A stretch of 64,000 nt of DNA from Kocuria varians (lineage in GTDB: Bacteria; Actinomycetota; Actinomycetes; Actinomycetales; Micrococcaceae): NCBI RefSeq assembly GCF_006539885.1, contig NZ_BJNW01000003.1:1-64000 (forward strand), in the 5' to 3' direction. The notes below the pieces were generated by a model, which did no database searches, was not told where the DNA came from, and saw only the letters and a program-made list of their open reading frames with translations. The position numbers and the translations under genes are program-made. This document shows positions 1 to 64,000 of this stretch, piece after piece (the first letter of the stretch is position 1; every line of letters begins with the position of its first letter).

Positions 1-312
1 GTCTCGCCCGTGGGCCCACCAACCACCACCGTCGGGGATTCTCCCGAGCTTCTTCACATCCAGGTGGATCATGTGCCCGGCCCATCCGGCACGGATACGT
101 TGGGGTGGGCGTTGCAGGTTCTCCCCGGACGGGGTGAGATCATGCAGTCCTGCTTCGCCCTCAGCACGGCAACGGGCCACCCAGGTGGCCACAGTGGGCC
201 GGGAAACCCGGAACTTTGCAGCCACGTGAGCCTGGGGCACACCATCGTAAAGATGACGGTGCACCATCCGCAGAGGGCCGGTCGGGGTCAGGGGTGCATT
301 AGCGTGGGTCGT
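1..312 (-). pseudogene. IS481-family transposase remnant, runs off left edge
   Basis: Translating the minus strand from 312 gives the usual IS481 N-terminus (THANAPLTPTG, then an HTH around VAAKFRVSRPTVATWVARC). It then jumps in frame from LTPSGENLQRPPQ to GHMIHLDVKKLGRIPDGGG, which in intact relatives begins the DDE catalytic domain. About 80 residues that normally separate these blocks are missing. The expected ATG start reads ACG at 310-312. The catalytic domain continues beyond position 1, so its integrity cannot be judged. Start loss plus internal deletion make this a dead insertion-sequence fragment. Family assignment rests on remembered motifs. Confidence 0.8.
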
Positions 313-451
313 GAACGGGCTCTCTCGTACGGGTGGGTGGTGTAGGAACTTCCATCCCGCGACGAGCAGCCCGTTCCCTATCTCACCACCACACCCGTGC
401 CAACAACCCCATCCTCCACAACAGCTAGGAACCACCTTCATCGGGCCCGCG

Positions 452-1144
452 TCACTCGTGAACGGCGGCGCTCCGCGCCTCGGATCCCAGGTGCGGGCCC
501 GCCGTTCGCGCGCGGTCGTCCCGTCGGCGGAGGGCGGCGCGCCGGATGAGCCACCGGCTCACGAGCTGCAGGAGCAGCCCCGCGGCGAACGTCACGGCCA
601 TGAACGGACGGTCGATGTCGAGCGGCAGAACCACGGCCACCATGCACACCGCACCGAGCACGATGAACGAGGCACGAGCGATGCAGCGGCACTCGGTGCG
701 CCAATAACCACGGGGCAGCCGCACGGCCCGTCGGCATGTGGCGAGCGCCGCGAGCCACCCAGTTCCCAGTGGAACGGACAGTTGCGGGTACGTGAGTCCG
801 GCGTCGCCCGGCAGGGCGATCACCGCGCCTCGAGCCACCACCTGGTTGGCGAGGATCAGGGCCAGGGTCACGGCCAGGGCGTCCAGCAGTATCGACGTCA
901 GGGGGCGGGACAGCCATCGCGAAGGCCGCGCCGGTGGTGTCCCGGTGGCGTTCGTAAGGCCGATGCCGTCCGAGAGCCACGGCCCGTGCGGGAGCCCGGC
1001 TCCTATGGACGGCCCGTTCGCCAGCCCGGTCCCGAGGGACAGCCCGGTCCCGTTCGAGGCGTGGGATGCTGTCGCTGGTCGGGACCCGGTGACGCCAGGG
1101 AGGTCCCGTGGGATGCGCGCACCACGACGCACGATCTCGACCAT
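452..1144 (-). pseudogene. Truncated polyprenyl glycosylphosphotransferase (N-terminal membrane part only)
   Basis: About 230 codons from ATG 1144, which follows a good GGAGGT ribosome site 7 nt upstream. The residues after a disordered, Gly-rich start form four to five hydrophobic segments (LDALAVTLALILANQVV, then others ending near LLLQLVSRWLIRRAALRRR). This is the N-terminal membrane domain of the WbaP/exopolysaccharide sugar-transferase family. Full-length members continue with a nucleotide-binding-like region and the cytoplasmic catalytic domain, as in the complete paralogue at 21001-22482. Here the frame stops soon after the last membrane helix. The downstream neighbour is an IS481 remnant, so loss of the catalytic half probably followed an insertion or rearrangement. 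Any product would be catalytically inactive. Confidence 0.65.
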
Positions 1145-1287
1145 CCGGGCCACCTCCCTCTCCACGCGCGCGGCCGACGTCACAGGGTACATCCAGATGC
1201 TTGAGGTTGTCCCTATTTGTATGATCGCGGCCCTCCCGCGAGCACACCCCTCCTCACCGGACCGACGTGCCCTCACCCGATCCGCCG

Positions 1288-1293
1288 TAGAGT
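1288..1293 (+). promoter_or_regulatory. -10 box of maf (leaderless type)
   Basis: TAGAGT lies 7 nt before the GTG start of maf, so transcription would begin at or next to the start codon. The purine-rich spacer GAGGGGC could also act as a ribosome site if a leader existed. Confidence 0.5.
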
Positions 1294-1300
1294 GAGGGGC

Positions 1301-1939
1301 GTGCACCCCGCTCTCGTCCTGGCCTCGCAATCACCGGCGCGCGCATCCCTGTTGGAGCGCGCGCACATCCCGTACCGCGCCATCGTCTCCCACGTGGATG
1401 AGGACGCCCTCGTGGCCGCGGAGACCCCCGAGACCCCTCCGCAGACGGCACTGTTGCTCGCCCGCGCCAAGGCGGAGGCCGTCGCAGCGCTTCCGGAAGC
1501 GGAGGGGCGGCTCGTGCTGGGTTGCGACTCCGTGTTCGAGCTCGACGACGTCCCCTACGGCAAGCCGTACGAGCCGGACGTCGCGATCGAGCGCATCAGC
1601 GCCATGAGCGGGCGCACGGGCACGCTGCACACGGGCCACTGGCTCGTGGATGCGCGCACGGGCGAAGCATCCGGCAACGGCCTGATCTGTTCCGCGGACG
1701 TGCACTTCGCCTCCATGACGCGCGAGGAGATCGAGGACTACGTGGCCACGGGTGAGCCCCTCCAGGTCGCGGGCTCCTTCACCCTGGACGGGCGGGGATC
1801 CCAGTTCATCGAACGGGTGAACGGGGATCCGAACGCCGTGATCGGGCTGAGCCTGTCCACCCTGCGTACCCTGCTCGCCGGGGTAGGGATCCGGGCGTCC
1901 TCGTGGTGGGGTGCCGCAGCACAGGGCGGGGCGCAATGA
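1301..1939 (+). CDS. maf: Maf-family nucleoside triphosphate pyrophosphatase
   Basis: A 212-residue Maf protein. The family hydrolyses non-canonical or canonical nucleoside triphosphates to monophosphates in the cytoplasm. The N-terminus LASQSPARASLLERA is the substrate-binding loop (the family's S/T-x-S-P-R signature, slightly altered). GCDSVFELDDVPYGKP carries the catalytic Asp and the GKP motif. FDTRGSQFIE-like residues near the C-terminus (DGRGSQFIERVNGDPNAVIGL) match the family end. I chose GTG 1301 because homology begins there (VHPALVLASQSPA) and a TAGAGT -10 box sits 7 nt upstream. It precedes the biotin carboxylase gene, a common actinobacterial pairing. Confidence 0.92.
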   Translation: MHPALVLASQSPARASLLERAHIPYRAIVSHVDEDALVAAETPETPPQTALLLARAKAEAVAALPEAEGRLVLGCDSVFELDDVPYGKPYEPDVAIERISAMSGRTGTLHTGHWLVDARTGEASGNGLICSADVHFASMTREEIEDYVATGEPLQVAGSFTLDGRGSQFIERVNGDPNAVIGLSLSTLRTLLAGVGIRASSWWGAAAQGGAQ

Positions 1940-2043
1940 TTTGTAGATCTTCCACAGTTACCGCACCGCGGTGCCCCCGCGCTTAGGCGTTCCCCGGCGC
2001 GGGGCACTAACCTTTCGGCAGAGAGTCGACAAGGAGCTATAAC

Positions 2044-3861
2044 GTGACAACCACCTCGCGGCAGCAAGAGGCCGCCACCGCAACCCGCCCCGTCACCAAG
2101 GTCCTCGTGGCCAACCGAGGGGAGATCGCGGTGCGCGTGATCCGCGCCGCGCGCGACGAGGGCATCGCCTCCGTGGCCGTCTACGCGGACCCGGACCGGG
2201 ATGCGCTGCACGTGCGCATGGCGGACGAGGCGTACTCACTGGGCGGGACGACCGCCGCGGACTCCTACCTGCGGATCGACAAGATCCTCGACGCCGCACG
2301 ACGCGCCGGTGCCGACTCCGTCCACCCCGGTTACGGGTTCCTGTCCGAGAACGCGGAATTCGCCTCCGCGGTGATCGCGGCGGGACTCACATGGATCGGC
2401 CCTCCCCCGGCGGCGATAGCCCAGCTCGGTGACAAGGTCGCGGCCCGCCACATCGCAGAGAAGGTCGAGGCGCCGCAGGTCCCCGGCACCGCCGACCCGG
2501 TGTCCTCGGCCCAGGAGGTCCTGGACTTCGCGGACGAACACGGCCTGCCGATCGCGATCAAGGCCGCCTTCGGTGGTGGCGGCCGTGGCATCAAGGTGGT
2601 GCGTGAGCGCGCCGCGATCCCCGAGCTCTACGAATCGGCCGTGCGCGAGGCCACCGCCGCGTTCGGCCGCGGTGAGTGCTTCGTGGAACGGTTCCTGGAC
2701 GCACCCCGCCACGTGGAGACCCAGTGCCTCGCGGACCAGTTCGGCAACGTCGTCGTCGTCTCCACGCGGGACTGCTCGCTGCAGCGCCGCAACCAGAAGC
2801 TCGTGGAGGAGGCCCCGGCGCCGTTCCTCACGGACGAGCAGAACGAGCGGCTCTACGAGTCCTCCAAGGGGATCCTGCGCGAGGCCAAGTACCAGGGCGC
2901 GGGCACGTGCGAGTTCCTGGTGGGCCAGGACGGCACCATCTCCTTCCTGGAGGTCAACACCCGTCTGCAGGTCGAGCACCCGGTCTCGGAGGAGGTCTCC
3001 GGGCTGGACCTGGTCCGCGAGCAGTTCCGGATCGCCCGCGGCGAGGCCCTGGGCTACGACGACCCGGAGATCCGCGGCCACAGCTTCGAGTTCCGCATCA
3101 ACGGCGAGGACGCCGGGCGCAACTTCATGCCCTCCCCCGGCACGCTCACCACGTTCACGGTACCCTCGGGACCCGGTGTGCGCGTGGACTCCGGCGTGGA
3201 GGCCGGTGAGACCGTGGGCGGCAACTTCGACTCCATGCTCGCCAAGCTCGTCGTGACCGGCGCCACCCGCACCCAGGCCCTCGAGCGCTCGCGCCGTGCG
3301 CTGCAGGAGCTGAGCATCGACGGCATGCCCACCGTGGTGCCGTTCCACCGTGCGGTGGTCTCCGATCCCGCCTTCGCCACCCCGGAGGGCACCCCCTTCA
3401 CGGTGCACACCCGCTGGATCGAGACCGAGTTCGACAACCAGATCCAGCCCTTCACCGCCACGCCCGAGCCCTCGGAGGAGGAGCCGGAGCGCCAGAGCAT
3501 CGTCGTGGAGGTCGGGGGCAAGCGCCTGGAGGTCACCGTGCCGCAGCAGCTCGTGGCCGGCGGTGCCCGTACGGCCGCTCCCGCCCCGTCCAAGCAGCGC
3601 AAGCAGCGCGGCACCCGTGGCTCCGCCGCCGCCCGCGGCGCGTCCGGGGACTCGCTGACCTCGCCCATGCAGGGGACCATCGTGAAGATCGCGGTCTCCA
3701 ACGGGGACGAGGTGGCCGAGGGGGACCTGATCATGGTGCTCGAGGCCATGAAGATGGAGCAGCCCCTGACCGCGCACAAGTCCGGCGTGGTCAAGGACCT
3801 GGACGTCTCCCAGGGGGACTCGGTCTCCGCCGGGGCGGTGCTCGCGACCATCGCGAGCTGA
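2044..3861 (+). CDS. bccA: Acyl-CoA carboxylase alpha subunit (biotin carboxylase + BCCP)
   Basis: A 605-residue biotin-dependent acyl-CoA carboxylase alpha chain that charges biotin with bicarbonate using ATP and hands it to a separate beta subunit (acetyl- or propionyl-CoA carboxylase) for malonyl/methylmalonyl-CoA supply. The biotin-carboxylase N-terminus ([12 protein letters not shown]) is at residues ~20-31. The ATP-grasp glycine loop GGGGRGIK is at 177-184, and [14 protein letters not shown] forms the catalytic core. A linker rich in Lys/Arg/Ala follows, then the biotinyl domain with EAMKMEQP, where Lys570 is the biotinylation site. The GTG start has AAGGAG upstream, and TAACCT near 2008 is a plausible -10. 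A strong hairpin follows the stop. Confidence 0.96.
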
Positions 3862-3902
3862 TCCCTCACCCTTTTCGCGCGCTCCTCCACGCCACGCCAG
3901 CA

Positions 3903-3938
3903 CGCAGGCCCCGCAGCCCCACCGGCGCGGGGCCTGCG
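3903..3938 (+). terminator. Terminator after bccA
   Basis: Perfect 12-bp GC-rich arms (3903-3914 and 3927-3938) around a 12-nt loop, just past the stop. No T-tract, as usual in high-GC actinobacteria. The right arm overlaps a copy of the dispersed GCGGCGTCGTC repeat. Confidence 0.7.
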
Positions 3939-3946
3939 GCGTCGTC
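3936..3946 (-). repeat. Dispersed 11-mer GACGACGCCGC, intergenic copy
   Basis: Exact copy, reverse orientation, between bccA and the MHS transporter, overlapping the end of the bccA terminator hairpin. Confidence 0.85.
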
Positions 3947-4052
3947 GCGCACGTCAAGCATGTATCTCACCATGCGGACATCCAAGTTCACGATGCGGTA
4001 TTCGGGGCTCTATCTTGAAGGAATTCCAGATACCCGTCCTGTGAGGTTCTCC

Positions 4053-5465
4053 ATGTCGTCACCCGCGTCCACCGTGGAACCCGGCTCCGCCGCACCCCAC
4101 CCGCACGTTCCGCGCAGCCGCGTGATCCTGGCCTCCCTCGCGGGGACCACGATCGAGTTCTACGACTTCTACGTCTACGCGACGGCCGCAGTGGCGGTGT
4201 TTCCCGCCCTGTTCTTCACGGGCAACGACGACACCGCCAAGCTGCTGGCCTCGATGGCCACGTTCGCCGCGGCGTTCTTCGGCCGGCCCATCGGCTCCGT
4301 GATCTTCGGGCACTTCGGGGACCGCATCGGGCGCAAGGCCACCCTGATCGGTGCGCTGCTGACCATGGGCATCGCCACGTTCCTCATCGGCGTGCTGCCC
4401 ACGTACTACCAGATCGGCGTGTGGGCGCCTCTGATCCTCACGATCCTGCGCTTCTGCCAGGGCCTGGGTCTGGGCGGCGAGTGGTCGGGGGCGTCCCTAC
4501 TGGCCACCGAGTACGCCGAGGAGGGCAAGCGGGCGCGGGCGGCCATGTGGCCCCAGCTGGGTGCGCCGTTCGGCTTCATCCTGGCCAACGGCTTCTTCCT
4601 GCTGCTCACCGTGGCCATGCAGTTCGGCACGGCGGGCCACGATCTCGGCACCGGCCACCCGTTCCTGGTGTGGGGCTGGCGCATCCCTTTCCTGGCCTCC
4701 GTGGTCATGGTGCTGCTGGGCCTGTGGGTGCGCGTGAAGCTCGAGGAGACCCCCGTGTTCAAGCACGCGGAGAAGCAGGGTGAGAAGGTCACCGCTCCCG
4801 TGCTGGAGGTCTTCAAGACCTCGTGGGTGCAGATCGTGCAGGGCACGTTCATCATGCTGGCCACCTACGTGCTGTTCTACCTGATGACCGCGTGGATCCT
4901 CTCCTACGGCATCGGCAAGCCCGCCGGGGGCGGGCTGGGCATCCAGTACCGCACCTTCCTGGTGCTGCAGCTGCTGGCCGTGCTGCTCTTCGCGGCCATG
5001 GTGCCGGTGTCCGGGTGGCTCGCGGACCGCTTCGGCCGCCGCTCCTCGCAGCTGGTGATCACGTCCCTGATCCTGGTCTTCGGCCTCACGTTCGGGCTCA
5101 TCATGGACCCCTCGCTCGTGGGCACCGGTGAGGACGCCTCCCTGCTGCGCGTGCTGTTCTTCCTGACCGTGGGCATGACCCTCATGGGCCTCACGTTCGG
5201 CTCGATGTCCGCGATCCTGCCCGAGCTGTTCCCCACCAACGTGCGCTACACCGGTTCCGGGATCGCGTACAACGTGGCCTCGATCCTGGGTGCGGCCATC
5301 ACGCCGTACATCGCCGTGACGCTCAACGCGAACTTCGGTGTGGGCTCGGTGGGGCTGTACCTCTCCTTCGCGGCAGTCATCACCCTGGTGGCCCTGTGGT
5401 TCTCCCCCGAGACCCGCCACGTGAACATGAACACCGTGGGTGCCGCGCGGGTGGTCGTGGAGTAG
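4053..5465 (+). CDS. MHS-family MFS transporter (metabolite:H+ symporter)
   Basis: A 470-residue, twelve-helix major facilitator of the metabolite:proton symporter group (ProP/KgtP/ShiA relatives), which imports osmolytes or organic acids. Helix 1 GTTIEFYDFYVYATAAVAVFPALFF and the loop-2/3 signature GHFGDRIGRKATLI are typical of the group. A second copy of the signature, GWLADRFGRRSS, opens the C-terminal half. I chose ATG 4053 (MSSPASTVEPG), preceded by GTGAGG, because the sequence upstream is unlike the family. It is monocistronic, separated from lpdA by a bidirectional hairpin. The substrate cannot be fixed from sequence; shikimate, proline/betaine or a dicarboxylate are all possible. Confidence 0.88.
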   Translation: MSSPASTVEPGSAAPHPHVPRSRVILASLAGTTIEFYDFYVYATAAVAVFPALFFTGNDDTAKLLASMATFAAAFFGRPIGSVIFGHFGDRIGRKATLIGALLTMGIATFLIGVLPTYYQIGVWAPLILTILRFCQGLGLGGEWSGASLLATEYAEEGKRARAAMWPQLGAPFGFILANGFFLLLTVAMQFGTAGHDLGTGHPFLVWGWRIPFLASVVMVLLGLWVRVKLEETPVFKHAEKQGEKVTAPVLEVFKTSWVQIVQGTFIMLATYVLFYLMTAWILSYGIGKPAGGGLGIQYRTFLVLQLLAVLLFAAMVPVSGWLADRFGRRSSQLVITSLILVFGLTFGLIMDPSLVGTGEDASLLRVLFFLTVGMTLMGLTFGSMSAILPELFPTNVRYTGSGIAYNVASILGAAITPYIAVTLNANFGVGSVGLYLSFAAVITLVALWFSPETRHVNMNTVGAARVVVE

Positions 5466-5483
5466 CCCTCCGCCGCCCCAAGG

Positions 5484-5534
5484 ACGACGACGCCGCGGTG
5501 ACCTTCGCAGAAAAGGTCACCGCGGCGTCGTCGT
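5484..5534. terminator. Bidirectional terminator built from two inverted GACGACGCCGC copies
   Basis: Perfect 22-bp stem (5484-5505 / 5513-5534) with a 7-nt loop, between the convergent MHS and lpdA genes. The outer part of each arm is the dispersed 11-mer (5486-5496 forward, 5522-5532 reverse). Confidence 0.88.
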
Positions 5535-5553
5535 ACCGCGGCCGAGAACTGCG

Positions 5554-6987
5554 TCAGCGGTGGACGTGCAGGCGGCGCGCGGCCTCCGCAATGGTCCCGG
5601 ACAGGGACGGGTAGACGGCGAAGGTGTCCGAGAGGTCGTCCACGCCCAGCCGGTGGGTGACCGCGAGGGCGATTGGGAAGATCAGCTCGGAGGCGCGCGG
5701 GCCCACCACCACGCCGCCCATCACGGTGCCGCTGCCGCGGCGGGCGAAGATCTTCACGAAGCCGTCGTCCACGGCCATCATCTTGGCGCGCGGGTTGGTG
5801 GCCAGGTTCATGGTCATCCCGGTGAACATGGCGGGGTCCGCCTCGACGTCCTGCTGGGTGATACCCACGGACGCGATCTCCGGGGAGGTGAAGATGTTGG
5901 AGGCCACCTCGTCCGTGCGCAGCGGGTGGACGATGTCGCCCAGGATGTGGGCCACGGCGATGCGCCCCTGCATGGCGGCCACGGAGGCCAGCGGCATGAC
6001 CCCGGTGCAGTCGCCCGCGGCGTAGATGCCGGGGGCGGTGGTGCGGGAGACGGCGTCCACGCGGATGTGGCCGGACTCGGTCATGGCCACCCCGGCCTCC
6101 TCGAGGCCCATGTCCGCGGTGTTGGGGATGGAGCCCACGGCCAGCAGGCAGTGGGTGCCGCGGATCTTGCGGCCGTCCGAGAGGGTTACCCGCACGCCGT
6201 CGCCGGTGTTCTCCACGGCGTCCGCGCGGGAGCGGGAGAGCACGCGCAGGCCGCGGCGCTCGAAGACGTTCTCGAGCACCTGGGCGGCGTCCGTGTCCGA
6301 GCCCGGGAGCACCTGCTCGCGCGAGGAGACCAGGGTGACCTCAGAGCCCAGCCCGTTGTACGCGGAGGCGAACTCCGCACCGGTCACGCCGGAGCCCACC
6401 ACGATGAGCTTCTCGGGGATCTCGGTGAGCTGGTAGATCTGCTTCCAGTTGAAGATCCGCTCGCCGTCCGGCTTGGCGGTGTCCAGCTCGCGCGGGTGCG
6501 CGCCCACGGAGACGATGACCACGTCCGCGGTGAGCTCGTAGGGTTCGTCGTCGGTGGGCTCCACCACCACGGTGTGGCGGTCCACGATCTTCCCGCGGCC
6601 CTGGACCACGCGCACGCCCACGCGCTCCAGGCCGCGCTTGATGTCACGGGACTGGGTGGCCGCCAGGCGCAGCAGGCGCACGTTGACCTTGTCCAGGTCC
6701 ACGCGCAGGTTGTTGAGCTCCTCGGTGGCGTCGAGGTCGTCGCCCACGTGCACGCCGAGGTCACGCGCGGAGGCGAAGCGGTTCATGGTGTCCGCGGAGG
6801 CGATGAGCGTCTTGGACGGCACCACGTCCGTGAGCACGGCGGAACCGCCCATGCCCTGCTCCTCCACCACGGTGACGTCCGCCCCGAGCGACGCCGCCAC
6901 GAGGGCGGCCTCGTAGCCACCGGGGCCGCCACCGATGATCACGAGCTTCTGGTCCGCGAATTCCCTCTGCACAGTCATGTCAGCCAT
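5554..6987 (-). CDS. lpdA: LpdA-type NAD(P)H:quinone dehydrogenase (flavoprotein)
   Basis: A 477-residue flavoprotein of the two-dinucleotide-binding-domain reductase family. The FAD site VIIGGGPGGYEAALVAA is at the N-terminus, the NAD(P) site VVGSGVTGAEFASAYNGLG is mid-protein, the second FAD contact is IYAAGDCTG, and a dimerisation domain ends the chain. The redox Cys pair that defines true dihydrolipoamide dehydrogenases (GGxCxxxGCxPSK) is absent; this protein reads GMGGSAVLTDVVPSK. That places it with Mycobacterium tuberculosis LpdA (Rv3303c), which reduces quinones and lacks disulfide chemistry. The start is ATG 6987 with TAGGCT 7 nt upstream. An alternative ATG lies at 6978. Confidence 0.92.
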   Translation of the reverse strand: MADMTVQREFADQKLVIIGGGPGGYEAALVAASLGADVTVVEEQGMGGSAVLTDVVPSKTLIASADTMNRFASARDLGVHVGDDLDATEELNNLRVDLDKVNVRLLRLAATQSRDIKRGLERVGVRVVQGRGKIVDRHTVVVEPTDDEPYELTADVVIVSVGAHPRELDTAKPDGERIFNWKQIYQLTEIPEKLIVVGSGVTGAEFASAYNGLGSEVTLVSSREQVLPGSDTDAAQVLENVFERRGLRVLSRSRADAVENTGDGVRVTLSDGRKIRGTHCLLAVGSIPNTADMGLEEAGVAMTESGHIRVDAVSRTTAPGIYAAGDCTGVMPLASVAAMQGRIAVAHILGDIVHPLRTDEVASNIFTSPEIASVGITQQDVEADPAMFTGMTMNLATNPRAKMMAVDDGFVKIFARRGSGTVMGGVVVGPRASELIFPIALAVTHRLGVDDLSDTFAVYPSLSGTIAEAARRLHVHR

Positions 6988-6994
6988 GCGCCCC

Positions 6995-7047
6995 AGCCTA
7001 CCGGGGCCCGCCCACACGCTGACGCGGCCGCCGTGCGCACCTAGGAT
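6995..7047. promoter_or_regulatory. Divergent leaderless promoters of lpdA and punA
   Basis: On the minus strand TAGGCT (7000-6995) lies 7 nt before the lpdA start. On the plus strand TAGGAT (7042-7047) lies 6 nt before the punA ATG. Both predict transcripts starting at the initiation codon. Confidence 0.6.
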
Positions 7048-7053
7048 GGCGCC

Positions 7054-7866
7054 ATGACTGAGACCACGGCCCAGGATCCCTTCGAACTCGCCCAGCAGGC
7101 CGCCGACGTCCTGCGTGAGCGCACCGGTGTGGCGCGGCACAAGATCGCCCTGACCCTCGGTTCCGGGTGGGGAGGTGCCGCGGACCTGCTCGGGGAGACC
7201 GTGGCCGAGATCCCCGCGCACGAGGTCCCCGGCTTCTCCAAGCCCGCCCTGGAGGGCCACGGCGGCACGCTGCGCTCCATCCGGCTGCCGGACGGCGAGC
7301 ACGCCCTGGTGATCGGGGCGCGCACCCACTTCTACGAGGGCAAGGGCGTGCGCGCGGTGTCCCACGGGGTGCGCACCGCGGCGGCGGTCGGAGCGCAGTA
7401 CATGATCCTCACCAACGGCTGCGGCGGGCTCAACCCGGACTGGGTTCCGGGCACGCCGGTGCTGATCAGCGACCACCTCAACCTCACGGCCCGCTCCCCG
7501 CTGGAGGGCGCCACGTTCGTGGACCTCACGGACCTCTACTCCCAGCGGCTGCGCGAGCTGGCCCGCACCGTGGACCCGTCCCTGGAGGAGGGTGTCTACG
7601 CGCAGTTCCCCGGCCCGCACTACGAGACCCCCGCCGAGGTGCAGATGGCCAAGGTGCTCGGCGCGGACCTCGTGGGCATGTCCACCGCGCTGGAGGCCAT
7701 CGCGGCCCGCCAGGCCGGGCTGGAGATCCTCGGCATGTCCCTGGTGACCAACGCGGCCGCGGGCATCAGCCCCGAGGCGCTGTCCCACGAGGAGGTCCTC
7801 GAGGCCGGCCGGGCCGCCGGTCCGCGGATCTCCCGGCTGCTCGCGGAGATCGTGGGCAAGCTCTGA
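7054..7866 (+). CDS. punA: Purine nucleoside phosphorylase
   Basis: A 270-residue trimeric-type purine-nucleoside phosphorylase, which cleaves (deoxy)inosine and (deoxy)guanosine with phosphate for purine salvage. Recognisable elements are the phosphate loop LTLGSGWGG, the region RTHFYEGKG, the purine/ribose-site stretch GPHYETPAEV with MSTALEAI, and TNAAAGIS near the C-terminus. The length fits the family. The start ATG is directly preceded by TAGGAT-GGCGCC with no Shine-Dalgarno sequence, indicating leaderless translation. It is divergent from lpdA, and the next gene is a small membrane protein. Confidence 0.95.
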   Translation: MTETTAQDPFELAQQAADVLRERTGVARHKIALTLGSGWGGAADLLGETVAEIPAHEVPGFSKPALEGHGGTLRSIRLPDGEHALVIGARTHFYEGKGVRAVSHGVRTAAAVGAQYMILTNGCGGLNPDWVPGTPVLISDHLNLTARSPLEGATFVDLTDLYSQRLRELARTVDPSLEEGVYAQFPGPHYETPAEVQMAKVLGADLVGMSTALEAIAARQAGLEILGMSLVTNAAAGISPEALSHEEVLEAGRAAGPRISRLLAEIVGKL

Positions 7867-7972
7867 CCCCGCCGTCGGACGGCGACGGAATGTCAGCAAG
7901 TGGGGGTGCCAGGCACTAGACTGGCCCCACGACAGTACTGGGCCCGCCACGGCGGTCTGAAAGGGTGAACTC

Positions 7973-8398
7973 ATGGTCAGAAGAGCAGAAGCCGAGTCCA
8001 ACGCGCGCCGTGCGTCCACCGGGCGCACCACCGAGGACGGCAGCCACGCCGTGGACGCGGAGACCCGCACCGCCCACGAGCACCACGGCCGCCGCAGGCC
8101 GCAGTACTCGGGCGAGGGCGAGATCGTAAAGAACGCCATCCTCTTCGGCGGCGGCATGGTCACCATCGTGGTGAGCCTGTGGCTGTTCAGCACCTACCCG
8201 GAGAACTGGTGGCTGTTCTTCCTGGGCATCCTGGCCTACGGCCTGGCCCTGATGGTCCCCACCCTGTTCCTCAGCGGCGCCACCGCCAAGCACTCCACCG
8301 GCGGCACCGAGGTCACCCTGGACCTGCCGCGCAACGCGTCCGAGATGGCGCAGCGCGCCGTGGGCACCGGCGAGCAGAAGCAGGACCGCGCCGTCTGA
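7973..8398 (+). CDS. Small two-helix membrane protein of unknown function
   Basis: A 141-residue protein. The first 50 residues are charged and His/Arg-rich. Two hydrophobic segments follow (about AILFGGGMVTIVVSLWLF and WWLFFLGILAYGLALMVPTLFL), then a polar tail. I do not recognise a domain family. The ATG has AAAGGG 7 nt upstream, and TAGACT near 7917 is a possible -10 about 50 nt before it. It is followed by a strong hairpin, so it is probably transcribed alone. Confidence 0.75.
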   Translation: MVRRAEAESNARRASTGRTTEDGSHAVDAETRTAHEHHGRRRPQYSGEGEIVKNAILFGGGMVTIVVSLWLFSTYPENWWLFFLGILAYGLALMVPTLFLSGATAKHSTGGTEVTLDLPRNASEMAQRAVGTGEQKQDRAV

Positions 8399-8424
8399 CC
8401 CGGCGCACGCACCCGAGCACTCCC

Positions 8425-8464
8425 CAGCAGCCCCGCTCCGTCACCGCGACGAGCGGGGCTGCTG
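8425..8464 (+). terminator. Terminator after the small membrane protein gene
   Basis: Perfect 14-bp stem with arms CAGCAGCCCCGCTC and its complement around a 12-nt loop. Confidence 0.8.
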
Positions 8465-8482
8465 CGCATCCCGGCCCCGGAC

Positions 8483-8493
8483 GACGACGCCGC
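8483..8493 (+). repeat. Dispersed 11-mer GACGACGCCGC, intergenic copy
   Basis: Exact copy in the gap between the small membrane protein and the rml remnants; preceded by another GAC (8480-8482), giving the extended form. Confidence 0.85.
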
Positions 8494-8633
8494 ACCGCAC
8501 GTGGGTCTCGAGCGTTCAGTTCCGGGGTCGTGGCCGACGACGTGCCGGGTGCCAGTGCCAGTGCCACCAGCACCAGCCGTCTCCTGCGAGCGTCCGGCGT
8601 CACGTCGGCGTCACGTCCAGAGGCCGGTGCGCG

Positions 8634-10105
8634 TCAGCCGCGCGGGCTGCACCCGTCGTGTGCGGAGCGCCGCCCGTCGAACGCGGCGGCCTCCTCGCGT
8701 GCCACCGCGCGGCTGTCCGCCGGGGTGAAACCGGCGTCCAGGATCGAGCAGAGGTCCAGCACGCTGTTGACCGGACGCGGGGCGCCGTCGTTGGTGCCAC
8801 CGTTGTACTCGGCCGTGCTCACGGGGGTGACCCGGGCCGGGTCGTGGCCGAGGTCCTCGAAGACCCAGCGGGCCACCTGCCCCCACGTGCACGGTTCACC
8901 GGAGCCGGTGAGGTGGTACGTGCCGTACGGGGCGCCGGAGTCCACGAGGTGCAGGACTCCCGCCGCCAGGTCCGCCGCGGCGGTGAGGCGCCCGTGCTGG
9001 TGCGCGACCGCGGAGGGGCCCACCCCCTGCGCGGCCAACCGCGCCATGGTGGCCACGAAGTTCTTCCCCTCCCCGATCACCCAGCTCGTGCGGATCACGT
9101 AGTGCCGCGGGCAGGCCCGCACGGCGGTCTCCCCCGCGGCCTTCGACTGCCCGTACACGGACAGCGGCGCCACGGGGTGGTCCGTGGTGTACGCCGAGTC
9201 CAGCGGCAGTGCGCCGTCAAACACGTAGTCCGTGGAGAAGTGCACCAGGGTGGTGCCGGCTCGCGCGCACGCCGCGGCGAGCGCTCCCACACTCGTGGCG
9301 TTGGCAGCCCATGCCGCCGCTCGGCCCTCGGGGGTCTCGGCCGCGTCCACGGCCGTGAAAGCCGCGGCTTTGACCACGGCACGGTAGCGGCGCAGGGCGT
9401 CCCCCGAGCTGATCTCCGCGGGCCAGGAGGCCGGGTCCGCGAGGTCCAGCTCCTCCCGGGTCCATGCGGTGAACGGAACCCCCGTCGTCGACAGCCGCGC
9501 CGTGAGGGCCAGGCCCACCTGGCCGCGGGCACCCGGCACGAGCACCGGCGCGGGAGCCAGCGGCGCGACGTCGTCCAGCGCGGGGTGCGCGCGGTCCTTG
9601 TCCGGGAGCTCCGCCTGCGTCAGCGGCACGGGCCACTCGATGCCCAGCTGCGGGTCCCCCAGGTTCACGAACGAGTACTCGGCCGTGGCGTCCGCGCGCC
9701 AGTGGTCCGTGACCAGGTAGGTGTAGGCGGTGGCCTCCTCCAGTGTCTGGAACGCGTTGCCCACCCCGCGCGGCACGAACACCGCGGTGCCCGGGGTGAT
9801 CTCGTGCGTGACCACGGTGCCGAAGCCCGGGCCCTCCCGCCGGTCTACCCACGCGCCGAAGATCCGGCCGGTGGCCACGGAGACGTACTTGTCCCACGGC
9901 TCGGCGTAGATGCCGCACGTGGGGCCGCGTGAGCCGTTGAACGAGATGTTGTTCTGCACGAAGGAGGCGTCCGGCAGCCCGGCGGCCACGGCCTTGGCGC
10001 GCTGCCAGTTCTCCGTGAACCAGCCGCGGTTGTCCCCGTGGACGGGCACGTCCACCAGCAGCAGCCCGTCGATGGCGGTGGTGTGAACGGTGAGGTCCTG
10101 AGCGG

Positions 10106-10109
<4 letters not shown>
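8634..10109 (-). pseudogene. Fused RmlC-RmlD (dTDP-rhamnose epimerase/reductase), decayed
   Basis: The frame matches the Micrococcaceae fusion of dTDP-4-dehydrorhamnose 3,5-epimerase (N-terminal ~200 residues) and dTDP-4-dehydrorhamnose reductase (C-terminal ~290 residues, VLVPGARGQVG, STDYVFDG, YGQSKAAGE). Several lesions are visible. The place where the start belongs reads GCGA instead of GTGA at 10109-10106, with no nearby substitute start. In the epimerase, the motif normally TRGIHAEPWDK is TCGIYAEPWDK, so both the catalytic His and the adjacent Arg are gone; each change is a single C-to-T. In the reductase, VxDQxGRPT-like and GFTPxDW-like ends are altered (VAHQHGRLTA, GFTPADSRA). The frame is otherwise open, which points to recent loss of function. 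Confidence 0.75.
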
Positions 10110-10864
<755 letters not shown>

Positions 10865-10940
10865 GACTGTTCATCACAGGAGCCCCGAGCGGGGGACGCG
10901 CTCAGCCGATGCGCCGCGGGGCCGACTCCCCCCGGGGACA

Positions 10941-13900
10941 CTACCCCGCGGCGTCGTCCGTGCCGCCGGCGGGTTCGAGCACCGGGAAGATCGCGTCCAG
11001 CACCTCGCGGGCCCAGGCGAGGATGTCCCCGTCCACGAGGTCCTTGCCGCCGATCCGCGCGGTCTTGGGCTTGGGGGTCAGCACCATGCGCTGCTCCGTG
11101 CCCGGCACCGGCCGCACCTGCGAGCCCGGGTACATGCGCTGCAGCCGCATCTCGCGGGACTCCGCGAGCTCCGCCGGGGAGAAGCGGATCATGTTCCCCT
11201 GCGTGGCCACGTCCGTGAGACCGGCCGCGCGGGCGCGGATGCGCAGCCGGGCGACGTCCAGCAGGTTGGAGACCGGGACGGGCACGGGACCGTAGCGGTC
11301 CACGAGCTCCTCCGCGGCCTCCGCGACCGCCTGCTCCGTGGTGGCGTTGGCGAGCGTGCGGTAGGCCTCCAGGCGCAGCCGCTCCCCCGGGACGTAGTCG
11401 TGCGGCAGGTGCGCGTTGACGGGCAGCTCGATCTTCATCTCGGCGGGCCCGGTCTCCTGGTCCCCGCGGTACTCGGCCACGGCCTCCCCCACGAGCCGCA
11501 GGTACATGTCGAATCCCACCCCGGCGATGTGCCCGGACTGCTCACCGCCCAGCAGGTTGCCGGCTCCGCGGATCTCGAGGTCCTTCATGGCCAGCTGCAT
11601 GCCCGAGCCCAGCTCGTTGTGCGCGGCCACGGCCTTGAGCCGTTCCAGGGCGGTCTCGCTCAGCGGCTTCTCCGCCGGGTACAGGAAGTACGCGTACGCG
11701 CGCTCCCGCCCGCGGCCCACGCGCCCGCGCAGCTGGTGCAGCTGCGAGAGCCCGTAGCGGTCCGCGTGGTCCACGATCAGCGTGTTGGCGTTGGCGATGT
11801 CCAGCCCGGTCTCCACGATGGTCGTGCAGATCAGGACGTCGAACTTCTTCTCCCAGAAGTCCACGATGATCTGCTCCAGCCGCGACTCGCTCATCTGCCC
11901 GTGGGCGACGGCGATCCGCGCCTCGGGCACGAGCTCGGCCAGTTCCTTGGCGCGCGCCTCGATGGTCGAGACCCGGTTGTGGATGAAGAACACCTGGCCC
12001 TCGCGCATGAGCTCGCGGCGCACCGCGGCGGAGACCTGCTTGTTGGTGTACGGCCCCACGTAGGTGAGCACCGGGTGGCGCTCCTCCGGCGGGGTGGCCA
12101 GCGTGGAGGTCTCTCGGATGCCCGTCATGGACATCTCCAGGGTGCGCGGGATGGGCGTGGCGGACATCGCGAGGACGTCCACGTCCGTGCGCATGGCCTT
12201 GAGCTTCTCCTTGTGCTCCACGCCGAAGCGCTGCTCCTCGTCGATGATCACCAGCCCCAGGTTCTTGAACTGCATCTCCTTGCTCAGCAGCCGGTGCGTG
12301 CCGATCACCACGTCCACCGCGCCGCTGCGCAGCCCCTCCATGGTGGCCCGGGACTCCTTGGCGCTCTGGAAGCGCGAGAGGGTGGCCAGGCGCACGGGGA
12401 AGCCGGAGAAGCGCTCGGCGAAGGTCCCGGTGTGCTGCTGCGCGAGCAGGGTGGTGGGCACCAGCACGGCCACCTGCTTGCCGTCCTGCACCGCCTTGAA
12501 CGCGGCGCGCACGGCCACCTCGGTCTTGCCGTAGCCCACGTCACCGGAGATCAGCCGGTCCATGGGGATGGGCCGCTCCATGTCCGCCTTAACCTCGTCG
12601 ATCGTGGTGAGCTGGTCGGGGGTCTCCACGTACGGGAAGGCTTGCTCCAGCTCGCGCTGCCACGGGGTGTCCGGGCCGAAGGCATGACCCTTGGACGCCA
12701 TGCGCGCGGAGTACAGGCGGATCAGCTCGTTGGCGATCTCCTTGACGGCCTTCTTGGCGCTGCGCTTGGTCTTGCTCCAGTCCGCACCACCCATCTTGGA
12801 CAGCGACGGCGCCTCGCCGCCCACGTACGTGCTCACCTGGTCGAGCTGGTCCGTGGGCACGAAGAGCCGGTCCCGGGGACCGTTGCGCTTGGACGGCGCG
12901 TAGTCCAGGACGAGGTACTCGCGCACGGGCTTGGGCTGGCCCGGCGCGGTCATCGCACCGGCGATGGGGCGCTGGACGAGTTCCACGAACTGCCCGATGC
13001 CGTGCTGCTCGTGCACCACGTAGTCGCCCTTCTGCAGGGCCAGCGGGTCCACCTGGTTGCGCTTGCGGCGCTGCGGCAGCTTGCGCTCCGCGCGGTTGTC
13101 GTAGGTGCTCGAGCGCCCGAGCACGTCCGCCTCCGTGAGCAGCGCGGTGCGGGTGGCCTCGAGCACGAAGCCGCGGCCCGCGCGCGCCGTCGTCAGCTCC
13201 ACGAGCCCCGGCTGCGGGGGCTCGGTCAAGGAGTCGTAGCGGGCGGCGGGGATCTGCGCCACGTGCAGCAGCTCGCTCAGCCGCTGCAGCGGACCCGGCC
13301 CGTCGGTCACCAGAACGACCCGCCACTCCTCGCGCACCCGATCCGCCAGGAATGCGAGCATTGCCTCCACGTCCCCCGAGAAGCGGGTGGGTTCGCGCCC
13401 GCCCACGGTCAGGGTGTCCGCGTCCGTGTCCGCGAGGTGGACCTCCTCCTCGGGGGTGTCGGCGTCGATGTCCGAGGTGGTCACGGCGTTGACGTTCAGA
13501 CCGGTGACGGACCACCAGCCCACCGTGCGGTCCAGGGCGAGCTCGCGGACCTCCGCGATGGTGTGGAACGAGCCGGACGAGAGCGAACGGGTGGCGCCGT
13601 CGTCCGTGTCCAGCGCAGTGTTCAGGTCCAGGGGCGCGTCGTTGCCGCCGGAGGCGGACTCCCACGCGGCCATGAGGAACTCCTCGTTGGTGGCCACGAG
13701 ATCGTGGGCGCGCGCCCGCACCTTCTCCGGCTCGAGCACCACGGTCATGGAGCCCTCCGGCAGCAGGGACATCACCTGCACCATGTCGTCCGCGAGCAGC
13801 GGAGCGAGGGACTCCATGCCCTCCACGTACTGGCCCCCGGCAATGCGCTCGAGCATCTCGCGGCCGCCGGGCAGCTGCTCCTTGAGCTTGGCGGCGCGGG

Positions 13901-14681
13901 ACTGCACGGAGGGCGTCACGAGCAGCTCGCGGCACGGCGGGGCCACGACGACGCTCGGGTGGGTGGCGTCCGCGAGGGTGCGCTGGTCCGCGACGGCGAA
14001 CCAGCGCATCTCGTCCAGCTCGTCCCCGAAGAACTCCAGGCGCACCGGGTGGTCCTCGGTGGGCGGGAAGACGTCCACGATCCCGCCGCGCACCGCGAAC
14101 TCCCCGCGCTTGGTGACCATGTCCACACGCGCGTACGCCGCCGCGGCCAGGTCCGTCACGAGCGCCTGGAAGTCGTAGTCCCGACCGGTGCGCAGGGTCA
14201 CGGGCTCCATCTCGCCGAGCCCGGCGACCACCGGCTGCAGCACCGAGCGCACCGGCGCGACGACCACGCGCAGCGGGTCCCCCGCCTCCGGGTGCGCGAG
14301 GCGGCGCAGCACGCCCAGGCGCTGACCGACCGTGTCCGAGCGCGGGGAGAGCCGCTCGTGCGGCAGGGTCTCCCAGGACGGGAAGTTGGCGACCGTCTCC
14401 GCGGGCAGATAGGAGGCGAGCGCGGCCTGCACCTGCTCCGCCTCGCGGCCCGTGGCCGTGACGGCCAGCAGCACCGGGGCAGGGCCACCGTCCGAAGACG
14501 ACGCCGCGTGCGCCTCCTCCAGACCCGCCGCGACCTGCGCGAGCACGGGCGCGCGCAGACCGTCCGTGGCGCTGATGATGGTCTCCGCCGAGCGCTCCGC
14601 GAGGGGCCGCGCGGCCTGGGTGCGGACGTTGGCGAAACCGCGGTCCTCGCTGAGGGCGGTGAGCAGACCGGTCAGGGACAT
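10941..14681 (-). CDS. mfd: Transcription-repair coupling factor Mfd
   Basis: A 1246-residue Mfd ATPase, which removes RNA polymerase stalled at DNA lesions and recruits UvrA. The UvrB-like N-terminus (FPSWETLPHERLSPRSDTVGQRL), the RNA-polymerase interaction domain (LQKGDYVVHEQHGIGQF), the helicase core with Walker A SGDVGYGKTEVA, Walker B IIDEEQRFGVEHKEK, motif III SATPIPRTL and the TRG region are all present. The C-terminal regulatory domain follows. I preferred ATG 14681 (MSLTGLLTALSEDRGF), where family similarity begins. Two copies of the dispersed 11-mer lie inside: at 14497-14507 (encoding AASSS) and at the 3' end, 10948-10958 (encoding the final DDAA). Confidence 0.96.
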   Translation of the reverse strand: MSLTGLLTALSEDRGFANVRTQAARPLAERSAETIISATDGLRAPVLAQVAAGLEEAHAASSSDGGPAPVLLAVTATGREAEQVQAALASYLPAETVANFPSWETLPHERLSPRSDTVGQRLGVLRRLAHPEAGDPLRVVVAPVRSVLQPVVAGLGEMEPVTLRTGRDYDFQALVTDLAAAAYARVDMVTKRGEFAVRGGIVDVFPPTEDHPVRLEFFGDELDEMRWFAVADQRTLADATHPSVVVAPPCRELLVTPSVQSRAAKLKEQLPGGREMLERIAGGQYVEGMESLAPLLADDMVQVMSLLPEGSMTVVLEPEKVRARAHDLVATNEEFLMAAWESASGGNDAPLDLNTALDTDDGATRSLSSGSFHTIAEVRELALDRTVGWWSVTGLNVNAVTTSDIDADTPEEEVHLADTDADTLTVGGREPTRFSGDVEAMLAFLADRVREEWRVVLVTDGPGPLQRLSELLHVAQIPAARYDSLTEPPQPGLVELTTARAGRGFVLEATRTALLTEADVLGRSSTYDNRAERKLPQRRKRNQVDPLALQKGDYVVHEQHGIGQFVELVQRPIAGAMTAPGQPKPVREYLVLDYAPSKRNGPRDRLFVPTDQLDQVSTYVGGEAPSLSKMGGADWSKTKRSAKKAVKEIANELIRLYSARMASKGHAFGPDTPWQRELEQAFPYVETPDQLTTIDEVKADMERPIPMDRLISGDVGYGKTEVAVRAAFKAVQDGKQVAVLVPTTLLAQQHTGTFAERFSGFPVRLATLSRFQSAKESRATMEGLRSGAVDVVIGTHRLLSKEMQFKNLGLVIIDEEQRFGVEHKEKLKAMRTDVDVLAMSATPIPRTLEMSMTGIRETSTLATPPEERHPVLTYVGPYTNKQVSAAVRRELMREGQVFFIHNRVSTIEARAKELAELVPEARIAVAHGQMSESRLEQIIVDFWEKKFDVLICTTIVETGLDIANANTLIVDHADRYGLSQLHQLRGRVGRGRERAYAYFLYPAEKPLSETALERLKAVAAHNELGSGMQLAMKDLEIRGAGNLLGGEQSGHIAGVGFDMYLRLVGEAVAEYRGDQETGPAEMKIELPVNAHLPHDYVPGERLRLEAYRTLANATTEQAVAEAAEELVDRYGPVPVPVSNLLDVARLRIRARAAGLTDVATQGNMIRFSPAELAESREMRLQRMYPGSQVRPVPGTEQRMVLTPKPKTARIGGKDLVDGDILAWAREVLDAIFPVLEPAGGTDDAAG

Positions 14682-14877
14682 GGGTGGCGGGCTCCTGGAA
14701 GAGTGCGTGCGGTACCGCTCCGGAACGCGTGGTGCCTCGCGGCACACGCTCGGAACGGGTCGTGCGGATCGCGTGCCAGCCTACTCGGGGGCTCGGACAC
14801 GCTCAGCGCACGGGGGGCGGCCGTCGAGGTCCCACGCCCCGGCCTCGTGCGCGGGCGGTTCGTGCGCCGTCGTCTCG

Positions 14878-14883
14878 TACGCT
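14878..14883 (+). promoter_or_regulatory. -10 box of hemD (leaderless type)
   Basis: TACGCT with a 6-nt spacer GAGGAC before the ATG of hemD. The spacer is also Shine-Dalgarno-like. Confidence 0.5.
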
Positions 14884-14889
14884 GAGGAC

Positions 14890-15726
14890 ATGAGGACCTC
14901 GCAGCCCCACGTACTGGCCGGACGCACGGTGGCGGTCACGGCGCACCGCCGCGCGAGCGAGCAGGGTGGCGCGTTCGAGCGCCACGGTGCGCGGGTCGAG
15001 TACGCCCCCGCCCTGAAGATCACGCCCCTGGACGAGGACGACGACGTCGTGGCCGCCGCCCGCGAGACCGTCGCCTCCGGACCGGGCACCGTGCTGGTCA
15101 CCACCGGCTACGGGCTCAAGCGCTGGCTCGCGGTGGCGCAGGAGCACGGTCTGCACGACGAGCTCCTCGCGGTGCTGCGTGCGAGCACCGTGCTCGCCCG
15201 CGGGGCCAAGGCCAGGGGCCAGCTGCAGGCGCTGGAGATCCCGTGCGCCTACACGGGCTCCTCCGGGCGGACCGCGGAGCTCGTGGACCGCGTGCTCGAG
15301 GACCCGCCCCGGGGCACGGTGACCGTCCAGCTGCACGGCACCGCGGACCACGAGCAGCTCGAACGGTTGCGCGCGGCGGCGCTCTCCGTCCGGGTCGTGG
15401 CGCCGTACCGGTGGGCCTCCGCGGACGAGGGCTCGCGGCTCGCCGAGCTGGTCCGTGGCATCGCCGCCGGTGAGGTGGACTACGTGACGTTCACGGCCGC
15501 CCCCGCGGTGGACGCCGTGCTCGACGCCGCCCGCGAGGCCGGGTGCCTCGACACCGTGGTCACCGCGCTGCGCGACGGGCCCTGCACCGCCGTGGCAATC
15601 GGTCCCGTGTGCGTGCAGCCCCTGGAGGAGGCCGGCATCCACAACGCCGTGGTGCCCGAGCGGTTCCGCCTGGGGGCCATGGTCAAGGCCGTGTGCGATC
15701 ACGCCGCGGCGGCGGCCTCCCGGTAG
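14890..15726 (+). CDS. hemD: Uroporphyrinogen-III synthase (HemD-like)
   Basis: A 278-residue protein of the HemD fold, which cyclises and inverts ring D of hydroxymethylbilane to give uroporphyrinogen III, the precursor of haem and sirohaem. The N-terminal GRTVAVTAHRRASEQGGAFERHGARVEYAPAL and the middle SSGRTAELVDRVL, together with the Thr/Ser-rich YVTFTAAPAVDAVLDAA, match the actinobacterial family. The neighbouring CbiX-like gene on the opposite strand suggests the sirohaem branch (nitrite/sulfite reduction) rather than the main haem operon. Its last 28 nt overlap the end of that convergent gene. Confidence 0.85.
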   Translation: MRTSQPHVLAGRTVAVTAHRRASEQGGAFERHGARVEYAPALKITPLDEDDDVVAAARETVASGPGTVLVTTGYGLKRWLAVAQEHGLHDELLAVLRASTVLARGAKARGQLQALEIPCAYTGSSGRTAELVDRVLEDPPRGTVTVQLHGTADHEQLERLRAAALSVRVVAPYRWASADEGSRLAELVRGIAAGEVDYVTFTAAPAVDAVLDAAREAGCLDTVVTALRDGPCTAVAIGPVCVQPLEEAGIHNAVVPERFRLGAMVKAVCDHAAAAASR

Positions 15727-16484
15727 TGCTCCACCACGAGCTCCACGAGTTCGGGGGGCACCGGGCCGGGGCTCACGAGCAGCGGCTCGGCCACCACGTC
15801 CGCCTCCGCCGCGAGCGCCCGCCCGTGGAAGAAGCCGGGGGCGAGCAGGTACGGCACCACGAGCACCCGACCCGCACGGCCGCCGGGCGCTGACTCCGAG
15901 AGCTGCGCGGCGTCGTCGCCGGTCGCGAGGTTCTCGCGCGCGGCGGCAACGGCCTCCGGCAGTGTCGGGTGTGCGGCGGAGAGGTAGGCGGTGGATACCG
16001 GCAGCCCGAGAAGGTTGGAGAGCATCTCCGCGACGCGTTCGCAGTCCTCGCCCGCGCGGGGGTCGGAGGACCCGGCGGAGACCATGACCACGCTGTCCTC
16101 CGGACCCACGGCGGACTCGCCCGCGGCGTGGACCGCTTCGTGGAGCCGACGCGCCAGCAGGGTTGCGAGCCGGGGGTCCGGGCCGAGGGCCACCGCCACG
16201 CGGTGGTGCTCCGATCCCCGGACGGCGCGGGCCATGTCCACGAACACGTGGTAGCCGGCGGAGAGCAGCAGCGGCACCACCACGGCGGACTCGCGCGCGA
16301 ACTCCGCGGTGCGCGCGGCGAGATCCGGCTCCTGGACGTCCACCCACGTGGCCACCACGGGGACGTCGCGCAGGGCGGCCCGCACCTCGGCCACGAGCGC
16401 GGCCACGGCGGCCTGGCCCCGCGGGTCACGGGTGCCGTGGGCGCAGGCGAGGAGAACGGGGGTCGAGGAGGTCGGAGTGCTCAC
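15699..16484 (-). CDS. CbiX/SirB-like sirohydrochlorin chelatase
   Basis: About 261 residues. The start LLACAHGTRDPRGQAAVAAL carries the chelatase His (AHGTRD), and the second half repeats the fold with VSAGSSDPRAGEDC. This two-lobed arrangement fits single-chain CbiX-type chelatases that put Fe2+ or Co2+ into sirohydrochlorin. The start is uncertain. GTG 16484 is 7 nt downstream of CACAAT (leaderless style), while ATG 16493 (MGGVSTP) would add three residues. A copy of the 11-mer (15907-15917) encodes GDDAAQ. Convergent with hemD, overlapping it by 28 nt. Confidence 0.85.
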   Translation of the reverse strand: MSTPTSSTPVLLACAHGTRDPRGQAAVAALVAEVRAALRDVPVVATWVDVQEPDLAARTAEFARESAVVVPLLLSAGYHVFVDMARAVRGSEHHRVAVALGPDPRLATLLARRLHEAVHAAGESAVGPEDSVVMVSAGSSDPRAGEDCERVAEMLSNLLGLPVSTAYLSAAHPTLPEAVAAARENLATGDDAAQLSESAPGGRAGRVLVVPYLLAPGFFHGRALAAEADVVAEPLLVSPGPVPPELVELVVEHYREAAAAA

Positions 16485-16493
16485 GCCTCCCAT

Positions 16494-17060
16494 TGTGCCG
16501 CGCGGATCCCGCCGGGTGCCGGGCAGGTCCGTCGCCCCCGAAGGCTTCCACGACGTGCAGCACCACGGGTCGGTGCCCGGGGCCCTGCTCACTCACGGCG
16601 GCCCCCGATGCGACGGCCGCCATGACATCGTCCTGGCACGTGAGCGCCCGGTCCGGTGTGCGTGCAACCGCCCCTGGTTCTTGCAGATACATTCATCCCC
16701 CGATGATTCCGTGACCGCGCGGCAGCGCGCGGGGCGCACGCGGAGCACTCGCCCCTTCGTGCACGCGACGGAGTCCCCACCCCGTCGAGCACGGCCCCGT
16801 CCCGGCACGGGAGCGAGGGCCGCCCCTCAGTCTAAGGACGCCGGGCGTCATGATCTTGCGTCCAGCCGCATCCAGCTTGCCCTTTCTTTGGCGGACACCC
16901 GTCTCCACACAGCGGCTCCCCCGGCGACCAGAGGGTCGTCACCCTCCGCGAGAGCCCTCGGGCCGTTGCCGGAGCATGCGCGACTAGGATGAACCCAGCA
17001 CCCGCGGCGGCCGGAGGCCACGCGGGACCGACGAATCGGCACCGATCCATAAGGAGCACC
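16494..17060. other. Gene-free interval upstream of the DUF2505 gene
   Basis: I see no supportable gene here; open frames lack ribosome sites and family features. The stretch 16850-16900 is less GC-rich than its surroundings. TAGGAT at 16987-16992 could be the -10 box of the DUF2505 gene, giving a leader of roughly 60 nt. Confidence 0.4.
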
Positions 17061-17561
17061 ATGTCCGTCAACGCTTCCACCACGATCAAGGCCCCCGTGG
17101 ACACCGTCCTGAAGACGTTCGTGGACGAGGCCTTCGTGCGCCACGTCAGCGACAAGGCCGGCACGCAGCTCGAGTCCTTCGAGGTCAACGGGGACACCTC
17201 CACCGCGTTCACGGCCACCACCGTGCGCAGCATGGGTGCGGACAAGCTGCCGGACGTCGTGCAGAAGTTCGTCAAGGGCGGCGTGAAGCTGACCCAGGTG
17301 GACACCTACGACGCCCCCGCCGCGGACGGCACCCGCACGGTGCGCAGCGAGATTAAGGCCGGCGGCATCCCCGTGGGGGCGACCGCCATCCAGACCATCA
17401 AGCCGCTCGGCGAGGAGGAGACCTCCGTGGACGTCTCCGGCGAGGTCCAGGCCAGCATCCCGCTGGTCGGCAAGAAGATCGCCGCGGCGGCCGAGCCCTA
17501 CATCGGCAAGGCGCTGACCCTGCAGGCACGCGCCGCCGAGGCGTGGATCGCCAAGGGCTGA
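17061..17561 (+). CDS. DUF2505 domain protein
   Basis: A 166-residue protein resembling the actinobacterial DUF2505 family, small START/SRPBCC-like proteins of unknown ligand. It begins SVNASTTIKAPVDTVLKTFVDEAFVRHVSDKAG, the typical opening of this group. The C-terminus ends in amphipathic helices (IPLVGKKIAAAAEPYIGKALTLQARAAEAWIAKG). It has no signal peptide. AAGGAG sits 6 nt before the ATG, and the gene stands alone between a long gap and nhaA. Function is unknown. Confidence 0.8.
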   Translation: MSVNASTTIKAPVDTVLKTFVDEAFVRHVSDKAGTQLESFEVNGDTSTAFTATTVRSMGADKLPDVVQKFVKGGVKLTQVDTYDAPAADGTRTVRSEIKAGGIPVGATAIQTIKPLGEEETSVDVSGEVQASIPLVGKKIAAAAEPYIGKALTLQARAAEAWIAKG

Positions 17562-17673
17562 GGCCCGCGGCCCACCGGTCGGCCGGGTCGCGCCCGCGGC
17601 GGGGCCCGGCCCCTTTCCACTCGACACGACGATCGCGGTCCGCACGCGGGCCACGCGACGGGAGCTTTATCTC

Positions 17674-18966
17674 TTGAGTACGGACACGCAGACGCCCTCG
17701 GGGCCCGGCAGTTCCATCACCGCCTTCCTGCGCCGGGACACGACCGGCGGCCTCTTCCTGCTGATCGCCATGCTGCTGGCCCTGGTGCTGGCCAACTCCC
17801 CCTGGAGCGAGTTCTACTTCGGGGTGCGCGACGCCGAGGTGGGGCCGCCCCTGACCGGCCTGCAGCACACCGTGGCGCACTGGTCCGCGGACGGGCTGCT
17901 CGCCCTGTTCTTCTTCCTCACGGGCCTGGAGCTGAAGACGGAGTTCGTCGACGGCGAGCTGCACAACATCCGCAAGGCCATCCTGCCCGTGGTGGCCGCC
18001 GCCGGTGGTGTGCTCGTGCCGGCACTGATCTTCCTGGGGGTGAACCTCGCCTCCGGCGGTGAGGCGAGCGCGCTGCACGGCTGGGCCGTCCCCACCGCCA
18101 CGGACATCGCGTTCGCCGTGTCCGTGCTGGCGGTCGTGGGCTCGTCCCTGCCCGTGGCCATGCGCACGTTCCTGCTGACGCTGGCGGTCGTGGACGACCT
18201 GATCGCGATCCTCATCATCGCGTTTGTCTACACGGAGAGCGTCAAGGTCGGCTTCCTGGGTGGCGCAGCGGTGCTGCTGGCCCTCTTCTGGTTCCTCACC
18301 CACAAGTACATGGCGTGGTTCATGCACAAGAAGTGGGCCGCGTGGGTCATCCTGCTGCCCATCGGCCTCGTCACCTGGTGGCTCGTGTACGAGTCCGGGA
18401 TCCACGCGACCATCGCCGGTGTGCTGCTGGGCTTCATGGTCCCCGTCCTGAAGCAGGAGCCGCGGGTGATCCGTGAGGAGGACCCCCGCATGGGTCTCGC
18501 CCCCACGCTCGAGCACCGCTTCCGCCCGCTGTCCAACGGGATCGTCATCCCCGTCTTCGCCTTCTTCTCGGCCGGTGTGGCCGTGGGCGGTCTGAGCGGC
18601 ATCAAGGACGCCGCCATGGACCCGGTGTCCCTGGGCATCGTCGCGGGCCTGGTGCTCGGCAAGCCCATCGGCATCTTCGGGGCCTCGTGGCTCATGGACC
18701 GCTTCACGTCCGCGGAGAAGGACAAGGACTACACGTGGTTCGACATGTTCGGCATGACGTTCGTGGCCGGCATCGGCTTCACGGTGTCCCTGCTGGTCGC
18801 GGAGCTGAGCTTCGGCGAGGGCAGCCCGCACAGCGACCACGCCAAGGTGGGCATCCTGTGCGGCTCGTTCCTGGCCGCGCTGATCGGTGCCGCACTGGTG
18901 GCTCCGCGCAACGCCAAGTACAAGAAGATGCGCGCGGCCGGTGAGGACCCGGACACCCTCGACTGA
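17674..18966 (+). CDS. nhaA: Na+/H+ antiporter NhaA
   Basis: A 430-residue NhaA antiporter that exports Na+ in exchange for protons under alkaline or saline conditions. It begins FLRRDTTGGLFLLIAMLLALVLANSPW, as usual in the family. The Na+-binding pair lies in AVVDDLIAILIIAF, and GWAVPTATDIAFAV precedes it with the conserved Asp. About twelve hydrophobic segments are visible. The start is TTG 17674 with GGGAG about 10 nt upstream; this weak codon is the only good start where homology begins. A 14-bp hairpin follows. Confidence 0.93.
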   Translation: MSTDTQTPSGPGSSITAFLRRDTTGGLFLLIAMLLALVLANSPWSEFYFGVRDAEVGPPLTGLQHTVAHWSADGLLALFFFLTGLELKTEFVDGELHNIRKAILPVVAAAGGVLVPALIFLGVNLASGGEASALHGWAVPTATDIAFAVSVLAVVGSSLPVAMRTFLLTLAVVDDLIAILIIAFVYTESVKVGFLGGAAVLLALFWFLTHKYMAWFMHKKWAAWVILLPIGLVTWWLVYESGIHATIAGVLLGFMVPVLKQEPRVIREEDPRMGLAPTLEHRFRPLSNGIVIPVFAFFSAGVAVGGLSGIKDAAMDPVSLGIVAGLVLGKPIGIFGASWLMDRFTSAEKDKDYTWFDMFGMTFVAGIGFTVSLLVAELSFGEGSPHSDHAKVGILCGSFLAALIGAALVAPRNAKYKKMRAAGEDPDTLD

Positions 18967-19003
18967 GCCCGCGGTCGTGCCCGCGCGGCACGGCACCCGT
19001 GGC

Positions 19004-19035
19004 AACGGGCCCGGCACCTCGGTGCCGGGCCCGTT
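19004..19035. terminator. Bidirectional hairpin between nhaA and pth
   Basis: Perfect 14-bp stem AACGGGCCCGGCAC with a 4-nt CTCG loop, between convergent genes. Confidence 0.82.
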
Positions 19036-19064
19036 CCCGTCCTCTGCCCGTTCGCGGGGCGGCC

Positions 19065-19652
19065 TCAGGCCGGATTGCGCGCGTGGAAGTGCTGCTGCGC
19101 CTCCGTGAGACCCCGTTCGGTGTACATCTCCACGGCGTCCGCGGCGTCGGAGACGAGCAGCGGCAGCTCCTTGGCCTGGGATCCGGAGAACCGCTTGAGC
19201 ACGTAGTCGGCGGTGTCCATGCGACCCGGGGGCCGGCCCACCCCCACGCGCACCCGCACGTAGTCCCTGCCGCCCATGCCCTTGGTGATGTCCCGCAGAC
19301 CGTTGTGCCCGCCCTCACCGCCGCCACGCTTGAGCTTGACGGCGCCGAACGGGAGGTCGACGTCGTCGTGCACCACCACGAGGTCCTCGAGGCCCAGCGA
19401 GTAGTACTTGGCGAGTGCGCTGACCGGTCCGCCCGAGACGTTCATGAAGCTCAGGGGCTGCGCCAGGACCAGCCGGGGCGCGCCGGGGCGCATCCTGGTC
19501 TCCGCCACGGCGGCACGCGCCCTGTGAGCAGACAGTTTCTCCCCCGCCCGGTCGGCGAGCTCCGCCACGACCATCGCGCCGATGTTGTGGCGCGTCCCCG
19601 CGTACGTGTCCCCGGGATTGCCCAGCCCCACCACCAGGGTGCGCTCCGTCAT
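19065..19652 (-). CDS. pth: Peptidyl-tRNA hydrolase
   Basis: A 195-residue Pth, which frees tRNA from peptidyl-tRNA dropped by stalled ribosomes. VVGLGNPGDTYAGTRHNIGAMV includes the conserved Asn and the catalytic His of RHNIG. PLSFMNVSG, HDDVDLPFG and GGGEGGHNGLRDI are the remaining active-site segments. The ATG at 19652 has GAAGGAG upstream. It sits downstream of rplY with a hairpin between them, the standard rplY-pth order. Confidence 0.95.
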   Translation of the reverse strand: MTERTLVVGLGNPGDTYAGTRHNIGAMVVAELADRAGEKLSAHRARAAVAETRMRPGAPRLVLAQPLSFMNVSGGPVSALAKYYSLGLEDLVVVHDDVDLPFGAVKLKRGGGEGGHNGLRDITKGMGGRDYVRVRVGVGRPPGRMDTADYVLKRFSGSQAKELPLLVSDAADAVEMYTERGLTEAQQHFHARNPA

Positions 19653-19771
19653 CTCGTGCTCCTTCTCATCGCATGTCGTGGTGCCCGCCGGTATCCCGGG
19701 CCGACCGCCCGCGCCGGCTCCTGCGCGGCGTCGGCCGCTCCACTGCGGCACGGCCACGGGGCCTCTCAACG

Positions 19772-19810
19772 CCGCGCGGCGGCAGACACCGTGTGCCTGC
19801 CGCCGCGCGG
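19772..19810 (-). terminator. Hairpin after rplY
   Basis: Perfect 14-bp arms (19772-19785 / 19797-19810) around an 11-nt loop, between rplY and pth on the same strand; it may attenuate rather than fully stop transcription into pth. Confidence 0.7.
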
Positions 19811-19850
19811 GGTGCCGCACCCGTCCGGGAGCGGCGAGGGGTGTGCGAGC

Positions 19851-20486
19851 TTACTCGCCGTCCTCGGACTGCTCCTCGGAGCTCTCCTCGGCCTGCTCGC
19901 CCTCGGCGGCCTCGTCCTCGGTCTCGGGCTCCTCGCCCAGGTCCTGCTCGACCGGCTCGGAGACGTGGACGACCAGCAGCTCGGGGTCGGAGACCAGCGT
20001 GACGCCGGAGGGCAGCACGACGTCCGAGGCGTGGATGTGCTCGCCGGCCTCGCGGCCCTCGATGTCCACCACGAAGTGCTCGGGCACCTTGAGGGCGTCC
20101 GCCTCGACCAGCAGGACGTTCTCCTCGAGGTTGTGCACGGCGGTCGGGGCGACCTCGCCCTCGACGGTCAGGGGCACCTCGACCTCGACGCGCTCGCCGC
20201 GGCGCACGGTCAGCAGGTCGATGTGCAGGATCTCCGGGCGCACCGCGTGGCGCTGCACCTCCTTGATCATGGCCAGGTGGCCCTCGCCGTCCACGTCGAT
20301 CTCGAGCACGGCGTTCGGGTTGCGGGACGCGAGCATCATCTCGTGGCCCGGCAGGACCACGTGCAGCGGCTCGGCACCGTGGCCGTAGATCACGGCGGGG
20401 ATCTGGTCGTTGGCGCGCAGGCGGCGGGCGTAGCCCTTGCCGAACTCGGTGCGCAGGGTTGCGGGGATGGTGATGACGTCCACCAT
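19851..20486 (-). CDS. rplY: Ribosomal protein bL25 (CTC/TL5 form)
   Basis: A 211-residue long-form L25, which binds 5S rRNA in the large subunit. The N-terminal L25 domain (TEFGKGYARRLRANDQIPAVIYGHG) is followed by the TL5-type beta domain (LHIDLLTVRRGERVEVEVPLTVEGEV). A highly acidic tail ends the chain (many Glu/Asp after residue 185). The ATG has GAAGGAG upstream. It is the first gene of an rplY-pth pair. Confidence 0.95.
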   Translation of the reverse strand: MVDVITIPATLRTEFGKGYARRLRANDQIPAVIYGHGAEPLHVVLPGHEMMLASRNPNAVLEIDVDGEGHLAMIKEVQRHAVRPEILHIDLLTVRRGERVEVEVPLTVEGEVAPTAVHNLEENVLLVEADALKVPEHFVVDIEGREAGEHIHASDVVLPSGVTLVSDPELLVVHVSEPVEQDLGEEPETEDEAAEGEQAEESSEEQSEDGE

Positions 20487-21000
20487 GGTGGGTCTCCTTC
20501 GATCGTGGGTCCGGATGGTCACCTCGGACCGTCCGAGCAGCTCGGCGCTCCCGCACCTCGCCTCGCGGACGACTTCCGACCGACGTGGTGCGGCACCCCA
20601 CTCGCCCACCCGCCGGGAGTGTTCACCGGGGGTGGCGGATCGGGATCCACAGGCCGTCGTCGATAACGGGGCAGAATTGCGCCCCCTCGCCTTGGCAACG
20701 CCAGCCAGGCTACCACGACGACGCCGCCCGCGGTTCGTCCACCCGACGGTGGTGGTTGACCCCCAAGGGGGCCACGAACGGGGCCGGAAGCCTTCGTCAC
20801 ATGTCCACAAATCAGTACCGATTCATGCAATCTGCGCCTATCGGCCCTGGTGGGAGGGTATATTCGGTGATTAACGGGCGTAAATCTCGGGGGAGATGAA
20901 CGCCGTGGTGCGGGGACCGCCTCTGACTCGGTCGCCGCATCCGAGCGAGCGCGTGGGGCGTCTCGCCGTCGAACGGTTCTGGGGGGAAGGTTCGTCGACC
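20487..21000. other. Divergent promoter interval between rplY and the glycosylphosphotransferase
   Basis: I see no gene. An AT-rich island at about 20855-20890 (TATATT near 20858, then GTGATTAACGG) looks like the promoter for the rightward gene. A copy of the 11-mer lies at 20717-20727. Confidence 0.45.
20717..20727 (+). repeat. Dispersed 11-mer GACGACGCCGC, intergenic copy
   Basis: Exact copy in the interval between rplY and the glycosylphosphotransferase gene; not part of an obvious hairpin. Confidence 0.85.
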
Positions 21001-22482
21001 GTGTTCCAACAAGCACGTCAAAAACACCGGCACGTCTCGTGGCGGCACAGCTACCAGCAGAAGCTGCGGATCTACGACGCCGTGTCCCTGGTGGTGGCGC
21101 TGGTCGCCGCCCAGGTGCTGCGGTTCGGGTGGCTGCAAGGGCTGCTGCAGCTCGACACGCTGCTGCCCGTCCCGTACTGGCTCGTGGGCCTGCTGCTCGC
21201 CGTCGTGTGGTGGAGCTGGCTCGAGCTGCGCGGCACGCGCGAGGTCCGCCTGATCGGCAACGGCGCGGAGGAGGCCAAGCAGCTCGTCACCGCCTCGCTC
21301 ACGCTCTTCGCGGCGATCGCCATCGCGTCCTACGCGTCCAACGTGCCGACCGCCCGCGGGTACATCCTGATCGCGCTGCCGCTGGGCACGCTCGCGCTGC
21401 TCGCCGGGCGCATGTGGGCCCGCCGGCAGCTGATCCTGCGCCGGGCCAGGGGCCAGAACATGTCCCGCACCATGGTCGTGGGCCGCTTCCCCGGAGCCGT
21501 TGAGCTCGTGGGCGAGCTGCAGGAGCGCCCGGACGCCGGCTTCGACTCCGTGGTCGTCTACATGCCCACCTCCCACCACCGGCTGCCCGCCTCGCTGGAG
21601 TCCGTGCGGCTACCGGAGAACGCGCTGGCCCCCTCCGACCGGCCGAGCGTGGCGGGCATCGTGCAGGCGTGCCGCGAGCACGACGTCGAGACCCTGGTGA
21701 TGGCCTCCGCGGTGCCGCTGAGCACCACCGAAATCCGGCACCTGGGCTGGGCGCTCGCGGACGAGCGGATCCGCCTGGTGATGAACACCGGCCTCACCGA
21801 CATCGCCGGGCCCCGCATCCACACGCAGCAGGTCGCCGGCCTGCCGCTGATCCACGTGGCCACGCCGCGCTTCACGCGCGCCAAGAAGCTCGTCAAGCGG
21901 CTGATCGACATCGTGGGCTCCCTGACCGCCCTGGTCCTGCTCTCCCCCGTGATGATCGTGCTGGGCATCCTGGTCAAGGCACACGACGGCGGGCCCGCCT
22001 TCTTCGCGCAGGAGCGCGTGGGGATCGACGGCACCCGGTTCCGGATGCTCAAGTTCCGCTCCATGTACGTGGACGCGGAGGAGCGCAAGGCCGCGCTGGT
22101 CGCCGCCAACGAGTCGGAGGGCGGTGTGCTGTTCAAGATGAAGGACGACCCCCGCGTGACCAAGCCCGGCAAGTGGATGCGCCGCTACAGCCTGGACGAG
22201 CTGCCGCAGTTCATCAACGTGCTCAACGGCACCATGTCCCTCGTGGGGCCGCGACCCCCGCTGGCCAGCGAGGTGGACAAGTACGAGCAGCACGTCTACC
22301 GGCGCCTGCGCGTGCGCCCCGGGATCACCGGGCTGTGGCAGGTCTCGGGACGCTCGGACCTAGACTGGAACCAGAGCGTGCGCCTGGACCTCTACTACGT
22401 GGAGAACTGGTCCCCGCTGCAGGACATGATCATCATGCTGCGCACGGTGCGCGCGGTCTTCGCCTCGGACGGCGCCTACTAG
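21001..22482 (+). CDS. Exopolysaccharide polyprenyl glycosylphosphotransferase
   Basis: About 493 residues. It transfers a sugar-1-phosphate from a nucleotide sugar to undecaprenyl phosphate, starting a surface polysaccharide or glycan unit. Four to five N-terminal membrane helices are followed by a CoA-binding-like fold (SRTMVVGRFPGAVELV), another helix (LIDIVGSLTALVLLSPVMI), and the catalytic C-terminal domain with KFRSM, RRYSLDELPQ, NGTMSLVGPRPPL and RPGITGLWQVSGRSDLDW. I prefer GTG 21001 because GGGGGAAGG precedes it at a workable distance. An ATG at 20896 would add 35 residues but has its purine run directly abutting it. It is the intact paralogue of the truncated copy at 452-1144. Confidence 0.88.
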   Translation: MFQQARQKHRHVSWRHSYQQKLRIYDAVSLVVALVAAQVLRFGWLQGLLQLDTLLPVPYWLVGLLLAVVWWSWLELRGTREVRLIGNGAEEAKQLVTASLTLFAAIAIASYASNVPTARGYILIALPLGTLALLAGRMWARRQLILRRARGQNMSRTMVVGRFPGAVELVGELQERPDAGFDSVVVYMPTSHHRLPASLESVRLPENALAPSDRPSVAGIVQACREHDVETLVMASAVPLSTTEIRHLGWALADERIRLVMNTGLTDIAGPRIHTQQVAGLPLIHVATPRFTRAKKLVKRLIDIVGSLTALVLLSPVMIVLGILVKAHDGGPAFFAQERVGIDGTRFRMLKFRSMYVDAEERKAALVAANESEGGVLFKMKDDPRVTKPGKWMRRYSLDELPQFINVLNGTMSLVGPRPPLASEVDKYEQHVYRRLRVRPGITGLWQVSGRSDLDWNQSVRLDLYYVENWSPLQDMIIMLRTVRAVFASDGAY

Positions 22483-22503
22483 CGGCACGCGGGCCCACTT
22501 CGC

Positions 22504-22557
22504 ACGCCCCCGTCGTACACCCTCCTCACATTGTGGGGCCGGTGCGGACGGGGGCGT
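22504..22557 (+). terminator. Terminator after the glycosylphosphotransferase
   Basis: 11-bp arms (22504-22514 / 22547-22557) with a long loop. The right arm runs into GGGGCGTCGTC, a one-mismatch copy of the dispersed 11-mer. Confidence 0.6.
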
Positions 22558-22731
22558 CGTCGTCCTCGGAAATCGAAACTTTTCCGTCCCGAAATCAGCC
22601 CGTTATCCACCGAGCCTGCCCGGGATACTTCACTTTTCCCAGGGAACATTTACACTTTCTAGTGCGTCCCCCCGGGTCACTCCACTTCCCCCCTTCGAGT
22701 GGCTTTCCCCCACGCAGTAAAGGCTCTACGT

Positions 22732-24405
22732 ATGATCCCCCCCAAACGATCCGTGCTGCCCGCCGCCGTGACCGCGGCCGTGCTGGCACTTTCCACCTTC
22801 GTGCCCGCCGTTGCGGCGGACGAACCCCACCAGAACCTCAACCCGGACAAGGGTGACGTGGTCTCCGTCGAGACCAAGGAGCTCCAGACCGTGGTCGAGG
22901 ACCCGAAGCTCCCGGCGGCCCCGCCGAAGACCGGGGACAAGAACCCCGGCGCGACCATGGGCCAGAAGATGAAGTCCATGGAGGACACCACCCGCGTGTC
23001 CAAGGCCTCGGAGAAGGAGCTCGACAAGGTCGCCGACACCGTCCTGGGCGAGGAGCCCACCGGCTCCGGCACCACGAAGAAGCCGGGCGCGGCCTCCGCC
23101 AGCCCGAGCGCGGCGTCGTCCTCGAGCGCCTCCGCAAAGGCCGCCGGTGCCACTTCCGTGGGGCCCGCGGGCTCGATGTCCCTCGTGATCCAGGCGTCCA
23201 CGTGGCGTCCGGCAGGGATCGCCGGCATGGACGTGTCCGGCTGGCAGCCCGCCATCAACTGGAGCGCGGAGTACAACGCCGGCGCTCGCTTCGCGTACGT
23301 CAAGACGACCGAGGGCATCAACTACCGTTCCGAGGCGTTCAACGACCAGTACACCGGGTCTTACGCCGTGGGCATGAACCGCGGCGGCTACCACTTCGCA
23401 CTGCCCAGCCAGTCCTCGGGCGCCCAGCAGGCGGACTTCTTCGTCAACAACGGCGGCGGCTGGTCCGCGGACGGCCGCACCCTGCCCGGCCTGCTGGACA
23501 TCGAGTACAACCCGTACGCCTCCCTGGGCAACACGTGCTACAACATGTCCCAGGGGCAGATGAACTCGTGGATCAAGTCCTTCTCGGACCGCTACAAGCA
23601 GCGCACCGGTCGACTGCCCGCGATCTACACGACCACCGACTGGTGGACCACGTGCACGGGCAACACGTCCCAGTTCAACAACCACCCCCTGCACCTTGCG
23701 TCCTACGGTGTGGCCTACCCCCAGTCCTTCCCCAACGGGTGGTCCTCCCACGACCTGTGGCAGTTCACGGACAACGGCCCGTTCTCCGGTGACTCCAACG
23801 TGTACGGCGGGTCCTGGGCGCAGTACGCCTCCCTGGCGTCCTCGAGCACCTACAAGCCGTTGGGCGGGCGGGCCTCCGGGTACTCGGTGGGCGGCGGCAT
23901 CGGCACCGTCTACCGTGCGACCGGCGGCGCCGGCGTCTGGGGCGACCCGGTGACGGGCGAGGGCAACGCGGCCTACGGCGGGCGCTACCAGGAGTTCGTG
24001 AAGAACGGCGTGAAGTCCACCGGCTACTGGCACCCCCGCACCGGCGGGCACATGCTGCGCAACACCACCAGCATCGGCCAGAAGTTCCTCTCCGCCGGGC
24101 GCGAGCGTGGCTACGGCTTCCCCATCAACCAGGAGCGCAACGCCTCCGGCGGGGCGTTCCAGGTGTTCCGCACCACCGCGGGCAAGGACACCAAGGTGAT
24201 GTGGAGCAGCCGCACGGGTTCCCACGCCATCAAGGAGTTCGGCGCGATCGGCCAGCGCTGGGCACGCGACGGCATGGAGAACGGCTACGGCTTCCCGACC
24301 ACGGACGAGTACCGCGCGGGCACCGAGGTGCGCCAGCAGTTCTCCAAGGGCTACATGATCGGCTACAACACCGCCAACGGCGCGACCCGGGTGGTCAAGC
24401 TGTGA
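22732..24405 (+). CDS. Secreted GH25 muramidase with C-terminal LGFP repeats
   Basis: A 557-residue exported cell-wall hydrolase. A signal peptide covers residues 1-29 (cut near VAA-DEP). A low-complexity Lys/Ala/Ser segment runs to ~155. The GH25 lysozyme domain starts at GIAGMDVSGWQ (Asp167), and LLDIEYN supplies Asp256 and Glu258, the expected catalytic acids. Two or three LGFP-type repeats from about residue 380 (GVWGDPVTGEGNA, GYGFPINQE, GYGFPTTDEY) should bind the wall. It cleaves beta-1,4 links between MurNAc and GlcNAc, for remodelling or competition. A copy of the 11-mer at 23110-23120 encodes part of the Ser/Ala linker. The ATG has AAAGG upstream. Confidence 0.9.
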   Translation: MIPPKRSVLPAAVTAAVLALSTFVPAVAADEPHQNLNPDKGDVVSVETKELQTVVEDPKLPAAPPKTGDKNPGATMGQKMKSMEDTTRVSKASEKELDKVADTVLGEEPTGSGTTKKPGAASASPSAASSSSASAKAAGATSVGPAGSMSLVIQASTWRPAGIAGMDVSGWQPAINWSAEYNAGARFAYVKTTEGINYRSEAFNDQYTGSYAVGMNRGGYHFALPSQSSGAQQADFFVNNGGGWSADGRTLPGLLDIEYNPYASLGNTCYNMSQGQMNSWIKSFSDRYKQRTGRLPAIYTTTDWWTTCTGNTSQFNNHPLHLASYGVAYPQSFPNGWSSHDLWQFTDNGPFSGDSNVYGGSWAQYASLASSSTYKPLGGRASGYSVGGGIGTVYRATGGAGVWGDPVTGEGNAAYGGRYQEFVKNGVKSTGYWHPRTGGHMLRNTTSIGQKFLSAGRERGYGFPINQERNASGGAFQVFRTTAGKDTKVMWSSRTGSHAIKEFGAIGQRWARDGMENGYGFPTTDEYRAGTEVRQQFSKGYMIGYNTANGATRVVKL

Positions 24406-24444
24406 TCCGGATCTGATCCGCTCTGGCGCCACCACGGCGCGCAC

Positions 24445-24481
24445 GACGGCGGGCGGTCCCCTCCCAGGGTCGCCCGCCGTC
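24445..24481 (+). terminator. Terminator after the GH25 gene
   Basis: 11-bp GC stem (24445-24455 / 24471-24481) just past the stop. Confidence 0.65.
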
Positions 24482-24506
24482 CGTCGTTCGGGCCGCACCC
24501 GGAAGT

Positions 24507-24549
24507 GCAGAAGTGCCCAGGTCCCGTCACGGGATCTGGGCACTTCTGC
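24507..24549. repeat. AGAAGTGCC-type inverted repeat (third copy), probable terminator
   Basis: Outer arms GCAGAAGTGCCCAG (24507-24520) and its complement (24536-24549) enclose a smaller TCCCG/CGGGA stem, so the whole element folds as one hairpin. It shares the AGAAGTGCC core with the two elements at 39891-39953 and 41131-41181. It lies between convergent GH25 and prs. Confidence 0.7.
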
Positions 24550-24615
24550 GACTGGGAGGCGTCCGGCCTGCGGGTTCACGCGCCACGGTCGGCGCGGTGC
24601 ACCGCGCCGGGCGGC

Positions 24616-25596
24616 TCAGGAGTGGCCGTTGAAGAGGCTCGTCACGGAGCCGTCCTCGAAGACCTCCTGGATGGCGCGGGCGATCAGCGGGGCGATCGAG
24701 AGGACCGTGAGGTTCTCGAAGGTGTGCTCCTGCGGCACGGGCAGGGTGTCCGTGACCACGACCTCGTCCGCGCCGCAGTTCGCGAGGCGCTCCACGGCGG
24801 GGTGGGAGAACACGGCGTGGGTCGCGGCGATGATCACATTGGTGGCGCCCTGGTTCTTGAGCACCTGCACCGCCCCGGTGATGGTTCCGCCGGTGTCGAT
24901 CATGTCGTCGATGAGCACGCACGTGCGGCCCTGGATGTTGCCCACGACCTCCTTGGAGACCGCCTGGTTGGGCACGGTGATGTCACGGGTCTTGTGCACG
25001 AACGCGAGCGGGGCACCGCCCAGGCGCTCGGCCCACTGCTCGGCCACGCGCACGCGGCCGGTGTCCGGGGACACCACGGTCACGTTGTCCACGTCCACCA
25101 CGGAGCGCACGTAGTCGCTGAGCAGCGGGATAGCCATGAGGTGGTCCAGCGGGCCGTCGAAGAAGCCCTGGATCTGCGCGGTGTGCAGGTCCACGGACAT
25201 CAGGCGGTCCGCGCCCGCGGTCTTGTACAGGTCCGCGATCAGGCGGGCGGAGATGGGCTCGCGGCCGCGGTGCTTCTTGTCCTGGCGGGCGTACGGGTAG
25301 AACGGGCTGACCACGGTGATGGACTTCGCGGAGGCGCGCTTGAGCGAGTCGATCATGATCAGCTGCTCCATCAGCCACTGGTTGATGGGGGCCGGGTGGG
25401 ACTGGATCAGGAACGCGTCCGCGCCGCGCACCGACTCGCCGAAGCGCACGTAGGTCTCACCGTTGGCGAAGTCGTACGCGTCCGTGGGGACCAGTTCGGT
25501 GCCCAGCTCGCTCGCGATGTTCTCGGCCAGCTCGGGGTGCGCGCGCCCCGAGAGCAGAACCATGCGGTTCGAACCCGTGTTGGTGATGCCGGTCAT
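24616..25596 (-). CDS. prs: Ribose-phosphate pyrophosphokinase
   Basis: A 326-residue class I PRPP synthase, making phosphoribosyl pyrophosphate from ribose 5-phosphate and ATP for nucleotide, His and Trp synthesis. FANGETYVRFGESVRGAD, the ATP flexible loop PYARQDKKHRGREPISA, DLHTAQIQGFFDGPLDHL and the PRPP loop VLIDDMIDTGGTI are all intact. It follows glmU on the same strand with a 59-nt gap, the conserved actinobacterial glmU-prs order. Confidence 0.97.
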   Translation of the reverse strand: MTGITNTGSNRMVLLSGRAHPELAENIASELGTELVPTDAYDFANGETYVRFGESVRGADAFLIQSHPAPINQWLMEQLIMIDSLKRASAKSITVVSPFYPYARQDKKHRGREPISARLIADLYKTAGADRLMSVDLHTAQIQGFFDGPLDHLMAIPLLSDYVRSVVDVDNVTVVSPDTGRVRVAEQWAERLGGAPLAFVHKTRDITVPNQAVSKEVVGNIQGRTCVLIDDMIDTGGTITGAVQVLKNQGATNVIIAATHAVFSHPAVERLANCGADEVVVTDTLPVPQEHTFENLTVLSIAPLIARAIQEVFEDGSVTSLFNGHS

Positions 25597-25655
25597 GTGA
25601 ACTCGCTTCCCTTGAATTCCTGCTGGATCACTGCTCGCGTGGCGTGCGCCCGGAC

Positions 25656-27131
25656 TCAGGCGTGCTCGTCGCGCTCAGGCTGTGTGGCGGCCTCCGCCGC
25701 GCGGGCCGCCGCCGTGCCGGGACGGTGCTTCTGCACCCATCCTTCCACGATGACCTGCTTCCCCTCCGTGAGCACGAGCGCGCCCGCGGGGACGTCCTTG
25801 CGCACGGTGGTCCCGGCCCCCGAGTAGGCGCCGTCGCCCACAGTCACGGGTGCCACGTACATGTTGTCGGAGCCCATGCGGACGTCGTTGCCCACGGTCG
25901 TGTGGTGCTTGGCCACGCCGTCGTAGTTGACGAACACGGAGGCCGCCCCGATGTTCGAGTTCTCCCCGATGGTCGCGTCCCCCACGTAGGACAGGTGCGG
26001 AACCTTGGAACCGCGGCCGATGCTGGCCTTCTTGGTCTCCACGAACGTGCCGATCTTGCCGTCCTCGCCCAGCACGGTGCCGGGGCGCAGGTAGGCGAAC
26101 GGGCCCACGCTGGAGCCGGCCTTGAGCTCGGACTCGCTGCCGTGGGTGCGGGTCACGGTGGCGCCGCGGCCCACGACCACGTCCGTGAGGGTCGTGTCGG
26201 GGCCGACGACGGCGTCCTCCCCCACCCGGGTGGCGCCGTGCAGCTGGGTGCCGGGCAGCACGGTGCTGTCCGCCTCGAGCTCCACGGTGTCGTCGATCCA
26301 GGTGGTGGCGGGGTCCACGATGCTCACGCCGTTGCGCATGTGCGCCTCGAGCGTGCGCTGGTTCAGGTAGCGGCCCAGCGCGGCGAGCTGGACGCGGTCG
26401 TTGGCGCCCTCGAGCTCCATGTAGTCGGCCATCTTCAGGGCGTCCACGCGGTGGCCGGCCTCGCGCGCCAGGCGGGGGACGTCCGTGAGGTACTTCTCCG
26501 CCTGCGCGTTGTCCGTGTCCACGCGGGACAGCGCGTCCCGCAGCACGGCGGCGTCGAACGCGAAGATCCCGGAGTTGACCTCGGTCACGGCGCGCTCGGC
26601 ATCCGTGGCGTCCTTGAACTCCTTGATCTCCGTGAACTCGCCGTTGCCGTCCCGCAGGATCCGGCCGTACTTGCCAGGCTCCGGGTGGTCCGCGCTCAGC
26701 ACGGTCACGGCGTTGCCGTGGGAGGTGTGGTGGGCCACGAACTCGCGCAGCGTCTGGGCGGTGAGCAGGGGGACGTCCCCGTAGGTCACGAGCACGGTGC
26801 CGCTCACGGGCGACTCGGCGTCCAGCACCTCGAGCCCGGCGTCCACGGCGGAACCGGTGCCGGGGACGTCCGACTGGTCCGCCACGAGCACCTCGGGGTC
26901 CAGCTCGGCGATGTGCCCGGCCACGAGGTCCCGCTGGTGGCGCACGACGGCGACGACGCGCTGCGGCTCGAGCTCGCGGGCGACCTTCAGCGCGTGGCCC
27001 ACCATGGAGCGTCCGCCGATCGCGTGCAGGATCTTGGGCGTCCTGGACTTCATGCGGGTGCCCTTGCCTGCGGCCAGGACGATGATCGCGGCGGGGGTCT
27101 CCCCACCTTCCACGGTGTCAACGGTGCTCAC
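25656..27131 (-). CDS. glmU: Bifunctional GlmU (UDP-GlcNAc synthesis)
   Basis: A 491-residue GlmU. The N-terminal uridylyltransferase domain opens with IIVLAAGKGTRMKSRTPK (residues ~15-32) and includes YGDVPLL and EVNSGIFAF. The left-handed beta-helix acetyltransferase follows with GPFAYLRPGTVL, FVETKKASIGRGSKVPHLSYVGDATIG and NIGAASVFVNYDG. It acetylates GlcN-1-P and joins it to UTP, giving UDP-GlcNAc for peptidoglycan. I chose GTG 27131 because GAGGAG lies 8 nt upstream. A Glu/Ala-rich tail of ~25 residues ends the chain. It lies next to tRNA-Gln. Confidence 0.96.
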   Translation of the reverse strand: MSTVDTVEGGETPAAIIVLAAGKGTRMKSRTPKILHAIGGRSMVGHALKVARELEPQRVVAVVRHQRDLVAGHIAELDPEVLVADQSDVPGTGSAVDAGLEVLDAESPVSGTVLVTYGDVPLLTAQTLREFVAHHTSHGNAVTVLSADHPEPGKYGRILRDGNGEFTEIKEFKDATDAERAVTEVNSGIFAFDAAVLRDALSRVDTDNAQAEKYLTDVPRLAREAGHRVDALKMADYMELEGANDRVQLAALGRYLNQRTLEAHMRNGVSIVDPATTWIDDTVELEADSTVLPGTQLHGATRVGEDAVVGPDTTLTDVVVGRGATVTRTHGSESELKAGSSVGPFAYLRPGTVLGEDGKIGTFVETKKASIGRGSKVPHLSYVGDATIGENSNIGAASVFVNYDGVAKHHTTVGNDVRMGSDNMYVAPVTVGDGAYSGAGTTVRKDVPAGALVLTEGKQVIVEGWVQKHRPGTAAARAAEAATQPERDEHA

Positions 27132-27195
27132 GCAGCAGACTCCTCGGGTTGCTCGTGAGGCGGTGGGGGCCATCTGCGCCTCGTTGTGTCTTGCG

Positions 27196-27267
27196 TTCCG
27201 CCACTAGGACTCGAACCTAGACTCACGGCTCCAAAGGCCGGTGTGCTGCCAATTACACCATGGCGGA
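27196..27267 (-). tRNA. tRNA-Gln (anticodon TTG)
   Basis: The minus strand folds as a cloverleaf: acceptor TCCGCCA paired with TGGCGGA, D arm GTGT...GCAC, anticodon loop CTTTGGA (TTG), and T arm TAGG-TTCGAGT-CCTA. The first pair of the anticodon stem is a C-T mismatch. The 3' CCA is not encoded. It decodes CAA. The position beside glmU is conserved in Micrococcaceae. Confidence 0.93.
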
Positions 27268-27321
27268 GCGTCGCGCCCCGCGGGGTGCAACACACGGGTG
27301 TGCCCGCGGGCACACGAGAGG

Positions 27322-28068
27322 TCACTTTATCATCTGGGAATCCGGCGTCGGCACCGTCAGGACGCTGCCGGCGGCCCGGCACTCGCGGTACTCGGGCAGC
27401 TCCCCGAGCAGGGCGTCGTCGTCCGCGGCGCGCAGTCCCCGCACCAGCACGGGGGCCCTCCGGGCGGCCCTGCGGACCACGGCCCAGGCGTCCTCGTCCG
27501 ACTGCCCGGCGGCGCGCGATCGGGAGACGTCCCACGCCAGGGAGGTGACGTCCGGGGAGGTCACCTCCAGGGTGCCCTGCTCGAACTCGCGGTCCAGCAG
27601 CACGAGCAGCATGCCCACCTCGTCCACCTCCGTGGCGTTCTGGACCATCAGGCGCACGCCGCGGTCGGAGGCGGCCTCCGCGAGCGCGGCGAGCATGGAG
27701 AAGAGGCGCTGGCGCTGGCGGCCCCGGTGGGCCACCCCGCCCAGGGCGAGCACGAGCATCCCGGCGCCCACCCCGCGGCACAGGTCCAGGGCGTCGTCCA
27801 CGGCGGCGATCACGCCCTCGTCCGGGATGTCGTCGTCCACGGCCACCGGGGCGCGCAGCAGCAGCGGATCGGCCCCGGCCGCGCTCAGCTGCTGCTTCGC
27901 ATGGCGGCGCACCACGGAGCCCATGCGCGAACCCACGGGGCGGTCCGCGCCGATCGTGATCTCCGCCGGGCCCGGGTGCGCGGCCACGCGCGCCACCGCG
28001 GCGGCGAGGTCCTGCGCCTCGTCCAGGACGGTTCCCGCGGGTGCTGCGCCCGCCCCTGTTGCCTGCAT
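27322..28068 (-). CDS. Unrecognised conserved-looking cytoplasmic protein
   Basis: About 248 residues, soluble, Ala/Val/Asp-rich. Segments such as AEITIGADRPVGSRMGSVVRRH, GAGMLVLALGGV, GVRLMVQNATEVDEVGMLLVLLD and APVLVRGLRAADDDALLGELPEY alternate predicted beta strands and helices. A TIM-barrel sugar-phosphate-isomerase/epimerase-like fold is conceivable but not supported by a motif I can name. The start is uncertain (ATG 28068, weak upstream signal). It is divergent from the ABC-F gene, with about 70 nt between. Coding is supported by third-position GC and by the absence of another gene in the gap. Confidence 0.6.
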   Translation of the reverse strand: MQATGAGAAPAGTVLDEAQDLAAAVARVAAHPGPAEITIGADRPVGSRMGSVVRRHAKQQLSAAGADPLLLRAPVAVDDDIPDEGVIAAVDDALDLCRGVGAGMLVLALGGVAHRGRQRQRLFSMLAALAEAASDRGVRLMVQNATEVDEVGMLLVLLDREFEQGTLEVTSPDVTSLAWDVSRSRAAGQSDEDAWAVVRRAARRAPVLVRGLRAADDDALLGELPEYRECRAAGSVLTVPTPDSQMIK

Positions 28069-28125
28069 GGCACACAGTGTCCCACGAGCGCAGCGCGGGC
28101 GGGTCGGGTGCGGCGCACCCGCTTG

Positions 28126-28131
28126 TATCCT
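28126..28131 (+). promoter_or_regulatory. -10 box of the ABC-F gene (leaderless type)
   Basis: TATCCT with a 6-nt spacer before GTG 28138; no Shine-Dalgarno sequence in the spacer (TGGCGG). Confidence 0.55.
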
Positions 28132-28137
28132 TGGCGG

Positions 28138-30000
28138 GTGGCTCATCTGATCGGCGGAGAAAACTTGCATCTGGAGTACCCCACCAAGACCGTGTTCGAC
28201 GCGGTCACCGTGGGGATCGACGAGGGTGACCGGATCGGCATCGTGGGACGCAACGGGGACGGCAAGTCCACCCTGATGCGCCTGCTCGCCGGGCGCATCC
28301 GCCCCGACTCCGGGCGCGTGACCGTGCGCTCCGGGACCACCGTGGGCATGCTCGACCAGGCGGACACCCTGGACCCGGACCAGACCGTGGGCCACGCCGT
28401 CGTCGGGGACGTCCCGGACTACGTGTGGGCCGCGGACCCCAAGGTGCGCGACGTGATCTCCGGGCTCGTCTCGGACGTGGACTGGGACACGCCCGTGGGC
28501 CAGCTCTCCGGCGGGCAGCGGCGCCGCGTGGCGCTCGCGAGCCTGCTCACCGGCGACTGGGACGTGGTCTTCCTGGACGAGCCCACCAACCACCTGGACG
28601 TGGACGGCATCACGTGGCTCGCCCAGCACCTGAACTCGCGGTGGTCGCGTAACTCCGGCGCGCTCGCCGTGGTGACCCACGACCGCTGGTTCCTGGACGC
28701 CGTGTGCACGGACACGTGGGAGGTGCACGACCGGATGGTGGAACCCTTCGAGGGCGGCTACGCCGCGTACGTGCTGCAGCGCGTGGAGCGCGACCGCCAG
28801 GCCGCGGTGGTGGAGCAGAAGCGGCAGAACCTCATGCGCAAGGAGCTCGCGTGGCTGCGCCGCGGGGCACCGGCGCGCACGTCCAAGCCCAAGTTCCGCA
28901 TCGACGCCGCCAACACCCTGATCGAGGACGTCCCCCCGCCCCGGGACTCGGTCTCGCTCTCCCGCATGGCGGTCTCCCGCCTGGGCAAGGACGTGGTGGA
29001 CATCGAGGACGTCTCGGTGGCCTTCCCCGCCGCGGACGGCTCCGGCACCACACGCGTGCTGCAGGACGTCACGTGGCTGATCGCCCCCGGTGAGCGCACC
29101 GGGATCCTGGGCGTCAACGGCGCCGGGAAGTCCACGCTGCTGGGGCTCGTCACAGGGGAGGTCGAGCCCAGCTCGGGGCGGGTCAAGCGCGGGAAGACCG
29201 TGAAGATCGCCACGCTCACGCAGCAGCTGGACGAGCTCGCGGACGTCGCGGACGAGCGCGTGTCGGACGTGGTGGCCCGCAAGAAGACCTCCTACCTCAC
29301 CGACGGCAAGGAGATGACGCCCACGCAGCTGCTCGAGCGGCTCGGGTTCAGCTCCGCCCAGCTGAAGACCCCGGTCAAGGACCTCTCCGGCGGTCAGAAG
29401 CGGCGTCTGCAGCTGCTGCTGATCCTGCTGGACGAGCCCAACGTGCTGATCCTGGACGAGCCGTCCAACGACCTCGACACGGACATGCTCGCGGCCATGG
29501 AAGACCTCCTGGACACGTGGCCCGGCACGCTGCTCGTGGTCTCCCACGACCGCTACCTGCTCGAACGCGTCACGGACCAGCAGTACGCGGTGATCGACGG
29601 CCGCTTCCGCCACCTTCCCGGCGGGGTCGAGGAGTACCTGAAGCTCTCGGCGTCCTCCGCCTCGGGCTCGGCCGCCGGCTCCACAGGCGCGTCCAACCCG
29701 CTCGCGGGTGGCGGGGCGTCGTCGTCCGGCGCCTCGACCTCCGGGCACGACGACGCCGCAGCGTCGCGTCCCGCGCTCGGCGGTGCGCAGGCGCGCGCGG
29801 CCCAGAAGGAGCTCGGCGCCGTGGAGCGCAAGCTGCAGAAGGTGCAGCGCGAGATCGAGGACCTCGACGCCACGATGGCCGCCGCGGACCCCTCGGACTT
29901 CGAAGGCCTCGGCAAGCTCTCTGCGAAGAAGACCGAGCTGCAGGATCAGGTGGACGAGCTGGAGCTGCGCTGGCTCGAACTCGGCGAGGCGCTGGAGTAG
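28138..30000 (+). CDS. ABC-F ATPase (Uup/Ettl-like)
   Basis: A 620-residue soluble protein with two ABC domains and no membrane segments. Domain 1 has Walker A GRNGDGKST (residues 37-45), signature QLSGGQRRRVALA and Walker B VVFLDEPTNHLD. The inter-domain linker (P-site tRNA interaction motif region) lies around the Arg/Lys-rich FEGGYAAYVLQRVERDRQAAV. Domain 2 has GVNGAGKST, DLSGGQKRRLQLL and VLILDEPSNDLD. A Ser/Gly/Ala linker leads to a C-terminal coiled coil (ARAAQKELGAVERKLQKVQREIEDLD), as in Uup. Such proteins act on ribosomes. The linker holds a copy of the 11-mer (29749-29759) and a one-mismatch inverted copy (29713-29723). Confidence 0.92.
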   Translation: MAHLIGGENLHLEYPTKTVFDAVTVGIDEGDRIGIVGRNGDGKSTLMRLLAGRIRPDSGRVTVRSGTTVGMLDQADTLDPDQTVGHAVVGDVPDYVWAADPKVRDVISGLVSDVDWDTPVGQLSGGQRRRVALASLLTGDWDVVFLDEPTNHLDVDGITWLAQHLNSRWSRNSGALAVVTHDRWFLDAVCTDTWEVHDRMVEPFEGGYAAYVLQRVERDRQAAVVEQKRQNLMRKELAWLRRGAPARTSKPKFRIDAANTLIEDVPPPRDSVSLSRMAVSRLGKDVVDIEDVSVAFPAADGSGTTRVLQDVTWLIAPGERTGILGVNGAGKSTLLGLVTGEVEPSSGRVKRGKTVKIATLTQQLDELADVADERVSDVVARKKTSYLTDGKEMTPTQLLERLGFSSAQLKTPVKDLSGGQKRRLQLLLILLDEPNVLILDEPSNDLDTDMLAAMEDLLDTWPGTLLVVSHDRYLLERVTDQQYAVIDGRFRHLPGGVEEYLKLSASSASGSAAGSTGASNPLAGGGASSSGASTSGHDDAAASRPALGGAQARAAQKELGAVERKLQKVQREIEDLDATMAAADPSDFEGLGKLSAKKTELQDQVDELELRWLELGEALE

Positions 30001-30154
30001 CGCGCCCCGCTCGAACGAGGGCGGTGCACGGCGAACGGCTTCGCACGCGGGTTCTCCCGGGCGCGACCCGGCCGAACGGGGGGCGATGCCCCGGGGGGCG
30101 GAGCCGCTCCCCCGAGCAGGGCTCCGGTTCCGCACAGCGGGCCGGGGCCGGTGC

Positions 30155-31198
30155 TCAGTCCGTGTGCTCGTCCACCGTGGGCCACGCCGGGAACGGATCG
30201 CGGAACTCGGCCCACGCCGTGGGGCCCGCGGCGAGCTCGTCGTCCGTCAGCGCGGCGTCGTCGAGCGCGGCCGTCAGCGCCGGGACGTCCAGGTCCAGAC
30301 CGATGATCCCCAGGTCCTGCCCCAGGGCGAGCAGCTCGTCCTGCTCCCCCAGGTCCTCGTCACGCGCGAGCGGGGAGAAGGCGATCATGCGGCCCACGTG
30401 GTTCCAGCGGGCCGTGACGTGCGAGCGCGTGGCGAAGCGGCAGAACCCGGCGGAGCGCAGGACCGTGCCGAACTCGCCCTTCTCCACGCGGTCGTCCAGC
30501 AGCCGGGCCAGGCGTTCGGGGTGCAGCGGACGCACGTTCTCGTAGTGCAGCGCGCCCACCCGGGGATCCGTCATGTAGGGGTCGTGCTCGTCGTTGAGCA
30601 GGGTCACCCACCCGGCCCGCTCCTGCGCGGCGTCGTAGCGCACACCGTCGCGCAGCAGCCCGCCCACCCAGGCGCCACCGGACGCGCGGTGCAGCTGCAG
30701 GCGGGCGCGGGGGCTGAGGTGGTTGACGAGCGCCATCACCGTGGACAGCTGCCGGGTCGCCAGGGGCTCCCAGTTCACGAGCACCACCAGGGAGGCGAAC
30801 TCCACGGAGGTGACGTCCAGCAGAGCGCGAGCCGTCTGCCGCCACGGCAGCTGCGGCTGGCCGGGATGGATCACGCAGTCCTCGCGCTGCAGATCCGCCT
30901 CCAGGTGACCGGCGTCCACGACGCACAGCACCCCGGTCAGGGCCACCGGTGAACCGGGTGCGGCCGTGGCCGCGGTCAGCTCGGCGACGTCCGTGACCTC
31001 GGGGAACTCCACGAGCGCGCCGGCGGGTCGCGCCGTCCACGGGGCGATGGCCACGGCCTCCGCCACGGGGTCCGGGGAGAGGCCGACGCGCTGCGCCGGG
31101 ACGAGCATGCGGCCGGTCTCCCGCGCGAGCTCGCGGGCGAACAGCGAGCGCTCGGGGGCGCAGCTGCCCACCACGGCGACGACGTCGACCGGTTCCAT
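30155..31198 (-). CDS. CobW-like protein without a P-loop, behind a Zur box
   Basis: A 347-residue protein. The C-terminal half matches the CobW_C domain (LLDDRVEKGEFGTVLRSAGFCRFATR, then WNHVGRMIAF). The N-terminal part is aligned with the CobW GTPase fold but lacks the GxxGxGKT loop; it reads VVGSCAPERSLFARELARETG. COG0523 proteins are zinc-handling chaperones made under zinc limitation in actinobacteria, usually near alternative ribosomal proteins, none of which are in this window. The start ATG 31198 (MEPVDVVAVVG) is preceded by GGAGG. A near-perfect Zur-type operator lies 56 nt upstream. The 11-mer at 30252-30262 encodes LDDAAL. Confidence 0.78.
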   Translation of the reverse strand: MEPVDVVAVVGSCAPERSLFARELARETGRMLVPAQRVGLSPDPVAEAVAIAPWTARPAGALVEFPEVTDVAELTAATAAPGSPVALTGVLCVVDAGHLEADLQREDCVIHPGQPQLPWRQTARALLDVTSVEFASLVVLVNWEPLATRQLSTVMALVNHLSPRARLQLHRASGGAWVGGLLRDGVRYDAAQERAGWVTLLNDEHDPYMTDPRVGALHYENVRPLHPERLARLLDDRVEKGEFGTVLRSAGFCRFATRSHVTARWNHVGRMIAFSPLARDEDLGEQDELLALGQDLGIIGLDLDVPALTAALDDAALTDDELAAGPTAWAEFRDPFPAWPTVDEHTD

Positions 31199-31253
31199 GG
31201 GTGCCTCCTGGTGTGTGCCGTGTCCGGTTACCACGGGAGCCGGACATGACATA

Positions 31254-31270
31254 ATAATGATTCTCATTAT
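31254..31270. promoter_or_regulatory. Zur-type operator
   Basis: Palindrome ATAATGA-TTC-TCATTAT, 7-nt arms with a 3-nt centre, in an unusually AT-rich patch. It resembles the actinobacterial Zur box (TGATAATGATTATCA-like). Located 56 nt upstream of the CobW-like gene and likely overlapping its promoter. Confidence 0.75.
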
Positions 31271-31297
31271 GCACTGGACGGGGGCCCCGCGAAAATT

Positions 31298-31331
31298 GCG
31301 GCCCCGCGCGGAGGGTTCCGTGCGGGGCCGC
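31298..31331 (-). terminator. Terminator after the HD-domain gene
   Basis: 10-bp stem GCGGCCCCGC / complement (31298-31307, 31322-31331), 22 nt downstream of the HD-domain gene's stop on the minus strand. Confidence 0.6.
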
Positions 31332-31352
31332 GACAGGGTGCGACGGGAAGGC

Positions 31353-31991
31353 TCACTCGCTCCAGTCGTTGCCCTTGATGATCTCCACGAAGTCGTCCCG
31401 CTCGAACTCCGGGTCGAAGTGGGCCAGGACGTCCGCGTTCATCGTGCCGAACGTGGAGCCCGGGCGGTGCTCCATGCCGTGGTGGAAGGCCGTGAGGATG
31501 CGGTTCTTGAAGTCCGGGCGCGGGTGCAGCTCCACGACCGCGCGGCGCCGTTGCTCCGTGACCTCGTCGAAGTGCATGCCGAGCACGTCCGTCTCCACAC
31601 CGGCGCTCACGAGCGCGACCTCCGGGGCCATGAACTCGGGGATCCCGGGGGTGGTGTGCAGTGCGATGCCGAGCCACGCGTTCTGCGCCCGGTCCCGGGA
31701 CGTCCCGCGCTCCATGAGGAACTCGAAGACGTCGTTGGCGCCGTCCACCTCGAAGCGCAGCGTGGACTTCTGGTGGTCCTCGGTGAGACCGCGGTCGTGG
31801 AACATGGCGCCCGCGTAGGGCAGCTCGTGGTCCACGCTCACGTCCTGGGCCTGCCCCACGAGCGCCCCGAAGAAGAATACCCGGCGGGAGTGGTGGTAGA
31901 GGAGGTCGTCCTCCGTGTCCCGGATGTACTGCGTGATCTCGCGGGTCAGTGCGGTGTCCGGGACGGCGATGCCGGCAACGGTGTCTGTCAT
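31353..31991 (-). CDS. HD-domain hydrolase (cyanamide-hydratase-like)
   Basis: A 212-residue HD-superfamily protein. YHHSRRVFFFGALVG supplies the first His, and MFHDRGLT the HD pair (usually HHDxGL in this group). IALHTTPG and the distal VLGMHFDEVT complete a metal-site pattern found in proteins annotated as cyanamide hydratases or related diaminohydrolases. The true substrate is not known; many members are of unassigned function. ATG 31991 follows GAGGAG. It is in the same direction as the monooxygenase gene (86-nt gap), so the two may be co-transcribed. Confidence 0.8.
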   Translation of the reverse strand: MTDTVAGIAVPDTALTREITQYIRDTEDDLLYHHSRRVFFFGALVGQAQDVSVDHELPYAGAMFHDRGLTEDHQKSTLRFEVDGANDVFEFLMERGTSRDRAQNAWLGIALHTTPGIPEFMAPEVALVSAGVETDVLGMHFDEVTEQRRRAVVELHPRPDFKNRILTAFHHGMEHRPGSTFGTMNADVLAHFDPEFERDDFVEIIKGNDWSE

Positions 31992-32076
31992 GGGGTGCTC
32001 CTCTGCGGTCGACGGCGCGCTCGCGCCGTCCGTTCGAGGGACGGGTGGGTGCCCTCCTTGGATGGTACGTGTGGGC

Positions 32077-32382
32077 TCAGTCGGCCTGGGACAGGTCCAC
32101 GGCCTCGAACTCCAGCAGCGACGCACCGGTGGCCACCGGCTTCTTCCCGCCGCCGGCGTGCGCGGCCTTGGCGTTGCCGTCGCGCCACGCCTCGAAGTCC
32201 TCCTGCGTGGCCCACGTGGTCACCACGAAGTAGCGGTTCTCCCCCGCGACCGGGCGCAGCAGCTGGAAGCCCTCGAAACCGGGCTCGCTGTCCACCGAGT
32301 GCCGGCGGGCCGCGAAACGCGCCTCGAGCTCCTGGCCTGAACCCTCCGGAACCTCGATGGCGTTGATCTTGACGACGGACAT
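32077..32382 (-). CDS. ABM-domain monooxygenase (possible haem-degrading HmoA-like)
   Basis: A 101-residue antibiotic-biosynthesis-monooxygenase-fold protein. The opening VVKINAIEVPEGSGQELEARFAARRHSVDSEPGFEGFQLLRPV and the segment RYFVVTTWATQEDFEAW match the small ABM family that includes haem oxygenases of the IsdG/HmoA type, where Asn, Trp and His bind haem. Asn7 and Trp are here; a His follows in KAAHAGG. ATG 32382 has GAGGAGG upstream. It is likely in a short unit with the HD-domain gene. Confidence 0.8.
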   Translation of the reverse strand: MSVVKINAIEVPEGSGQELEARFAARRHSVDSEPGFEGFQLLRPVAGENRYFVVTTWATQEDFEAWRDGNAKAAHAGGGKKPVATGASLLEFEAVDLSQAD

Positions 32383-32495
32383 GCGTGCCTCCTCGTAGTT
32401 CTCCACTGGTTCTTCCACTGTAGGCGCGGACAGACGGATTGTCCGGGGGTGCGGGAACGACGCCGTCCTGGCCCCGCAGCGGCGCCCGGGACGCG

Positions 32496-32506
32496 GCGGC
32501 GTCGTC
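32496..32506 (-). repeat. Dispersed 11-mer GACGACGCCGC overlapping the amine-oxidase stop codon
   Basis: Exact copy; its last two bases overlap the stop codon of the amine oxidase (32505-32507), so it is essentially the 3' untranslated region. Confidence 0.85.
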
Positions 32507-33938
32507 ACCGCCGCAGTCGGTCCTCGACCTCCCGTGCCGCGCGCTGCCCGGAGCGGATGGCGCCGTCGATGTAGCCGTTCCACACGGCCGCTGTCTCCGC
32601 GCCCGCCCACGAGATCGCGCCGGCTGGTGCCGCCAGCTCACGCCCCACCGTGGTCCACAGCCCCGTGGCGAACCTGCCGCCGTAGCAGCCGCGCGTGAAC
32701 GACTCCTCGGACCAGTTGCGCTGCAGCAGCTCCGTGGGCACCGTGGCGCGCTCGCCGAAGAACGCCGCGAGGTCCGCGAGCACCAGGCGGGCGCGCTCGG
32801 CCTCGTCCAGCTCGTTGAACTCGCGGGCGTGCCGGCCTTCCACGAAGGCCACCAGGATGCCGCGCGACGAGTCCGGCACGCAGTTGTCGTAGACGAGCGA
32901 TACGTGGTGGTCCAGGCTCAGCACCGTGCCGCTGAGCCCCTCCTCGCGCCAGAACGGCGTGTCGTACTCCACCTGGAACTTGATCACGTTGCCCGCGGTC
33001 ATGTGCGACTGAGCGATGTCCCGGTTGGCGGGCAGCGCGGGCTCGAAGCGCAGCCGGCTGGCCATCACGGGCGGCAGCGCGATCACGACCGCCCGGGCCG
33101 CGCAGTCACCGTCCGTGGTGTGGACGAGCACCTGCGGGGTTCCGCTGTCAGCGTTCCCCGCCTCCTCGGCCGACGACGACGCCGCATCCCACCCGGTCAC
33201 GCCCAGCACCTCGGTGCCGAGCACCACCCGGTCGCCCAGCCTCGCCGCGAGGCCCTCCGAGAGCTGGTGCGTGCCGCCCAGGATCCGGGACTCCTGCGCA
33301 CCGCCGATGGTGATCATCATGCGGTGCAACCCGCCGCCGGAACCCAGGTAGAAGAGCATGTGCAGCGCGGAGTACTCGTCGGACTCCGCGGCGAAGATCG
33401 AGGCGAGCATGGTGTCCGTGAAGCGGCGGGCGGCGTCGTCCGGGCAGTGCTCCCGCAGCCACTCGGCAGCCGTGATCCGGTCCAGGGCCGCGGCGTCCGG
33501 GCTGTGCCAGGGCTCCTCGAGGTCCAGGCCGGCGGCGGTGGTGTCGATCAGGCGCAGGACGTCCAGGAAGGCGGCCGCGGAGTCGCCGCCGAGCCCGAAG
33601 GTGTCGTCCGAGCCCTCGCGGCGGGTGCCGTCCGCGAAGAGGAGGGAGACGCCGTCGTCGTGAACGGTGAACGTCTCCAGGCCCAGGCGTGCGGCGAGGG
33701 CGAGCGCCTCGTCCTGGGTGGGGCCCACCCACTGGCCGCCGAGCTCGATGGGCGTGCCGGAGGCGAACCGGCCGCCCTCCGTGCGCCCGCCCACGCGGTC
33801 CCGGGCCTCCAGGACGCGCACGTCCAGCCCCCGCTCCACAAGCGCCTCCGCGGCGGTCAGGCCGGAGATCCCCGCCCCGACGACGACGACGTCGTGGACG
33901 GATGCGGGAACGGTGGGTGCGTTGTCTGCAGTGCTCAT
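32505..33938 (-). CDS. Flavin monoamine/putrescine oxidase
   Basis: A 477-residue FAD-dependent amine oxidase of the MAO/putrescine-oxidase family, which oxidises primary amines to aldehyde, NH3 and H2O2. It has the dinucleotide site DVVVVGAGISGLTAAEALVERG, VLEARDRVGGRTEGG, GGQWVGPTQDEAL and the C-terminal FAD contact SWAGAETAAVWNGYIDGAIRSGQRAA. ATG 33938 is preceded by AGGAGA. It is downstream of a TetR gene and divergent from an amino-acid/polyamine permease, suggesting an amine-catabolism unit. Copies of the 11-mer at 33175 (WDAASSSAEEAG insert between strands) and 33430 (PDDAAR) lie inside. Confidence 0.9.
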   Translation of the reverse strand: MSTADNAPTVPASVHDVVVVGAGISGLTAAEALVERGLDVRVLEARDRVGGRTEGGRFASGTPIELGGQWVGPTQDEALALAARLGLETFTVHDDGVSLLFADGTRREGSDDTFGLGGDSAAAFLDVLRLIDTTAAGLDLEEPWHSPDAAALDRITAAEWLREHCPDDAARRFTDTMLASIFAAESDEYSALHMLFYLGSGGGLHRMMITIGGAQESRILGGTHQLSEGLAARLGDRVVLGTEVLGVTGWDAASSSAEEAGNADSGTPQVLVHTTDGDCAARAVVIALPPVMASRLRFEPALPANRDIAQSHMTAGNVIKFQVEYDTPFWREEGLSGTVLSLDHHVSLVYDNCVPDSSRGILVAFVEGRHAREFNELDEAERARLVLADLAAFFGERATVPTELLQRNWSEESFTRGCYGGRFATGLWTTVGRELAAPAGAISWAGAETAAVWNGYIDGAIRSGQRAAREVEDRLRR

Positions 33939-33968
33939 GCTGTTCTCCTGTGTTCGTGCCATGGCTCG

Positions 33969-34634
33969 TCAGTGAGCCGCGTAGTGCGTGCTGTTCTGCA
34001 GCGCCAGTGTTCCGTGCGGCAGTCCGAGGCGGGCTTCCATAGGTGCCGCCACCCGCTCCGTGTAGTGGGACCTGTCCCCGTAGCCCACCAGGGTGTGGGC
34101 GTTGAGACCGTCGAGAAGAGCGATGGCCTCCCAGGCACAGGCCTGCGCGTCCACGTCCGCGAACTCCCCCGCTGCGATCCCCCGGGACACCAGCTCCGCG
34201 ACGAAGCCCTGCCACCGGTCCATCATCTGGCGCATGACCTCGGCCGTGGGACCGTGGCGACGCCCCAGGCTCCAGCCATCAAGCCAGACGGCGGCCATCT
34301 CCTCGCGCCCCGGTCGGCTCATCAGCGCAATCAGTTCCCTCACCCCGGCCACGGCGTCCGGGACTGAGGCGAGCCTCGCGCAGGTCTCGTCGTACTCCGC
34401 GAGGAGCAACGACTCGCACACGCGAGCCCGCAGTGCCCCCATGTCCGGTTCGTAGTGGACCACCAGCGCGTGCGTGACACCGAGCTCCGAGGCGATCCCG
34501 CGGTGCGTGAGGTGCTGCAGCCCGGACCGCAGCACCTGGGCCTCGGCCGTGTTCAGGATCTGCTCCCGACGCTGCTCGCTGCTGAGCCGACGCCGGGGCG
34601 ACGCCGCGGACTTCTCCTGCTGCTCGTCAGTCAC
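33969..34634 (-). CDS. TetR-family repressor of the amine-use genes
   Basis: A 221-residue TetR regulator. The N-terminal HTH reads RREQILNTAEAQVLRSGLQHLTHRGIASELGVTHALVVHY, and the C-terminal ligand domain is variable, as in BetI-like members. It is divergent from the permease gene and 30 nt upstream of the amine oxidase on the same strand. A perfect palindrome in the 189-nt gap with the permease is its probable operator, so it likely controls both directions and its own synthesis. The ligand would be an amine or its aldehyde; this is inference from context. Confidence 0.88.
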   Translation of the reverse strand: MTDEQQEKSAASPRRRLSSEQRREQILNTAEAQVLRSGLQHLTHRGIASELGVTHALVVHYEPDMGALRARVCESLLLAEYDETCARLASVPDAVAGVRELIALMSRPGREEMAAVWLDGWSLGRRHGPTAEVMRQMMDRWQGFVAELVSRGIAAGEFADVDAQACAWEAIALLDGLNAHTLVGYGDRSHYTERVAAPMEARLGLPHGTLALQNSTHYAAH

Positions 34635-34690
34635 CGTGGGACCCCCCTCTTGTCACCGTTCTCCGACCGCTTTTACGCTCATCGAACGTG

Positions 34691-34712
34691 ATATTGACCA
34701 CATGGTCAATAT
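34691..34712. promoter_or_regulatory. Probable TetR operator
   Basis: Perfect inverted repeat ATATTGACCA-CA-TGGTCAATAT (10-nt arms, 2-nt centre), in the AT-rich gap between the repressor and permease starts. Confidence 0.8.
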
Positions 34713-34823
34713 GGGGGCAGTCCACTGCGAAGTCAATACCCATGACTCCGCCATCCGCTCCGAACCGACGCACTTCTCCACTTCCGCCGGCCGCGAGGCC
34801 CGCCCCGCCCAAGGAGCCGATCC

Positions 34824-36170
34824 ATGACCACGCCACCCGTCCCCTCTGCTGCCACGGACCACAGCACCCTCCGGAAGTCCATGGGCGTCCCCACGCTGGT
34901 CTTCTTCGGACTGTCGTACATGGTGCCGATGACCGTCTTCACCACATACGGGATCGTCAACGAAATCACCGGCGGCTTCCTGTCCACCGCGTACCTGCTC
35001 ACGCTGCTCGCCATGCTGTTCACCGCGTGCAGCTACGCGTTCATGGGACGCGCCGTGCCGTCCGCAGGATCTGCTTACGCCTACACGAGGGTCGGGCTGG
35101 GCAGCGGCATCGGCTTCCTCACCGGGTGGACCGTGATGATCGACTACATCCTGCTGCCCATGCTGAACTACCTGCTGATCGGGCTCTACCTCCACGAACG
35201 TTTCCCCGGCCTCCCGGCGTGGGCGTTCTCCCTCACGGCCCTGGCCCTTGTGACGGTGCTGAACATCGTGGGTGTCGCCGCAGTGAAGAGCGCCAACGTG
35301 GTTCTGGTCCTGCTGCAGGTGGTCTTCTTCGGCATCTTCTTCGTCTACGCGGCCCGGGCCTTCGACCCCTCGGTCCAGCCCCTCGACCCCTTCATCGGTC
35401 AGGGCTTCGACATGAGCGCCATCGCAGCCGGCGCGGCCGTCCTCTGCTTGTCGTTCCTGGGCTTCGACGCGGTTTCCACCATGGCGGAGGAGGCTCGGGA
35501 GCCCCGGCGCTCCATCCCCCGCGCCGTCATCCTGACCACGGTGATCGGCGGGCTGTTCTTCGTGCTGGTTGCGTGGTTCGCGCACATGGCCGGACCCGAG
35601 GTCATGACCGGCGACGCCGCGGACGTCGCCGCCGTGACGCTGCTGGGCAGGATCGGCGGGAACCTGCTCACGGCACTGTTCCTCGCGGCCTACATCACGG
35701 GAGCCCTCGGTTCCGCACTAGCGTCACAGGCGTCCGTGTCCCGCATCCTCTACGCCATGGGGCGCGACGGCCTGCTTCCAAGGGCCATCTTCGGAACGAT
35801 CTCCCCACGGTTCCGCACCCCCGTGGGCGCCGTCTTCGTCGTGGCCGCCATCTCGCTCAGCGCCCTGGTGGCGAACGTCGACTTCGTGGCCTCCATCGTC
35901 AGTTTCGGGGCGCTCAGTGCCTTCACCATGGTGAACCTCAGCGTCATCGCCACATACCTCGTACGGGCGAAGAATCGGACGGCGACCACCTGGCTCCTCT
36001 ACGGGGTCGTCCCGGCCATCGGCTTCCTCCGGACGGCCTGGCTCTGGACCAGCCTCGCGCCGCTCACGGTGGGACTGGGGGTCGCGTGGATCCTCGTGGG
36101 GGTCTTCCGCCTGCTCTGGCACACGCGCATGTTCACCCGACCGGTGCCACGGATGCACATCACGGAGTAG
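34824..36170 (+). CDS. APC-family amino-acid/polyamine permease
   Basis: A 448-residue transporter of the APC superfamily with about twelve hydrophobic segments. LVFFGLSYMVPMTVFTTYGIV is helix 1 with the unwound substrate site, GRAVPSAGSAYAYTRVGLGSGIGFLTGW is the conserved helix 2-3 region, and FLGFDAVSTMAEEAREPRRSIPRAV is the helix 6/loop signature. The pattern is closest to putrescine/amino-acid importers (PuuP-like). AAGGAG lies upstream of the ATG. It is adjacent to the TetR gene and amine oxidase, so amine uptake is the likely role. The last 11 nt overlap the convergent RNB gene. Confidence 0.88.
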   Translation: MTTPPVPSAATDHSTLRKSMGVPTLVFFGLSYMVPMTVFTTYGIVNEITGGFLSTAYLLTLLAMLFTACSYAFMGRAVPSAGSAYAYTRVGLGSGIGFLTGWTVMIDYILLPMLNYLLIGLYLHERFPGLPAWAFSLTALALVTVLNIVGVAAVKSANVVLVLLQVVFFGIFFVYAARAFDPSVQPLDPFIGQGFDMSAIAAGAAVLCLSFLGFDAVSTMAEEAREPRRSIPRAVILTTVIGGLFFVLVAWFAHMAGPEVMTGDAADVAAVTLLGRIGGNLLTALFLAAYITGALGSALASQASVSRILYAMGRDGLLPRAIFGTISPRFRTPVGAVFVVAAISLSALVANVDFVASIVSFGALSAFTMVNLSVIATYLVRAKNRTATTWLLYGVVPAIGFLRTAWLWTSLAPLTVGLGVAWILVGVFRLLWHTRMFTRPVPRMHITE

Positions 36171-37626
36171 CCGAGCCCGGCACCAGCTCGAACTCGCTGC
36201 GACCGGCGGAGACGTCCACCGCGACGAGGCGCACCCGCGCGGTGCCGCCCAGCGGCAGTCCCGGCACCGCGAGGCGGGCCTCGACCGCGGGGTCGCGAAT
36301 CACGATGGTGCCGCGGGCGGCGTCGTCCGTGACCGCCACGACGGTGGCCGTGAACTCGTCCCCCACATGCAGGGCGAGGGTCAGCGCCTCGACCATGTCC
36401 ACGATCCCCCGCTCGTACGCGGAGGCCGTCCGGTGGGAGGCGGCCATCTCCGCGGGCAGCTGCGGCAGTGCGGTCAGCACCCAGTCGGGCACGGGGCGGC
36501 CCGCGCTCACGGCGAGGCACACCTCGCTCCCGTAGCGGTCCACGAGCCGGCGCAGGGGCGCGGTGACGTGCGCGTAGGGCGTGGCCAGGGCCGAGTGCTC
36601 CGGCTGCTGCGGAGGCGCGCCGTCGAACGCCTCGTACCCGGCCCCGCGGAAGAGCAGGGTGCACGTGTACAGCATCGCGGCGTGCGTGCCGATCTCCGGG
36701 TCGAGGCCCTGCACGAACTCCGGGTAGGACGTCTGCGCGGGCCAGGGGATCTCCAGGGCGCGCGCCGTCGTGCGCAGGGTACGGATCGCGGACTCCGTGG
36801 CCGGCGGCAGCGTGCGCAGCAGTCCCACCCCGGCGTCGAGCATCAGGCGGGCTGCCGCGATGCCGGTCAGCAGGGAAATCTGCGCGTTCCAGCCCTCCAC
36901 CGGCAGGGTGCTGCGGTGGACCACGAGCCACTGCTCCTGCTCGACCACCACCTCCTGCTCGGGGATGCGCAGGCTCACGCCCCCGCGCTGCCGTTCGAGG
37001 CGTTCCCTCAGCAGCCCCACCGTGCGCAGCAGCTCCAGGGCGGGTCCGGCGGTGCCCGCGTCGAGGCTCTCCTGGACCTCCCGGTAACTCAGCTGCGCCC
37101 GGCTGCGGACGAGCGCGCGGGTCACGGCGGTGCTCGTCAGCTCACCGGAGGTGTCCAGGCCGAGCCGCCACAGCACGGCGGGCCGCACCTGCTCCGGCAG
37201 CAGGCTCGCGGCGTCCTCCGAGAGCTCCGGCGGGTGCAGCGGCGTGCGCTGGTGGGGCGCGTAGAGGGTCTGCCCGCGCCGGTGCGCCTCCAGGTCCACG
37301 GGATCGCCCGGAGTCACGAACGCGGCGACGTCCGCGATGGCGTACCAGACCGTGAACCCGTCACCTGCCGGCTCGACGAACACCGCCTGGTCCAGGTCGC
37401 GGGAGCCCTCGGGGTCGATGGTCACGAGGTCAAGGTCGGTGCGGTCCGCCCGCTCCGCAGCGTCGTCGTCCCCCACGTGGGAGCGGGAGGCTGCCTCAGC
37501 CGCGATTGCGGCGGAATGAACGTCGGGCGGGAAGTCGTCGGGGATGCCGAGCTCGCGGCGCAGCGCATCGAGGGCGCTCACGAGCGGTTCGGGGACGGGG
37601 CGGGCCTGCTGCGGACGGATGGCCAT
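36160..37626 (-). CDS. RNB-domain 3'-5' exoribonuclease
   Basis: A 488-residue RNase II/R-type protein. DLVTIDPEGSRDLDQAVFVEPAGDGFTVWYAIADVAAFV carries the catalytic Asp cluster (DPExxxDxDQA; the four-Asp site of RNB enzymes is recognisable), and ATPYAHVTAPLRRLVDRYG is the C-terminal RNB signature. S1 and cold-shock domains typical of E. coli RNase II/R are short or absent, as in actinobacterial RNB proteins. An insertion SHVGDDDAAERAD before the domain is encoded by a near copy of the 11-mer (37457-37467), and an exact copy at 36317-36327 encodes TDDAAR. ATG start 37626; convergent with the permease. Confidence 0.9.
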   Translation of the reverse strand: MAIRPQQARPVPEPLVSALDALRRELGIPDDFPPDVHSAAIAAEAASRSHVGDDDAAERADRTDLDLVTIDPEGSRDLDQAVFVEPAGDGFTVWYAIADVAAFVTPGDPVDLEAHRRGQTLYAPHQRTPLHPPELSEDAASLLPEQVRPAVLWRLGLDTSGELTSTAVTRALVRSRAQLSYREVQESLDAGTAGPALELLRTVGLLRERLERQRGGVSLRIPEQEVVVEQEQWLVVHRSTLPVEGWNAQISLLTGIAAARLMLDAGVGLLRTLPPATESAIRTLRTTARALEIPWPAQTSYPEFVQGLDPEIGTHAAMLYTCTLLFRGAGYEAFDGAPPQQPEHSALATPYAHVTAPLRRLVDRYGSEVCLAVSAGRPVPDWVLTALPQLPAEMAASHRTASAYERGIVDMVEALTLALHVGDEFTATVVAVTDDAARGTIVIRDPAVEARLAVPGLPLGGTARVRLVAVDVSAGRSEFELVPGSATP

Positions 37627-37750
37627 GCTGACTCCTCACCGGCGGCGGAGCCGCTGCCCACCCGCCGCGGGGTTCACGTCCCGCGCGGCGGCACCGTGGG
37701 CGCGCGGCGGTGCTGAGCCGATTCTGCCCCGCGGGACGCCGGGCCACCAG

Positions 37751-38803
37751 TCATTCGTGCGACGTGATCCCCGCGCCGGTGGCCGGTCCCGTGACGGCGA
37801 TCGCACGGCGCTGCTCCCGGTCGAAGTCCGCGACCAGGCGGCGGGCCGCGTCCGCGGAGCGCACGAGGAAGCACACGGTGGGCCCCGATCCGGAGACCCA
37901 CCCCATCACCGCGCCGAGCTCCACCCCGTGGTCGAGCAGCGTTTCCAACTCGGGCAGAAGGCGGATCGCGGGGGCCTGCAGGTCGTTGCGCACGCGAGCG
38001 GCGAGCTCGTCGACGTCGCCGGCGGCCAGTGCCTCGAGCACGTCCGCCGGCACGGGGTCCGGAACCACGCCCGAACGTGTCGGAGCACCACCGTGTGGTG
38101 CCGCCTCCGCGTTGACCACCGTGTGCGCCTCGTCCCACTGCCGGTAGACCGCGGGCGTGGACAGCCCCTGGTCCTGCGGGACGACCACGAGGTGCAGCGG
38201 CGCGGGAGCCGGCACGGACTCGAGTTCCGTGCCCGTGCCCCGGCCGATGGCCGCGCCGCCCAGCAGCATGAAGGGGACGTCCGCCCCGAGGGTCGCAGCG
38301 ATCCGGTGCAGGTCCTGACCGCTCAGCGGCGCCACACCGGCGTGCTCCGCTACCAGGTGGTTGACGGCGAGCAGCGCGGCCGCCGCGTCCGCGGAGCCAC
38401 CGCCCATCCCGCCGGCCACCGGCACGGCCTTGCTGATGCTCAGGGCGATCCCGGGAACGGGCACGGCGAGCGCCTCGCACACCGCCAGCGCCGCCCGGAC
38501 CACCAGGTTCGACCCGTCCAGCGGAATGTCCGAGAGGCGCGCGGAACCGTCCTCGACCATGCGCTCGTACGCGCTACCGGACTCGGCCGCCACACTCACG
38601 GTGATCCCGTTGCCCCGCCGCACGAGAGCGGGTTCCAGGGTCGCGGTCACGGTCTCCCGCAGGTCCAGCGCGAGGAAGAGGGTCTCCAAGGGGTGGTAGC
38701 CGTCCGGGGTGGGACTGCCCACGTGCAGGGAGAGGTTCGTCTTGGCGGGGGCGCTCGCCGTCACAACGGGGCGTGCAGCGGGCTGCTGGTCTGGGTGGGT
38801 CAC
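37751..38803 (-). CDS. ispE: 4-diphosphocytidyl-2-C-methyl-D-erythritol kinase
   Basis: A 350-residue GHMP kinase of the MEP isoprenoid pathway, phosphorylating CDP-ME to CDP-ME 2-phosphate. [16 protein letters not shown] is the substrate-side motif, [24 protein letters not shown] the glycine-rich ATP loop, and [11 protein letters not shown] the third GHMP motif. Its ATG overlaps the stop of ksgA (ATGA, 38800-38803), so the two are translationally coupled. This is the conserved actinobacterial ksgA-ispE pair. Confidence 0.95.
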
Positions 38804-39834
38804 TGCCGCTCCCCCTGGGACGAGCCGCCCGGCGTGGATTCATCCGGCGACGACTCCCGCTGTCCTGGTTCGCGCAGCGTCACTTCCTCCGGCCCCAGCT
38901 CTCCCCGAGCCGGTGCGGCCCCGGGACGCGACGCCGCGTGGGAGGGAGCGTCGGCGCCGAGGGCGGGGACGGCGGCGTCGGCCCGGGCGATCCGCGCGAA
39001 GTCCGCGACGTCGAGCTTCTCACCGCGCTCGCTCGGGTCCACCCCGGCCGCGCGCAGCACCTGCTCGGCGCGCGCCCCGGAGCCCGCCCAACCGCTCAGG
39101 GCCGCGCGCAGGGTCTTGCGGCGCTGGGCGAAGGCCGCGTCCACCACGGCGAACGTGGGGACCCGCAGCTCCTCCCCGGCGGGCGGCTCGCGGCGGTCCA
39201 GGCGCACGAGCCCGGACGCGATCTTGGGCGCGGGCCAGAACACGTTCTTGCCGATCACACCGGCCTTGCTCACGGTCGCGTACCACGACGCCTTCACGGA
39301 CGGCACCCCGTAGACCCGCGAGCCGGGGCCCGCGGCGAGCCGGTCCGCGACCTCGTCCTGGACCATCACCAGGCCGTGGCGCACGCTCGGGAACGTCTCC
39401 AGGATGTGCAACAGCACGGGCACGGCCACGTTGTAGGGCAGGTTCGCGACGAGCGCCGTGGGCTCGGTGCCACGCGGCAGCTCACGCACGCGGGCGGCGT
39501 CGGCCTCCACCACGCTCAGCCGCGGCGCGGCCTCCGGGTAGAAACGGGCCACGGTCTCGGGCAGCTGCCGGGCGAGGGGCGGGTCGATCTCCACCGCGGT
39601 CACGGACGACGACGCCGCCAGCAGCCCCAACGTCAGCGACCCCAGGCCGGGCCCCACCTCCAGGACGTGCTCCTCGGGTGACAGGTGGGCGGCGGCCACG
39701 ATGCGGCGGATGGTGTTCGGGTCGATCACGAAGTTCTGGCCCAGGGTCTTGGTGGGCCGGATCCCCGCCCGTTCGGCGAGCTCCCTGATCTCCGCGGGCC
39801 CCAGCAGCGGGCCGTCTGTGCTGTGCTCGGTCAC
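38800..39834 (-). CDS. ksgA: 16S rRNA (A1518/A1519) dimethyltransferase
   Basis: A 344-residue KsgA/Rsm[24 protein letters not shown] is the opening motif, [16 protein letters not shown] the SAM loop, and [18 protein letters not shown] the catalytic NLPY. The C-terminal RNA-binding part is followed by a ~50-residue disordered tail rich in Ala/Gly/Ser/Pro. The start GTG 39834 has TAGAAT 6 nt upstream and no leader. A copy of the 11-mer (39608-39618) encodes [10 protein letters not shown], within the fold beside the SAM site. Confidence 0.95.
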
Positions 39835-39840
39835 CGGACA

Positions 39841-39846
39841 ATTCTA
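39841..39846 (-). promoter_or_regulatory. -10 box of ksgA-ispE (leaderless type)
   Basis: TAGAAT on the minus strand, with spacer TGTCCG (6 nt) before the GTG. Confidence 0.6.
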
Positions 39847-39890
39847 CGGGCCGCGGTCCGGTGCGACGGGCGCCGAGCGCGCGGCCCCTC

Positions 39891-39953
39891 ACGCTGAGGT
39901 GTAGAAGTGCCCTTTTTGCGTGCAGCAATCGTGGCAGTTCTACACCCCAGCGT
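39891..39953. repeat. GGTGTAGAAGTGCC inverted repeat, left copy
   Basis: Arms of 21 nt (39891-39911 and 39933-39953) pair with two mismatches around a 21-nt loop that contains a T-run. Together with the copy at 41131-41181 it brackets the DUF559-type gene. Confidence 0.8.
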
Positions 39954-40021
39954 CAGTGAGGTGGCATGTGCGCTCCCCATGCTGCTTCGCGTGCTGCTCT
40001 GCCGTGCCGGTCCCATCTAGC

Positions 40022-41071
40022 GTGCTCCCCGTGCGCAACTCTTCAGGACCGGTCCAGCCCCTGCCCCGCCTTGTCACCACGTCGCAGGTCGGGGGCCGTC
40101 CGGACGTGCTCCGGCGCGCCGACACTCTGCACCGCCTGGCGCACGGGCTCTGGTGCGTGGCGGAGACGCCACCCACGCACCTGCAACGAGCGGTCCTGCT
40201 GCAGAACCACCTGTCCCCAGGACAACAGCCGTTGCGTCTGACGAGCGTCACGGCCCTGCAGCTCCTAGGCCTTCCCGTCCCCCGCGGCCATGCATGGGCG
40301 AACTCGCTGCTTCGCGGCAGGCGACCCCCGCACGCTGAGCTGCTGGCCCGGCACCTGGAGTCCGTCGTGCACCTCTCGTGGAGCGGCGCCCGGGCCCACT
40401 CGCGGTTTCCGGAAGTCCGTATCCGCAAGTCCCTGGATCTGCCCACCGTGCTCGGCCCGTGGCTTGCGCCTCTGGTGGACCCGGTCGAGGCGCTGGTGGT
40501 CGCAGCGGACATGATGGCTGGCTGGGCGATCACTGCCGCCCTGGACGCGCTCCTCAGCCGCGGCGCCGTTCCGCGCGCCGTCGACCCGTTCCACCGCAGT
40601 CTCCTGGAGGGCACGCGGGCGTCACAGCGGTTCGTACCCGTGACCTACACACCGGACCTCGTGCGCGACCTGCTGGAGCAGTTGCCGCCTACTGCACGGG
40701 CGGTGCGCGCCGTGAGGGCCGCACTCTCACGCACCGCCCCGAACACGTGGTCCCCCATGGAGACGCTGGTGCGTCTGATCGTGGTGGCCGCAGGTTTCGC
40801 CGAGCAGGAGATGAACGTTGAGGTCCGCACGCCCTATGGCACGCGGTACCTGGATCTCGGGTGGCCGGAACGGATGGTGGCCATAGAGTTCAACGGCCAG
40901 GTTCACAACACCAACCACGCCGCTTACAAGGACGAGATGCACCGTCTGGAGGTGCTGCGTGATCTGGGGTGGTCCCTGCGTGTGCTCGTGTACGAGGACC
41001 TCGCGGACGCTCGACGCCGCGCCGCCTGGGTCGCCTGGCTGGCGCGCAGCCTGGGAACGCCACGACGGTGA
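40022..41071 (+). CDS. DUF559/Vsr-like nuclease-domain protein
   Basis: About 349 residues. The C-terminal third fits the DUF559 (restriction-endonuclease-like) pattern common in actinobacteria: TWSPMETLVRLIVVAAGFAEQEMNVEVRTPYGTRYLDLGW, then MVAIEFNGQVHN, KDEMHRLEVLRDLGW and VLVYEDLAD. In this fold, Glu, Asp and the E-x-N/D cluster would hold metal. The N-terminal part resembles AbiEi-like antitoxin proteins (LLGLPVPR, HLESVVHLSWSG) without a clear HTH. GTG 40022 or 40031 are possible starts; an upstream ATG at 39920 falls inside the repeat and is unlikely. It sits alone between ksgA and tatD, flanked by inverted repeats, with lower codon bias than its neighbours, suggesting acquisition. Confidence 0.78.
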   Translation: MLPVRNSSGPVQPLPRLVTTSQVGGRPDVLRRADTLHRLAHGLWCVAETPPTHLQRAVLLQNHLSPGQQPLRLTSVTALQLLGLPVPRGHAWANSLLRGRRPPHAELLARHLESVVHLSWSGARAHSRFPEVRIRKSLDLPTVLGPWLAPLVDPVEALVVAADMMAGWAITAALDALLSRGAVPRAVDPFHRSLLEGTRASQRFVPVTYTPDLVRDLLEQLPPTARAVRAVRAALSRTAPNTWSPMETLVRLIVVAAGFAEQEMNVEVRTPYGTRYLDLGWPERMVAIEFNGQVHNTNHAAYKDEMHRLEVLRDLGWSLRVLVYEDLADARRRAAWVAWLARSLGTPRR

Positions 41072-41081
41072 CCGTGGCGAG

Positions 41082-41092
41082 GCGGCGTCGTC
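41082..41092 (-). repeat. Dispersed 11-mer GACGACGCCGC, intergenic copy
   Basis: Exact copy followed by GTC (extended form), between the DUF559-type gene and the right inverted repeat. Confidence 0.85.
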
Positions 41093-41130
41093 GTCACCCG
41101 TCGGTGCCAGAGACCGGACGCACCACTCTC

Positions 41131-41181
41131 AGGTGTAGTAGTGCCCGCCCCGAGCGCCCGTTTCGTGGCACTTCTACACCT
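41131..41181. repeat. GGTGTAGAAGTGCC inverted repeat, right copy
   Basis: Arms AGGTGTAGTAGTGCC (41131-41145) and GGCACTTCTACACCT (41167-41181), one mismatch, 21-nt loop. The same arm and loop lengths as a set suggest common origin with the copy at 39891-39953. Confidence 0.8.
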
Positions 41182-41208
41182 CAGAATCCGTCCATGGGGT
41201 GGAGCCCC

Positions 41209-42219
41209 TCAGAACTCTCCGTAGACCGCCCTCGCGTTGTCCCAGATGCGGCGGCACAGCGTCTCCAGGTCCGTCTCCAGCAGGGTGGCCATGCCGCGGA
41301 CCGTGTAGTTGACCATGTAGGGGGCGTTCGGGCGACCCCGGAACGGGTGCGGGGTGAGGAACGGTGCATCCGTCTCGCTCAGCACCAGCGCCGGGTCTGC
41401 CACCCGCAGGGCCGCCTGCAGCGGTTTCGCGTTCTTGAACGTGACCGTCCCGGCAAAGGACATGTACCAGCCGTTCTCGTTGCACACCTGCGCGAGCTCC
41501 GGATCGCCGGAGAAGCAGTGGAACACCGTGCGCTCGGGGGCTCCCTCGTCGCGCAGGATGCGCAGCACGTCCTCGTGGGCGTCGCGGTCGTGGATCTGCA
41601 TGGCGAGCCCGTGCTCCTTGGCCATCCGGATGTGCGCCCGGAAGGACTCCTCCTGCGCGGCGAGCCCCTCCTCCGGGGTCTGCGCGCGGTCCATGCCGGT
41701 CTCGCCGATCGCGCGGACCCGGTCCTGACCGGCCAGCTCCGAGATCTCCGCGAGCGCGCTCTCCAGCGATCCGGCCGCCGCGAGCGACGGCGCCTCGTTC
41801 GGGTGCAGCGCCACGGCGGCCAGCACCCCGGGCACCGTCTGGGCGGCCGAAACCGCGAACCGGGAGGACTCGACGTCGCACCCCGCCTGCACGAGCCCCG
41901 CCACGGAGGCGTCCCGCGCCACGGCCACGGCATCCGCCACGGACACGCGCACGAGCCCGTCCTGCATGTCCAGGTGGGTGTGGTCGTCCACCACGGGGTG
42001 CGGCAGCGGCTCCGGCAGCGCGGGGAAGCTCAGGTTCCGGCGCTGGCCCTGCGCGTCCGTGTGGGCGCGGCGCTCGGTGCCTTCGCCACTGGCAACCTCG
42101 CCCGTCGCGTCCGCCACCGCGTACATCTCGGGCCGGTAGGCGGGCGGCGTCTCCCCGGGCACGGCCGCCGGGCGCCCGACATCGCGGAAAACGGTCTCGG
42201 TCAGGGGTGTCTCGATCAC
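41209..42219 (-). CDS. tatD: TatD-family metal-dependent hydrolase
   Basis: A 336-residue TatD DNase. VVDDHTHLDM is the first metal motif, AIGETGMDRAQTPEEGLAAQEESFRAHI the second, MQIHDRDAHEDVLRIL the third, and SETDAPFLTPHPFRGRPNAPYMV the fourth. A ~70-residue N-terminal extension precedes the fold, as in other Micrococcaceae. The start is GTG 42219 with TATCGT 6 nt before it; the spacer GGAGGC also resembles a ribosome site. It normally sits in the metG-tatD-ksgA region; here a nuclease gene intervenes on one side. Confidence 0.92.
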   Translation of the reverse strand: MIETPLTETVFRDVGRPAAVPGETPPAYRPEMYAVADATGEVASGEGTERRAHTDAQGQRRNLSFPALPEPLPHPVVDDHTHLDMQDGLVRVSVADAVAVARDASVAGLVQAGCDVESSRFAVSAAQTVPGVLAAVALHPNEAPSLAAAGSLESALAEISELAGQDRVRAIGETGMDRAQTPEEGLAAQEESFRAHIRMAKEHGLAMQIHDRDAHEDVLRILRDEGAPERTVFHCFSGDPELAQVCNENGWYMSFAGTVTFKNAKPLQAALRVADPALVLSETDAPFLTPHPFRGRPNAPYMVNYTVRGMATLLETDLETLCRRIWDNARAVYGEF

Positions 42220-42225
42220 GCCTCC

Positions 42226-42231
42226 ACGATA
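42226..42231 (-). promoter_or_regulatory. -10 box of tatD (leaderless type)
   Basis: TATCGT on the minus strand, 6-nt spacer GGAGGC before the GTG. Confidence 0.5.
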
Positions 42232-42241
42232 AATGACCGCC

Positions 42242-42252
42242 GACGACGCCGC
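42242..42252 (+). repeat. Dispersed 11-mer GACGACGCCGC, intergenic copy
   Basis: Exact copy immediately upstream of the tatD promoter. Confidence 0.85.
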
Positions 42253-42596
42253 CCGCCACGGACCGCCCCGCGCCTCGCCCCCGGCGTGGCGAGCGGCCCC
42301 GACCTCCCGGGACAGGGCCCTCCCGGACGTGCGGACACCGCGGGTCGTGAGAGAAGGACTCCGCGCGTCACGGCATCCCGCGTCCGTTCAGGGCGTGGAG
42401 TCCCTCCGATGCCCCCCGCGCACACGCGGGAAGCGCGGACGCCCATGCACCCATATAGATCCGCGCCCGCATCGCCCCATGTCGTCGCGGGGCGCCACAT
42501 GTCCGCCCGCTATCGCCGGTCCCGCCGATTCCTGAGAACATGGTGGAAACGCCACCCCCGTGGCCATCCCCCCGCATGCTCGTGAGACGAGGAAAT
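42253..42596. other. Upstream region of the moxR operon
   Basis: I see no gene. A weak long-range hairpin pairs GGACTCC (42356-42362) with GGAGTCC (42397-42403). CATATAGAT near 42450 is the most AT-rich patch and a candidate promoter, which would give a leader of about 140 nt. Confidence 0.35.
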
Positions 42597-43547
42597 ATGG
42601 AGCAGTTCGCCGCCCGCACGAAGGCCGTCCTGGACCGCATGAACGCGGTCATCGACGGCAAGCCCGCCGAGACCAGGACCGCTCTCACGGTGCTGCTGGC
42701 AGGGGGGCACCTCCTGGTGGAGGACGTCCCAGGGGTGGGCAAGACCATGCTGGCCCGTACGCTGGCCGGGGCGATCGGCGGCACCGTGAGCCGCATCCAG
42801 TTCACCCCGGACCTGCTGCCCACGGACATCACCGGTGTCTCCGTCTACGACCAGGTGCGCCGGGAGTTCGAGTTCAAACCGGGGCCGATGTTCGCGAACA
42901 TCGTGATCGGCGACGAGATCAACCGTGCGTCCGCGAAGACCCAGTCGGCCCTGCTGGAGGCGATGGCGGAGGGTCAGGTCACGGCGGACGGCACCACGTA
43001 CACGCTGGCCACCCCGTTCATGGTGGTCGCAACCCAGAACCCCGTGGAGATGGACGGCACGTTCCCACTCCCGGAGGCGCAGCGCGACCGTTTCACCGCC
43101 CGGATCTCGATGGGCTACCCGGACGCCGATGCCGAGGTCGCCATGCTCTCGGACCACGGCTCCGGCTCCCCGCTGGCGGGCCTCGAGCCGGTGCTGGACA
43201 TCGACCAGGCCCGCGAGCTCGTGCGGCACGTGGCCTCGCTGCACGTCTCCACGGCGGTGCGCCGCTACATCGTGGCCCTGTGCCAGGCCACGCGCACGCA
43301 CCCGCACCTGCGGCTCGGCGCGAGCCCCCGCGCCGCCCTGCAGCTGCAGGCCGTGGCCCGCGCTCAGGCGGCCCTCGCCGGCCGTCCGCACGTGCTGCCG
43401 GACGACGTCAAGGACGTCGCCGTGGCGGTGCTCTCCCACCGCCTGATCCTCGAACGCCGCTCCGGCGCGGACAGCGCCCAGGACATCGTGCGGGGCATCC
43501 TCGACGACGTCCGTGTCCCCACCGAAGACGCACCCCGCACCCGATGA
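42597..43547 (+). CDS. MoxR-type AAA+ ATPase
   Basis: A 316-residue MoxR ATPase, thought to act as a chaperone for von-Willebrand-factor-A/DUF58 partner proteins. Walker A is LLVEDVPGVGKTMLARTLA, Walker B ANIVIGDEINRASAKTQSALLEAM, sensor 1 VVATQNPVEMDGTFPLPEAQRDRF, and the C-terminal lid is SPRAALQLQAVARAQA. ATG 42597 is chosen for the GAGGAAAT ribosome site; an upstream ATG at 42540 lacks one. First gene of a three-gene operon; its stop overlaps the next ATG by 4 nt. Confidence 0.93.
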   Translation: MEQFAARTKAVLDRMNAVIDGKPAETRTALTVLLAGGHLLVEDVPGVGKTMLARTLAGAIGGTVSRIQFTPDLLPTDITGVSVYDQVRREFEFKPGPMFANIVIGDEINRASAKTQSALLEAMAEGQVTADGTTYTLATPFMVVATQNPVEMDGTFPLPEAQRDRFTARISMGYPDADAEVAMLSDHGSGSPLAGLEPVLDIDQARELVRHVASLHVSTAVRRYIVALCQATRTHPHLRLGASPRAALQLQAVARAQAALAGRPHVLPDDVKDVAVAVLSHRLILERRSGADSAQDIVRGILDDVRVPTEDAPRTR

Positions 43548-45085
43548 AGGCCCCCGCCTCGAGGGCGCGGGTGGACTCCCGCGCCAAGTTCACGGTGCGC
43601 GGCTGGTGCTTCCTGGCGGCCGCCGTGGTGTGTCTCGTGCTGGCCACGTGGCTCGGGCGCAAGGACGTCCTGGCGCTCTCCCTGTTCCTGGGCATGGTCC
43701 CGCTGCTCTCCTCGCTGGCCATGTGGCTCGTGAAGCCGCGGGTGCTGCTCAAGCGCGCGGTGGATCCGCCGCTGGTCACCCTCGGCGACGCCGCCCAGGT
43801 CTCGCTGCGCGTCCGACGCCGCTCGGCCTTCCCCTCCCGCACGCGCACCTCCGGTGACGGTTCCGGAGCGGCGGCCGGGGACGGCACAGCGCCCCACGAC
43901 ACTGCCGCGGACGGTTCCGCCACGATTCCCGGCCACGAGGACGGCGCGACGACGCCGCTCGGCCGCCGCACGGCGTCGTCATCCCTGCGTGCCTCGGACC
44001 GCGCCGCGGTGGACGTCCACGAGAAGGTGGACCCGCTGCTGGGCCGGGACCAGGATGTCCAGGTGCCCGTGTCCGGCGTGCCGGTCTCCTACACGGTGCG
44101 GCCGCGGCGCCGCGGGATCCACGAGCTGGGCCCGGCCACGGTGCGGGTGAGCGATCCGTTCGGGGTGGTCTCCGAGCTGCTGGACGTCGCCGAGCGCACG
44201 TCGCTGCACGTGGCCCCGGACCCCGAGGAGCTCACGGAGCTCGGCGCGAACTTCGCGCACGAGTCCGGCAACGACCCCTCCCGCCGCGCCCAGCCGCAGC
44301 CGGGTCCGGACAACGTGACCACCCGCGAGTACCGCCACGGCGACCCGATGCGCCGCGTGCACTGGGCGGCGTCGGCCAAGCACGGCGAGCTGATGGTGCG
44401 CCAGGAGGACCCGCGCAGCACGCGCAGGACCGTGGTGGTCCTGGACACCGTGGACCAGCACTGGCCCGGCGAGCGCGTGTGGGCCGGTGTGCTGGAGTCC
44501 ACCGAGGAGTTCGAGTGGGGGGTGACCGCGGTCGCGTCCGTGGTCGAGCACCTCACGCGCCGCGAAACGGTGGTCTACGCGCTCGACGACCAGGGCCGCG
44601 CGCTGCCCCGCGGCGAGTCCGAGGCCGGCCAGCTGCGGGACACCGCCGTCACGGACGACACCGCAACCGAGGTGGTCCACGGGCTCTCCCGTGTGGCGCT
44701 CGTCCCCCGCCCGGAACCCGAGCTCGCGGACGACCCCCTGGCCGCACGCCTGGACCGTGAGGGGCTGACCCACCCGGTGCTGCTGCTCACGGGCACGCTC
44801 TCCCCCGCCGCCGCGCGCCGCTACGTGCGGGCCACTGAGGGAACCGCCTCCCGGTCCGTGGTCATGGTCGTGAACCCGCCGCTGACCCGGCCGGAGAGCG
44901 CGGACGTCTTCGAGGCGGCCGGGTGGTCGGTGCTGCTGGTCAGCCGCTGGACGGACGTCGACGCCGCCTGGCACTCTCTCGTGGGCGGCGGCTCGCTGCT
45001 CGCCCCGCCACCTCCCGCGCCGGGTGAACGCCACCTGAGCATGGACGAGATGAAGGCCCGCACCCGAGGCAGGACCACCGTATGA
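43544..45085 (+). CDS. DUF58 membrane protein, MoxR partner
   Basis: A 513-residue protein. Two hydrophobic segments near the N-terminus (GWCFLAAAVVCLVLATWLG, ALSLFLGMVPLLSSLAMWLV) are followed by an extended domain and the DUF58 signature TTREYRHGDPMRRVHWAASAKHGELMVRQED. A low-complexity insert (about residues 95-150, Gly/Asp/Thr-rich) splits the domain. It is partly encoded by an exact 11-mer (43948-43958) and a one-mismatch inverted copy (43970-43980). It overlaps moxR and the transglutaminase gene by ATGA. The trio is conserved in actinobacteria and linked to envelope processes. Confidence 0.9.
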   Translation: MKAPASRARVDSRAKFTVRGWCFLAAAVVCLVLATWLGRKDVLALSLFLGMVPLLSSLAMWLVKPRVLLKRAVDPPLVTLGDAAQVSLRVRRRSAFPSRTRTSGDGSGAAAGDGTAPHDTAADGSATIPGHEDGATTPLGRRTASSSLRASDRAAVDVHEKVDPLLGRDQDVQVPVSGVPVSYTVRPRRRGIHELGPATVRVSDPFGVVSELLDVAERTSLHVAPDPEELTELGANFAHESGNDPSRRAQPQPGPDNVTTREYRHGDPMRRVHWAASAKHGELMVRQEDPRSTRRTVVVLDTVDQHWPGERVWAGVLESTEEFEWGVTAVASVVEHLTRRETVVYALDDQGRALPRGESEAGQLRDTAVTDDTATEVVHGLSRVALVPRPEPELADDPLAARLDREGLTHPVLLLTGTLSPAAARRYVRATEGTASRSVVMVVNPPLTRPESADVFEAAGWSVLLVSRWTDVDAAWHSLVGGGSLLAPPPPAPGERHLSMDEMKARTRGRTTV

Positions 45086-47502
45086 GTTCCCCCGCTCCCT
45101 CCCCCCGTTCGACGCCCCGCGAGACGCCCTGGCAGGACGGCGCGGCCGCGGCCCCCGGCGGTGCCGGCCGCACGCCGTCGACCCCCGGGTCCGGTCTCAG
45201 GCCGCGCTCCTCCCGCCCCCGCGTGGTCCCGCTGTGCCTGCTGCTGCTGGGCGCCGTCGCGCTGGGCTGCGTGGGGATGGCCGGCGCGCTGGACGGCGGC
45301 TGGTGGATGGTTCCCGTGGCGGCGACCGTCCTCACGGTGCTCGTGGTCACCGGGGCCGCCCGCTGGCTGCGCCTGCCCTCCCCCCTGGTGACGGTCGCCG
45401 GGCTCGCGGCGCTGCTGCTGGCGCTGACGGTCGTGCACCTGGGCGACCACGCCCTGCTCGGTTTCATCCCCGTGCCGGACACGTTCACCACGGCCTCTCG
45501 GCTGTGGACGTCCTCCGGGGACTTCGTCTCCGGCAGCGCGGCCCCGTACCCGGCCCACGCCGGGCTCGCGTTCGTGCTGTGCGCCCTGGTGGGGCTCGTG
45601 ACCGTGTTCATGGAGACCGTGCTCGTGGGTCTGCGCATGGCGGGGCTCGCGTGCGTGGGTCTGCTGGCGCTGCTGGTGGTCCCCGCCCTGACCCTGCCGG
45701 GCAGCGTCTCCCCCCTCGGACTCGCCGCCGCCGTGCTCGCCGCGCTGGCCCTGCTCGCGGGCTCCCGCGCCCTCGGTGCCACGCGCGCCCAGCGCATCGC
45801 CCCCGCGCCCGGGGGTCTGCCCCGTGCCGTGCTGGTGGTTGCCGGTGTGCTCGCGGTGGTGCTGTTCGTCCCCTCGCTCATGCCCGGGTTCTTCAACGGC
45901 GCCTTCCCGCAGGGCAGCTCGCTCACGTCCCAGCGCGCGGCCGGTGTGGGGCCCCTGCGCGCCGTGGGACAGGATCTGCGCTCCGAGCAGCGCACGCAGC
46001 GCTTCAGCTACACAAGCTCGGACGACAAGCCCGCCTACATGCGCCTGCTGACGCTCTCGGACTTCTCCCAGGACGAGTGGTTCCCCGCCACGGACGGCCT
46101 CGACAACGACCTCTCCCACCTCGCGGACAGCTCCCGCAACCCCGTGCCCCGCGGCACGGAGACCACCACCAAGGTCACGTTCGACCAGTACGACGAGCAC
46201 TGGCTTCCCGCCCCCTACGCCCCCGTGGCGGTCGCCGGTCTCGGGGACCAGGGCTGGGGCTGGAGCCCGAAGGACCTCTCGGTCTACAGCGCGGCCACGG
46301 GCATGTCCGGCGGCAGCTACACCGTGACCTCCGCGGCTCCCCCGGCCACGGCCGAGGCGCTGCGCAGGGCGCCGTCGGCGGCCTCCGACGACGCCCTGGC
46401 CGACGACCTGCGCCTGCCCGCGGACCGCCCGCAGCCCCTCGCGGACGCCGCCCGCAGCTTCACGCAGGGCGCGAGAACCGACTACGACCGCGCACTCGCC
46501 CTCCAGAACCACCTGCGCAAGGACTTCCACTACGACGTCAACGCCCCGCTGGCCCAGGGCTACGACGCCGGTGGGATGGCCTCCCTCGAGAAGTTCATGC
46601 AGACGCGCACGGGTTACGCGGGGCACTTCGCCCCCGCCATGGCCCTGATGGCCCGTGAGGTGGGCATCCCGGCCCGCGTGGCCGTGGGCTACCTCCCCAC
46701 GGCCGCCTCCCGGGACGCGAACGGCGGCACGTCCTTCTCCGTGGGCACCGGGGACGCCCACGCGTGGCCCGAGCTGTACTTCGAGAACGTGGGCTGGGTG
46801 CGCTTCGAGCCCACCCCGGGCGTCCCGAGCACGCCGGACTACGCACCGGAGTCGGGGCAGGGCCAGGCCGACGGCGCGTCCTCCTCCCCCTCGTCCGCGG
46901 CCTCCGGTGACGGCAAGCCCTCGGACGCGGGGACGTCGGACAAGCCGTCCGACCAGGTCAGCACCCCTGCCGAGCACTCCGCCTCGGCCGGCCCGTCCGA
47001 CCAGCCGGAGGAGAGCCCTGCACCGCAGCAGGCGGCGCCGGTGCTCGTCATCCCGTGGTGGGCGCTCGCCGGCGGGCTGCTGCTGGTCCTGGTGCTCGTG
47101 GCGGCGGTGCTGCCGCGGTGGCTGCGCGGGCGGCGTCGTCGGGCGCGGCTCACCGCGATGGCCGACACCGCGCTCGCCCCGCAGCGCCGCGCCAATGCGG
47201 CGTGGGACGAGTTCCGCGCGCTGGCCGAGGACTACGGCGTCACCGCCCCCGCCTCGGACACGCCCCGTGTCGCCGCCCGGCGGCTCGCGGCGGGGATTCC
47301 CGCCGCCACTCCCTGCGTGGAGCGGCTCGTCGAGGACCTGGAGACCACCGGCTACGGCGCGCCCGGCCCCGACTGGACGCCGCGCACCACCCCGGAGGAC
47401 CTGGCGCGCGTGCGTGACGAGTTCCGCCACCGCGCCTCGCGCGGGCAGCGGTTCCGCGCCGCGTGGTGGCCCGCCTCGCTGCGCACGGGCCCCCGCCGCT
47501 GA
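45082..47502 (+). CDS. TgpA-like transglutaminase-core membrane protein (catalytic Cys replaced)
   Basis: An 806-residue protein with six or more N-terminal membrane helices (to ~residue 280), an external transglutaminase core, a Ser/Pro/Gln-rich stalk, a last helix (IPWWALAGGLLLVLVLVAAVLP) and a C-terminal DUF4129-like tail. In the core, the expected GYCxxFA motif reads RTGYAGHFAPAMALMAREVGIPARVAVGY: the nucleophile position is Ala513. The His (TGDAHAWPELYF, His560) remains. The protein may therefore be a non-catalytic scaffold, or use another residue. Last gene of the operon; ends in a 48-bp perfect palindrome. A copy of the 11-mer at 47130-47140 encodes Arg-Arg-Arg. Confidence 0.88.
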   Translation: MSSPAPSPRSTPRETPWQDGAAAAPGGAGRTPSTPGSGLRPRSSRPRVVPLCLLLLGAVALGCVGMAGALDGGWWMVPVAATVLTVLVVTGAARWLRLPSPLVTVAGLAALLLALTVVHLGDHALLGFIPVPDTFTTASRLWTSSGDFVSGSAAPYPAHAGLAFVLCALVGLVTVFMETVLVGLRMAGLACVGLLALLVVPALTLPGSVSPLGLAAAVLAALALLAGSRALGATRAQRIAPAPGGLPRAVLVVAGVLAVVLFVPSLMPGFFNGAFPQGSSLTSQRAAGVGPLRAVGQDLRSEQRTQRFSYTSSDDKPAYMRLLTLSDFSQDEWFPATDGLDNDLSHLADSSRNPVPRGTETTTKVTFDQYDEHWLPAPYAPVAVAGLGDQGWGWSPKDLSVYSAATGMSGGSYTVTSAAPPATAEALRRAPSAASDDALADDLRLPADRPQPLADAARSFTQGARTDYDRALALQNHLRKDFHYDVNAPLAQGYDAGGMASLEKFMQTRTGYAGHFAPAMALMAREVGIPARVAVGYLPTAASRDANGGTSFSVGTGDAHAWPELYFENVGWVRFEPTPGVPSTPDYAPESGQGQADGASSSPSSAASGDGKPSDAGTSDKPSDQVSTPAEHSASAGPSDQPEESPAPQQAAPVLVIPWWALAGGLLLVLVLVAAVLPRWLRGRRRRARLTAMADTALAPQRRANAAWDEFRALAEDYGVTAPASDTPRVAARRLAAGIPAATPCVERLVEDLETTGYGAPGPDWTPRTTPEDLARVRDEFRHRASRGQRFRAAWWPASLRTGPRR

Positions 47503-47507
47503 CCACC

Positions 47508-47555
47508 GACGACGCCGCCCGGTGCCCTCGCGCGAGGGCACCGGGCGGCGTCGTC
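47508..47555. terminator. 48-bp perfect palindrome with inverted GACGACGCCGC ends
   Basis: The two 24-nt halves are exact complements. Each end is the 11-mer (47508-47518 forward, 47545-47555 reverse). It begins 6 nt after the operon's stop codon and serves as a terminator, probably bidirectional towards rsmI. Confidence 0.9.
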
Positions 47556-47721
47556 CGTTGGGGGCCACGCCGAGGCCGGCGCGGGGTGCCGGGCGTGCCG
47601 GCCGCGGGAGACGGGTGGTGGCGCCGGCCGCGGGGCGCGAGCCGCCCCGGTTCTCCCAGTACCCCGGCATGGGTGCCCCATCTCGGGCGCCGGGTTGTCT
47701 GCGCCCCGTCGTAGCCCGGCC

Positions 47722-48621
47722 TCAGCCCTCCGCGCGCGCGGCGATCACGGCGTCGTAGAGCCTGCGCGTGCTCACGCCGTGCTCGGTCGCGACCTGGCGC
47801 GCGGCGGCCTTGAGCTTGATGTCGGAGGTCGCCACGAGCTCCTCGACGGCCGCAGTGAGGTCCTCCGGATCGGGTGCGACGGCGGGGGCCGCGCCGTGCA
47901 GCACCACCACGATCTCCCCGCGCACCTGGTTCTGGGTGGCCCACGCGACGAGCCCGTCGAGGTCGTCCCGCAGCACCTCCTCGTGCAGCTTGGTCAGCTC
48001 GCGGCACACTGCGGCCCGCCGGTCCCCGCCCATAGCCTCCCGCAGGGCGATGAGCATGTCCGCGAGGCGGTGCGGGGACTCGTAGAACACCATGGTGCGC
48101 TGCTCGGTGGCCAGGGCTGCGAGCTGCGCGGCCCTCTCGCCCTTCTTGCGGGCCAGGAAGCCCTCGAACGTGAACCGGTCGGTGGGCAGCCCGGAGACCG
48201 CGAGCGCCGCGAGCACCGCGGAGGGCCCGGGGAGCACGGTCACGGGCAGCCCGGCCTGCGCGGCGGCGCGCACCAGCGGGAAGCCGGGGTCGGAGACCGT
48301 GGGCATCCCGGCATCGGAGAGCACCGCGACGGTCTTGCCACGGCGCACCTCGTCCAGCAGCTCGGCGGTGCGCGCGGTCTCGTTGTGCTCGTGGTGGGTG
48401 ACCACGCGTCCGGTGACGTTCACGCCCAGCCCGGCGGCCAGGCGGTGCAGAGTACGGGTGTCCTCCACGGCGAGAACGTCCGCTGTGCGCAGGATCTCCA
48501 GCAGGCGCGGGGAGGCGTCCGAGAGGTTGCCGATGGGCGTGCCCACGATGACCAGGGCACCGTCGCCCGAGTTCTCGGGGTCCGCCGGGGATGCTGATGG
48601 GGCAGAAGCTTGCGAAGTCAC
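47722..48621 (-). CDS. rsmI: 16S rRNA (cytidine1402-2'-O)-methyltransferase
   Basis: A 299-residue RsmI. VIVGTPIGNLSDASPRLLEILRTADVLAVEDTRT is the tetrapyrrole-methylase-fold opening, VLSDAGMPTVSDPGFPLVRAA the SAM region, and FVFYESPHR-like (MVFYESPHRLADML) and RELTKLHEEVLRD the family signatures. The start is GTG 48621 with TAGAGT 6 nt upstream and no ribosome site. It is divergent from pmt, the conserved arrangement, with back-to-back leaderless promoters. Confidence 0.95.
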   Translation of the reverse strand: MTSQASAPSASPADPENSGDGALVIVGTPIGNLSDASPRLLEILRTADVLAVEDTRTLHRLAAGLGVNVTGRVVTHHEHNETARTAELLDEVRRGKTVAVLSDAGMPTVSDPGFPLVRAAAQAGLPVTVLPGPSAVLAALAVSGLPTDRFTFEGFLARKKGERAAQLAALATEQRTMVFYESPHRLADMLIALREAMGGDRRAAVCRELTKLHEEVLRDDLDGLVAWATQNQVRGEIVVVLHGAAPAVAPDPEDLTAAVEELVATSDIKLKAAARQVATEHGVSTRRLYDAVIAARAEG

Positions 48622-48627
48622 AGGTCC

Positions 48628-48663
48628 ACTCTACGAAGCCCGTCCAGCCCCGCGCCCTACCAT
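48628..48663. promoter_or_regulatory. Divergent leaderless promoters of rsmI and pmt
   Basis: Minus-strand TAGAGT (48633-48628) is 6 nt from the rsmI GTG. Plus-strand TACCAT (48658-48663) is 6 nt from the pmt GTG. Only 48 nt separate the two start codons. Confidence 0.6.
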
Positions 48664-48669
48664 GGGTCC

Positions 48670-50295
48670 GTGCCTTCGACCGTTTCCTCCCCCGCCGTCC
48701 GGCCGAGCGCCGGTCCCCCCGCGCGTCCGCTGGGCGAGCTGCTGCTGCCCGCGGTCACGCGCCTGCCCCGGTACTGGTGGGTTCCGCTGGCGCTGGTGAC
48801 GCTGCTGGGCGGGGTGATGCGCTTCGTGAGCCTGTCCTCCCCGCACGCCGTGGTCTTCGACGAGACCTACTACCTCAAGGACTCCTACTCGCTGCTGCTG
48901 CACGGCACGGAGCAGCAGTGGCCCTCCGGTGCGGACGAGGGCTTCGTGTCGGGGAAGATCCCGGACGTGGAGAACCACCCGTCCTTCGTGGTGCACCCGC
49001 CCCTGGGCAAGTGGCTAATCGCCGTCGGGCTGTGGGCCTTCGGAGGGGAGGACCCCTTCGGCTGGCGGTTCTCCGCCGCGCTGTTCGGCACGGCGTCCAT
49101 CGCGCTGATCTGGTGCGCGGGCTGGCTGCTGTTCCGCTCGGTCTCGCTGGCCACGGTCGCCGGGCTGCTGACCTCGCTGGACGGGCTGCACCTGGTGGAG
49201 TCGCGGCTCGCGCTGCTGGACATCTTCCTGATGTTCTTCCTGCTGCTCGCCTTCGTGCTCGTGCTGCTGGACCGGGACGACGGACGACGCCGCCTGCTCG
49301 CCCGCATGAACACCTCTCCCCTGGGCCCGTGGCTCGGGGTCCGGTGGTGGCGCGTGGCAGCGGGTGTGGCGTGCGGTGCGGCGGCCGCCGTGAAGTGGAA
49401 CGCCCTGTTCAGCATCGCGGCCCTGGGCGTGCTGGCCGTGCTCTGGGACATGAACGCGCGCCGGGTCGCCGGCGTGCGCCGCTGGTTCACGGGTGCGCTG
49501 CTCAAGGACGGGCCGTGGGGCTTCCTCACGATGATCGGCACGGGCCTGGTGACCTACCTGCTCACGTGGTCCGGCTGGCTGCTCACGGACACCGGCTACG
49601 ACCGCAACTGGGCGGAGCTGAACCCGGGGCAGGGCCCCCAGTGGCTGCCGTCCGCGCTGCGCTCGCTGTGGGAGTACCACGTGGCCGCGTACTCGTTCCA
49701 CACGGGCCTGTCCTCCCACCACACGTACATGGCCGGGCCGCTGAGCTGGTTCGTCATGGAGCGGCCCACGTCCTACTACTACGAGTCCCCCGGCGCCGGC
49801 ACGGACGGCTGCACCGTGGACTCGTGCAGCCAGGCGATCCTGAACCTGGGCAACCCCGCGATCTGGTGGGCGGCCATCCCGGCCCTGGGCCTGGGCATCT
49901 GGCTGTGGGCGGTGCGCCGCGACTGGCGCTTCGGCGCCCTGGTGGGCATCTGGGCGGCGGGCTACCTGCCGTGGTACCTCTACCCCGAGCGCACCATGTT
50001 CTTCTTCTACGCCCTGTCCTACTTCCCCGCACTGGTGCTGCTGCTCACGGGCGCGATCGGTGTGCTCACCGGCAGGCTCGCGGTGCCGCGGCACGGGGCC
50101 ACGGCCGGCACGGTGGCCGCGCTCGACGACGAACGGGTGGTCTCCCCGCGCTGGGCCCGGCGCTGGCGTGTAGTCACCCTGGTGTTCCTCGTGCTCGTGG
50201 TGGCGCTGGCCGTGTTCTTTTGGCCCGTGTGGACCGGCCAGACCATCCCCTACGACCACTGGCGCTGGCGGATGTGGTTCAGGTCCTGGATCTGA
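48670..50295 (+). CDS. pmt: Protein O-mannosyltransferase (PMT family)
   Basis: A 541-residue multi-pass membrane glycosyltransferase (GT39) that moves mannose from polyprenyl-phosphomannose onto Ser/Thr of exported proteins. VVFDETYYLKDSYS holds the catalytic DE motif in the first external loop. ENHPSFVVHPPLGKWLIAVG and LDGLHLVESRLALLDIFLMFF follow, and about eleven helices are visible. GTG 48670 is set by the TACCAT -10 box 6 nt upstream. A copy of the 11-mer (49283-49293) encodes GRRRL in a cytoplasmic loop. Its last 17 nt overlap the end of the convergent DUF1461 gene. Confidence 0.93.
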   Translation: MPSTVSSPAVRPSAGPPARPLGELLLPAVTRLPRYWWVPLALVTLLGGVMRFVSLSSPHAVVFDETYYLKDSYSLLLHGTEQQWPSGADEGFVSGKIPDVENHPSFVVHPPLGKWLIAVGLWAFGGEDPFGWRFSAALFGTASIALIWCAGWLLFRSVSLATVAGLLTSLDGLHLVESRLALLDIFLMFFLLLAFVLVLLDRDDGRRRLLARMNTSPLGPWLGVRWWRVAAGVACGAAAAVKWNALFSIAALGVLAVLWDMNARRVAGVRRWFTGALLKDGPWGFLTMIGTGLVTYLLTWSGWLLTDTGYDRNWAELNPGQGPQWLPSALRSLWEYHVAAYSFHTGLSSHHTYMAGPLSWFVMERPTSYYYESPGAGTDGCTVDSCSQAILNLGNPAIWWAAIPALGLGIWLWAVRRDWRFGALVGIWAAGYLPWYLYPERTMFFFYALSYFPALVLLLTGAIGVLTGRLAVPRHGATAGTVAALDDERVVSPRWARRWRVVTLVFLVLVVALAVFFWPVWTGQTIPYDHWRWRMWFRSWI

Positions 50296-51022
50296 GCGGG
50301 CGGGGAGCCGCCCACGGGACCGCGGCCAGGCGGCGTCGTCGGTGGGTCGTGACGAGCATGACCGCGAACGCGGCCACGAGCGCCACCAGCGCCACGGTGA
50401 GGGCGGCGTCCACCCAGAACTGCGTGGGGTAGAGCCGGATCAGGGTGTCGGAAAGGCTGAACGTCCACGTCCCGGAGCTGAAGAACAGCGAGTGGAACCC
50501 GGCGAAGAAGGTCTCCCAGCCCAGCAGGGCCGCCACGCACGCGAGCACCAGCAGCGCCACCGTGAGCCACGAGCCCCAGAACCACGCCGCGGAGGCCGCC
50601 CCCGGTGCGCGCCGGTGCAGCCACCAGCCCGCGAGCACGCTCAGCACCAGCAGCACGCCCGCGAGCAGCAGGCCCCACTGCATCACGCCCTGGACGTCGT
50701 GCATGTGCGAGACCTCCTGGGGCGTGAACGCCATCCCGCCCTCGGGGCTCACCAGCCCGCCCAGGTACTCGGGCGGCGCGAGGTTCATGATGTAGTCCAG
50801 CCCGTAGGACCCGAACGTCATGCGCTCGTCCGTGCCCATGCCCCAGCGGTCCGCGGGGAACCCGGGCCTGTGGTACTCGAGCCACAGGAAGGCCGGGGTG
50901 GCCACGAGCCGCGCCCCCAGCCCCACCAGCAGCACGGGCAGGGACAGGGTCAGCAGGCCCTGCAGCAGCCGCTGGACGACCGTGCGGCGGGGGCGGGCGG
51001 GGGTCGTGCGGGTTGCACTCAC
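50279..51022 (-). CDS. DUF1461/TIGR01906 integral membrane protein
   Basis: A 247-residue protein matching the TIGR01906/DUF1461 family of unknown function. Four to five membrane segments are visible: helix 1 LLTLSLPVLLVGLGARLVATPAFL, an external loop with the conserved EVSHMHDVQGVM, then GLLLAGVLLVLSVLAGWWLH, LTVALLVLACVAALLGW and AALTVALVALVAAFAVML. The loop also has WETFFAGFHSLFFSSGTWTF, typical of the family. GTG 51022 follows the L,D-transpeptidase stop by 7 nt, so it is the second gene of that unit. The 3' end includes the 11-mer (50330-50340) and overlaps pmt by 17 nt. Confidence 0.85.
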   Translation of the reverse strand: MSATRTTPARPRRTVVQRLLQGLLTLSLPVLLVGLGARLVATPAFLWLEYHRPGFPADRWGMGTDERMTFGSYGLDYIMNLAPPEYLGGLVSPEGGMAFTPQEVSHMHDVQGVMQWGLLLAGVLLVLSVLAGWWLHRRAPGAASAAWFWGSWLTVALLVLACVAALLGWETFFAGFHSLFFSSGTWTFSLSDTLIRLYPTQFWVDAALTVALVALVAAFAVMLVTTHRRRRLAAVPWAAPRPLRSRT

Positions 51023-51029
51023 CGGGGTG

Positions 51030-52298
51030 TCACCAGTTTCCGTGCCAGTTCTCGTCCTTGTAGTGCTCGAACGGGATGTTCCAGTCCCCCAGGCCGTCGT
51101 CCGGGTCCGCCTGCGGGTAGTTCGTGTTGACCACTTCCACCATGTCACCGGGGCGGAACGTGTTGTAGATGTAGCTCGCGCCCTCGGGCGGCATGCCCAC
51201 GCAGCCGTGGGACACGTTGGCCACGCCCAGCACGGAGTACGCGGAGGGCAGCGCCTGGTGCACGAACTCGCCGCTCCACGTCAGCCGGGACACGTTGGAC
51301 GCGTCGAACGGCGGGTAGTAGTGCGAGTCCCCCGGCTTCAGGTGCAGGGAGCCCGCGTTGAACTTGTAGGACGCCGCCTGCTCCAGGATGACCTTCTTGC
51401 CCGTGGTGGAGGGCCACTCGGCGTCGCCGAGGGTCACGGGCCACGTGCCGCTCTCCTTGCCGTCCACGTAGGCCACGAGCGTTTTGGTGTTGTTGTCCAC
51501 GTACGCGCGCTGCTCCGGGCCGGTCGTGAACGTCACGGTCTTGTTGCCGTTGCCGATCATCCCGTTGCCCAGGTCCTTGCCCAGGATGTTCGCGCTGACC
51601 TTCACGGTGGACTTCGGGGTCCACGGGTCCCTGGGGCGGAAGCGCAGCTTCTGGTCCGAGTACCAGCGGAACGCGCCGTCCTTGTGCGCGCCCTCCACGG
51701 TGACGGCCTTCTCGATCGCGTCCTTGTTGGTCACGGGCTCGGAGAAGTTCAGCTCCACGACCTGCCACACGCCGTAGGTCTCACCGTCCCGCACGTTCAT
51801 GCTCACGTCCGCCTCGTGCGCGGCGTCCACGGTGCTGAAAACGCTCTGCCCGGTGCTCTCGCGGTCACCGTTGCGCGCCGTCCAGGCCACGGTGTACGTC
51901 TCGTCGAACGCCAGCGCTCCCTCGGAGCGCCACTCGGTGCCGTCCTCCTTCAACGCGCCCCTGGCCTTCTCGCCGGAGGTCGACGCCGTCACGGTCACGT
52001 CGGTCAGCTTTCCGGCGTCCGTGGCGACCACCACGGCGGCCGTGGGATCGACCATCGTGGTGTCCGCGGCGGGGGTCACGCGCACCGTGGGCGTCGTGCC
52101 CGAGGACGACGACGCCGCGGCACCCGAGCCCGACGGGTCCCCCGCGGCGTCGGAACCGGAGTCCGCCCCGCACGCGGCCAGCGCGAGGACCGCGGCGAGG
52201 CCGGTGGAGGTCGCGGCGAAACGGCGGCGGCTGAGACCGCGCGCGGCGGGCGGCTCCTGCGCGGAGTGGTGGTCGTGCGGGCGGGGTGAGGCTGTCAT
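51030..52298 (-). CDS. Lipoprotein L,D-transpeptidase (YkuD)
   Basis: A 422-residue cell-wall enzyme that forms 3-3 peptidoglycan cross-links. A twin-arginine-like SRRRFAATSTG precedes a lipobox (LALAAC, Cys ~43), so it is likely exported and lipidated. A Ser/Gly/Asp-rich stalk includes an AASSSS stretch encoded by the 11-mer at 52108-52118. Two Ig-like domains follow, as in mycobacterial Ldt enzymes. The YkuD domain ends in SGEFVHQALPSAYSVLGVANVSHGCVGMPPEGA, with the catalytic Cys in SHGCVGM. It forms an operon with the DUF1461 gene. Confidence 0.92.
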   Translation of the reverse strand: MTASPRPHDHHSAQEPPAARGLSRRRFAATSTGLAAVLALAACGADSGSDAAGDPSGSGAAASSSSGTTPTVRVTPAADTTMVDPTAAVVVATDAGKLTDVTVTASTSGEKARGALKEDGTEWRSEGALAFDETYTVAWTARNGDRESTGQSVFSTVDAAHEADVSMNVRDGETYGVWQVVELNFSEPVTNKDAIEKAVTVEGAHKDGAFRWYSDQKLRFRPRDPWTPKSTVKVSANILGKDLGNGMIGNGNKTVTFTTGPEQRAYVDNNTKTLVAYVDGKESGTWPVTLGDAEWPSTTGKKVILEQAASYKFNAGSLHLKPGDSHYYPPFDASNVSRLTWSGEFVHQALPSAYSVLGVANVSHGCVGMPPEGASYIYNTFRPGDMVEVVNTNYPQADPDDGLGDWNIPFEHYKDENWHGNW

Positions 52299-52392
52299 GG
52301 GTTCCTCGCAGGGGTGAGACGGCGGGGGCGCCGGTCCGGACCACGGCGAACGGAGCCTCTCCCGGCCGGTCGCCCGAGGGGGCGCGGAGCGG

Positions 52393-53112
52393 CTACGGCC
52401 GCCGCAGGTGCGGGGTGCGCAGAGCCGCCGGGAGGGGGACGGAACGCCCGGTCGTGGACGGCCGAGGGTTTGCGTTCACACTCGAACGCCTCGTCCCAGA
52501 ATACTCGTCGGAGTCGGCGGGAGGAACGCCCGGGGACGTCCGACCCACCACACCCGCGGGCGTGTCGTCGCGTGGCAGTTCCGCGGGGCGGCGCGTGCCG
52601 TCGCCGCGCCGAGCACCCGTGGACGTTCCCGCTCCGGCGGAGGGGCGTGTCGTGGCGGCATCGGCGGCGCGCCCGTCAGCGGCGGGCCGCGCGGCGTCGT
52701 CGTCAGCGTCAGCGTCAGGAGCATCCGGGCGGTAGGAGACGTCCCGCAGCACGCGCGCGCCGGGAACGGCGGGGCCGTTCGGGCGGGCGGCACCCAGCGA
52801 GGGTCCGCGGGGACTGCGCCGCACCACGGGCTCCTCGTCCGGGCGCACGGCCTGCACCACGGCGTCGACGTCGTCGCGGCCCCAGCCGTCCGGGAACTCC
52901 AGGCGCACCACGCGCCAGCCGCGCGGTGCCGTGAGGGAGTCCGCGTGCACGGGGCACAGGTCGTAGGCGTGCGGCTCCCGGCGCGCGGACAGCGCCCCGA
53001 TCACGGCGGTGGAGTCCGAGTAGACGTAGGTCAGCGTGCACACGGCATCCCGGTTGCACGTCTGCTTGGAGCAGCTGCGCCGCGGCACGGTCTCCTGCGC
53101 CACGCGGCTCAC
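52393..53112 (-). CDS. DUF3499 protein with long disordered tail
   Basis: A 239-residue protein. The N-terminal ~90 residues match actinobacterial DUF3499: RRSCSKQTCNRDAVCTLTYVYSDSTAVIGAL, YDLCPVHADSLTAPRGWRVVRLEFP. Four Cys and a His (CSKQTC, DLCPVH) suggest a zinc-ribbon. The remaining ~140 residues are low-complexity (Asp, Ala, Arg, Pro), including a DDDAAR stretch from the 11-mer at 52691-52701. GTG 53112 overlaps the whiB stop (GTGA), so translation is coupled. Function is unknown; the whiB-DUF3499 pairing is conserved. Confidence 0.87.
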   Translation of the reverse strand: MSRVAQETVPRRSCSKQTCNRDAVCTLTYVYSDSTAVIGALSARREPHAYDLCPVHADSLTAPRGWRVVRLEFPDGWGRDDVDAVVQAVRPDEEPVVRRSPRGPSLGAARPNGPAVPGARVLRDVSYRPDAPDADADDDAARPAADGRAADAATTRPSAGAGTSTGARRGDGTRRPAELPRDDTPAGVVGRTSPGVPPADSDEYSGTRRSSVNANPRPSTTGRSVPLPAALRTPHLRRP

Positions 53113-53678
53113 CGGCCCCTGCGCCGCAGCCGACGCCGTTCGCGCTCGGAGAGCCCGCCCCAGATGCCGAACTTCTCGTCGTTGGTCATCGCGTAGTCCA
53201 GGCACTGCCCGCTCACGGGGCACGCCTCGCACACGCGCTTGGCGTCACGGGTGGAGCCGCCCTTCTCGGGGAAGAACACCTCGGGATCGGTCTGCGCGCA
53301 CAGCGCGTCCGTCTGCCACGCGAGCTCGCCCTCGGCGTCGCCCTCGCTCACGGAGTACAGACCGGCCACGGCCTGCCACACGGAGGCGTCCACGCTCTGG
53401 ACGTCGTGGACCTCCATGCCCTGCAGGTCCTGGGGGGTGTGGGCGGGGGGCTCGGGCTCGGGCTTCTTCTTGCGGTCCGAGCGCAGCAGAACGTCGCCGG
53501 CAACCTCGGGGTGGGCGGCCAGGAAGGCCGAGGCGAGGTCGTCCAGGGTGGTGACACCCGCTGCTCCGCGGGCCTGGTCCACAGGGTCCACGAACCAGTC
53601 CACGGGGACGCTGCCGCCCGCGGATCCGGTGTCCGAGTCCTCGCGTCCGTCGATCCGGCGGCGTGCGGCCTCTCCCAT
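53109..53678 (-). CDS. WhiB-family Fe-S transcription factor (WhiB2/WhmD-like)
   Basis: A 189-residue protein with the WhiB domain at its C-terminus: DALCAQTDPEVFFPEKGGSTRDAKRVCEACPVSGQCLDYAM gives the four [4Fe-4S] cysteines, followed by GIWGGLSERERRRLRRR, the beta-turn and basic DNA-contact tail. The linkage with DUF3499 and the long N-terminus match WhiB2/WhmD, involved in septation and division. The ~110-residue N-terminal extension is acidic with a Lys-rich patch. ATG 53678. An upstream palindrome at 53797-53810 is a possible operator. Confidence 0.92.
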   Translation of the reverse strand: MGEAARRRIDGREDSDTGSAGGSVPVDWFVDPVDQARGAAGVTTLDDLASAFLAAHPEVAGDVLLRSDRKKKPEPEPPAHTPQDLQGMEVHDVQSVDASVWQAVAGLYSVSEGDAEGELAWQTDALCAQTDPEVFFPEKGGSTRDAKRVCEACPVSGQCLDYAMTNDEKFGIWGGLSERERRRLRRRGR

Positions 53679-53796
53679 GTCTGTCCTTCCGTACCACGCG
53701 TTCGTGTGCTCCGTGCCCTCAACCAGCCCGGTTGTCCCGGCCGAGAACGGGTTGGCGTGACGGGGCGCACCCCTGTCTGCCAGGTGGACTCCCTAA

Positions 53797-53810
53797 TTAC
53801 ACGCGTGTAA
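53797..53810. promoter_or_regulatory. 14-bp palindrome upstream of the whiB gene
   Basis: TTACACGCGTGTAA is a perfect palindrome in an AT-rich patch, 119 nt before the WhiB start and 99 nt before the TIGR03089 start. Operator for either gene, or both. Confidence 0.5.
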
Positions 53811-53908
53811 GTCCCGCGTAGTCAAGCCGAGTATCCTGGGCTTCCCGGGGCCATCGGCGCGCCGTCCGCGCCCCCGTGGACCCGTCACTTACCCTAAGGA
53901 GTTTCTGC

Positions 53909-54625
53909 GTGGGACGCACACCGACCGATCTCGCGGGGGCCCTGGCCGCGGTCTCCGCACGCCCCACACCGGCTCTCGTCTGGCGTGACGGACCCGAGCG
54001 CGTGGAGCTCTCCGGGCGCGTGCTGGTCAACTGGGTCGAGAAGTCCGCCGGTCTGCTCGTGGACGAGCTGGACGTCACCGCCGGTGACGTCGTGCGCATT
54101 TCCCCCGTCCCGCACTGGCGACTGGTCGTGCTGACGCTCGCCGCACTGCGCGTAGGAGCCCGCGTGGCGTTCGACCCCGAGCTGGACGCCGAGTCCGAGG
54201 CCGTGGTCCACGCGTACCTCGAGACCGCGCCGGAGGATCCCGCTGCGGGCGCCACCGCACTCGTGGTCGCCGCGCCCGCGCTGGCCTTCGCGTGCTCGCA
54301 GCCGCTGCCCGGGGGCGCGGTGGACTTCTGCGACGAGGTCCGCGGCATGGGGGACGTCTACACGGGGTTCGAGGAGCCGGAGGCCGACGACGCCGCCCTG
54401 CCGTCCGGACTCACGCACGGCGAGCTCGTGGCCGCTGCCCTGGAGAGCCTGCCCGGTGAGCACGCGGGAGAGACGGTCTTCGTGCCGATGCCCGACGGCT
54501 GGGACGAGACGCAGCTGCTGCGCGTGCTCGGGGCCGCGGCGCAGGACGGTGCGGTGCTCATGGCCACGGATCCGGGCGAGATCACGGGCGACGTCCTGGC
54601 CCAGGAGCACGCGACCGCTCTCTGA
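53909..54625 (+). CDS. TIGR03089-family protein
   Basis: A 238-residue protein of the actinobacterial TIGR03089 family, related to the N-terminal part of AMP-binding (acyl-CoA synthetase-like) proteins but too short to be a full enzyme. It opens RTPTDLAGALAAVSARPTPALVWRDGPERVELSGRVLVNWVEKSA and continues with VVRISPVPHWRLVVLTLAALRVGARVAFDP. GTG 53909 has TAAGGAG 8 nt upstream. A copy of the 11-mer (54386-54396) encodes EADDAAL. It is divergent from whiB. Function unknown. Confidence 0.85.
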   Translation: MGRTPTDLAGALAAVSARPTPALVWRDGPERVELSGRVLVNWVEKSAGLLVDELDVTAGDVVRISPVPHWRLVVLTLAALRVGARVAFDPELDAESEAVVHAYLETAPEDPAAGATALVVAAPALAFACSQPLPGGAVDFCDEVRGMGDVYTGFEEPEADDAALPSGLTHGELVAAALESLPGEHAGETVFVPMPDGWDETQLLRVLGAAAQDGAVLMATDPGEITGDVLAQEHATAL

Positions 54626-54662
54626 GGATCGGCCCGAAGCCCGAGGCCCGAGGCGAGTGTGC

Positions 54663-55427
54663 TCAGGAGGCGCGGCGGACGTCGTCGTCGTTCGTGCCGT
54701 CCCGGGGAGCGTCGTTGCGGGGCGCGTGACTGCGGTCCTGATGACCGTGGGCATCGTGGTCGCGACGGTGCACCACCGGCATCTGGCCCGTGACGAACGC
54801 GAACTCCTCGTCCGGGCTGTCCGCGAAGTCGGGGTCCTGGTCCAGCTCGGTGCTGAAGACCCAGAAGCGGTAGGCGAAGTAGCGGAACACGGTTCCCAGG
54901 ATGGTGCCGATGATCGTGCCGGAGATGAAGGAGGCGGTCGCGGACCTCAGGTCGAGCACGTAGTAGCTCACGCCCAGGCAGCCGAGCTCGATGGCCATGC
55001 CGATCCCGTTGGCCACGAGGAACTGCACGAGCTCCTTCTTCTTGTCGTCCTGGCGCTTGTCGCGGAACGTCCAGAGCCGGTTGGCGATCCAGGAGAAGAC
55101 GATGGCCACCACGGTGGCGACGATCTTGGCCTTGATGTGGCTGTCGGCGAAGTACGGGGTGTGCATGAGTAGCCACACGAGCCCCGCATTGATGGCAAAG
55201 GCCGCGGCCCCCACGAGCCCGAACTTCGCGAGCTCTTTGACGAACAGTTCCCACAGCGCGTGCGCGCGCTCGACCATGGTGTTCAAGAAATCGTTCTCAC
55301 TCTGCTCATCGGGGACGGAGGAAGGGCGGGGGGCCGTCTCGCACGAGCGTCCCACCCGGACGGGCATCGCCGCGGCCCCGGACTCACCGTGGGCGCCGGA
55401 TGATTGAGTTGCATCGTACTCCGACAT
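54663..55427 (-). CDS. GtrA-family membrane protein
   Basis: A 254-residue protein with a GtrA core, thought to help flip or retain polyprenyl-linked sugars for wall or teichoic/arabinan decoration. Four helices: FGLVGAAAFAINAGLVWLLM, KIVATVVAIVFSWIANRLWTF, FLVANGIGMAIELGCLGVSYYVL and FISGTIIGTILGTVFRYFAYRFWVF. N- and C-terminal tails are hydrophilic, the latter His/Asp-rich. ATG 55427; the promoter appears to overlap that of purK-purE. Confidence 0.9.
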   Translation of the reverse strand: MSEYDATQSSGAHGESGAAAMPVRVGRSCETAPRPSSVPDEQSENDFLNTMVERAHALWELFVKELAKFGLVGAAAFAINAGLVWLLMHTPYFADSHIKAKIVATVVAIVFSWIANRLWTFRDKRQDDKKKELVQFLVANGIGMAIELGCLGVSYYVLDLRSATASFISGTIIGTILGTVFRYFAYRFWVFSTELDQDPDFADSPDEEFAFVTGQMPVVHRRDHDAHGHQDRSHAPRNDAPRDGTNDDDVRRAS

Positions 55428-55445
55428 GACTGGACGTCCGCTGTG

Positions 55446-55455
55446 ACGATAGCCT
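55446..55455. promoter_or_regulatory. Overlapping divergent -10 boxes of gtrA-like gene and purK-purE
   Basis: Plus-strand TAGCCT (55450-55455) is 6 nt from the purK-purE GTG. Minus-strand TATCGT (55451-55446) is 18 nt from the GtrA ATG. They share two base pairs, so the promoters may exclude each other. Confidence 0.5.
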
Positions 55456-55461
55456 GGAGCG

Positions 55462-57252
55462 GTGAATTCTCCCGTTACCGGTCCTGTCATTGGCGTCGTG
55501 GGCGGCGGGCAGCTCGCCCGCATGATGGCTCCCGCGGCCACCGCGCTCGGCGTGGAGCTGCGCGTCCTCGCGGAGAGCCCGGAGGTGAGTGCCGTGGCGG
55601 CGGTCCGCACGGCCCCCGCGGGTGACTACACGGATCTCGACACGCTGCTGCGCTTCGCGGCGGACGTGGACGTGCTGACCTTCGACCACGAGCACGTGCC
55701 CACCGAGCACTTGCGGGCCCTGCAGGAGCAGGGCGTGGCCGTGCGTCCCGGACCGGAGGCGCTCGTGCACGCGCAGGACAAGCTCGTGATGCGCCGCGCC
55801 GTCGAGGAGCTCGGCCTGCCCAACCCGGAGTGGGACGAGGTGCACAGTGCCGAGGAGCTCGTGGCCTTCGGCGAGCGCGTGGGCTGGCCCGTGGTGCTGA
55901 AGACCCCGCGCGGCGGCTACGACGGCAAGGGCGTGCTCGTGCTGGACGGGCCGCAGGAGGCCTCCACCGGCACCGCCGCCGAGTGGTTCGCCCAGTGCGC
56001 GGAGGCGGACTCGGACGAGGGCCTGCTGGCGGAGGAGGCCGTGGCGTTCAGCCGGGAGCTCTCCGCAATGGTCGCCCGCCGCCCCTCCGGTGAGACCGTG
56101 GCCTGGCCGGTGGTCGAGTCCATCCAAGTGGCCGGTGTGTGCGACGAGGTGCTCGCCCCGGCTCCCGGGCTGGATCCCGCCGTGGCCCGTGCCGCGCAGG
56201 CCGCCGCCGTGCAGCTCGCCGAGGACCTGGGCGTGACGGGCGTGATGGCCGTGGAGCTCTTCGAGACGCCGGGCACCGAGGCCGGCTTCGCCGTCAACGA
56301 GCTGGCCATGCGGCCCCACAACTCCGGGCACTGGAGCATGGACGGCTCCGTGACCGGGCAGTTCGAGCAGCACCTGCGCGCGGTGCTCGACTGGCCCCTG
56401 GGTGCCACGGACGTGGTGGCGGAGGCAGCCGTGATGAAGAACTTCCTGGGCGGGGACAACCAGGACCTGTTCGCGGCCTACCCGCAGGCGCTGGCCGCCG
56501 AGCCGCGCGCGAAGGTCCACACCTACGGCAAGTCGGTGCGCCCGGGCCGCAAGATCGGCCACGTCAACGTGGTCGGTGACGCCCACGAGCTCGGGACGCT
56601 GCGCGAGATCGCCACCCACGCCGCGAGCATCCTGCGCGACGGCGAGGACCGGGACGCCCGGCCCACCGCGCGCGGCGAGGACGAGGCCGCGACCCCCTGG
56701 GGTGCCGTGCCGGAGGCCCAGACGCAGGCACCCCTGGTGGGGCTCGTCATGGGCTCGGACTCGGACTGGGCCACGATGCGCGCCGCCGCACAGGCCCTCG
56801 AGGAGGTCGGCATCCCCTACGAGGCGGACGTGGTCTCCGCCCACCGGATGCCCTCCGAGATGCTCGAGTACGGCCGCACCGCGCACGAGCGCGGGCTGCG
56901 CGTGATCATCGCGGGAGCCGGCGGGGCCGCCCACCTGCCCGGGATGCTCGCCTCCGTGACGCCCCTGCCGGTGATCGGCGTCCCCGTGGCGCTGAAGACC
57001 CTGGACGGCATGGACTCCCTGCTCTCCATCGTGCAGATGCCCGCGGGCGTGCCCGTGGCCACGGTCTCGATCAACGGAGCGCGCAACGCGGGCCTGCTCG
57101 CGGCGCGGGTGCTCGGCTCGGGGTCCGGCGCGTCCGCGCAGCAGGTGCGCGAGCGGCTGCAGGTCTTCGCCGCGGAGCTCTCCGAGGCCGCGCACCGCAA
57201 GGGTGCCTCCCTACGCGACGCCGTGGCCCGCGGCGCGAGCGCCACCGACTGA
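55462..57252 (+). CDS. PurK-PurE fusion (AIR carboxylase)
   Basis: A 596-residue single chain joining the two steps that carboxylate aminoimidazole ribotide. Residues 1-~390 are N5-CAIR synthetase (PurK): [17 protein letters not shown], the ATP-grasp loop [15 protein letters not shown], and [18 protein letters not shown]. After a ~35-residue linker, residues ~430-590 are N5-CAIR mutase (PurE): [42 protein letters not shown], and [20 protein letters not shown]. No stop, start or ribosome site lies at the junction. In most Micrococcaceae purK and purE are separate neighbours. GTG start with TAGCCT 6 nt upstream. Confidence 0.93.
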
Positions 57253-57418
57253 CCCCCGGCCGCGCCCGCCGGGTGGGCTGCCGGGTGGGTTGTCGGCCCG
57301 GATCCAGGTGGGCGGGGCACAATGAGCCACTCGTGGCCCCTCCCCCGGGGTCACGGACCGGTGGGCCCGCAGCCCGGCCCGCCGCAACACCGACTTCCCC
57401 TTCAGCACGGAGTTGCAC

Positions 57419-59158
57419 GTGAACGGATCAACCGACCACCCGGAGGACGGCCGTCCCCTACCCTCGGCCACCCGCGCCCTGGAGGAGGTGCCCGAGGACG
57501 CCCGGCAGGACGCCCCGCGCGGTGCCGCCGCGGCGTCGTCCGCGGATTCCCGGACGGGTGCGGACCCCTACGGCGAGGACGACGACGCCGCCCCCGGTGG
57601 CGCTTCGGCCGTCCGCGATCCCGAGGCGGGCCCGCGCCGAGCGCGCTCCCGCCTGGGCGATCCGCTGCGCAGCCCCCGGTTCGCGGCCCCCGCGACCCGG
57701 ACCAAGCGCGCGTGGTGGCTGCTCGGCGCCACCCTGCTGATCCCCGGCTCCGCGCAGCTCGTGGCCGGAAAGCGCGTCGTCGGACGCGTGGCCGTGCGGA
57801 TCACCGCGGTGGTCTGGGCGCTGATCCTGCTGGCCGTGGTGCTGTGGTTCGTGTGGCGCACCGCCCTGGTGTGGCTGCTGACCAACTCCGTGACCTCCGC
57901 CCTGCTGATGTACGGGCTCGTGGCGCTGGCCATCGGCTGGGTGCTGCTGTGGTTCGACACCCTGCGGATCATCCGCCCGGGACTGCTCGGGGACGGCATG
58001 CGCCGCGGCGTCGTCATCACCACCGTGCTCGCGATGGTCCTCACCGGCGGCGGGCTCGGCTACGCGGCGCACCTGGTCTCGGTCGCGCGCCACGCGGTCT
58101 CGGACATCTTCGGCGGGGGCATGCCGTTCTCCGCGGCGGACGGGCGCTACAACATCCTGCTCATGGGCGGGGACGCCGGCGAGGACCGCGAGGGCCGCCG
58201 CCCGGACTCCATGACCGTGCTGAGCATCGACTCCTCCTCGGGCCAGACCGTGACGGTCTCCCTGCCCCGCAACCTGCAGAACGTCCCCTTCCCGGACAGC
58301 TCCCCCATGCACTCGGTCTACCCGGACGGCTTCAACTGCGGTGACGAGTGCATCATGAACGCCGTCTACACGGACGTGATGCAGAACCACAAGGACCTCT
58401 ACCCGGACGTCGAGGACCCCGGGGCACAGGCCACCAAGGAGGCCGCCGAGGGCGTCACGGGCCTGACCATCCAGGCGTACGCGCTGATCGACATGGACGG
58501 CTTCGCCTCGCTCGTGGACGCCCTCGGGGGCATCGACATGAACGTGGGCGGCCGCGTGCCCATGGGTGGCGGCACCAACCTGGACACCGGGGAGAAGAAC
58601 CCCATCCTGGGGTGGATCGAGCCCGGCGTGCAGCACATGGACGGCTACCACGCCCTCTGGTACGCCCGCTCCCGCGAGGGCGCCACGGACTACGACCGCC
58701 AGGCCCGCCAGCGCTGCGTCCAGGCCGCGATGCTCGCGCAGCTGAACCCGGTCACCGTGGCCACCAAGTTCGACGAGCTCGCGAGCTCCGGGCAGCAGAT
58801 TCTCGAGACGGACATCCCCCAGGCCTCGATCGGCTCCATGGTCACGGTCGCCACCAAGGCCAAGAACCACGAGCTGCAGGCCTACGCCGCCGGTCCGCCC
58901 TACTACGACCAGTCCTTCCCCACCTACCCGGACTACGAGCAGTTCCGTTCCGACCTCGCGGACGTCCTGAAGAAGGCCGACGGCGCCCAGGCGGGGGTGG
59001 CGGGCAGCGCGGCGTCGTCGTCGGCCGGGGCCGGTGTGAGCACCGCCGGCGGCGGCGTGGCCGGAGCGGGAATCGGGACCGCGGCCGTGGTGCCCGCGGC
59101 ACTGAAAGTGTCCACGGAGGAGACGCTGTCCCCGAACGGCACGTGCTCCGTGCCGTGA
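57419..59158 (+). CDS. LytR-CpsA-Psr family glycopolymer ligase
   Basis: A 579-residue LCP protein, which attaches wall teichoic acid or other glycopolymers to peptidoglycan. A long, Asp/Ala-rich cytoplasmic tail (~95 residues) precedes several helices (LLGATLLIPGSAQLVAG to TTVLAMVLTGGGLGYAA). The external LCP domain has GRYNILLMGGDAGEDREGRRPDSMTVLSID, SLPRNLQNVPFP, and WYARSREGATDYDRQARQRCVQAAM, with the conserved Arg/Asp cluster. A GTG at 57419 with CGGAG 6 nt upstream is preferred over the TTG at 57413. The gene holds four copies of the 11-mer (57530, 57581, 58005, 59009), the densest cluster in the window. Confidence 0.9.
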   Translation: MNGSTDHPEDGRPLPSATRALEEVPEDARQDAPRGAAAASSADSRTGADPYGEDDDAAPGGASAVRDPEAGPRRARSRLGDPLRSPRFAAPATRTKRAWWLLGATLLIPGSAQLVAGKRVVGRVAVRITAVVWALILLAVVLWFVWRTALVWLLTNSVTSALLMYGLVALAIGWVLLWFDTLRIIRPGLLGDGMRRGVVITTVLAMVLTGGGLGYAAHLVSVARHAVSDIFGGGMPFSAADGRYNILLMGGDAGEDREGRRPDSMTVLSIDSSSGQTVTVSLPRNLQNVPFPDSSPMHSVYPDGFNCGDECIMNAVYTDVMQNHKDLYPDVEDPGAQATKEAAEGVTGLTIQAYALIDMDGFASLVDALGGIDMNVGGRVPMGGGTNLDTGEKNPILGWIEPGVQHMDGYHALWYARSREGATDYDRQARQRCVQAAMLAQLNPVTVATKFDELASSGQQILETDIPQASIGSMVTVATKAKNHELQAYAAGPPYYDQSFPTYPDYEQFRSDLADVLKKADGAQAGVAGSAASSSAGAGVSTAGGGVAGAGIGTAAVVPAALKVSTEETLSPNGTCSVP

Positions 59159-59178
59159 TCCCGCCGGGTCCCGGTCGG

Positions 59179-59184
59179 TACAGT
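59179..59184 (+). promoter_or_regulatory. -10 box of the FemX-like gene (leaderless type)
   Basis: TACAGT with a 6-nt spacer GGGGAC before the GTG. Confidence 0.5.
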
Positions 59185-59190
59185 GGGGAC

Positions 59191-60174
59191 GTGGCGAATA
59201 TCCTGCAGTCCCCCGAGTGGGCCCAGTTCCAGACCAGCATCGGACACCGCGTGATCCAGGCCGAGGGGCCCGGGTGGCGGTACCTGGCCACCGTGGAGGG
59301 CGGGCGCACCGGACGCTACCTGTACTGCCCGTACGGGCCGGAGTCGGACTCCCCGGAGGCTTTCGACCGCGCGCTGGCGGACCTCACCGCGCAGGCGAAG
59401 CAGAACCACTGCTGGTTCGTGCGGGTGGAGCCCATCAACGGGCACACCGTGGACGGGGTCGAGACCCCGGAGGCCTCCCTGCGACGCCGCGGCATGAGGC
59501 TCGCCCCGCGCCAGGTGCAGCCCGGGCACACCCAGGTGGTGGACCTGCGCAAGGACGCCAAGGACCTGCTCAAGGACATGAAGTCCACCAACCGCAACCT
59601 CTACCGCAACATCCACAAGAAGGGCGTGAGCATCGAGCGCTCGCAGGACCCCGCGGACGTGGAGCACCTGCTGCGCTTCCTGGACGAGACCGCCAAGCGC
59701 CGGAACTTCAACCGTCAGCACGACGACTACCTGCGCGCCGTCGCCGCGTCCCTCATGCCCGCGGACGCCGCCACCCTCTACCTCGCCACGCTCGACGGCG
59801 AGCCGATCGCCGCGTCCCTCGTGTACGACTCCGCGGACACCCGCACCTACGCGCACGCCGCGATGGACCAGGAGCACCGCAAGCTCTCCGCGGGCATCCC
59901 GCTGGTGGTCACCATGATCATGGACGCCAAGGAGAAGGGCCTCACCTGGTTCGACCTCTTCGGCACCGCCCCCGAGGGCGCCGGGCCCGAGCACGAGTGG
60001 TACGGCTTCACCTCGTTCAAGAAGTCCTTCGGCGGGGAGCCCGTCTCCTACCCCGGCACGTGGGACCTACCCGTGTCCCGCGCCGGGTACGCGGCGTACA
60101 GCGGCGTCCGTGCGGCACGCGAGAAGCTCGGGGCGCTCGCCGGCACGCTGCGCTCCCGCGGGGAGGACGCATGA
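59191..60174 (+). CDS. FemX-type peptidoglycan-bridge aminoacyltransferase
   Basis: A 327-residue Fem-family transferase (two GNAT-like folds), which adds an amino acid from aminoacyl-tRNA to the lipid-linked peptidoglycan stem to build the interpeptide bridge. It opens ILQSPEWAQFQTSIGHRV and has VVDLRKDAKDLLKDMKSTNRNLYRNIHKKG and LTWFDLFGTAPEGAGPEHEWYGFTSFKKSFGGEPVSYPGTWDLP, the typical FemABX end. GTG 59191 follows TACAGT by 6 nt. The stop overlaps the next gene's ATG (ATGA). Confidence 0.9.
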   Translation: MANILQSPEWAQFQTSIGHRVIQAEGPGWRYLATVEGGRTGRYLYCPYGPESDSPEAFDRALADLTAQAKQNHCWFVRVEPINGHTVDGVETPEASLRRRGMRLAPRQVQPGHTQVVDLRKDAKDLLKDMKSTNRNLYRNIHKKGVSIERSQDPADVEHLLRFLDETAKRRNFNRQHDDYLRAVAASLMPADAATLYLATLDGEPIAASLVYDSADTRTYAHAAMDQEHRKLSAGIPLVVTMIMDAKEKGLTWFDLFGTAPEGAGPEHEWYGFTSFKKSFGGEPVSYPGTWDLPVSRAGYAAYSGVRAAREKLGALAGTLRSRGEDA

Positions 60175-60926
60175 CCCGCACAGCACTGGTCACGGGTGCC
60201 ACCGGAGGGATCGGCCGCGCGTTCACCCGGGCGCTGCACGAGCGCGGCTACGCCCTGATCCTCACCGGCCGCAGCACCGAGAAGCTCACCGCCCTCTCCC
60301 AGGACGTCACGGGCGGGGCCGCGCAGATCGTGGCGGCGGACCTCGGCACGCAGGACGGCATCGACACCCTCGTGGACGTGCTCGAGTGCAACCCGGTGCA
60401 GCTGCTCGTCAACAACGCGGGCTTCGGCACGCACGGGGAGTTCGCGGCGTCGGACCTGGGCCGCGAGCTCGAGGAGCTCACCGTGAACGTGCGGGCGCTG
60501 ATGACGCTCACCCACACCGCGCTGCGGACCATGACGGCGGCCGGGGGCGGTGCGATCATCAACATCGCCTCCGTGGCGAGCTTCCAGCCGCTGCCCTCCA
60601 TGGCCACCTACAGCGCGTCCAAGGCGTTCGTGGACCGGTTCTCGCTCGCGGTGGGAGTAGAGGCCCGCAAGCACGGCGTGCACGTGCTCAGCGTGAACCC
60701 GGGGCCCGTGGACACGGACTTCTTCAAGGTCGCGAACGCCTCGGCCATTGAGGTGGGGCGCTCCGCGAACCCGGACGAGCTCGTCGCGGCCACCCTCGCG
60801 GCACTCGACAGGAAGCGCGCGCGGATCGTCTTCCCCCGCGGCTACCACGCCCTCGACCGCCTCGCGGGCCTGCTGCCCCCGAGCCTCACGGCACGGGTGG
60901 CGAACGTGGTGTCGGGCCGCTCCTGA
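60171..60926 (+). CDS. Short-chain dehydrogenase/reductase
   Basis: A 251-residue classical SDR. TALVTGATGGIGRAFTRAL is the cofactor loop, LLVNNAGFGTHGEF the NNAG motif, and IINIASVASFQPLPSMATYSASKAFV holds the catalytic Ser and YxxxK. GPVDTDFF follows. An Arg after TG (LTGRSTEK) hints at NADP(H). The substrate is unknown; it belongs to the DltE-like/general SDR group. Translationally coupled to the FemX-like gene through ATGA. Confidence 0.9.
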   Translation: MTRTALVTGATGGIGRAFTRALHERGYALILTGRSTEKLTALSQDVTGGAAQIVAADLGTQDGIDTLVDVLECNPVQLLVNNAGFGTHGEFAASDLGRELEELTVNVRALMTLTHTALRTMTAAGGGAIINIASVASFQPLPSMATYSASKAFVDRFSLAVGVEARKHGVHVLSVNPGPVDTDFFKVANASAIEVGRSANPDELVAATLAALDRKRARIVFPRGYHALDRLAGLLPPSLTARVANVVSGRS

Positions 60927-60932
60927 CGTCCC

Positions 60933-60970
60933 GCGGCGCGGCGCCCCCGAGGACGACGACGCCGCGCCGC
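60933..60970. terminator. Terminator between the SDR and Fem-like genes
   Basis: 11-bp stem (60933-60943 / 60960-60970). The loop and right arm include a forward 11-mer (60955-60965). The genes converge here. Confidence 0.7.
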
Positions 60971-60986
60971 CGGGATGGCGCGGGCG

Positions 60987-62549
60987 TCACCAGCGCGCGG
61001 CATCCCTCACTGCCGCGCGGCCTTCGGCCAGCGCACGGCGGAACAGGCTCTCCTCGTCCCGCAGCGCCGCGGGCGTCTTGGAGGTGACCGCGGCGGTGAG
61101 ACGCTTCGGCAGAGCCCGGTCCTTCGTCGTGGGGGTCTCCGCGGGCGTCTCAGCTGCAGCAGCAGCATCTGTCGCGGGAGTGTCCCCGGCCCCGCTCCGG
61201 TTCTTCTTCCGCCCGGTCACCGGCGCCGCACGGACCTTCTTCTGCTTCTCCGTGCGGTTCTTCTCGGCGCGCTTCGCGGCCTTCTTCGCCGCCTTCTTCC
61301 CACTACCTGCAGCACCGGCAGTCGCCGCCCCCGCATGCCCGGCACCGACCTCGTGCAGCCGCGCCAGATCAGGATCGGCATCCACGGCGGCGCCCGGTTC
61401 CGCGGTGAACTCCGTCTCCGACGCGGCGGCCTCGACCCCGAGAACCTGCTCGGGCGACGTCGTCACGTCTGAGGACACGGCAGCGGGCCCCTCAGAGGCG
61501 GGGGCCTCAGACGCGGCGAGCGCCGCGGCGCCGTCCTGCGCGGGAAGGATCTCCTCCTCCCGGTGGCGCCGCGAGCGGCGGCCGAACACGCGGCGTCGGG
61601 TCTTCTCCGCGCGGCCCGCGATCTGGAACTCGCCCACGAGCGGGTACTCCCACGTGCCGAGCACCTCGTGGTCCTCGGTCGCGAGCTCGCGCAGCACCAT
61701 GGGCTGACCGGGCTGGTCCGGGTCCCCGGCGAGCACCTTGTGGACCATGCGCTGCTGCAGCTGCACGAGGCCGGTGAGCAGCAGGGCGTCGTCCACGCCC
61801 AGGTCCCGGGCGAGGTCCGTGAAGCCCAGGCGGTAGATCATGGCGGACTCGCCCGTGTGCACGAACCACAGGTATCCGAGGGCCTTCTCCGGGCCGTCCT
61901 CGGGGCGCTCGGTGGCCACCAGGAACACGGAGTTCTCCCCCACGGCGCGCAGCAGCTCGCGGATGTGCTGGGTGCGCAGGCCCACGTGGGAGAGGTCGCG
62001 GTCCGCGGCGTTGACGCGGCGCACTCGCACGCCGGTGTCTCGCAGGCCCGCGCGGCAGCGCTGCAGGGTCTCGCTCGACAGCCTCTTGGACAGCTCACCC
62101 TCGGTCTCTCCGAGCCGCACCACCAGGTGGCGGGGGCCTGCTTCGCCGCGCCGTGGTTTGTCACGACGCCGGTAGCCCGCCTCCGCCAGCTCGGCCGCCA
62201 GTTCCGTGGTGGCATGGGTGTCCGGGCTCACGCGCAGCACCGCGGCGTCGTACACCGTGCGGGCGTGCTCCTGCAGCGCCTCGAGCGCGGCCACGAGGTC
62301 GCGCGGGTTCTTCACGTGCAGGGACTTGGCGTCCACCACCGTGTGCCGGTCCTCCGGGTAGACGAGCAGCTGGCCGTAGCCCACGGTCTGCTCGTCGCGG
62401 TCCACGGCCACGCGTTCCACGCGCACGTCGTCACGGGTGAGGGCCTCGGCCTCGCCGATGCCCCACAGGAGGTCCGGGTGGCCTCCCGTGACGCGCACGC
62501 GGGCGTCCCAACTCTGACGGTTGCCGCTGGGGGTCACGTTCAACGTCAC
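60987..62549 (-). CDS. Fem/GNAT-like protein with a long Ala/Lys-rich tail
   Basis: A 520-residue protein. Residues 1-~325 look like a FemABX-type or double-GNAT fold: VERVAVDRDEQTVGYGQLLVYPEDRHTVVDAKSLHVKNPRDLVAALEALQ, LAEAGYRRRDKPRRGEAGPRHLVVRLGETEGELSKRLSSETLQRCRAGLRDTGVRV, and LGYLWFVHTGESAMIYRLGFTDLARDLGVDDAL. From ~330 the chain becomes disordered, ending in a strongly basic Lys/Ala stretch (KKAAKKAAKRAEKN) and Arg/Lys residues, reminiscent of histone-H1-like tails. The tail may bind nucleic acid, tRNA or wall polyanions. It converges with the FemX-SDR pair, so it may be a second bridge-forming enzyme. This role is inference. Confidence 0.75.
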   Translation of the reverse strand: MTLNVTPSGNRQSWDARVRVTGGHPDLLWGIGEAEALTRDDVRVERVAVDRDEQTVGYGQLLVYPEDRHTVVDAKSLHVKNPRDLVAALEALQEHARTVYDAAVLRVSPDTHATTELAAELAEAGYRRRDKPRRGEAGPRHLVVRLGETEGELSKRLSSETLQRCRAGLRDTGVRVRRVNAADRDLSHVGLRTQHIRELLRAVGENSVFLVATERPEDGPEKALGYLWFVHTGESAMIYRLGFTDLARDLGVDDALLLTGLVQLQQRMVHKVLAGDPDQPGQPMVLRELATEDHEVLGTWEYPLVGEFQIAGRAEKTRRRVFGRRSRRHREEEILPAQDGAAALAASEAPASEGPAAVSSDVTTSPEQVLGVEAAASETEFTAEPGAAVDADPDLARLHEVGAGHAGAATAGAAGSGKKAAKKAAKRAEKNRTEKQKKVRAAPVTGRKKNRSGAGDTPATDAAAAAETPAETPTTKDRALPKRLTAAVTSKTPAALRDEESLFRRALAEGRAAVRDAARW

Positions 62550-62699
62550 GGTGTCTTTCCTCTCCTCAGGCCCACGAACACCGCGGCCCAGCTTAGCCCG
62601 GACCGGCCTCCGGTCAGGCCGGATGCGTCCTCGGCACGCACAAACACACGCGCCCTCCCTCCCGTGTGGACGCGCGCGTGGTCGAGCGGAGCTGCGGGA

Positions 62700-63710
62700 T
62701 CAGCGCTGGTGGCGCTCGTACTTCTCCCACTTGGTGGCCAGGTGCTCGGCCTCGACCATGCGCACCGTGCCGGAGCGCGAGCGCATCACGATGGACTGCG
62801 TGGTGATGGTCCGCCCGCGGTAGCGCACGCCGCGCAGCAGGTCACCGTCCGTGATGCCGGTCGCGGCGAAGAAGCAGTTGTCCGAGGTCACGAGCTCGTC
62901 CGTGGTGAGGATCCGGTCCACGTCCAGCCCTGCGGCGGCGGCCTTCTCGCGCTCGCTCTCGTCCGTGGGGGCCAGCCGGCCCTGGATCACACCGCCGGTG
63001 GCCTTCACGGCGCACGCGGTGACGATGCCCTCCGGGGTGCCGCCGATGCCCATCATGATGTCCACGCCCGTGCCCTCGCGGCACGCGGCGATCGCACCGG
63101 CCACGTCACCGTCCAGGATCATGCGGGTGCGGGCACCGGTCGCGCGGATCTCCTCCACGAGACCCTGGTGCCGGGGGCGGTCCAGGACGCACACGGTGAC
63201 CTGGTTGGGCTTCACGCCCTTGGCCTTGGCCACCAGGTGGATGTTCTGCTTGACCGGCAGCCGCAGGTCCACCATGTCCGCGGCCTCCGGGCCCACCACG
63301 AGCTTGTCCATGTAGAACACGGCCGAGGGGTCGAACATGGACCCGCCGTCCGCGACCGCGATCACCGCGAGCGCGTTGTTCATGCCCAGTGCGGTCAGGC
63401 GGGTGCCGTCGATGGGGTCCACCGCGACGTCCGACTCCGGGCCGTTGCCGTCGCCCACGCGTTCGCCGTTGAACAGCATGGGGGCCTCGTCCTTCTCGCC
63501 CTCGCCGATCACCACGGTGCCGTTGAAGTCCACGGTGGAGAGGAAGGAGCGCATGGCGTCCACGGCCGCGCCGTCCGCGCTGTTCTTGTCACCGGCGCCG
63601 ACCCAGTGGCCGCCCGCGATCGCGGCCGCCTCCGTGACGCGCACCAGTTCGAGCGCCAAGTTCCGGTCCGCCACATTTCCCGAGCTGCCGTGCTGGGTGT
63701 TCTCTGCCAC
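62700..63710 (-). CDS. glpX: Class II fructose-1,6-bisphosphatase
   Basis: A 336-residue GlpX, the only FBPase of most actinobacteria, which hydrolyses fructose 1,6-bisphosphate for gluconeogenesis. [50 protein letters not shown] and [32 protein letters not shown] give the metal and substrate motifs, and [23 protein letters not shown] the C-terminal half. GTG 63710 ([11 protein letters not shown]) has GTGAGG 6 nt upstream; a GTG at 63722 is an alternative. It is divergent from the partial gene at the right edge. Confidence 0.95.
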
Positions 63711-63827
63711 GTTGTTCCTCACCTTCGAGTTTCGGCCGCGCCTGGATCCGCCGGGTCCCGGGCGCCACCACGGGTGTGCCCAGCATATCCCGGGGCCCCG
63801 CTGTTGGGCCGGTCCCCCGGAGCACGG

Positions 63828-63833
63828 CACAAT
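63828..63833 (+). promoter_or_regulatory. -10 box of the right-edge gene (leaderless type)
   Basis: CACAAT with spacer GGGTCC (6 nt) before GTG 63840; the same spacer sequence as upstream of pmt. Confidence 0.45.
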
Positions 63834-63839
63834 GGGTCC

Positions 63840-64000
63840 GTGAGTTCTTCTGCTTCCGGACCCTCCCCCGATCCCCGCACCGAGCCGTCGTCCTCCGCCT
63901 CCGCCGGGGGCACGGGTCCCGACGACGACGCCGCGGGCACCGGCCCCGCGACCACCGGCACCTCCGCGGGGTCCGCCCCGGGCGCGGTCGGCGGCGAGAC
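63840..64000 (+). CDS. Start of a gene with a disordered N-terminus (partial; DUF4245-like by position)
   Basis: The first 53 codons from GTG 63840 encode only Ser/Gly/Ala/Thr/Pro/Asp low-complexity sequence, including GPDDDAAG from the 11-mer at 63924-63934. The gene continues past the window. In Micrococcaceae a DUF4245 protein is usually divergent from glpX, and such proteins have an N-terminal polar tail before one membrane helix, so this is a plausible guess from position only. Confidence 0.5.

Follow-up and report, generated by a model that had tools for sequence, protein, structure and literature searches.

An abundant 11-base word in one Kocuria clade resembles a DNA uptake sequence

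INTRODUCTION

In Neisseria, ComP is the surface receptor that binds the DNA uptake sequence (DUS). Three reports, in the sections consulted, document uptake sequences from two families of Proteobacteria (PMC12616744, PMC3630211, PMC1939737), and their traits, again as given in excerpts, comprise abundance, occurrence as inverted repeats, dialects that share an unchanging inner core, the lack of an orientation bias, and an excess in non-coding DNA (PMC12616744, PMC1939737, PMC1852404). An 11-base word, GACGACGCCGC, dispersed over a Kocuria varians stretch of 64,000 nucleotides (the whole of which is termed the window) and over the genomes of related Kocuria, matches these published traits (the dialects tentatively), and the match is counted in favor of an uptake-sequence reading. 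Like the Neisseriaceae DUS (GCCGTCTGAA and its dialects), it is a short, non-palindromic word with hundreds to thousands of copies and inward-facing hairpin pairs; the likeness may extend to the phylogeny-following dialects and small invariant core that the consulted parts of the same sources describe, if the Kocuria and Micrococcus forms discussed below are dialects (PMC3630211, PMC12616744, PMC1852404). It differs from the DUS in its unrelated sequence, its actinobacterial host bearing Tad/Flp loci, its putative role in uptake, and its number, which at 335–823 copies per motif-rich genome is below the 943–4265 of DUS genomes in the pertinent section of PMC3630211 and so counts against the uptake-sequence reading. 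With the Pasteurellaceae USS (AAGTGCGGT, ACAAGCGGT), it shares the same genome behavior, including the lack of chromosomal orientation bias (PMC1939737, in part). Yet its sequence is again unrelated, its uptake role is putative, the USS system is Gram-negative, and no AT-rich extended part was seen around its copies.

Another parallel is the Flp/Tad-dependent natural transformation of Micrococcus luteus, which belongs to a related genus and has comEA and comEC as well as a pair of separate tad loci (PMC4322843, PMC6370729, both consulted in part), both of these loci being required for transformation according to the relevant section of PMC4322843. Unlike Kocuria, M. luteus carries the motif at best as a one-base variant, and searching two M. 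luteus papers (PMC4322843, PMC8467076) for the term “uptake sequence” gave no hit. Among the literature matches listed, no title or abstract opening pointed to an uptake sequence in an actinobacterium; the exact 11-mer occurs in 7 papers of unrelated title. The literature consulted demonstrates competence for no Kocuria, which counts against the uptake-sequence reading. Within the reach of this search, a Gram-positive uptake tag would be without precedent.

The motif is probably the DNA-uptake-sequence analogue of a natural-transformation system in one Kocuria clade, spread by biased transformation. A preliminary description, made from the letters of the window, had likened it to the DUS and USS. 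That reading is partly supported: the similar behavior extends past the window in density, balanced strands, intergenic enrichment and inward-pair excess, and is joined by mismatches that are tolerated or rare according to position, little positional conservation, and competence and Tad-pilus genes of the M. luteus type.

ABUNDANCE, LOCATION, AND ORIENTATION

All 33 copies listed in the preliminary description are exact and correctly placed, 16 on the forward and 17 on the reverse strand (Table 1). The chance expectation given there, 0.2, was somewhat low, as 100 dinucleotide-preserving shuffles of the window yield a mean of 0.66 (maximum 3) and an order-4 Markov model predicts 1.11. Its density of one copy per 1.9 kb holds for the window (33 in 64 kb) but not for the whole genome (G000, 2.84 Mb), where the 823 copies (418 on the forward strand, 405 on the reverse) amount to one per 3.5 kb; the reversed word occurs 16 times. 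In unbiased scans of the window, of 464 kb from the same genome, and of a 400-kb sample from a sister genome, GACGACGCCGC is the top over-represented 11-mer, and its count lies far above base, dinucleotide and codon controls.

Could the word be a by-product of GC-rich codon use in proteins rich in Asp and Ala? Asp-Asp-Ala is indeed read by 46 of the 82 coding copies in the 464 kb, and 27 copies remain after synonymous, junction-preserving shuffling (20 shuffles per set; mean 27.4, highest 34). The sister genome (G005) behaves alike, with 66 coding copies against 22.1 and a highest shuffle of 28. Strictly intergenic copies, however, number 33 against 0.20 expected under an order-2 model in the 464 kb, and 33 against 0.18 in the sister genome, which speaks strongly against a codon origin, as do low counts in sister species of equal GC richness. 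Intergenic counts and synonymous shuffles together leave this explanation with hardly any credit. Copies are denser between genes than within them (0.70 vs. 0.21 per kb in G000; 0.64 vs. 0.20 in G005). In the window, gene calls shift the earlier division of 11 intergenic and 22 coding copies to 12 not wholly coding and 21 coding, and the even use of reading frames from which selection on DNA had been argued is not borne out, with 9 of the 21 coding copies reading Asp-Asp-Ala and 7 Ala-Ala-Ser. Selection on DNA is still indicated, though what points to it is the surplus between genes and the comparison with synonymous shuffles rather than the frame spread.

KOPS, Chi and matS are chromosome motifs of polar or regional character. 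The word is neither: with the origin assumed at coordinate 1, 56 copies in 20 stretches of the sister genome lie on the leading and 53 on the lagging strand, so that a strand bias relative to replication of the KOPS or Chi kind is not seen and a polar chromosome motif is not indicated there. This agrees with the balanced, non-polar orientation noted earlier for the window. It also tells against the principal rival, a genome-wide site for an intracellular protein such as a nucleoid, replication/repair or methylation factor, akin to HIP1 and with no link to uptake, which we regard as unlikely. HIP1 of cyanobacteria is a short palindrome, dispersed in very many copies and of disputed function; the Kocuria word is likewise dispersed and abundant but non-palindromic, and forms inward pairs. 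An intracellular site would fit the presence of copies in all 20 stretches of the sister genome (1–13 per 20 kb, both strands). It would not readily fit their absence from one mobile-looking 20-kb stretch with plasmid-type genes, where about 5.8 were expected, a single stretch noticed for its zero.

Table 1. Exact 11-mer matches to the motif in the window and the inward pairs that they form; coding status is from our own gene calls
Feature	Position	Strand	Remark
Copy, non-coding	3936..3946	-	
Copy, non-coding	5486..5496	+	hairpin left arm
Copy, non-coding	5522..5532	-	hairpin right arm
Inward pair	5486..5532	.	between convergent genes 4122-5465 (+) and 5554-7140 (-); fold of 5480-5545: -49.5 kcal/mol, z -8.1
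Copy, non-coding	8483..8493	+	
Copy, coding	10948..10958	-	end of Mfd-like gene
Copy, coding	14497..14507	+	
Copy, coding	15907..15917	-	
Copy, non-coding	20717..20727	+	
Copy, coding	23110..23120	-	
Copy, coding	29749..29759	+	
Copy, coding	30252..30262	-	
Copy, counted non-coding	32496..32506	-	last two bases inside called gene 32505-33938
Copy, coding	33175..33185	+	
Copy, coding	33430..33440	-	
Copy, coding	36317..36327	-	
Copy, coding	39608..39618	+	same sequence in 3/5 relatives
Copy, non-coding	41082..41092	-	
Copy, non-coding	42242..42252	+	
Copy, coding	43948..43958	+	
Copy, coding	47130..47140	-	
Copy, non-coding	47508..47518	+	hairpin left arm
Copy, non-coding	47545..47555	-	hairpin right arm
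Inward pair	47508..47555	.	between convergent genes 45223-47502 (+) and 47722-48546 (-); fold of 47500-47570: -58.4 kcal/mol, z -6.8
Copy, coding	49283..49293	+	same sequence in 3/5 relatives
Copy, coding	50330..50340	-	
Copy, coding	52108..52118	+	
Copy, coding	52691..52701	-	
Copy, coding	54386..54396	+	
Copy, coding	57530..57540	-	outward-facing pair with copy at 57581
Copy, coding	57581..57591	+	outward-facing pair with copy at 57530
Copy, coding	58005..58015	-	
Copy, coding	59009..59019	-	
Copy, non-coding	60955..60965	+	
Copy, non-coding	63924..63934	+	

SHAPE OF THE MOTIF

Upstream of 88 intergenic copies stand a preferred A (60%) and C (70%), making the preferred sequence longer and softer than 11 bases; the downstream bias is weak, and no strongly conserved flank was found around the intergenic copies beyond the two upstream bases. 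Single mismatches in intergenic DNA exceed expectation about 6–40 fold at positions 1, 2, 5, 8 and 11 (the figure for position 8 being inflated by register shifts) and about 2–4 fold at positions 3, 4, 6, 7, 9 and 10. The contrast is softer over all sampled DNA, at 3.2 fold for position 5 and 2.5–2.9 fold for positions 6, 7 and 10. As part of the uptake-signal reading, and with the same good measure of confidence, we take the full signal to be ACGACGACGCCGC, its core GACGACGCCGC, and its least variable part CGnCGnCG. A mismatch pattern of this kind is also what recognition by one intracellular protein would leave. A family of transposed repeats, REP- or MITE-like and scattered by a transposase, is by comparison very improbable: inverted pairs do exist and can resemble short palindromic elements, but conservation stops two bases upstream, and differences between aligned orthologues at the sites are mostly base changes with few short gaps. 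With no strongly conserved flanks, this candidate was rejected.

INVERTED PAIRS

Across the 11 rich genomes present in both pair searches, 169 inward and 54 outward pairs have copies 2–32 bases apart. Inward close pairs number 7–36 per genome in these 11, and none of the remaining 284 among the 295 family genomes has more than 3; the 15 motif-poor Kocuria have no outward close pairs. This strong inward-pair excess is a further point against an intracellular-protein site. The two inward pairs of the window form hairpins that fold far better than shuffled sequences. The preliminary description had called such pairs terminators; their great strength as hairpins stands, but a status as strict terminators is not supported, no T-tract being seen in either folded stretch. 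Inward pairs may nevertheless have a role in transcription termination too.

A separate reading, in which the motif spread as a terminator stem and single copies are its decayed halves, strikes us as quite improbable. It would account for the very stable hairpins between convergent genes, for the 27 of 46 (G000) and 22 of 41 (G005) intergenic copies found no more than 60 bases from the 3′ end of a gene, and for the hairpins with ACGACGGCG stems, which are frequent in a number of other genera of this family. Most copies are single, however, with 36 inward pairs among the 823 copies of G000; outward pairs are above chance as well (11 in G000 vs. about 2 by simple arithmetic); and coding copies number 82 against 27 expected in the 464 kb. 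Divergent gaps, moreover, hold 12 of the 46 intergenic copies of G000, and densities differ modestly by gap type (0.87 per kb in convergent, 0.72 in tandem and 0.56 in divergent gaps).

DISTRIBUTION AND POSSIBLE DIALECTS

Among 27 Kocuria genomes, 12 are rich (335–823 copies), namely this one and those of eleven related species, and 15 poor (15–141). An unrooted tree built from 20 of the 27 places its ten poor genomes in one group. Three poor genomes pooled (G003, G008, G023) have 4 coding copies against 4.1 expected and none between genes. Other small poor samples exceed their shuffles (6 vs. 1.2 coding in G006; 4 vs. 0.8 in G030 plus G025), so a coding excess alone lacks the power to mark the rich clade; G006 also has 3 intergenic copies against 0.02 expected. 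No other strong dialect was clear in the motif-poor Kocuria (40–280 kb per genome or pooled set): CGACGACGNCG forms are just mildly raised, and local or CRISPR-like repeats top some of the 11-mer lists (G004, G006).

A tentative extension, which we would not yet favor, is that the Micrococcaceae use one-base uptake dialects on (ACG)nNCG, read by a Tad-pilus receptor, with CGACGACGCCGC serving the K. rhizophila/marina/carniphila clade and CGACGACGGCG serving Micrococcus, the transformable M. luteus included. If true, this would constitute a Gram-positive, Tad-based mate-recognition code of an origin independent of Neisseria and Haemophilus. For Micrococcus, the one-base variant CGACGACGGCG is a possible dialect, given the limited evidence of a small sample (100 kb of M. 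luteus), and it is common elsewhere in the family. In 47 pooled tad loci of Arthrobacter and Pseudarthrobacter, it occurs 32 times in coding DNA against 12.6 expected and 5 times between genes against 0.32, the intergenic lists being swamped by one conserved neighbor, presumably ssrA. Twelve Rothia tad loci were unusable, as no genes were called over 169 of their 239 kb. The ACGACGGCG-stem hairpins, numerous in genera g12, g25, g26 and others, are not taken as proof of dialects, because pair and single counts in g12 do not follow one another.

COMPETENCE AND TAD GENES

Of the competence and Tad genes that the preliminary description suggested seeking, comEC and two tad loci are present in nearly all Kocuria genomes, rich or poor. 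ComEC is found in 26 of the 27, and 25 of them have at least four T2SSF matches, equivalent to two TadB/TadC pairs; in G000, Pfam identifies TadA, TadE, TadG and ComEA, the remaining tad genes being assigned by position. Motif-poor Kocuria have the same genes, so that possession of the apparatus is no predictor of the motif; this weighs against the uptake-sequence reading, and an intracellular-protein site would accommodate it. Among those compared, no pilin gene, extra TadE-type pilin or basic minor pilin surface stood out as specific to the rich clade; net charges over both groups span −7 to 0 for the tad-1 TadE and −10 to −4 for the TadF-like protein, and no receptor candidate stood out by gene presence or charge.

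From the uptake-sequence reading we infer competence, preferential uptake, a receptor and drive, arranged as follows. At the cell surface, a receptor belonging to the competence apparatus, which putatively comprises ComEA and the products of both Tad/Flp pilus loci, would bind motif-bearing DNA in preference to other DNA. The bound DNA would then be pulled in, pass through ComEC as a single strand, and recombine. Because incoming motif-bearing fragments would win, the motif would be copied into homologous sites, building up between genes and in variable protein parts, where harm is small. If this is true, the independent Gram-positive case would show recognition of a cell's own DNA to evolve repeatedly, here with a different pilus. 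The motif would also offer a sequence-specific handle on the receptor and a simple route to probe whether Kocuria, and perhaps Micrococcus, can be transformed; it might further serve as a marker dividing exchanged core DNA from mobile elements.

CONSERVATION OF SITES

Relatives show coding copies unchanged at roughly the rate of control 11-mers (in G005, for example, 4 of 18 against a control fraction of 0.24), and they carry additional copies of their own. This combination argues for drive rather than fixed regulatory sites, and the small number of individual sites identical between species fits poorly with an intracellular-protein site. Motif columns are nonetheless somewhat more alike than flanks (e.g., 0.85 vs. 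0.75 in G032). Some of the sites may thus be retained, a slight conservation that such a protein site would also produce. In a separate mosaic scan of the window, none of 153 scanning windows had G005 or G032 ahead of G028 by over 7 points, and one block of 97% identity is common to the window and G005.

Abundance of the motif between and within genes

The signal of the dispersed 11-mer GACGACGCCGC is real, genome-wide, and clade-specific. All 33 exact copies listed for the window in the preliminary description are correctly placed (16 forward, 17 reverse); 100 dinucleotide-preserving shuffles averaged 0.66 copies and never exceeded 3. In an unbiased scan of the window, GACGACGCCGC and its shifts are the top over-represented words at lengths 9 to 14, and sites with at most one mismatch number 76 against 13.5 expected. 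The 2.84-Mb Kocuria varians assembly (G000), of which the window is C3:1-64000, carries 823 copies (418 forward, 405 reverse) and 16 of the reversed word; motif density in the window is nearly twice that of the genome overall.

Among 27 Kocuria genomes, 12 are motif-rich (335-823 copies) and 15 motif-poor (15-141). They include K. tytonicola (G031), K. marina (G009, G012), K. salsicia (G028), K. tytonis (G032), K. rhizophila TA68 (G010), K. carniphila (G019), Kocuria sp. cx-455 (G011), K. soli (G001), K. coralli (G021), K. subflava (G030), K. palustris (G026), metagenome-assembled Kocuria (G004, G006), and G005 (2,697,540 bases), which we take to be K. rhizophila DC2201.

The controls drew on 464 kb of G000, made up of the window and 20 further 20-kb stretches, and on 20 stretches spaced evenly along G005, 400 kb in all. 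Because our own codon-usage gene caller shortens some gene starts, a strict intergenic set excluding every possible upstream extension was used. It holds 33 copies in 46.9 kb of G000 and 33 in 51.9 kb of G005, against 0.20 and 0.18 expected from an order-2 model; looser intergenic DNA under an order-3 model gives 46 against 0.61 and 43 against 0.41. Over the 464 kb, an order-5 model, whose training data include the motif's own sub-words, expects 13.6 copies where 130 are observed.

The codon-aware comparison suggested earlier likewise reveals a coding excess: 82 copies against 27.4 in G000 and 66 against 22.1 in G005, the highest of 20 shuffles preserving protein, codon use, and junction dinucleotides being 34 and 28. 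The argument that copies spread over reading frames must be selected as DNA has less force than claimed because 46 of the 82 coding copies in the 464 kb of G000 read Asp-Asp-Ala. Among the motif-poor controls, pooled G003, G008, and G023 have 4 coding copies against 4.1, G001 has 7 against 4.5, and G030 with G025 have 4 against 0.8, all with zero intergenic copies, while G006 gives a weak motif signal (coding 6 against 1.2; intergenic 3 against 0.02). A coding excess alone, on small counts, is therefore found in poor genomes too, and it is the large intergenic excess that distinguishes the rich ones.

Motif anatomy

At 88 intergenic sites (G000 and G005), information outside the 11 bases comes chiefly from the A (60%) and C (70%) that immediately precede them; downstream, the flank is slightly biased toward G/C. 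With exact copies masked, the combined 864 kb contains 507 single-mismatch sites beside 239 exact ones. From the counts by position, the least variable part is CGnCGnCG; its constancy is clear between genes and less sharp overall, where position 5 is 3.2-fold over expectation and positions 6, 7, and 10 are 2.5- to 2.9-fold.

Single-mismatch sites by motif position (observed/expected)
Position	Intergenic	All 864 kb
1	19/1.03	77/9.2
2	22/2.44	90/14.8
3	2/1.12	20/12.9
4	4/0.97	13/11.0
5	19/2.85	83/25.7
6	2/0.93	26/10.1
7	4/1.13	18/7.2
8	47/1.09 (inflated by register shifts)	88/10.0
9	3/1.01	11/9.3
10	3/0.96	20/6.8
11	7/1.19	61/8.4

Gene ends and paired copies

Many intergenic copies are no more than 60 bases away from the 3′ end of a gene (27 of 46 in G000, 22 of 41 in G005), and divergent gaps hold 12 of the 46 and 5 of the 41. 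Pairs, defined as copies 2-32 bases apart, number 169 inward and 54 outward in the 11 rich genomes counted for both orientations; G000 has 36 and 11, against about 2 each by our own arithmetic for random placement of 823 sites. Outward pairs, searched in Kocuria only, are present in 11 of the 27 genomes, every one rich; rich G028 had none in that search. Poor G003, G006, G007, and G025 have one or two inward pairs each.

Features of the K. varians genome (G000)
Feature	Location	Details
Inward pair 1	window 5486/5522	fold -49.5 kcal/mol, z -8.1
Inward pair 2	window 47508/47545	fold -58.4 kcal/mol, z -6.8
Block of possible recent exchange (~3 kb)	window 7991-11100	~97% identical to G005 (window average 83%)
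dTDP-rhamnose gene	window 8634-10055	within the block
Stretch L010 with plasmid-like genes (20 kb)	C1:40001-60000	0 motif copies, ~5.8 expected
First tad set (tad-1)	C12	TadA, TadB, TadC, small pilin-like protein, TadE, TadF-like, TadG
Integrated element	C12, L117 1-3111	serine recombinase and Prim-Pol protein, directly adjoining tad-1
Second tad set	C8	

Distribution and origin

Inward pairs were surveyed in 295 genomes of the family, sampled evenly from a larger group and with a completeness of 90% or more. Eleven rich Kocuria have 7-36 such pairs; none of the other 284 genomes has more than 3, and 26 of them have at least one. The 12-mer CGACGACGCCGC occurs 241-606 times in the six rich Kocuria of a 149-genome sample and at most 124 times in its other genera. 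Outside Kocuria, CGACGACGCCGC is elevated over the reversed word in two genomes of genus g33 (G058, 124 vs. 0; G084, 112 vs. 5) and one of g9 (G108, 112 vs. 9), which have 0, 2, and 1 inward pairs, respectively. In an unrooted tree of 20 Kocuria genomes (ten rich, ten poor) built from TadA1, TadB1, TadC1, TadA2, and ComEC, the ten poor genomes form one group; the tree is most simply explained, though not proved, by a single gain on the branch that leads to the rich genomes.

Site turnover, polarity, and exchange

In most of the main traits that sequence can reveal, GACGACGCCGC is shaped like a DNA uptake sequence, as the preliminary description proposed, and it is a candidate member of that functional class. 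Window sites were aligned with syntenic DNA of five relatives, many sites being unalignable. Identical coding copies number 4 of 18 in G005 (control 11-mers 0.24), 4/18 in G028 (0.27), 4/14 in G032 (0.25), 2/11 in G011 (0.10), and 0/5 in G003 (0.11); intergenic copies give 2/4 (0.25), 1/3 (0.23), 2/7 (0.14), and 0/2 (0.10) in the first four. Similarity to the relatives is slightly higher in the motif columns than in the flanking ones (e.g., for coding sites, 0.75 vs. 0.72 in G005 and 0.85 vs. 0.75 in G032), and many near-misses at aligned sites are one step from the motif. The relatives carry their own copies: 23 (G005), 16 (G028), 11 (G032), and 5 (G011) in ~72 kb each, and 2 in 78 kb of G003. 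Given these copies and identity rates near controls, exact positions are therefore not specially kept. Such turnover is predicted by uptake-driven accumulation (PMC1939737) and would be unexpected for fixed regulatory sites.

The claim that the motif is nonpolar agrees with the near-equal strand counts in G000 and with 56 leading- and 53 lagging-strand copies in G005, where the origin at coordinate 1 is an assumption because GC skew is weak. Each of the 20 G005 stretches, 20 kb long, has at least one copy and at most 13.

The near-identity of one window block to G005 suggests that rich-clade species have recently exchanged DNA. On the left, the block is bounded by where the compared G005 stretch begins or ends, and G028 and G032 are almost unalignable from ~8460 to 10800; of its motif copies, that at 8483 is altered in G005 and that at 10948 identical. 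Motif depletion in L010, a stretch picked out because of its zero, is a lead. Its first 6 kb encode a primase-polymerase (Prim-Pol), an ArdC-type protein (ArdC N-terminal domain), and DUF2637, and its ParB-like match is to a Microbacterium plasmid. In Neisseria, mobile elements have been detected through atypical uptake-sequence distribution (PMC7371117).

Competence and pilus genes

Of the genes singled out for comparison, comEC and the Tad genes are present in nearly all Kocuria genomes, rich or poor. ComEC was detected in 26 of 27, the exception being 76% complete; at least four T2SSF matches (TadB, TadC) occur in 25 of 27, rich and poor alike, and two in G007 and G027. ComEA, with SLBB and helix-hairpin-helix domains in G000, gave a match in 18 of the 20 genomes in the comparison, a partial one in G008 and G023, and none at the G025 and G026 loci, which are short. 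In G025, ComEC matches lie at two places 34 kb apart (L071, L072); with the missing ComEA match, this may reflect a disrupted or rearranged competence locus. The TadF-like protein and small pilins of G000 were assigned from position and length, and no pilin gene or charge pattern specific to the rich clade emerged among the pilins compared. In Micrococcus luteus, transformation and surface Flp both depend on the two tad loci (PMC4322843). Relatives of the L117 recombinase and Prim-Pol lie within tad-1 stretches of G005, G028, and G031. The contig L188 (66% GC), labeled as Vibrio cholerae strain 35D but probably from a contaminated assembly, encodes a TadB 63% identical to that of Kocuria.

Related repeats

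Genus g20 is taken as Micrococcus through G147 (2,501,097 bases), presumably M. luteus NCTC 2665. Its enriched form is CGACGACGGCG, with 625 copies in G073 and 496 in G147 (reversed word 23 and 20). Coding copies number 24 against 8.2 (highest 12) in 80 kb of G073 and 11 against 4.5 (highest 7) in 100 kb of G147, and strict intergenic copies 2 against 0.02 and 2 against 0.09. Hairpin pairs of the shorter ACGACGGCG number 31 and 18, against 0 of the reversed pattern. CGACGACGGCG may be a Micrococcus dialect of the motif, a lead against whose clean reading stands its distribution elsewhere: it is frequent in many other genera (e.g., G050, 778 vs. 21) and in motif-poor K. soli (374 vs. 13; 0 strict intergenic in 12 kb), and g28, g29, and most g9 genomes have few copies. 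The ACGACGGCG hairpins also tell against it, being most numerous in g12 (33-137 per genome) and not following single-copy counts there; with g25 (73-80 per genome), and 0 of the reversed pattern, they form an abundant family. Many identical repeats, CRISPR-array-like, are among the top words of L035-L038 (G004) and L262-L265 (G073).
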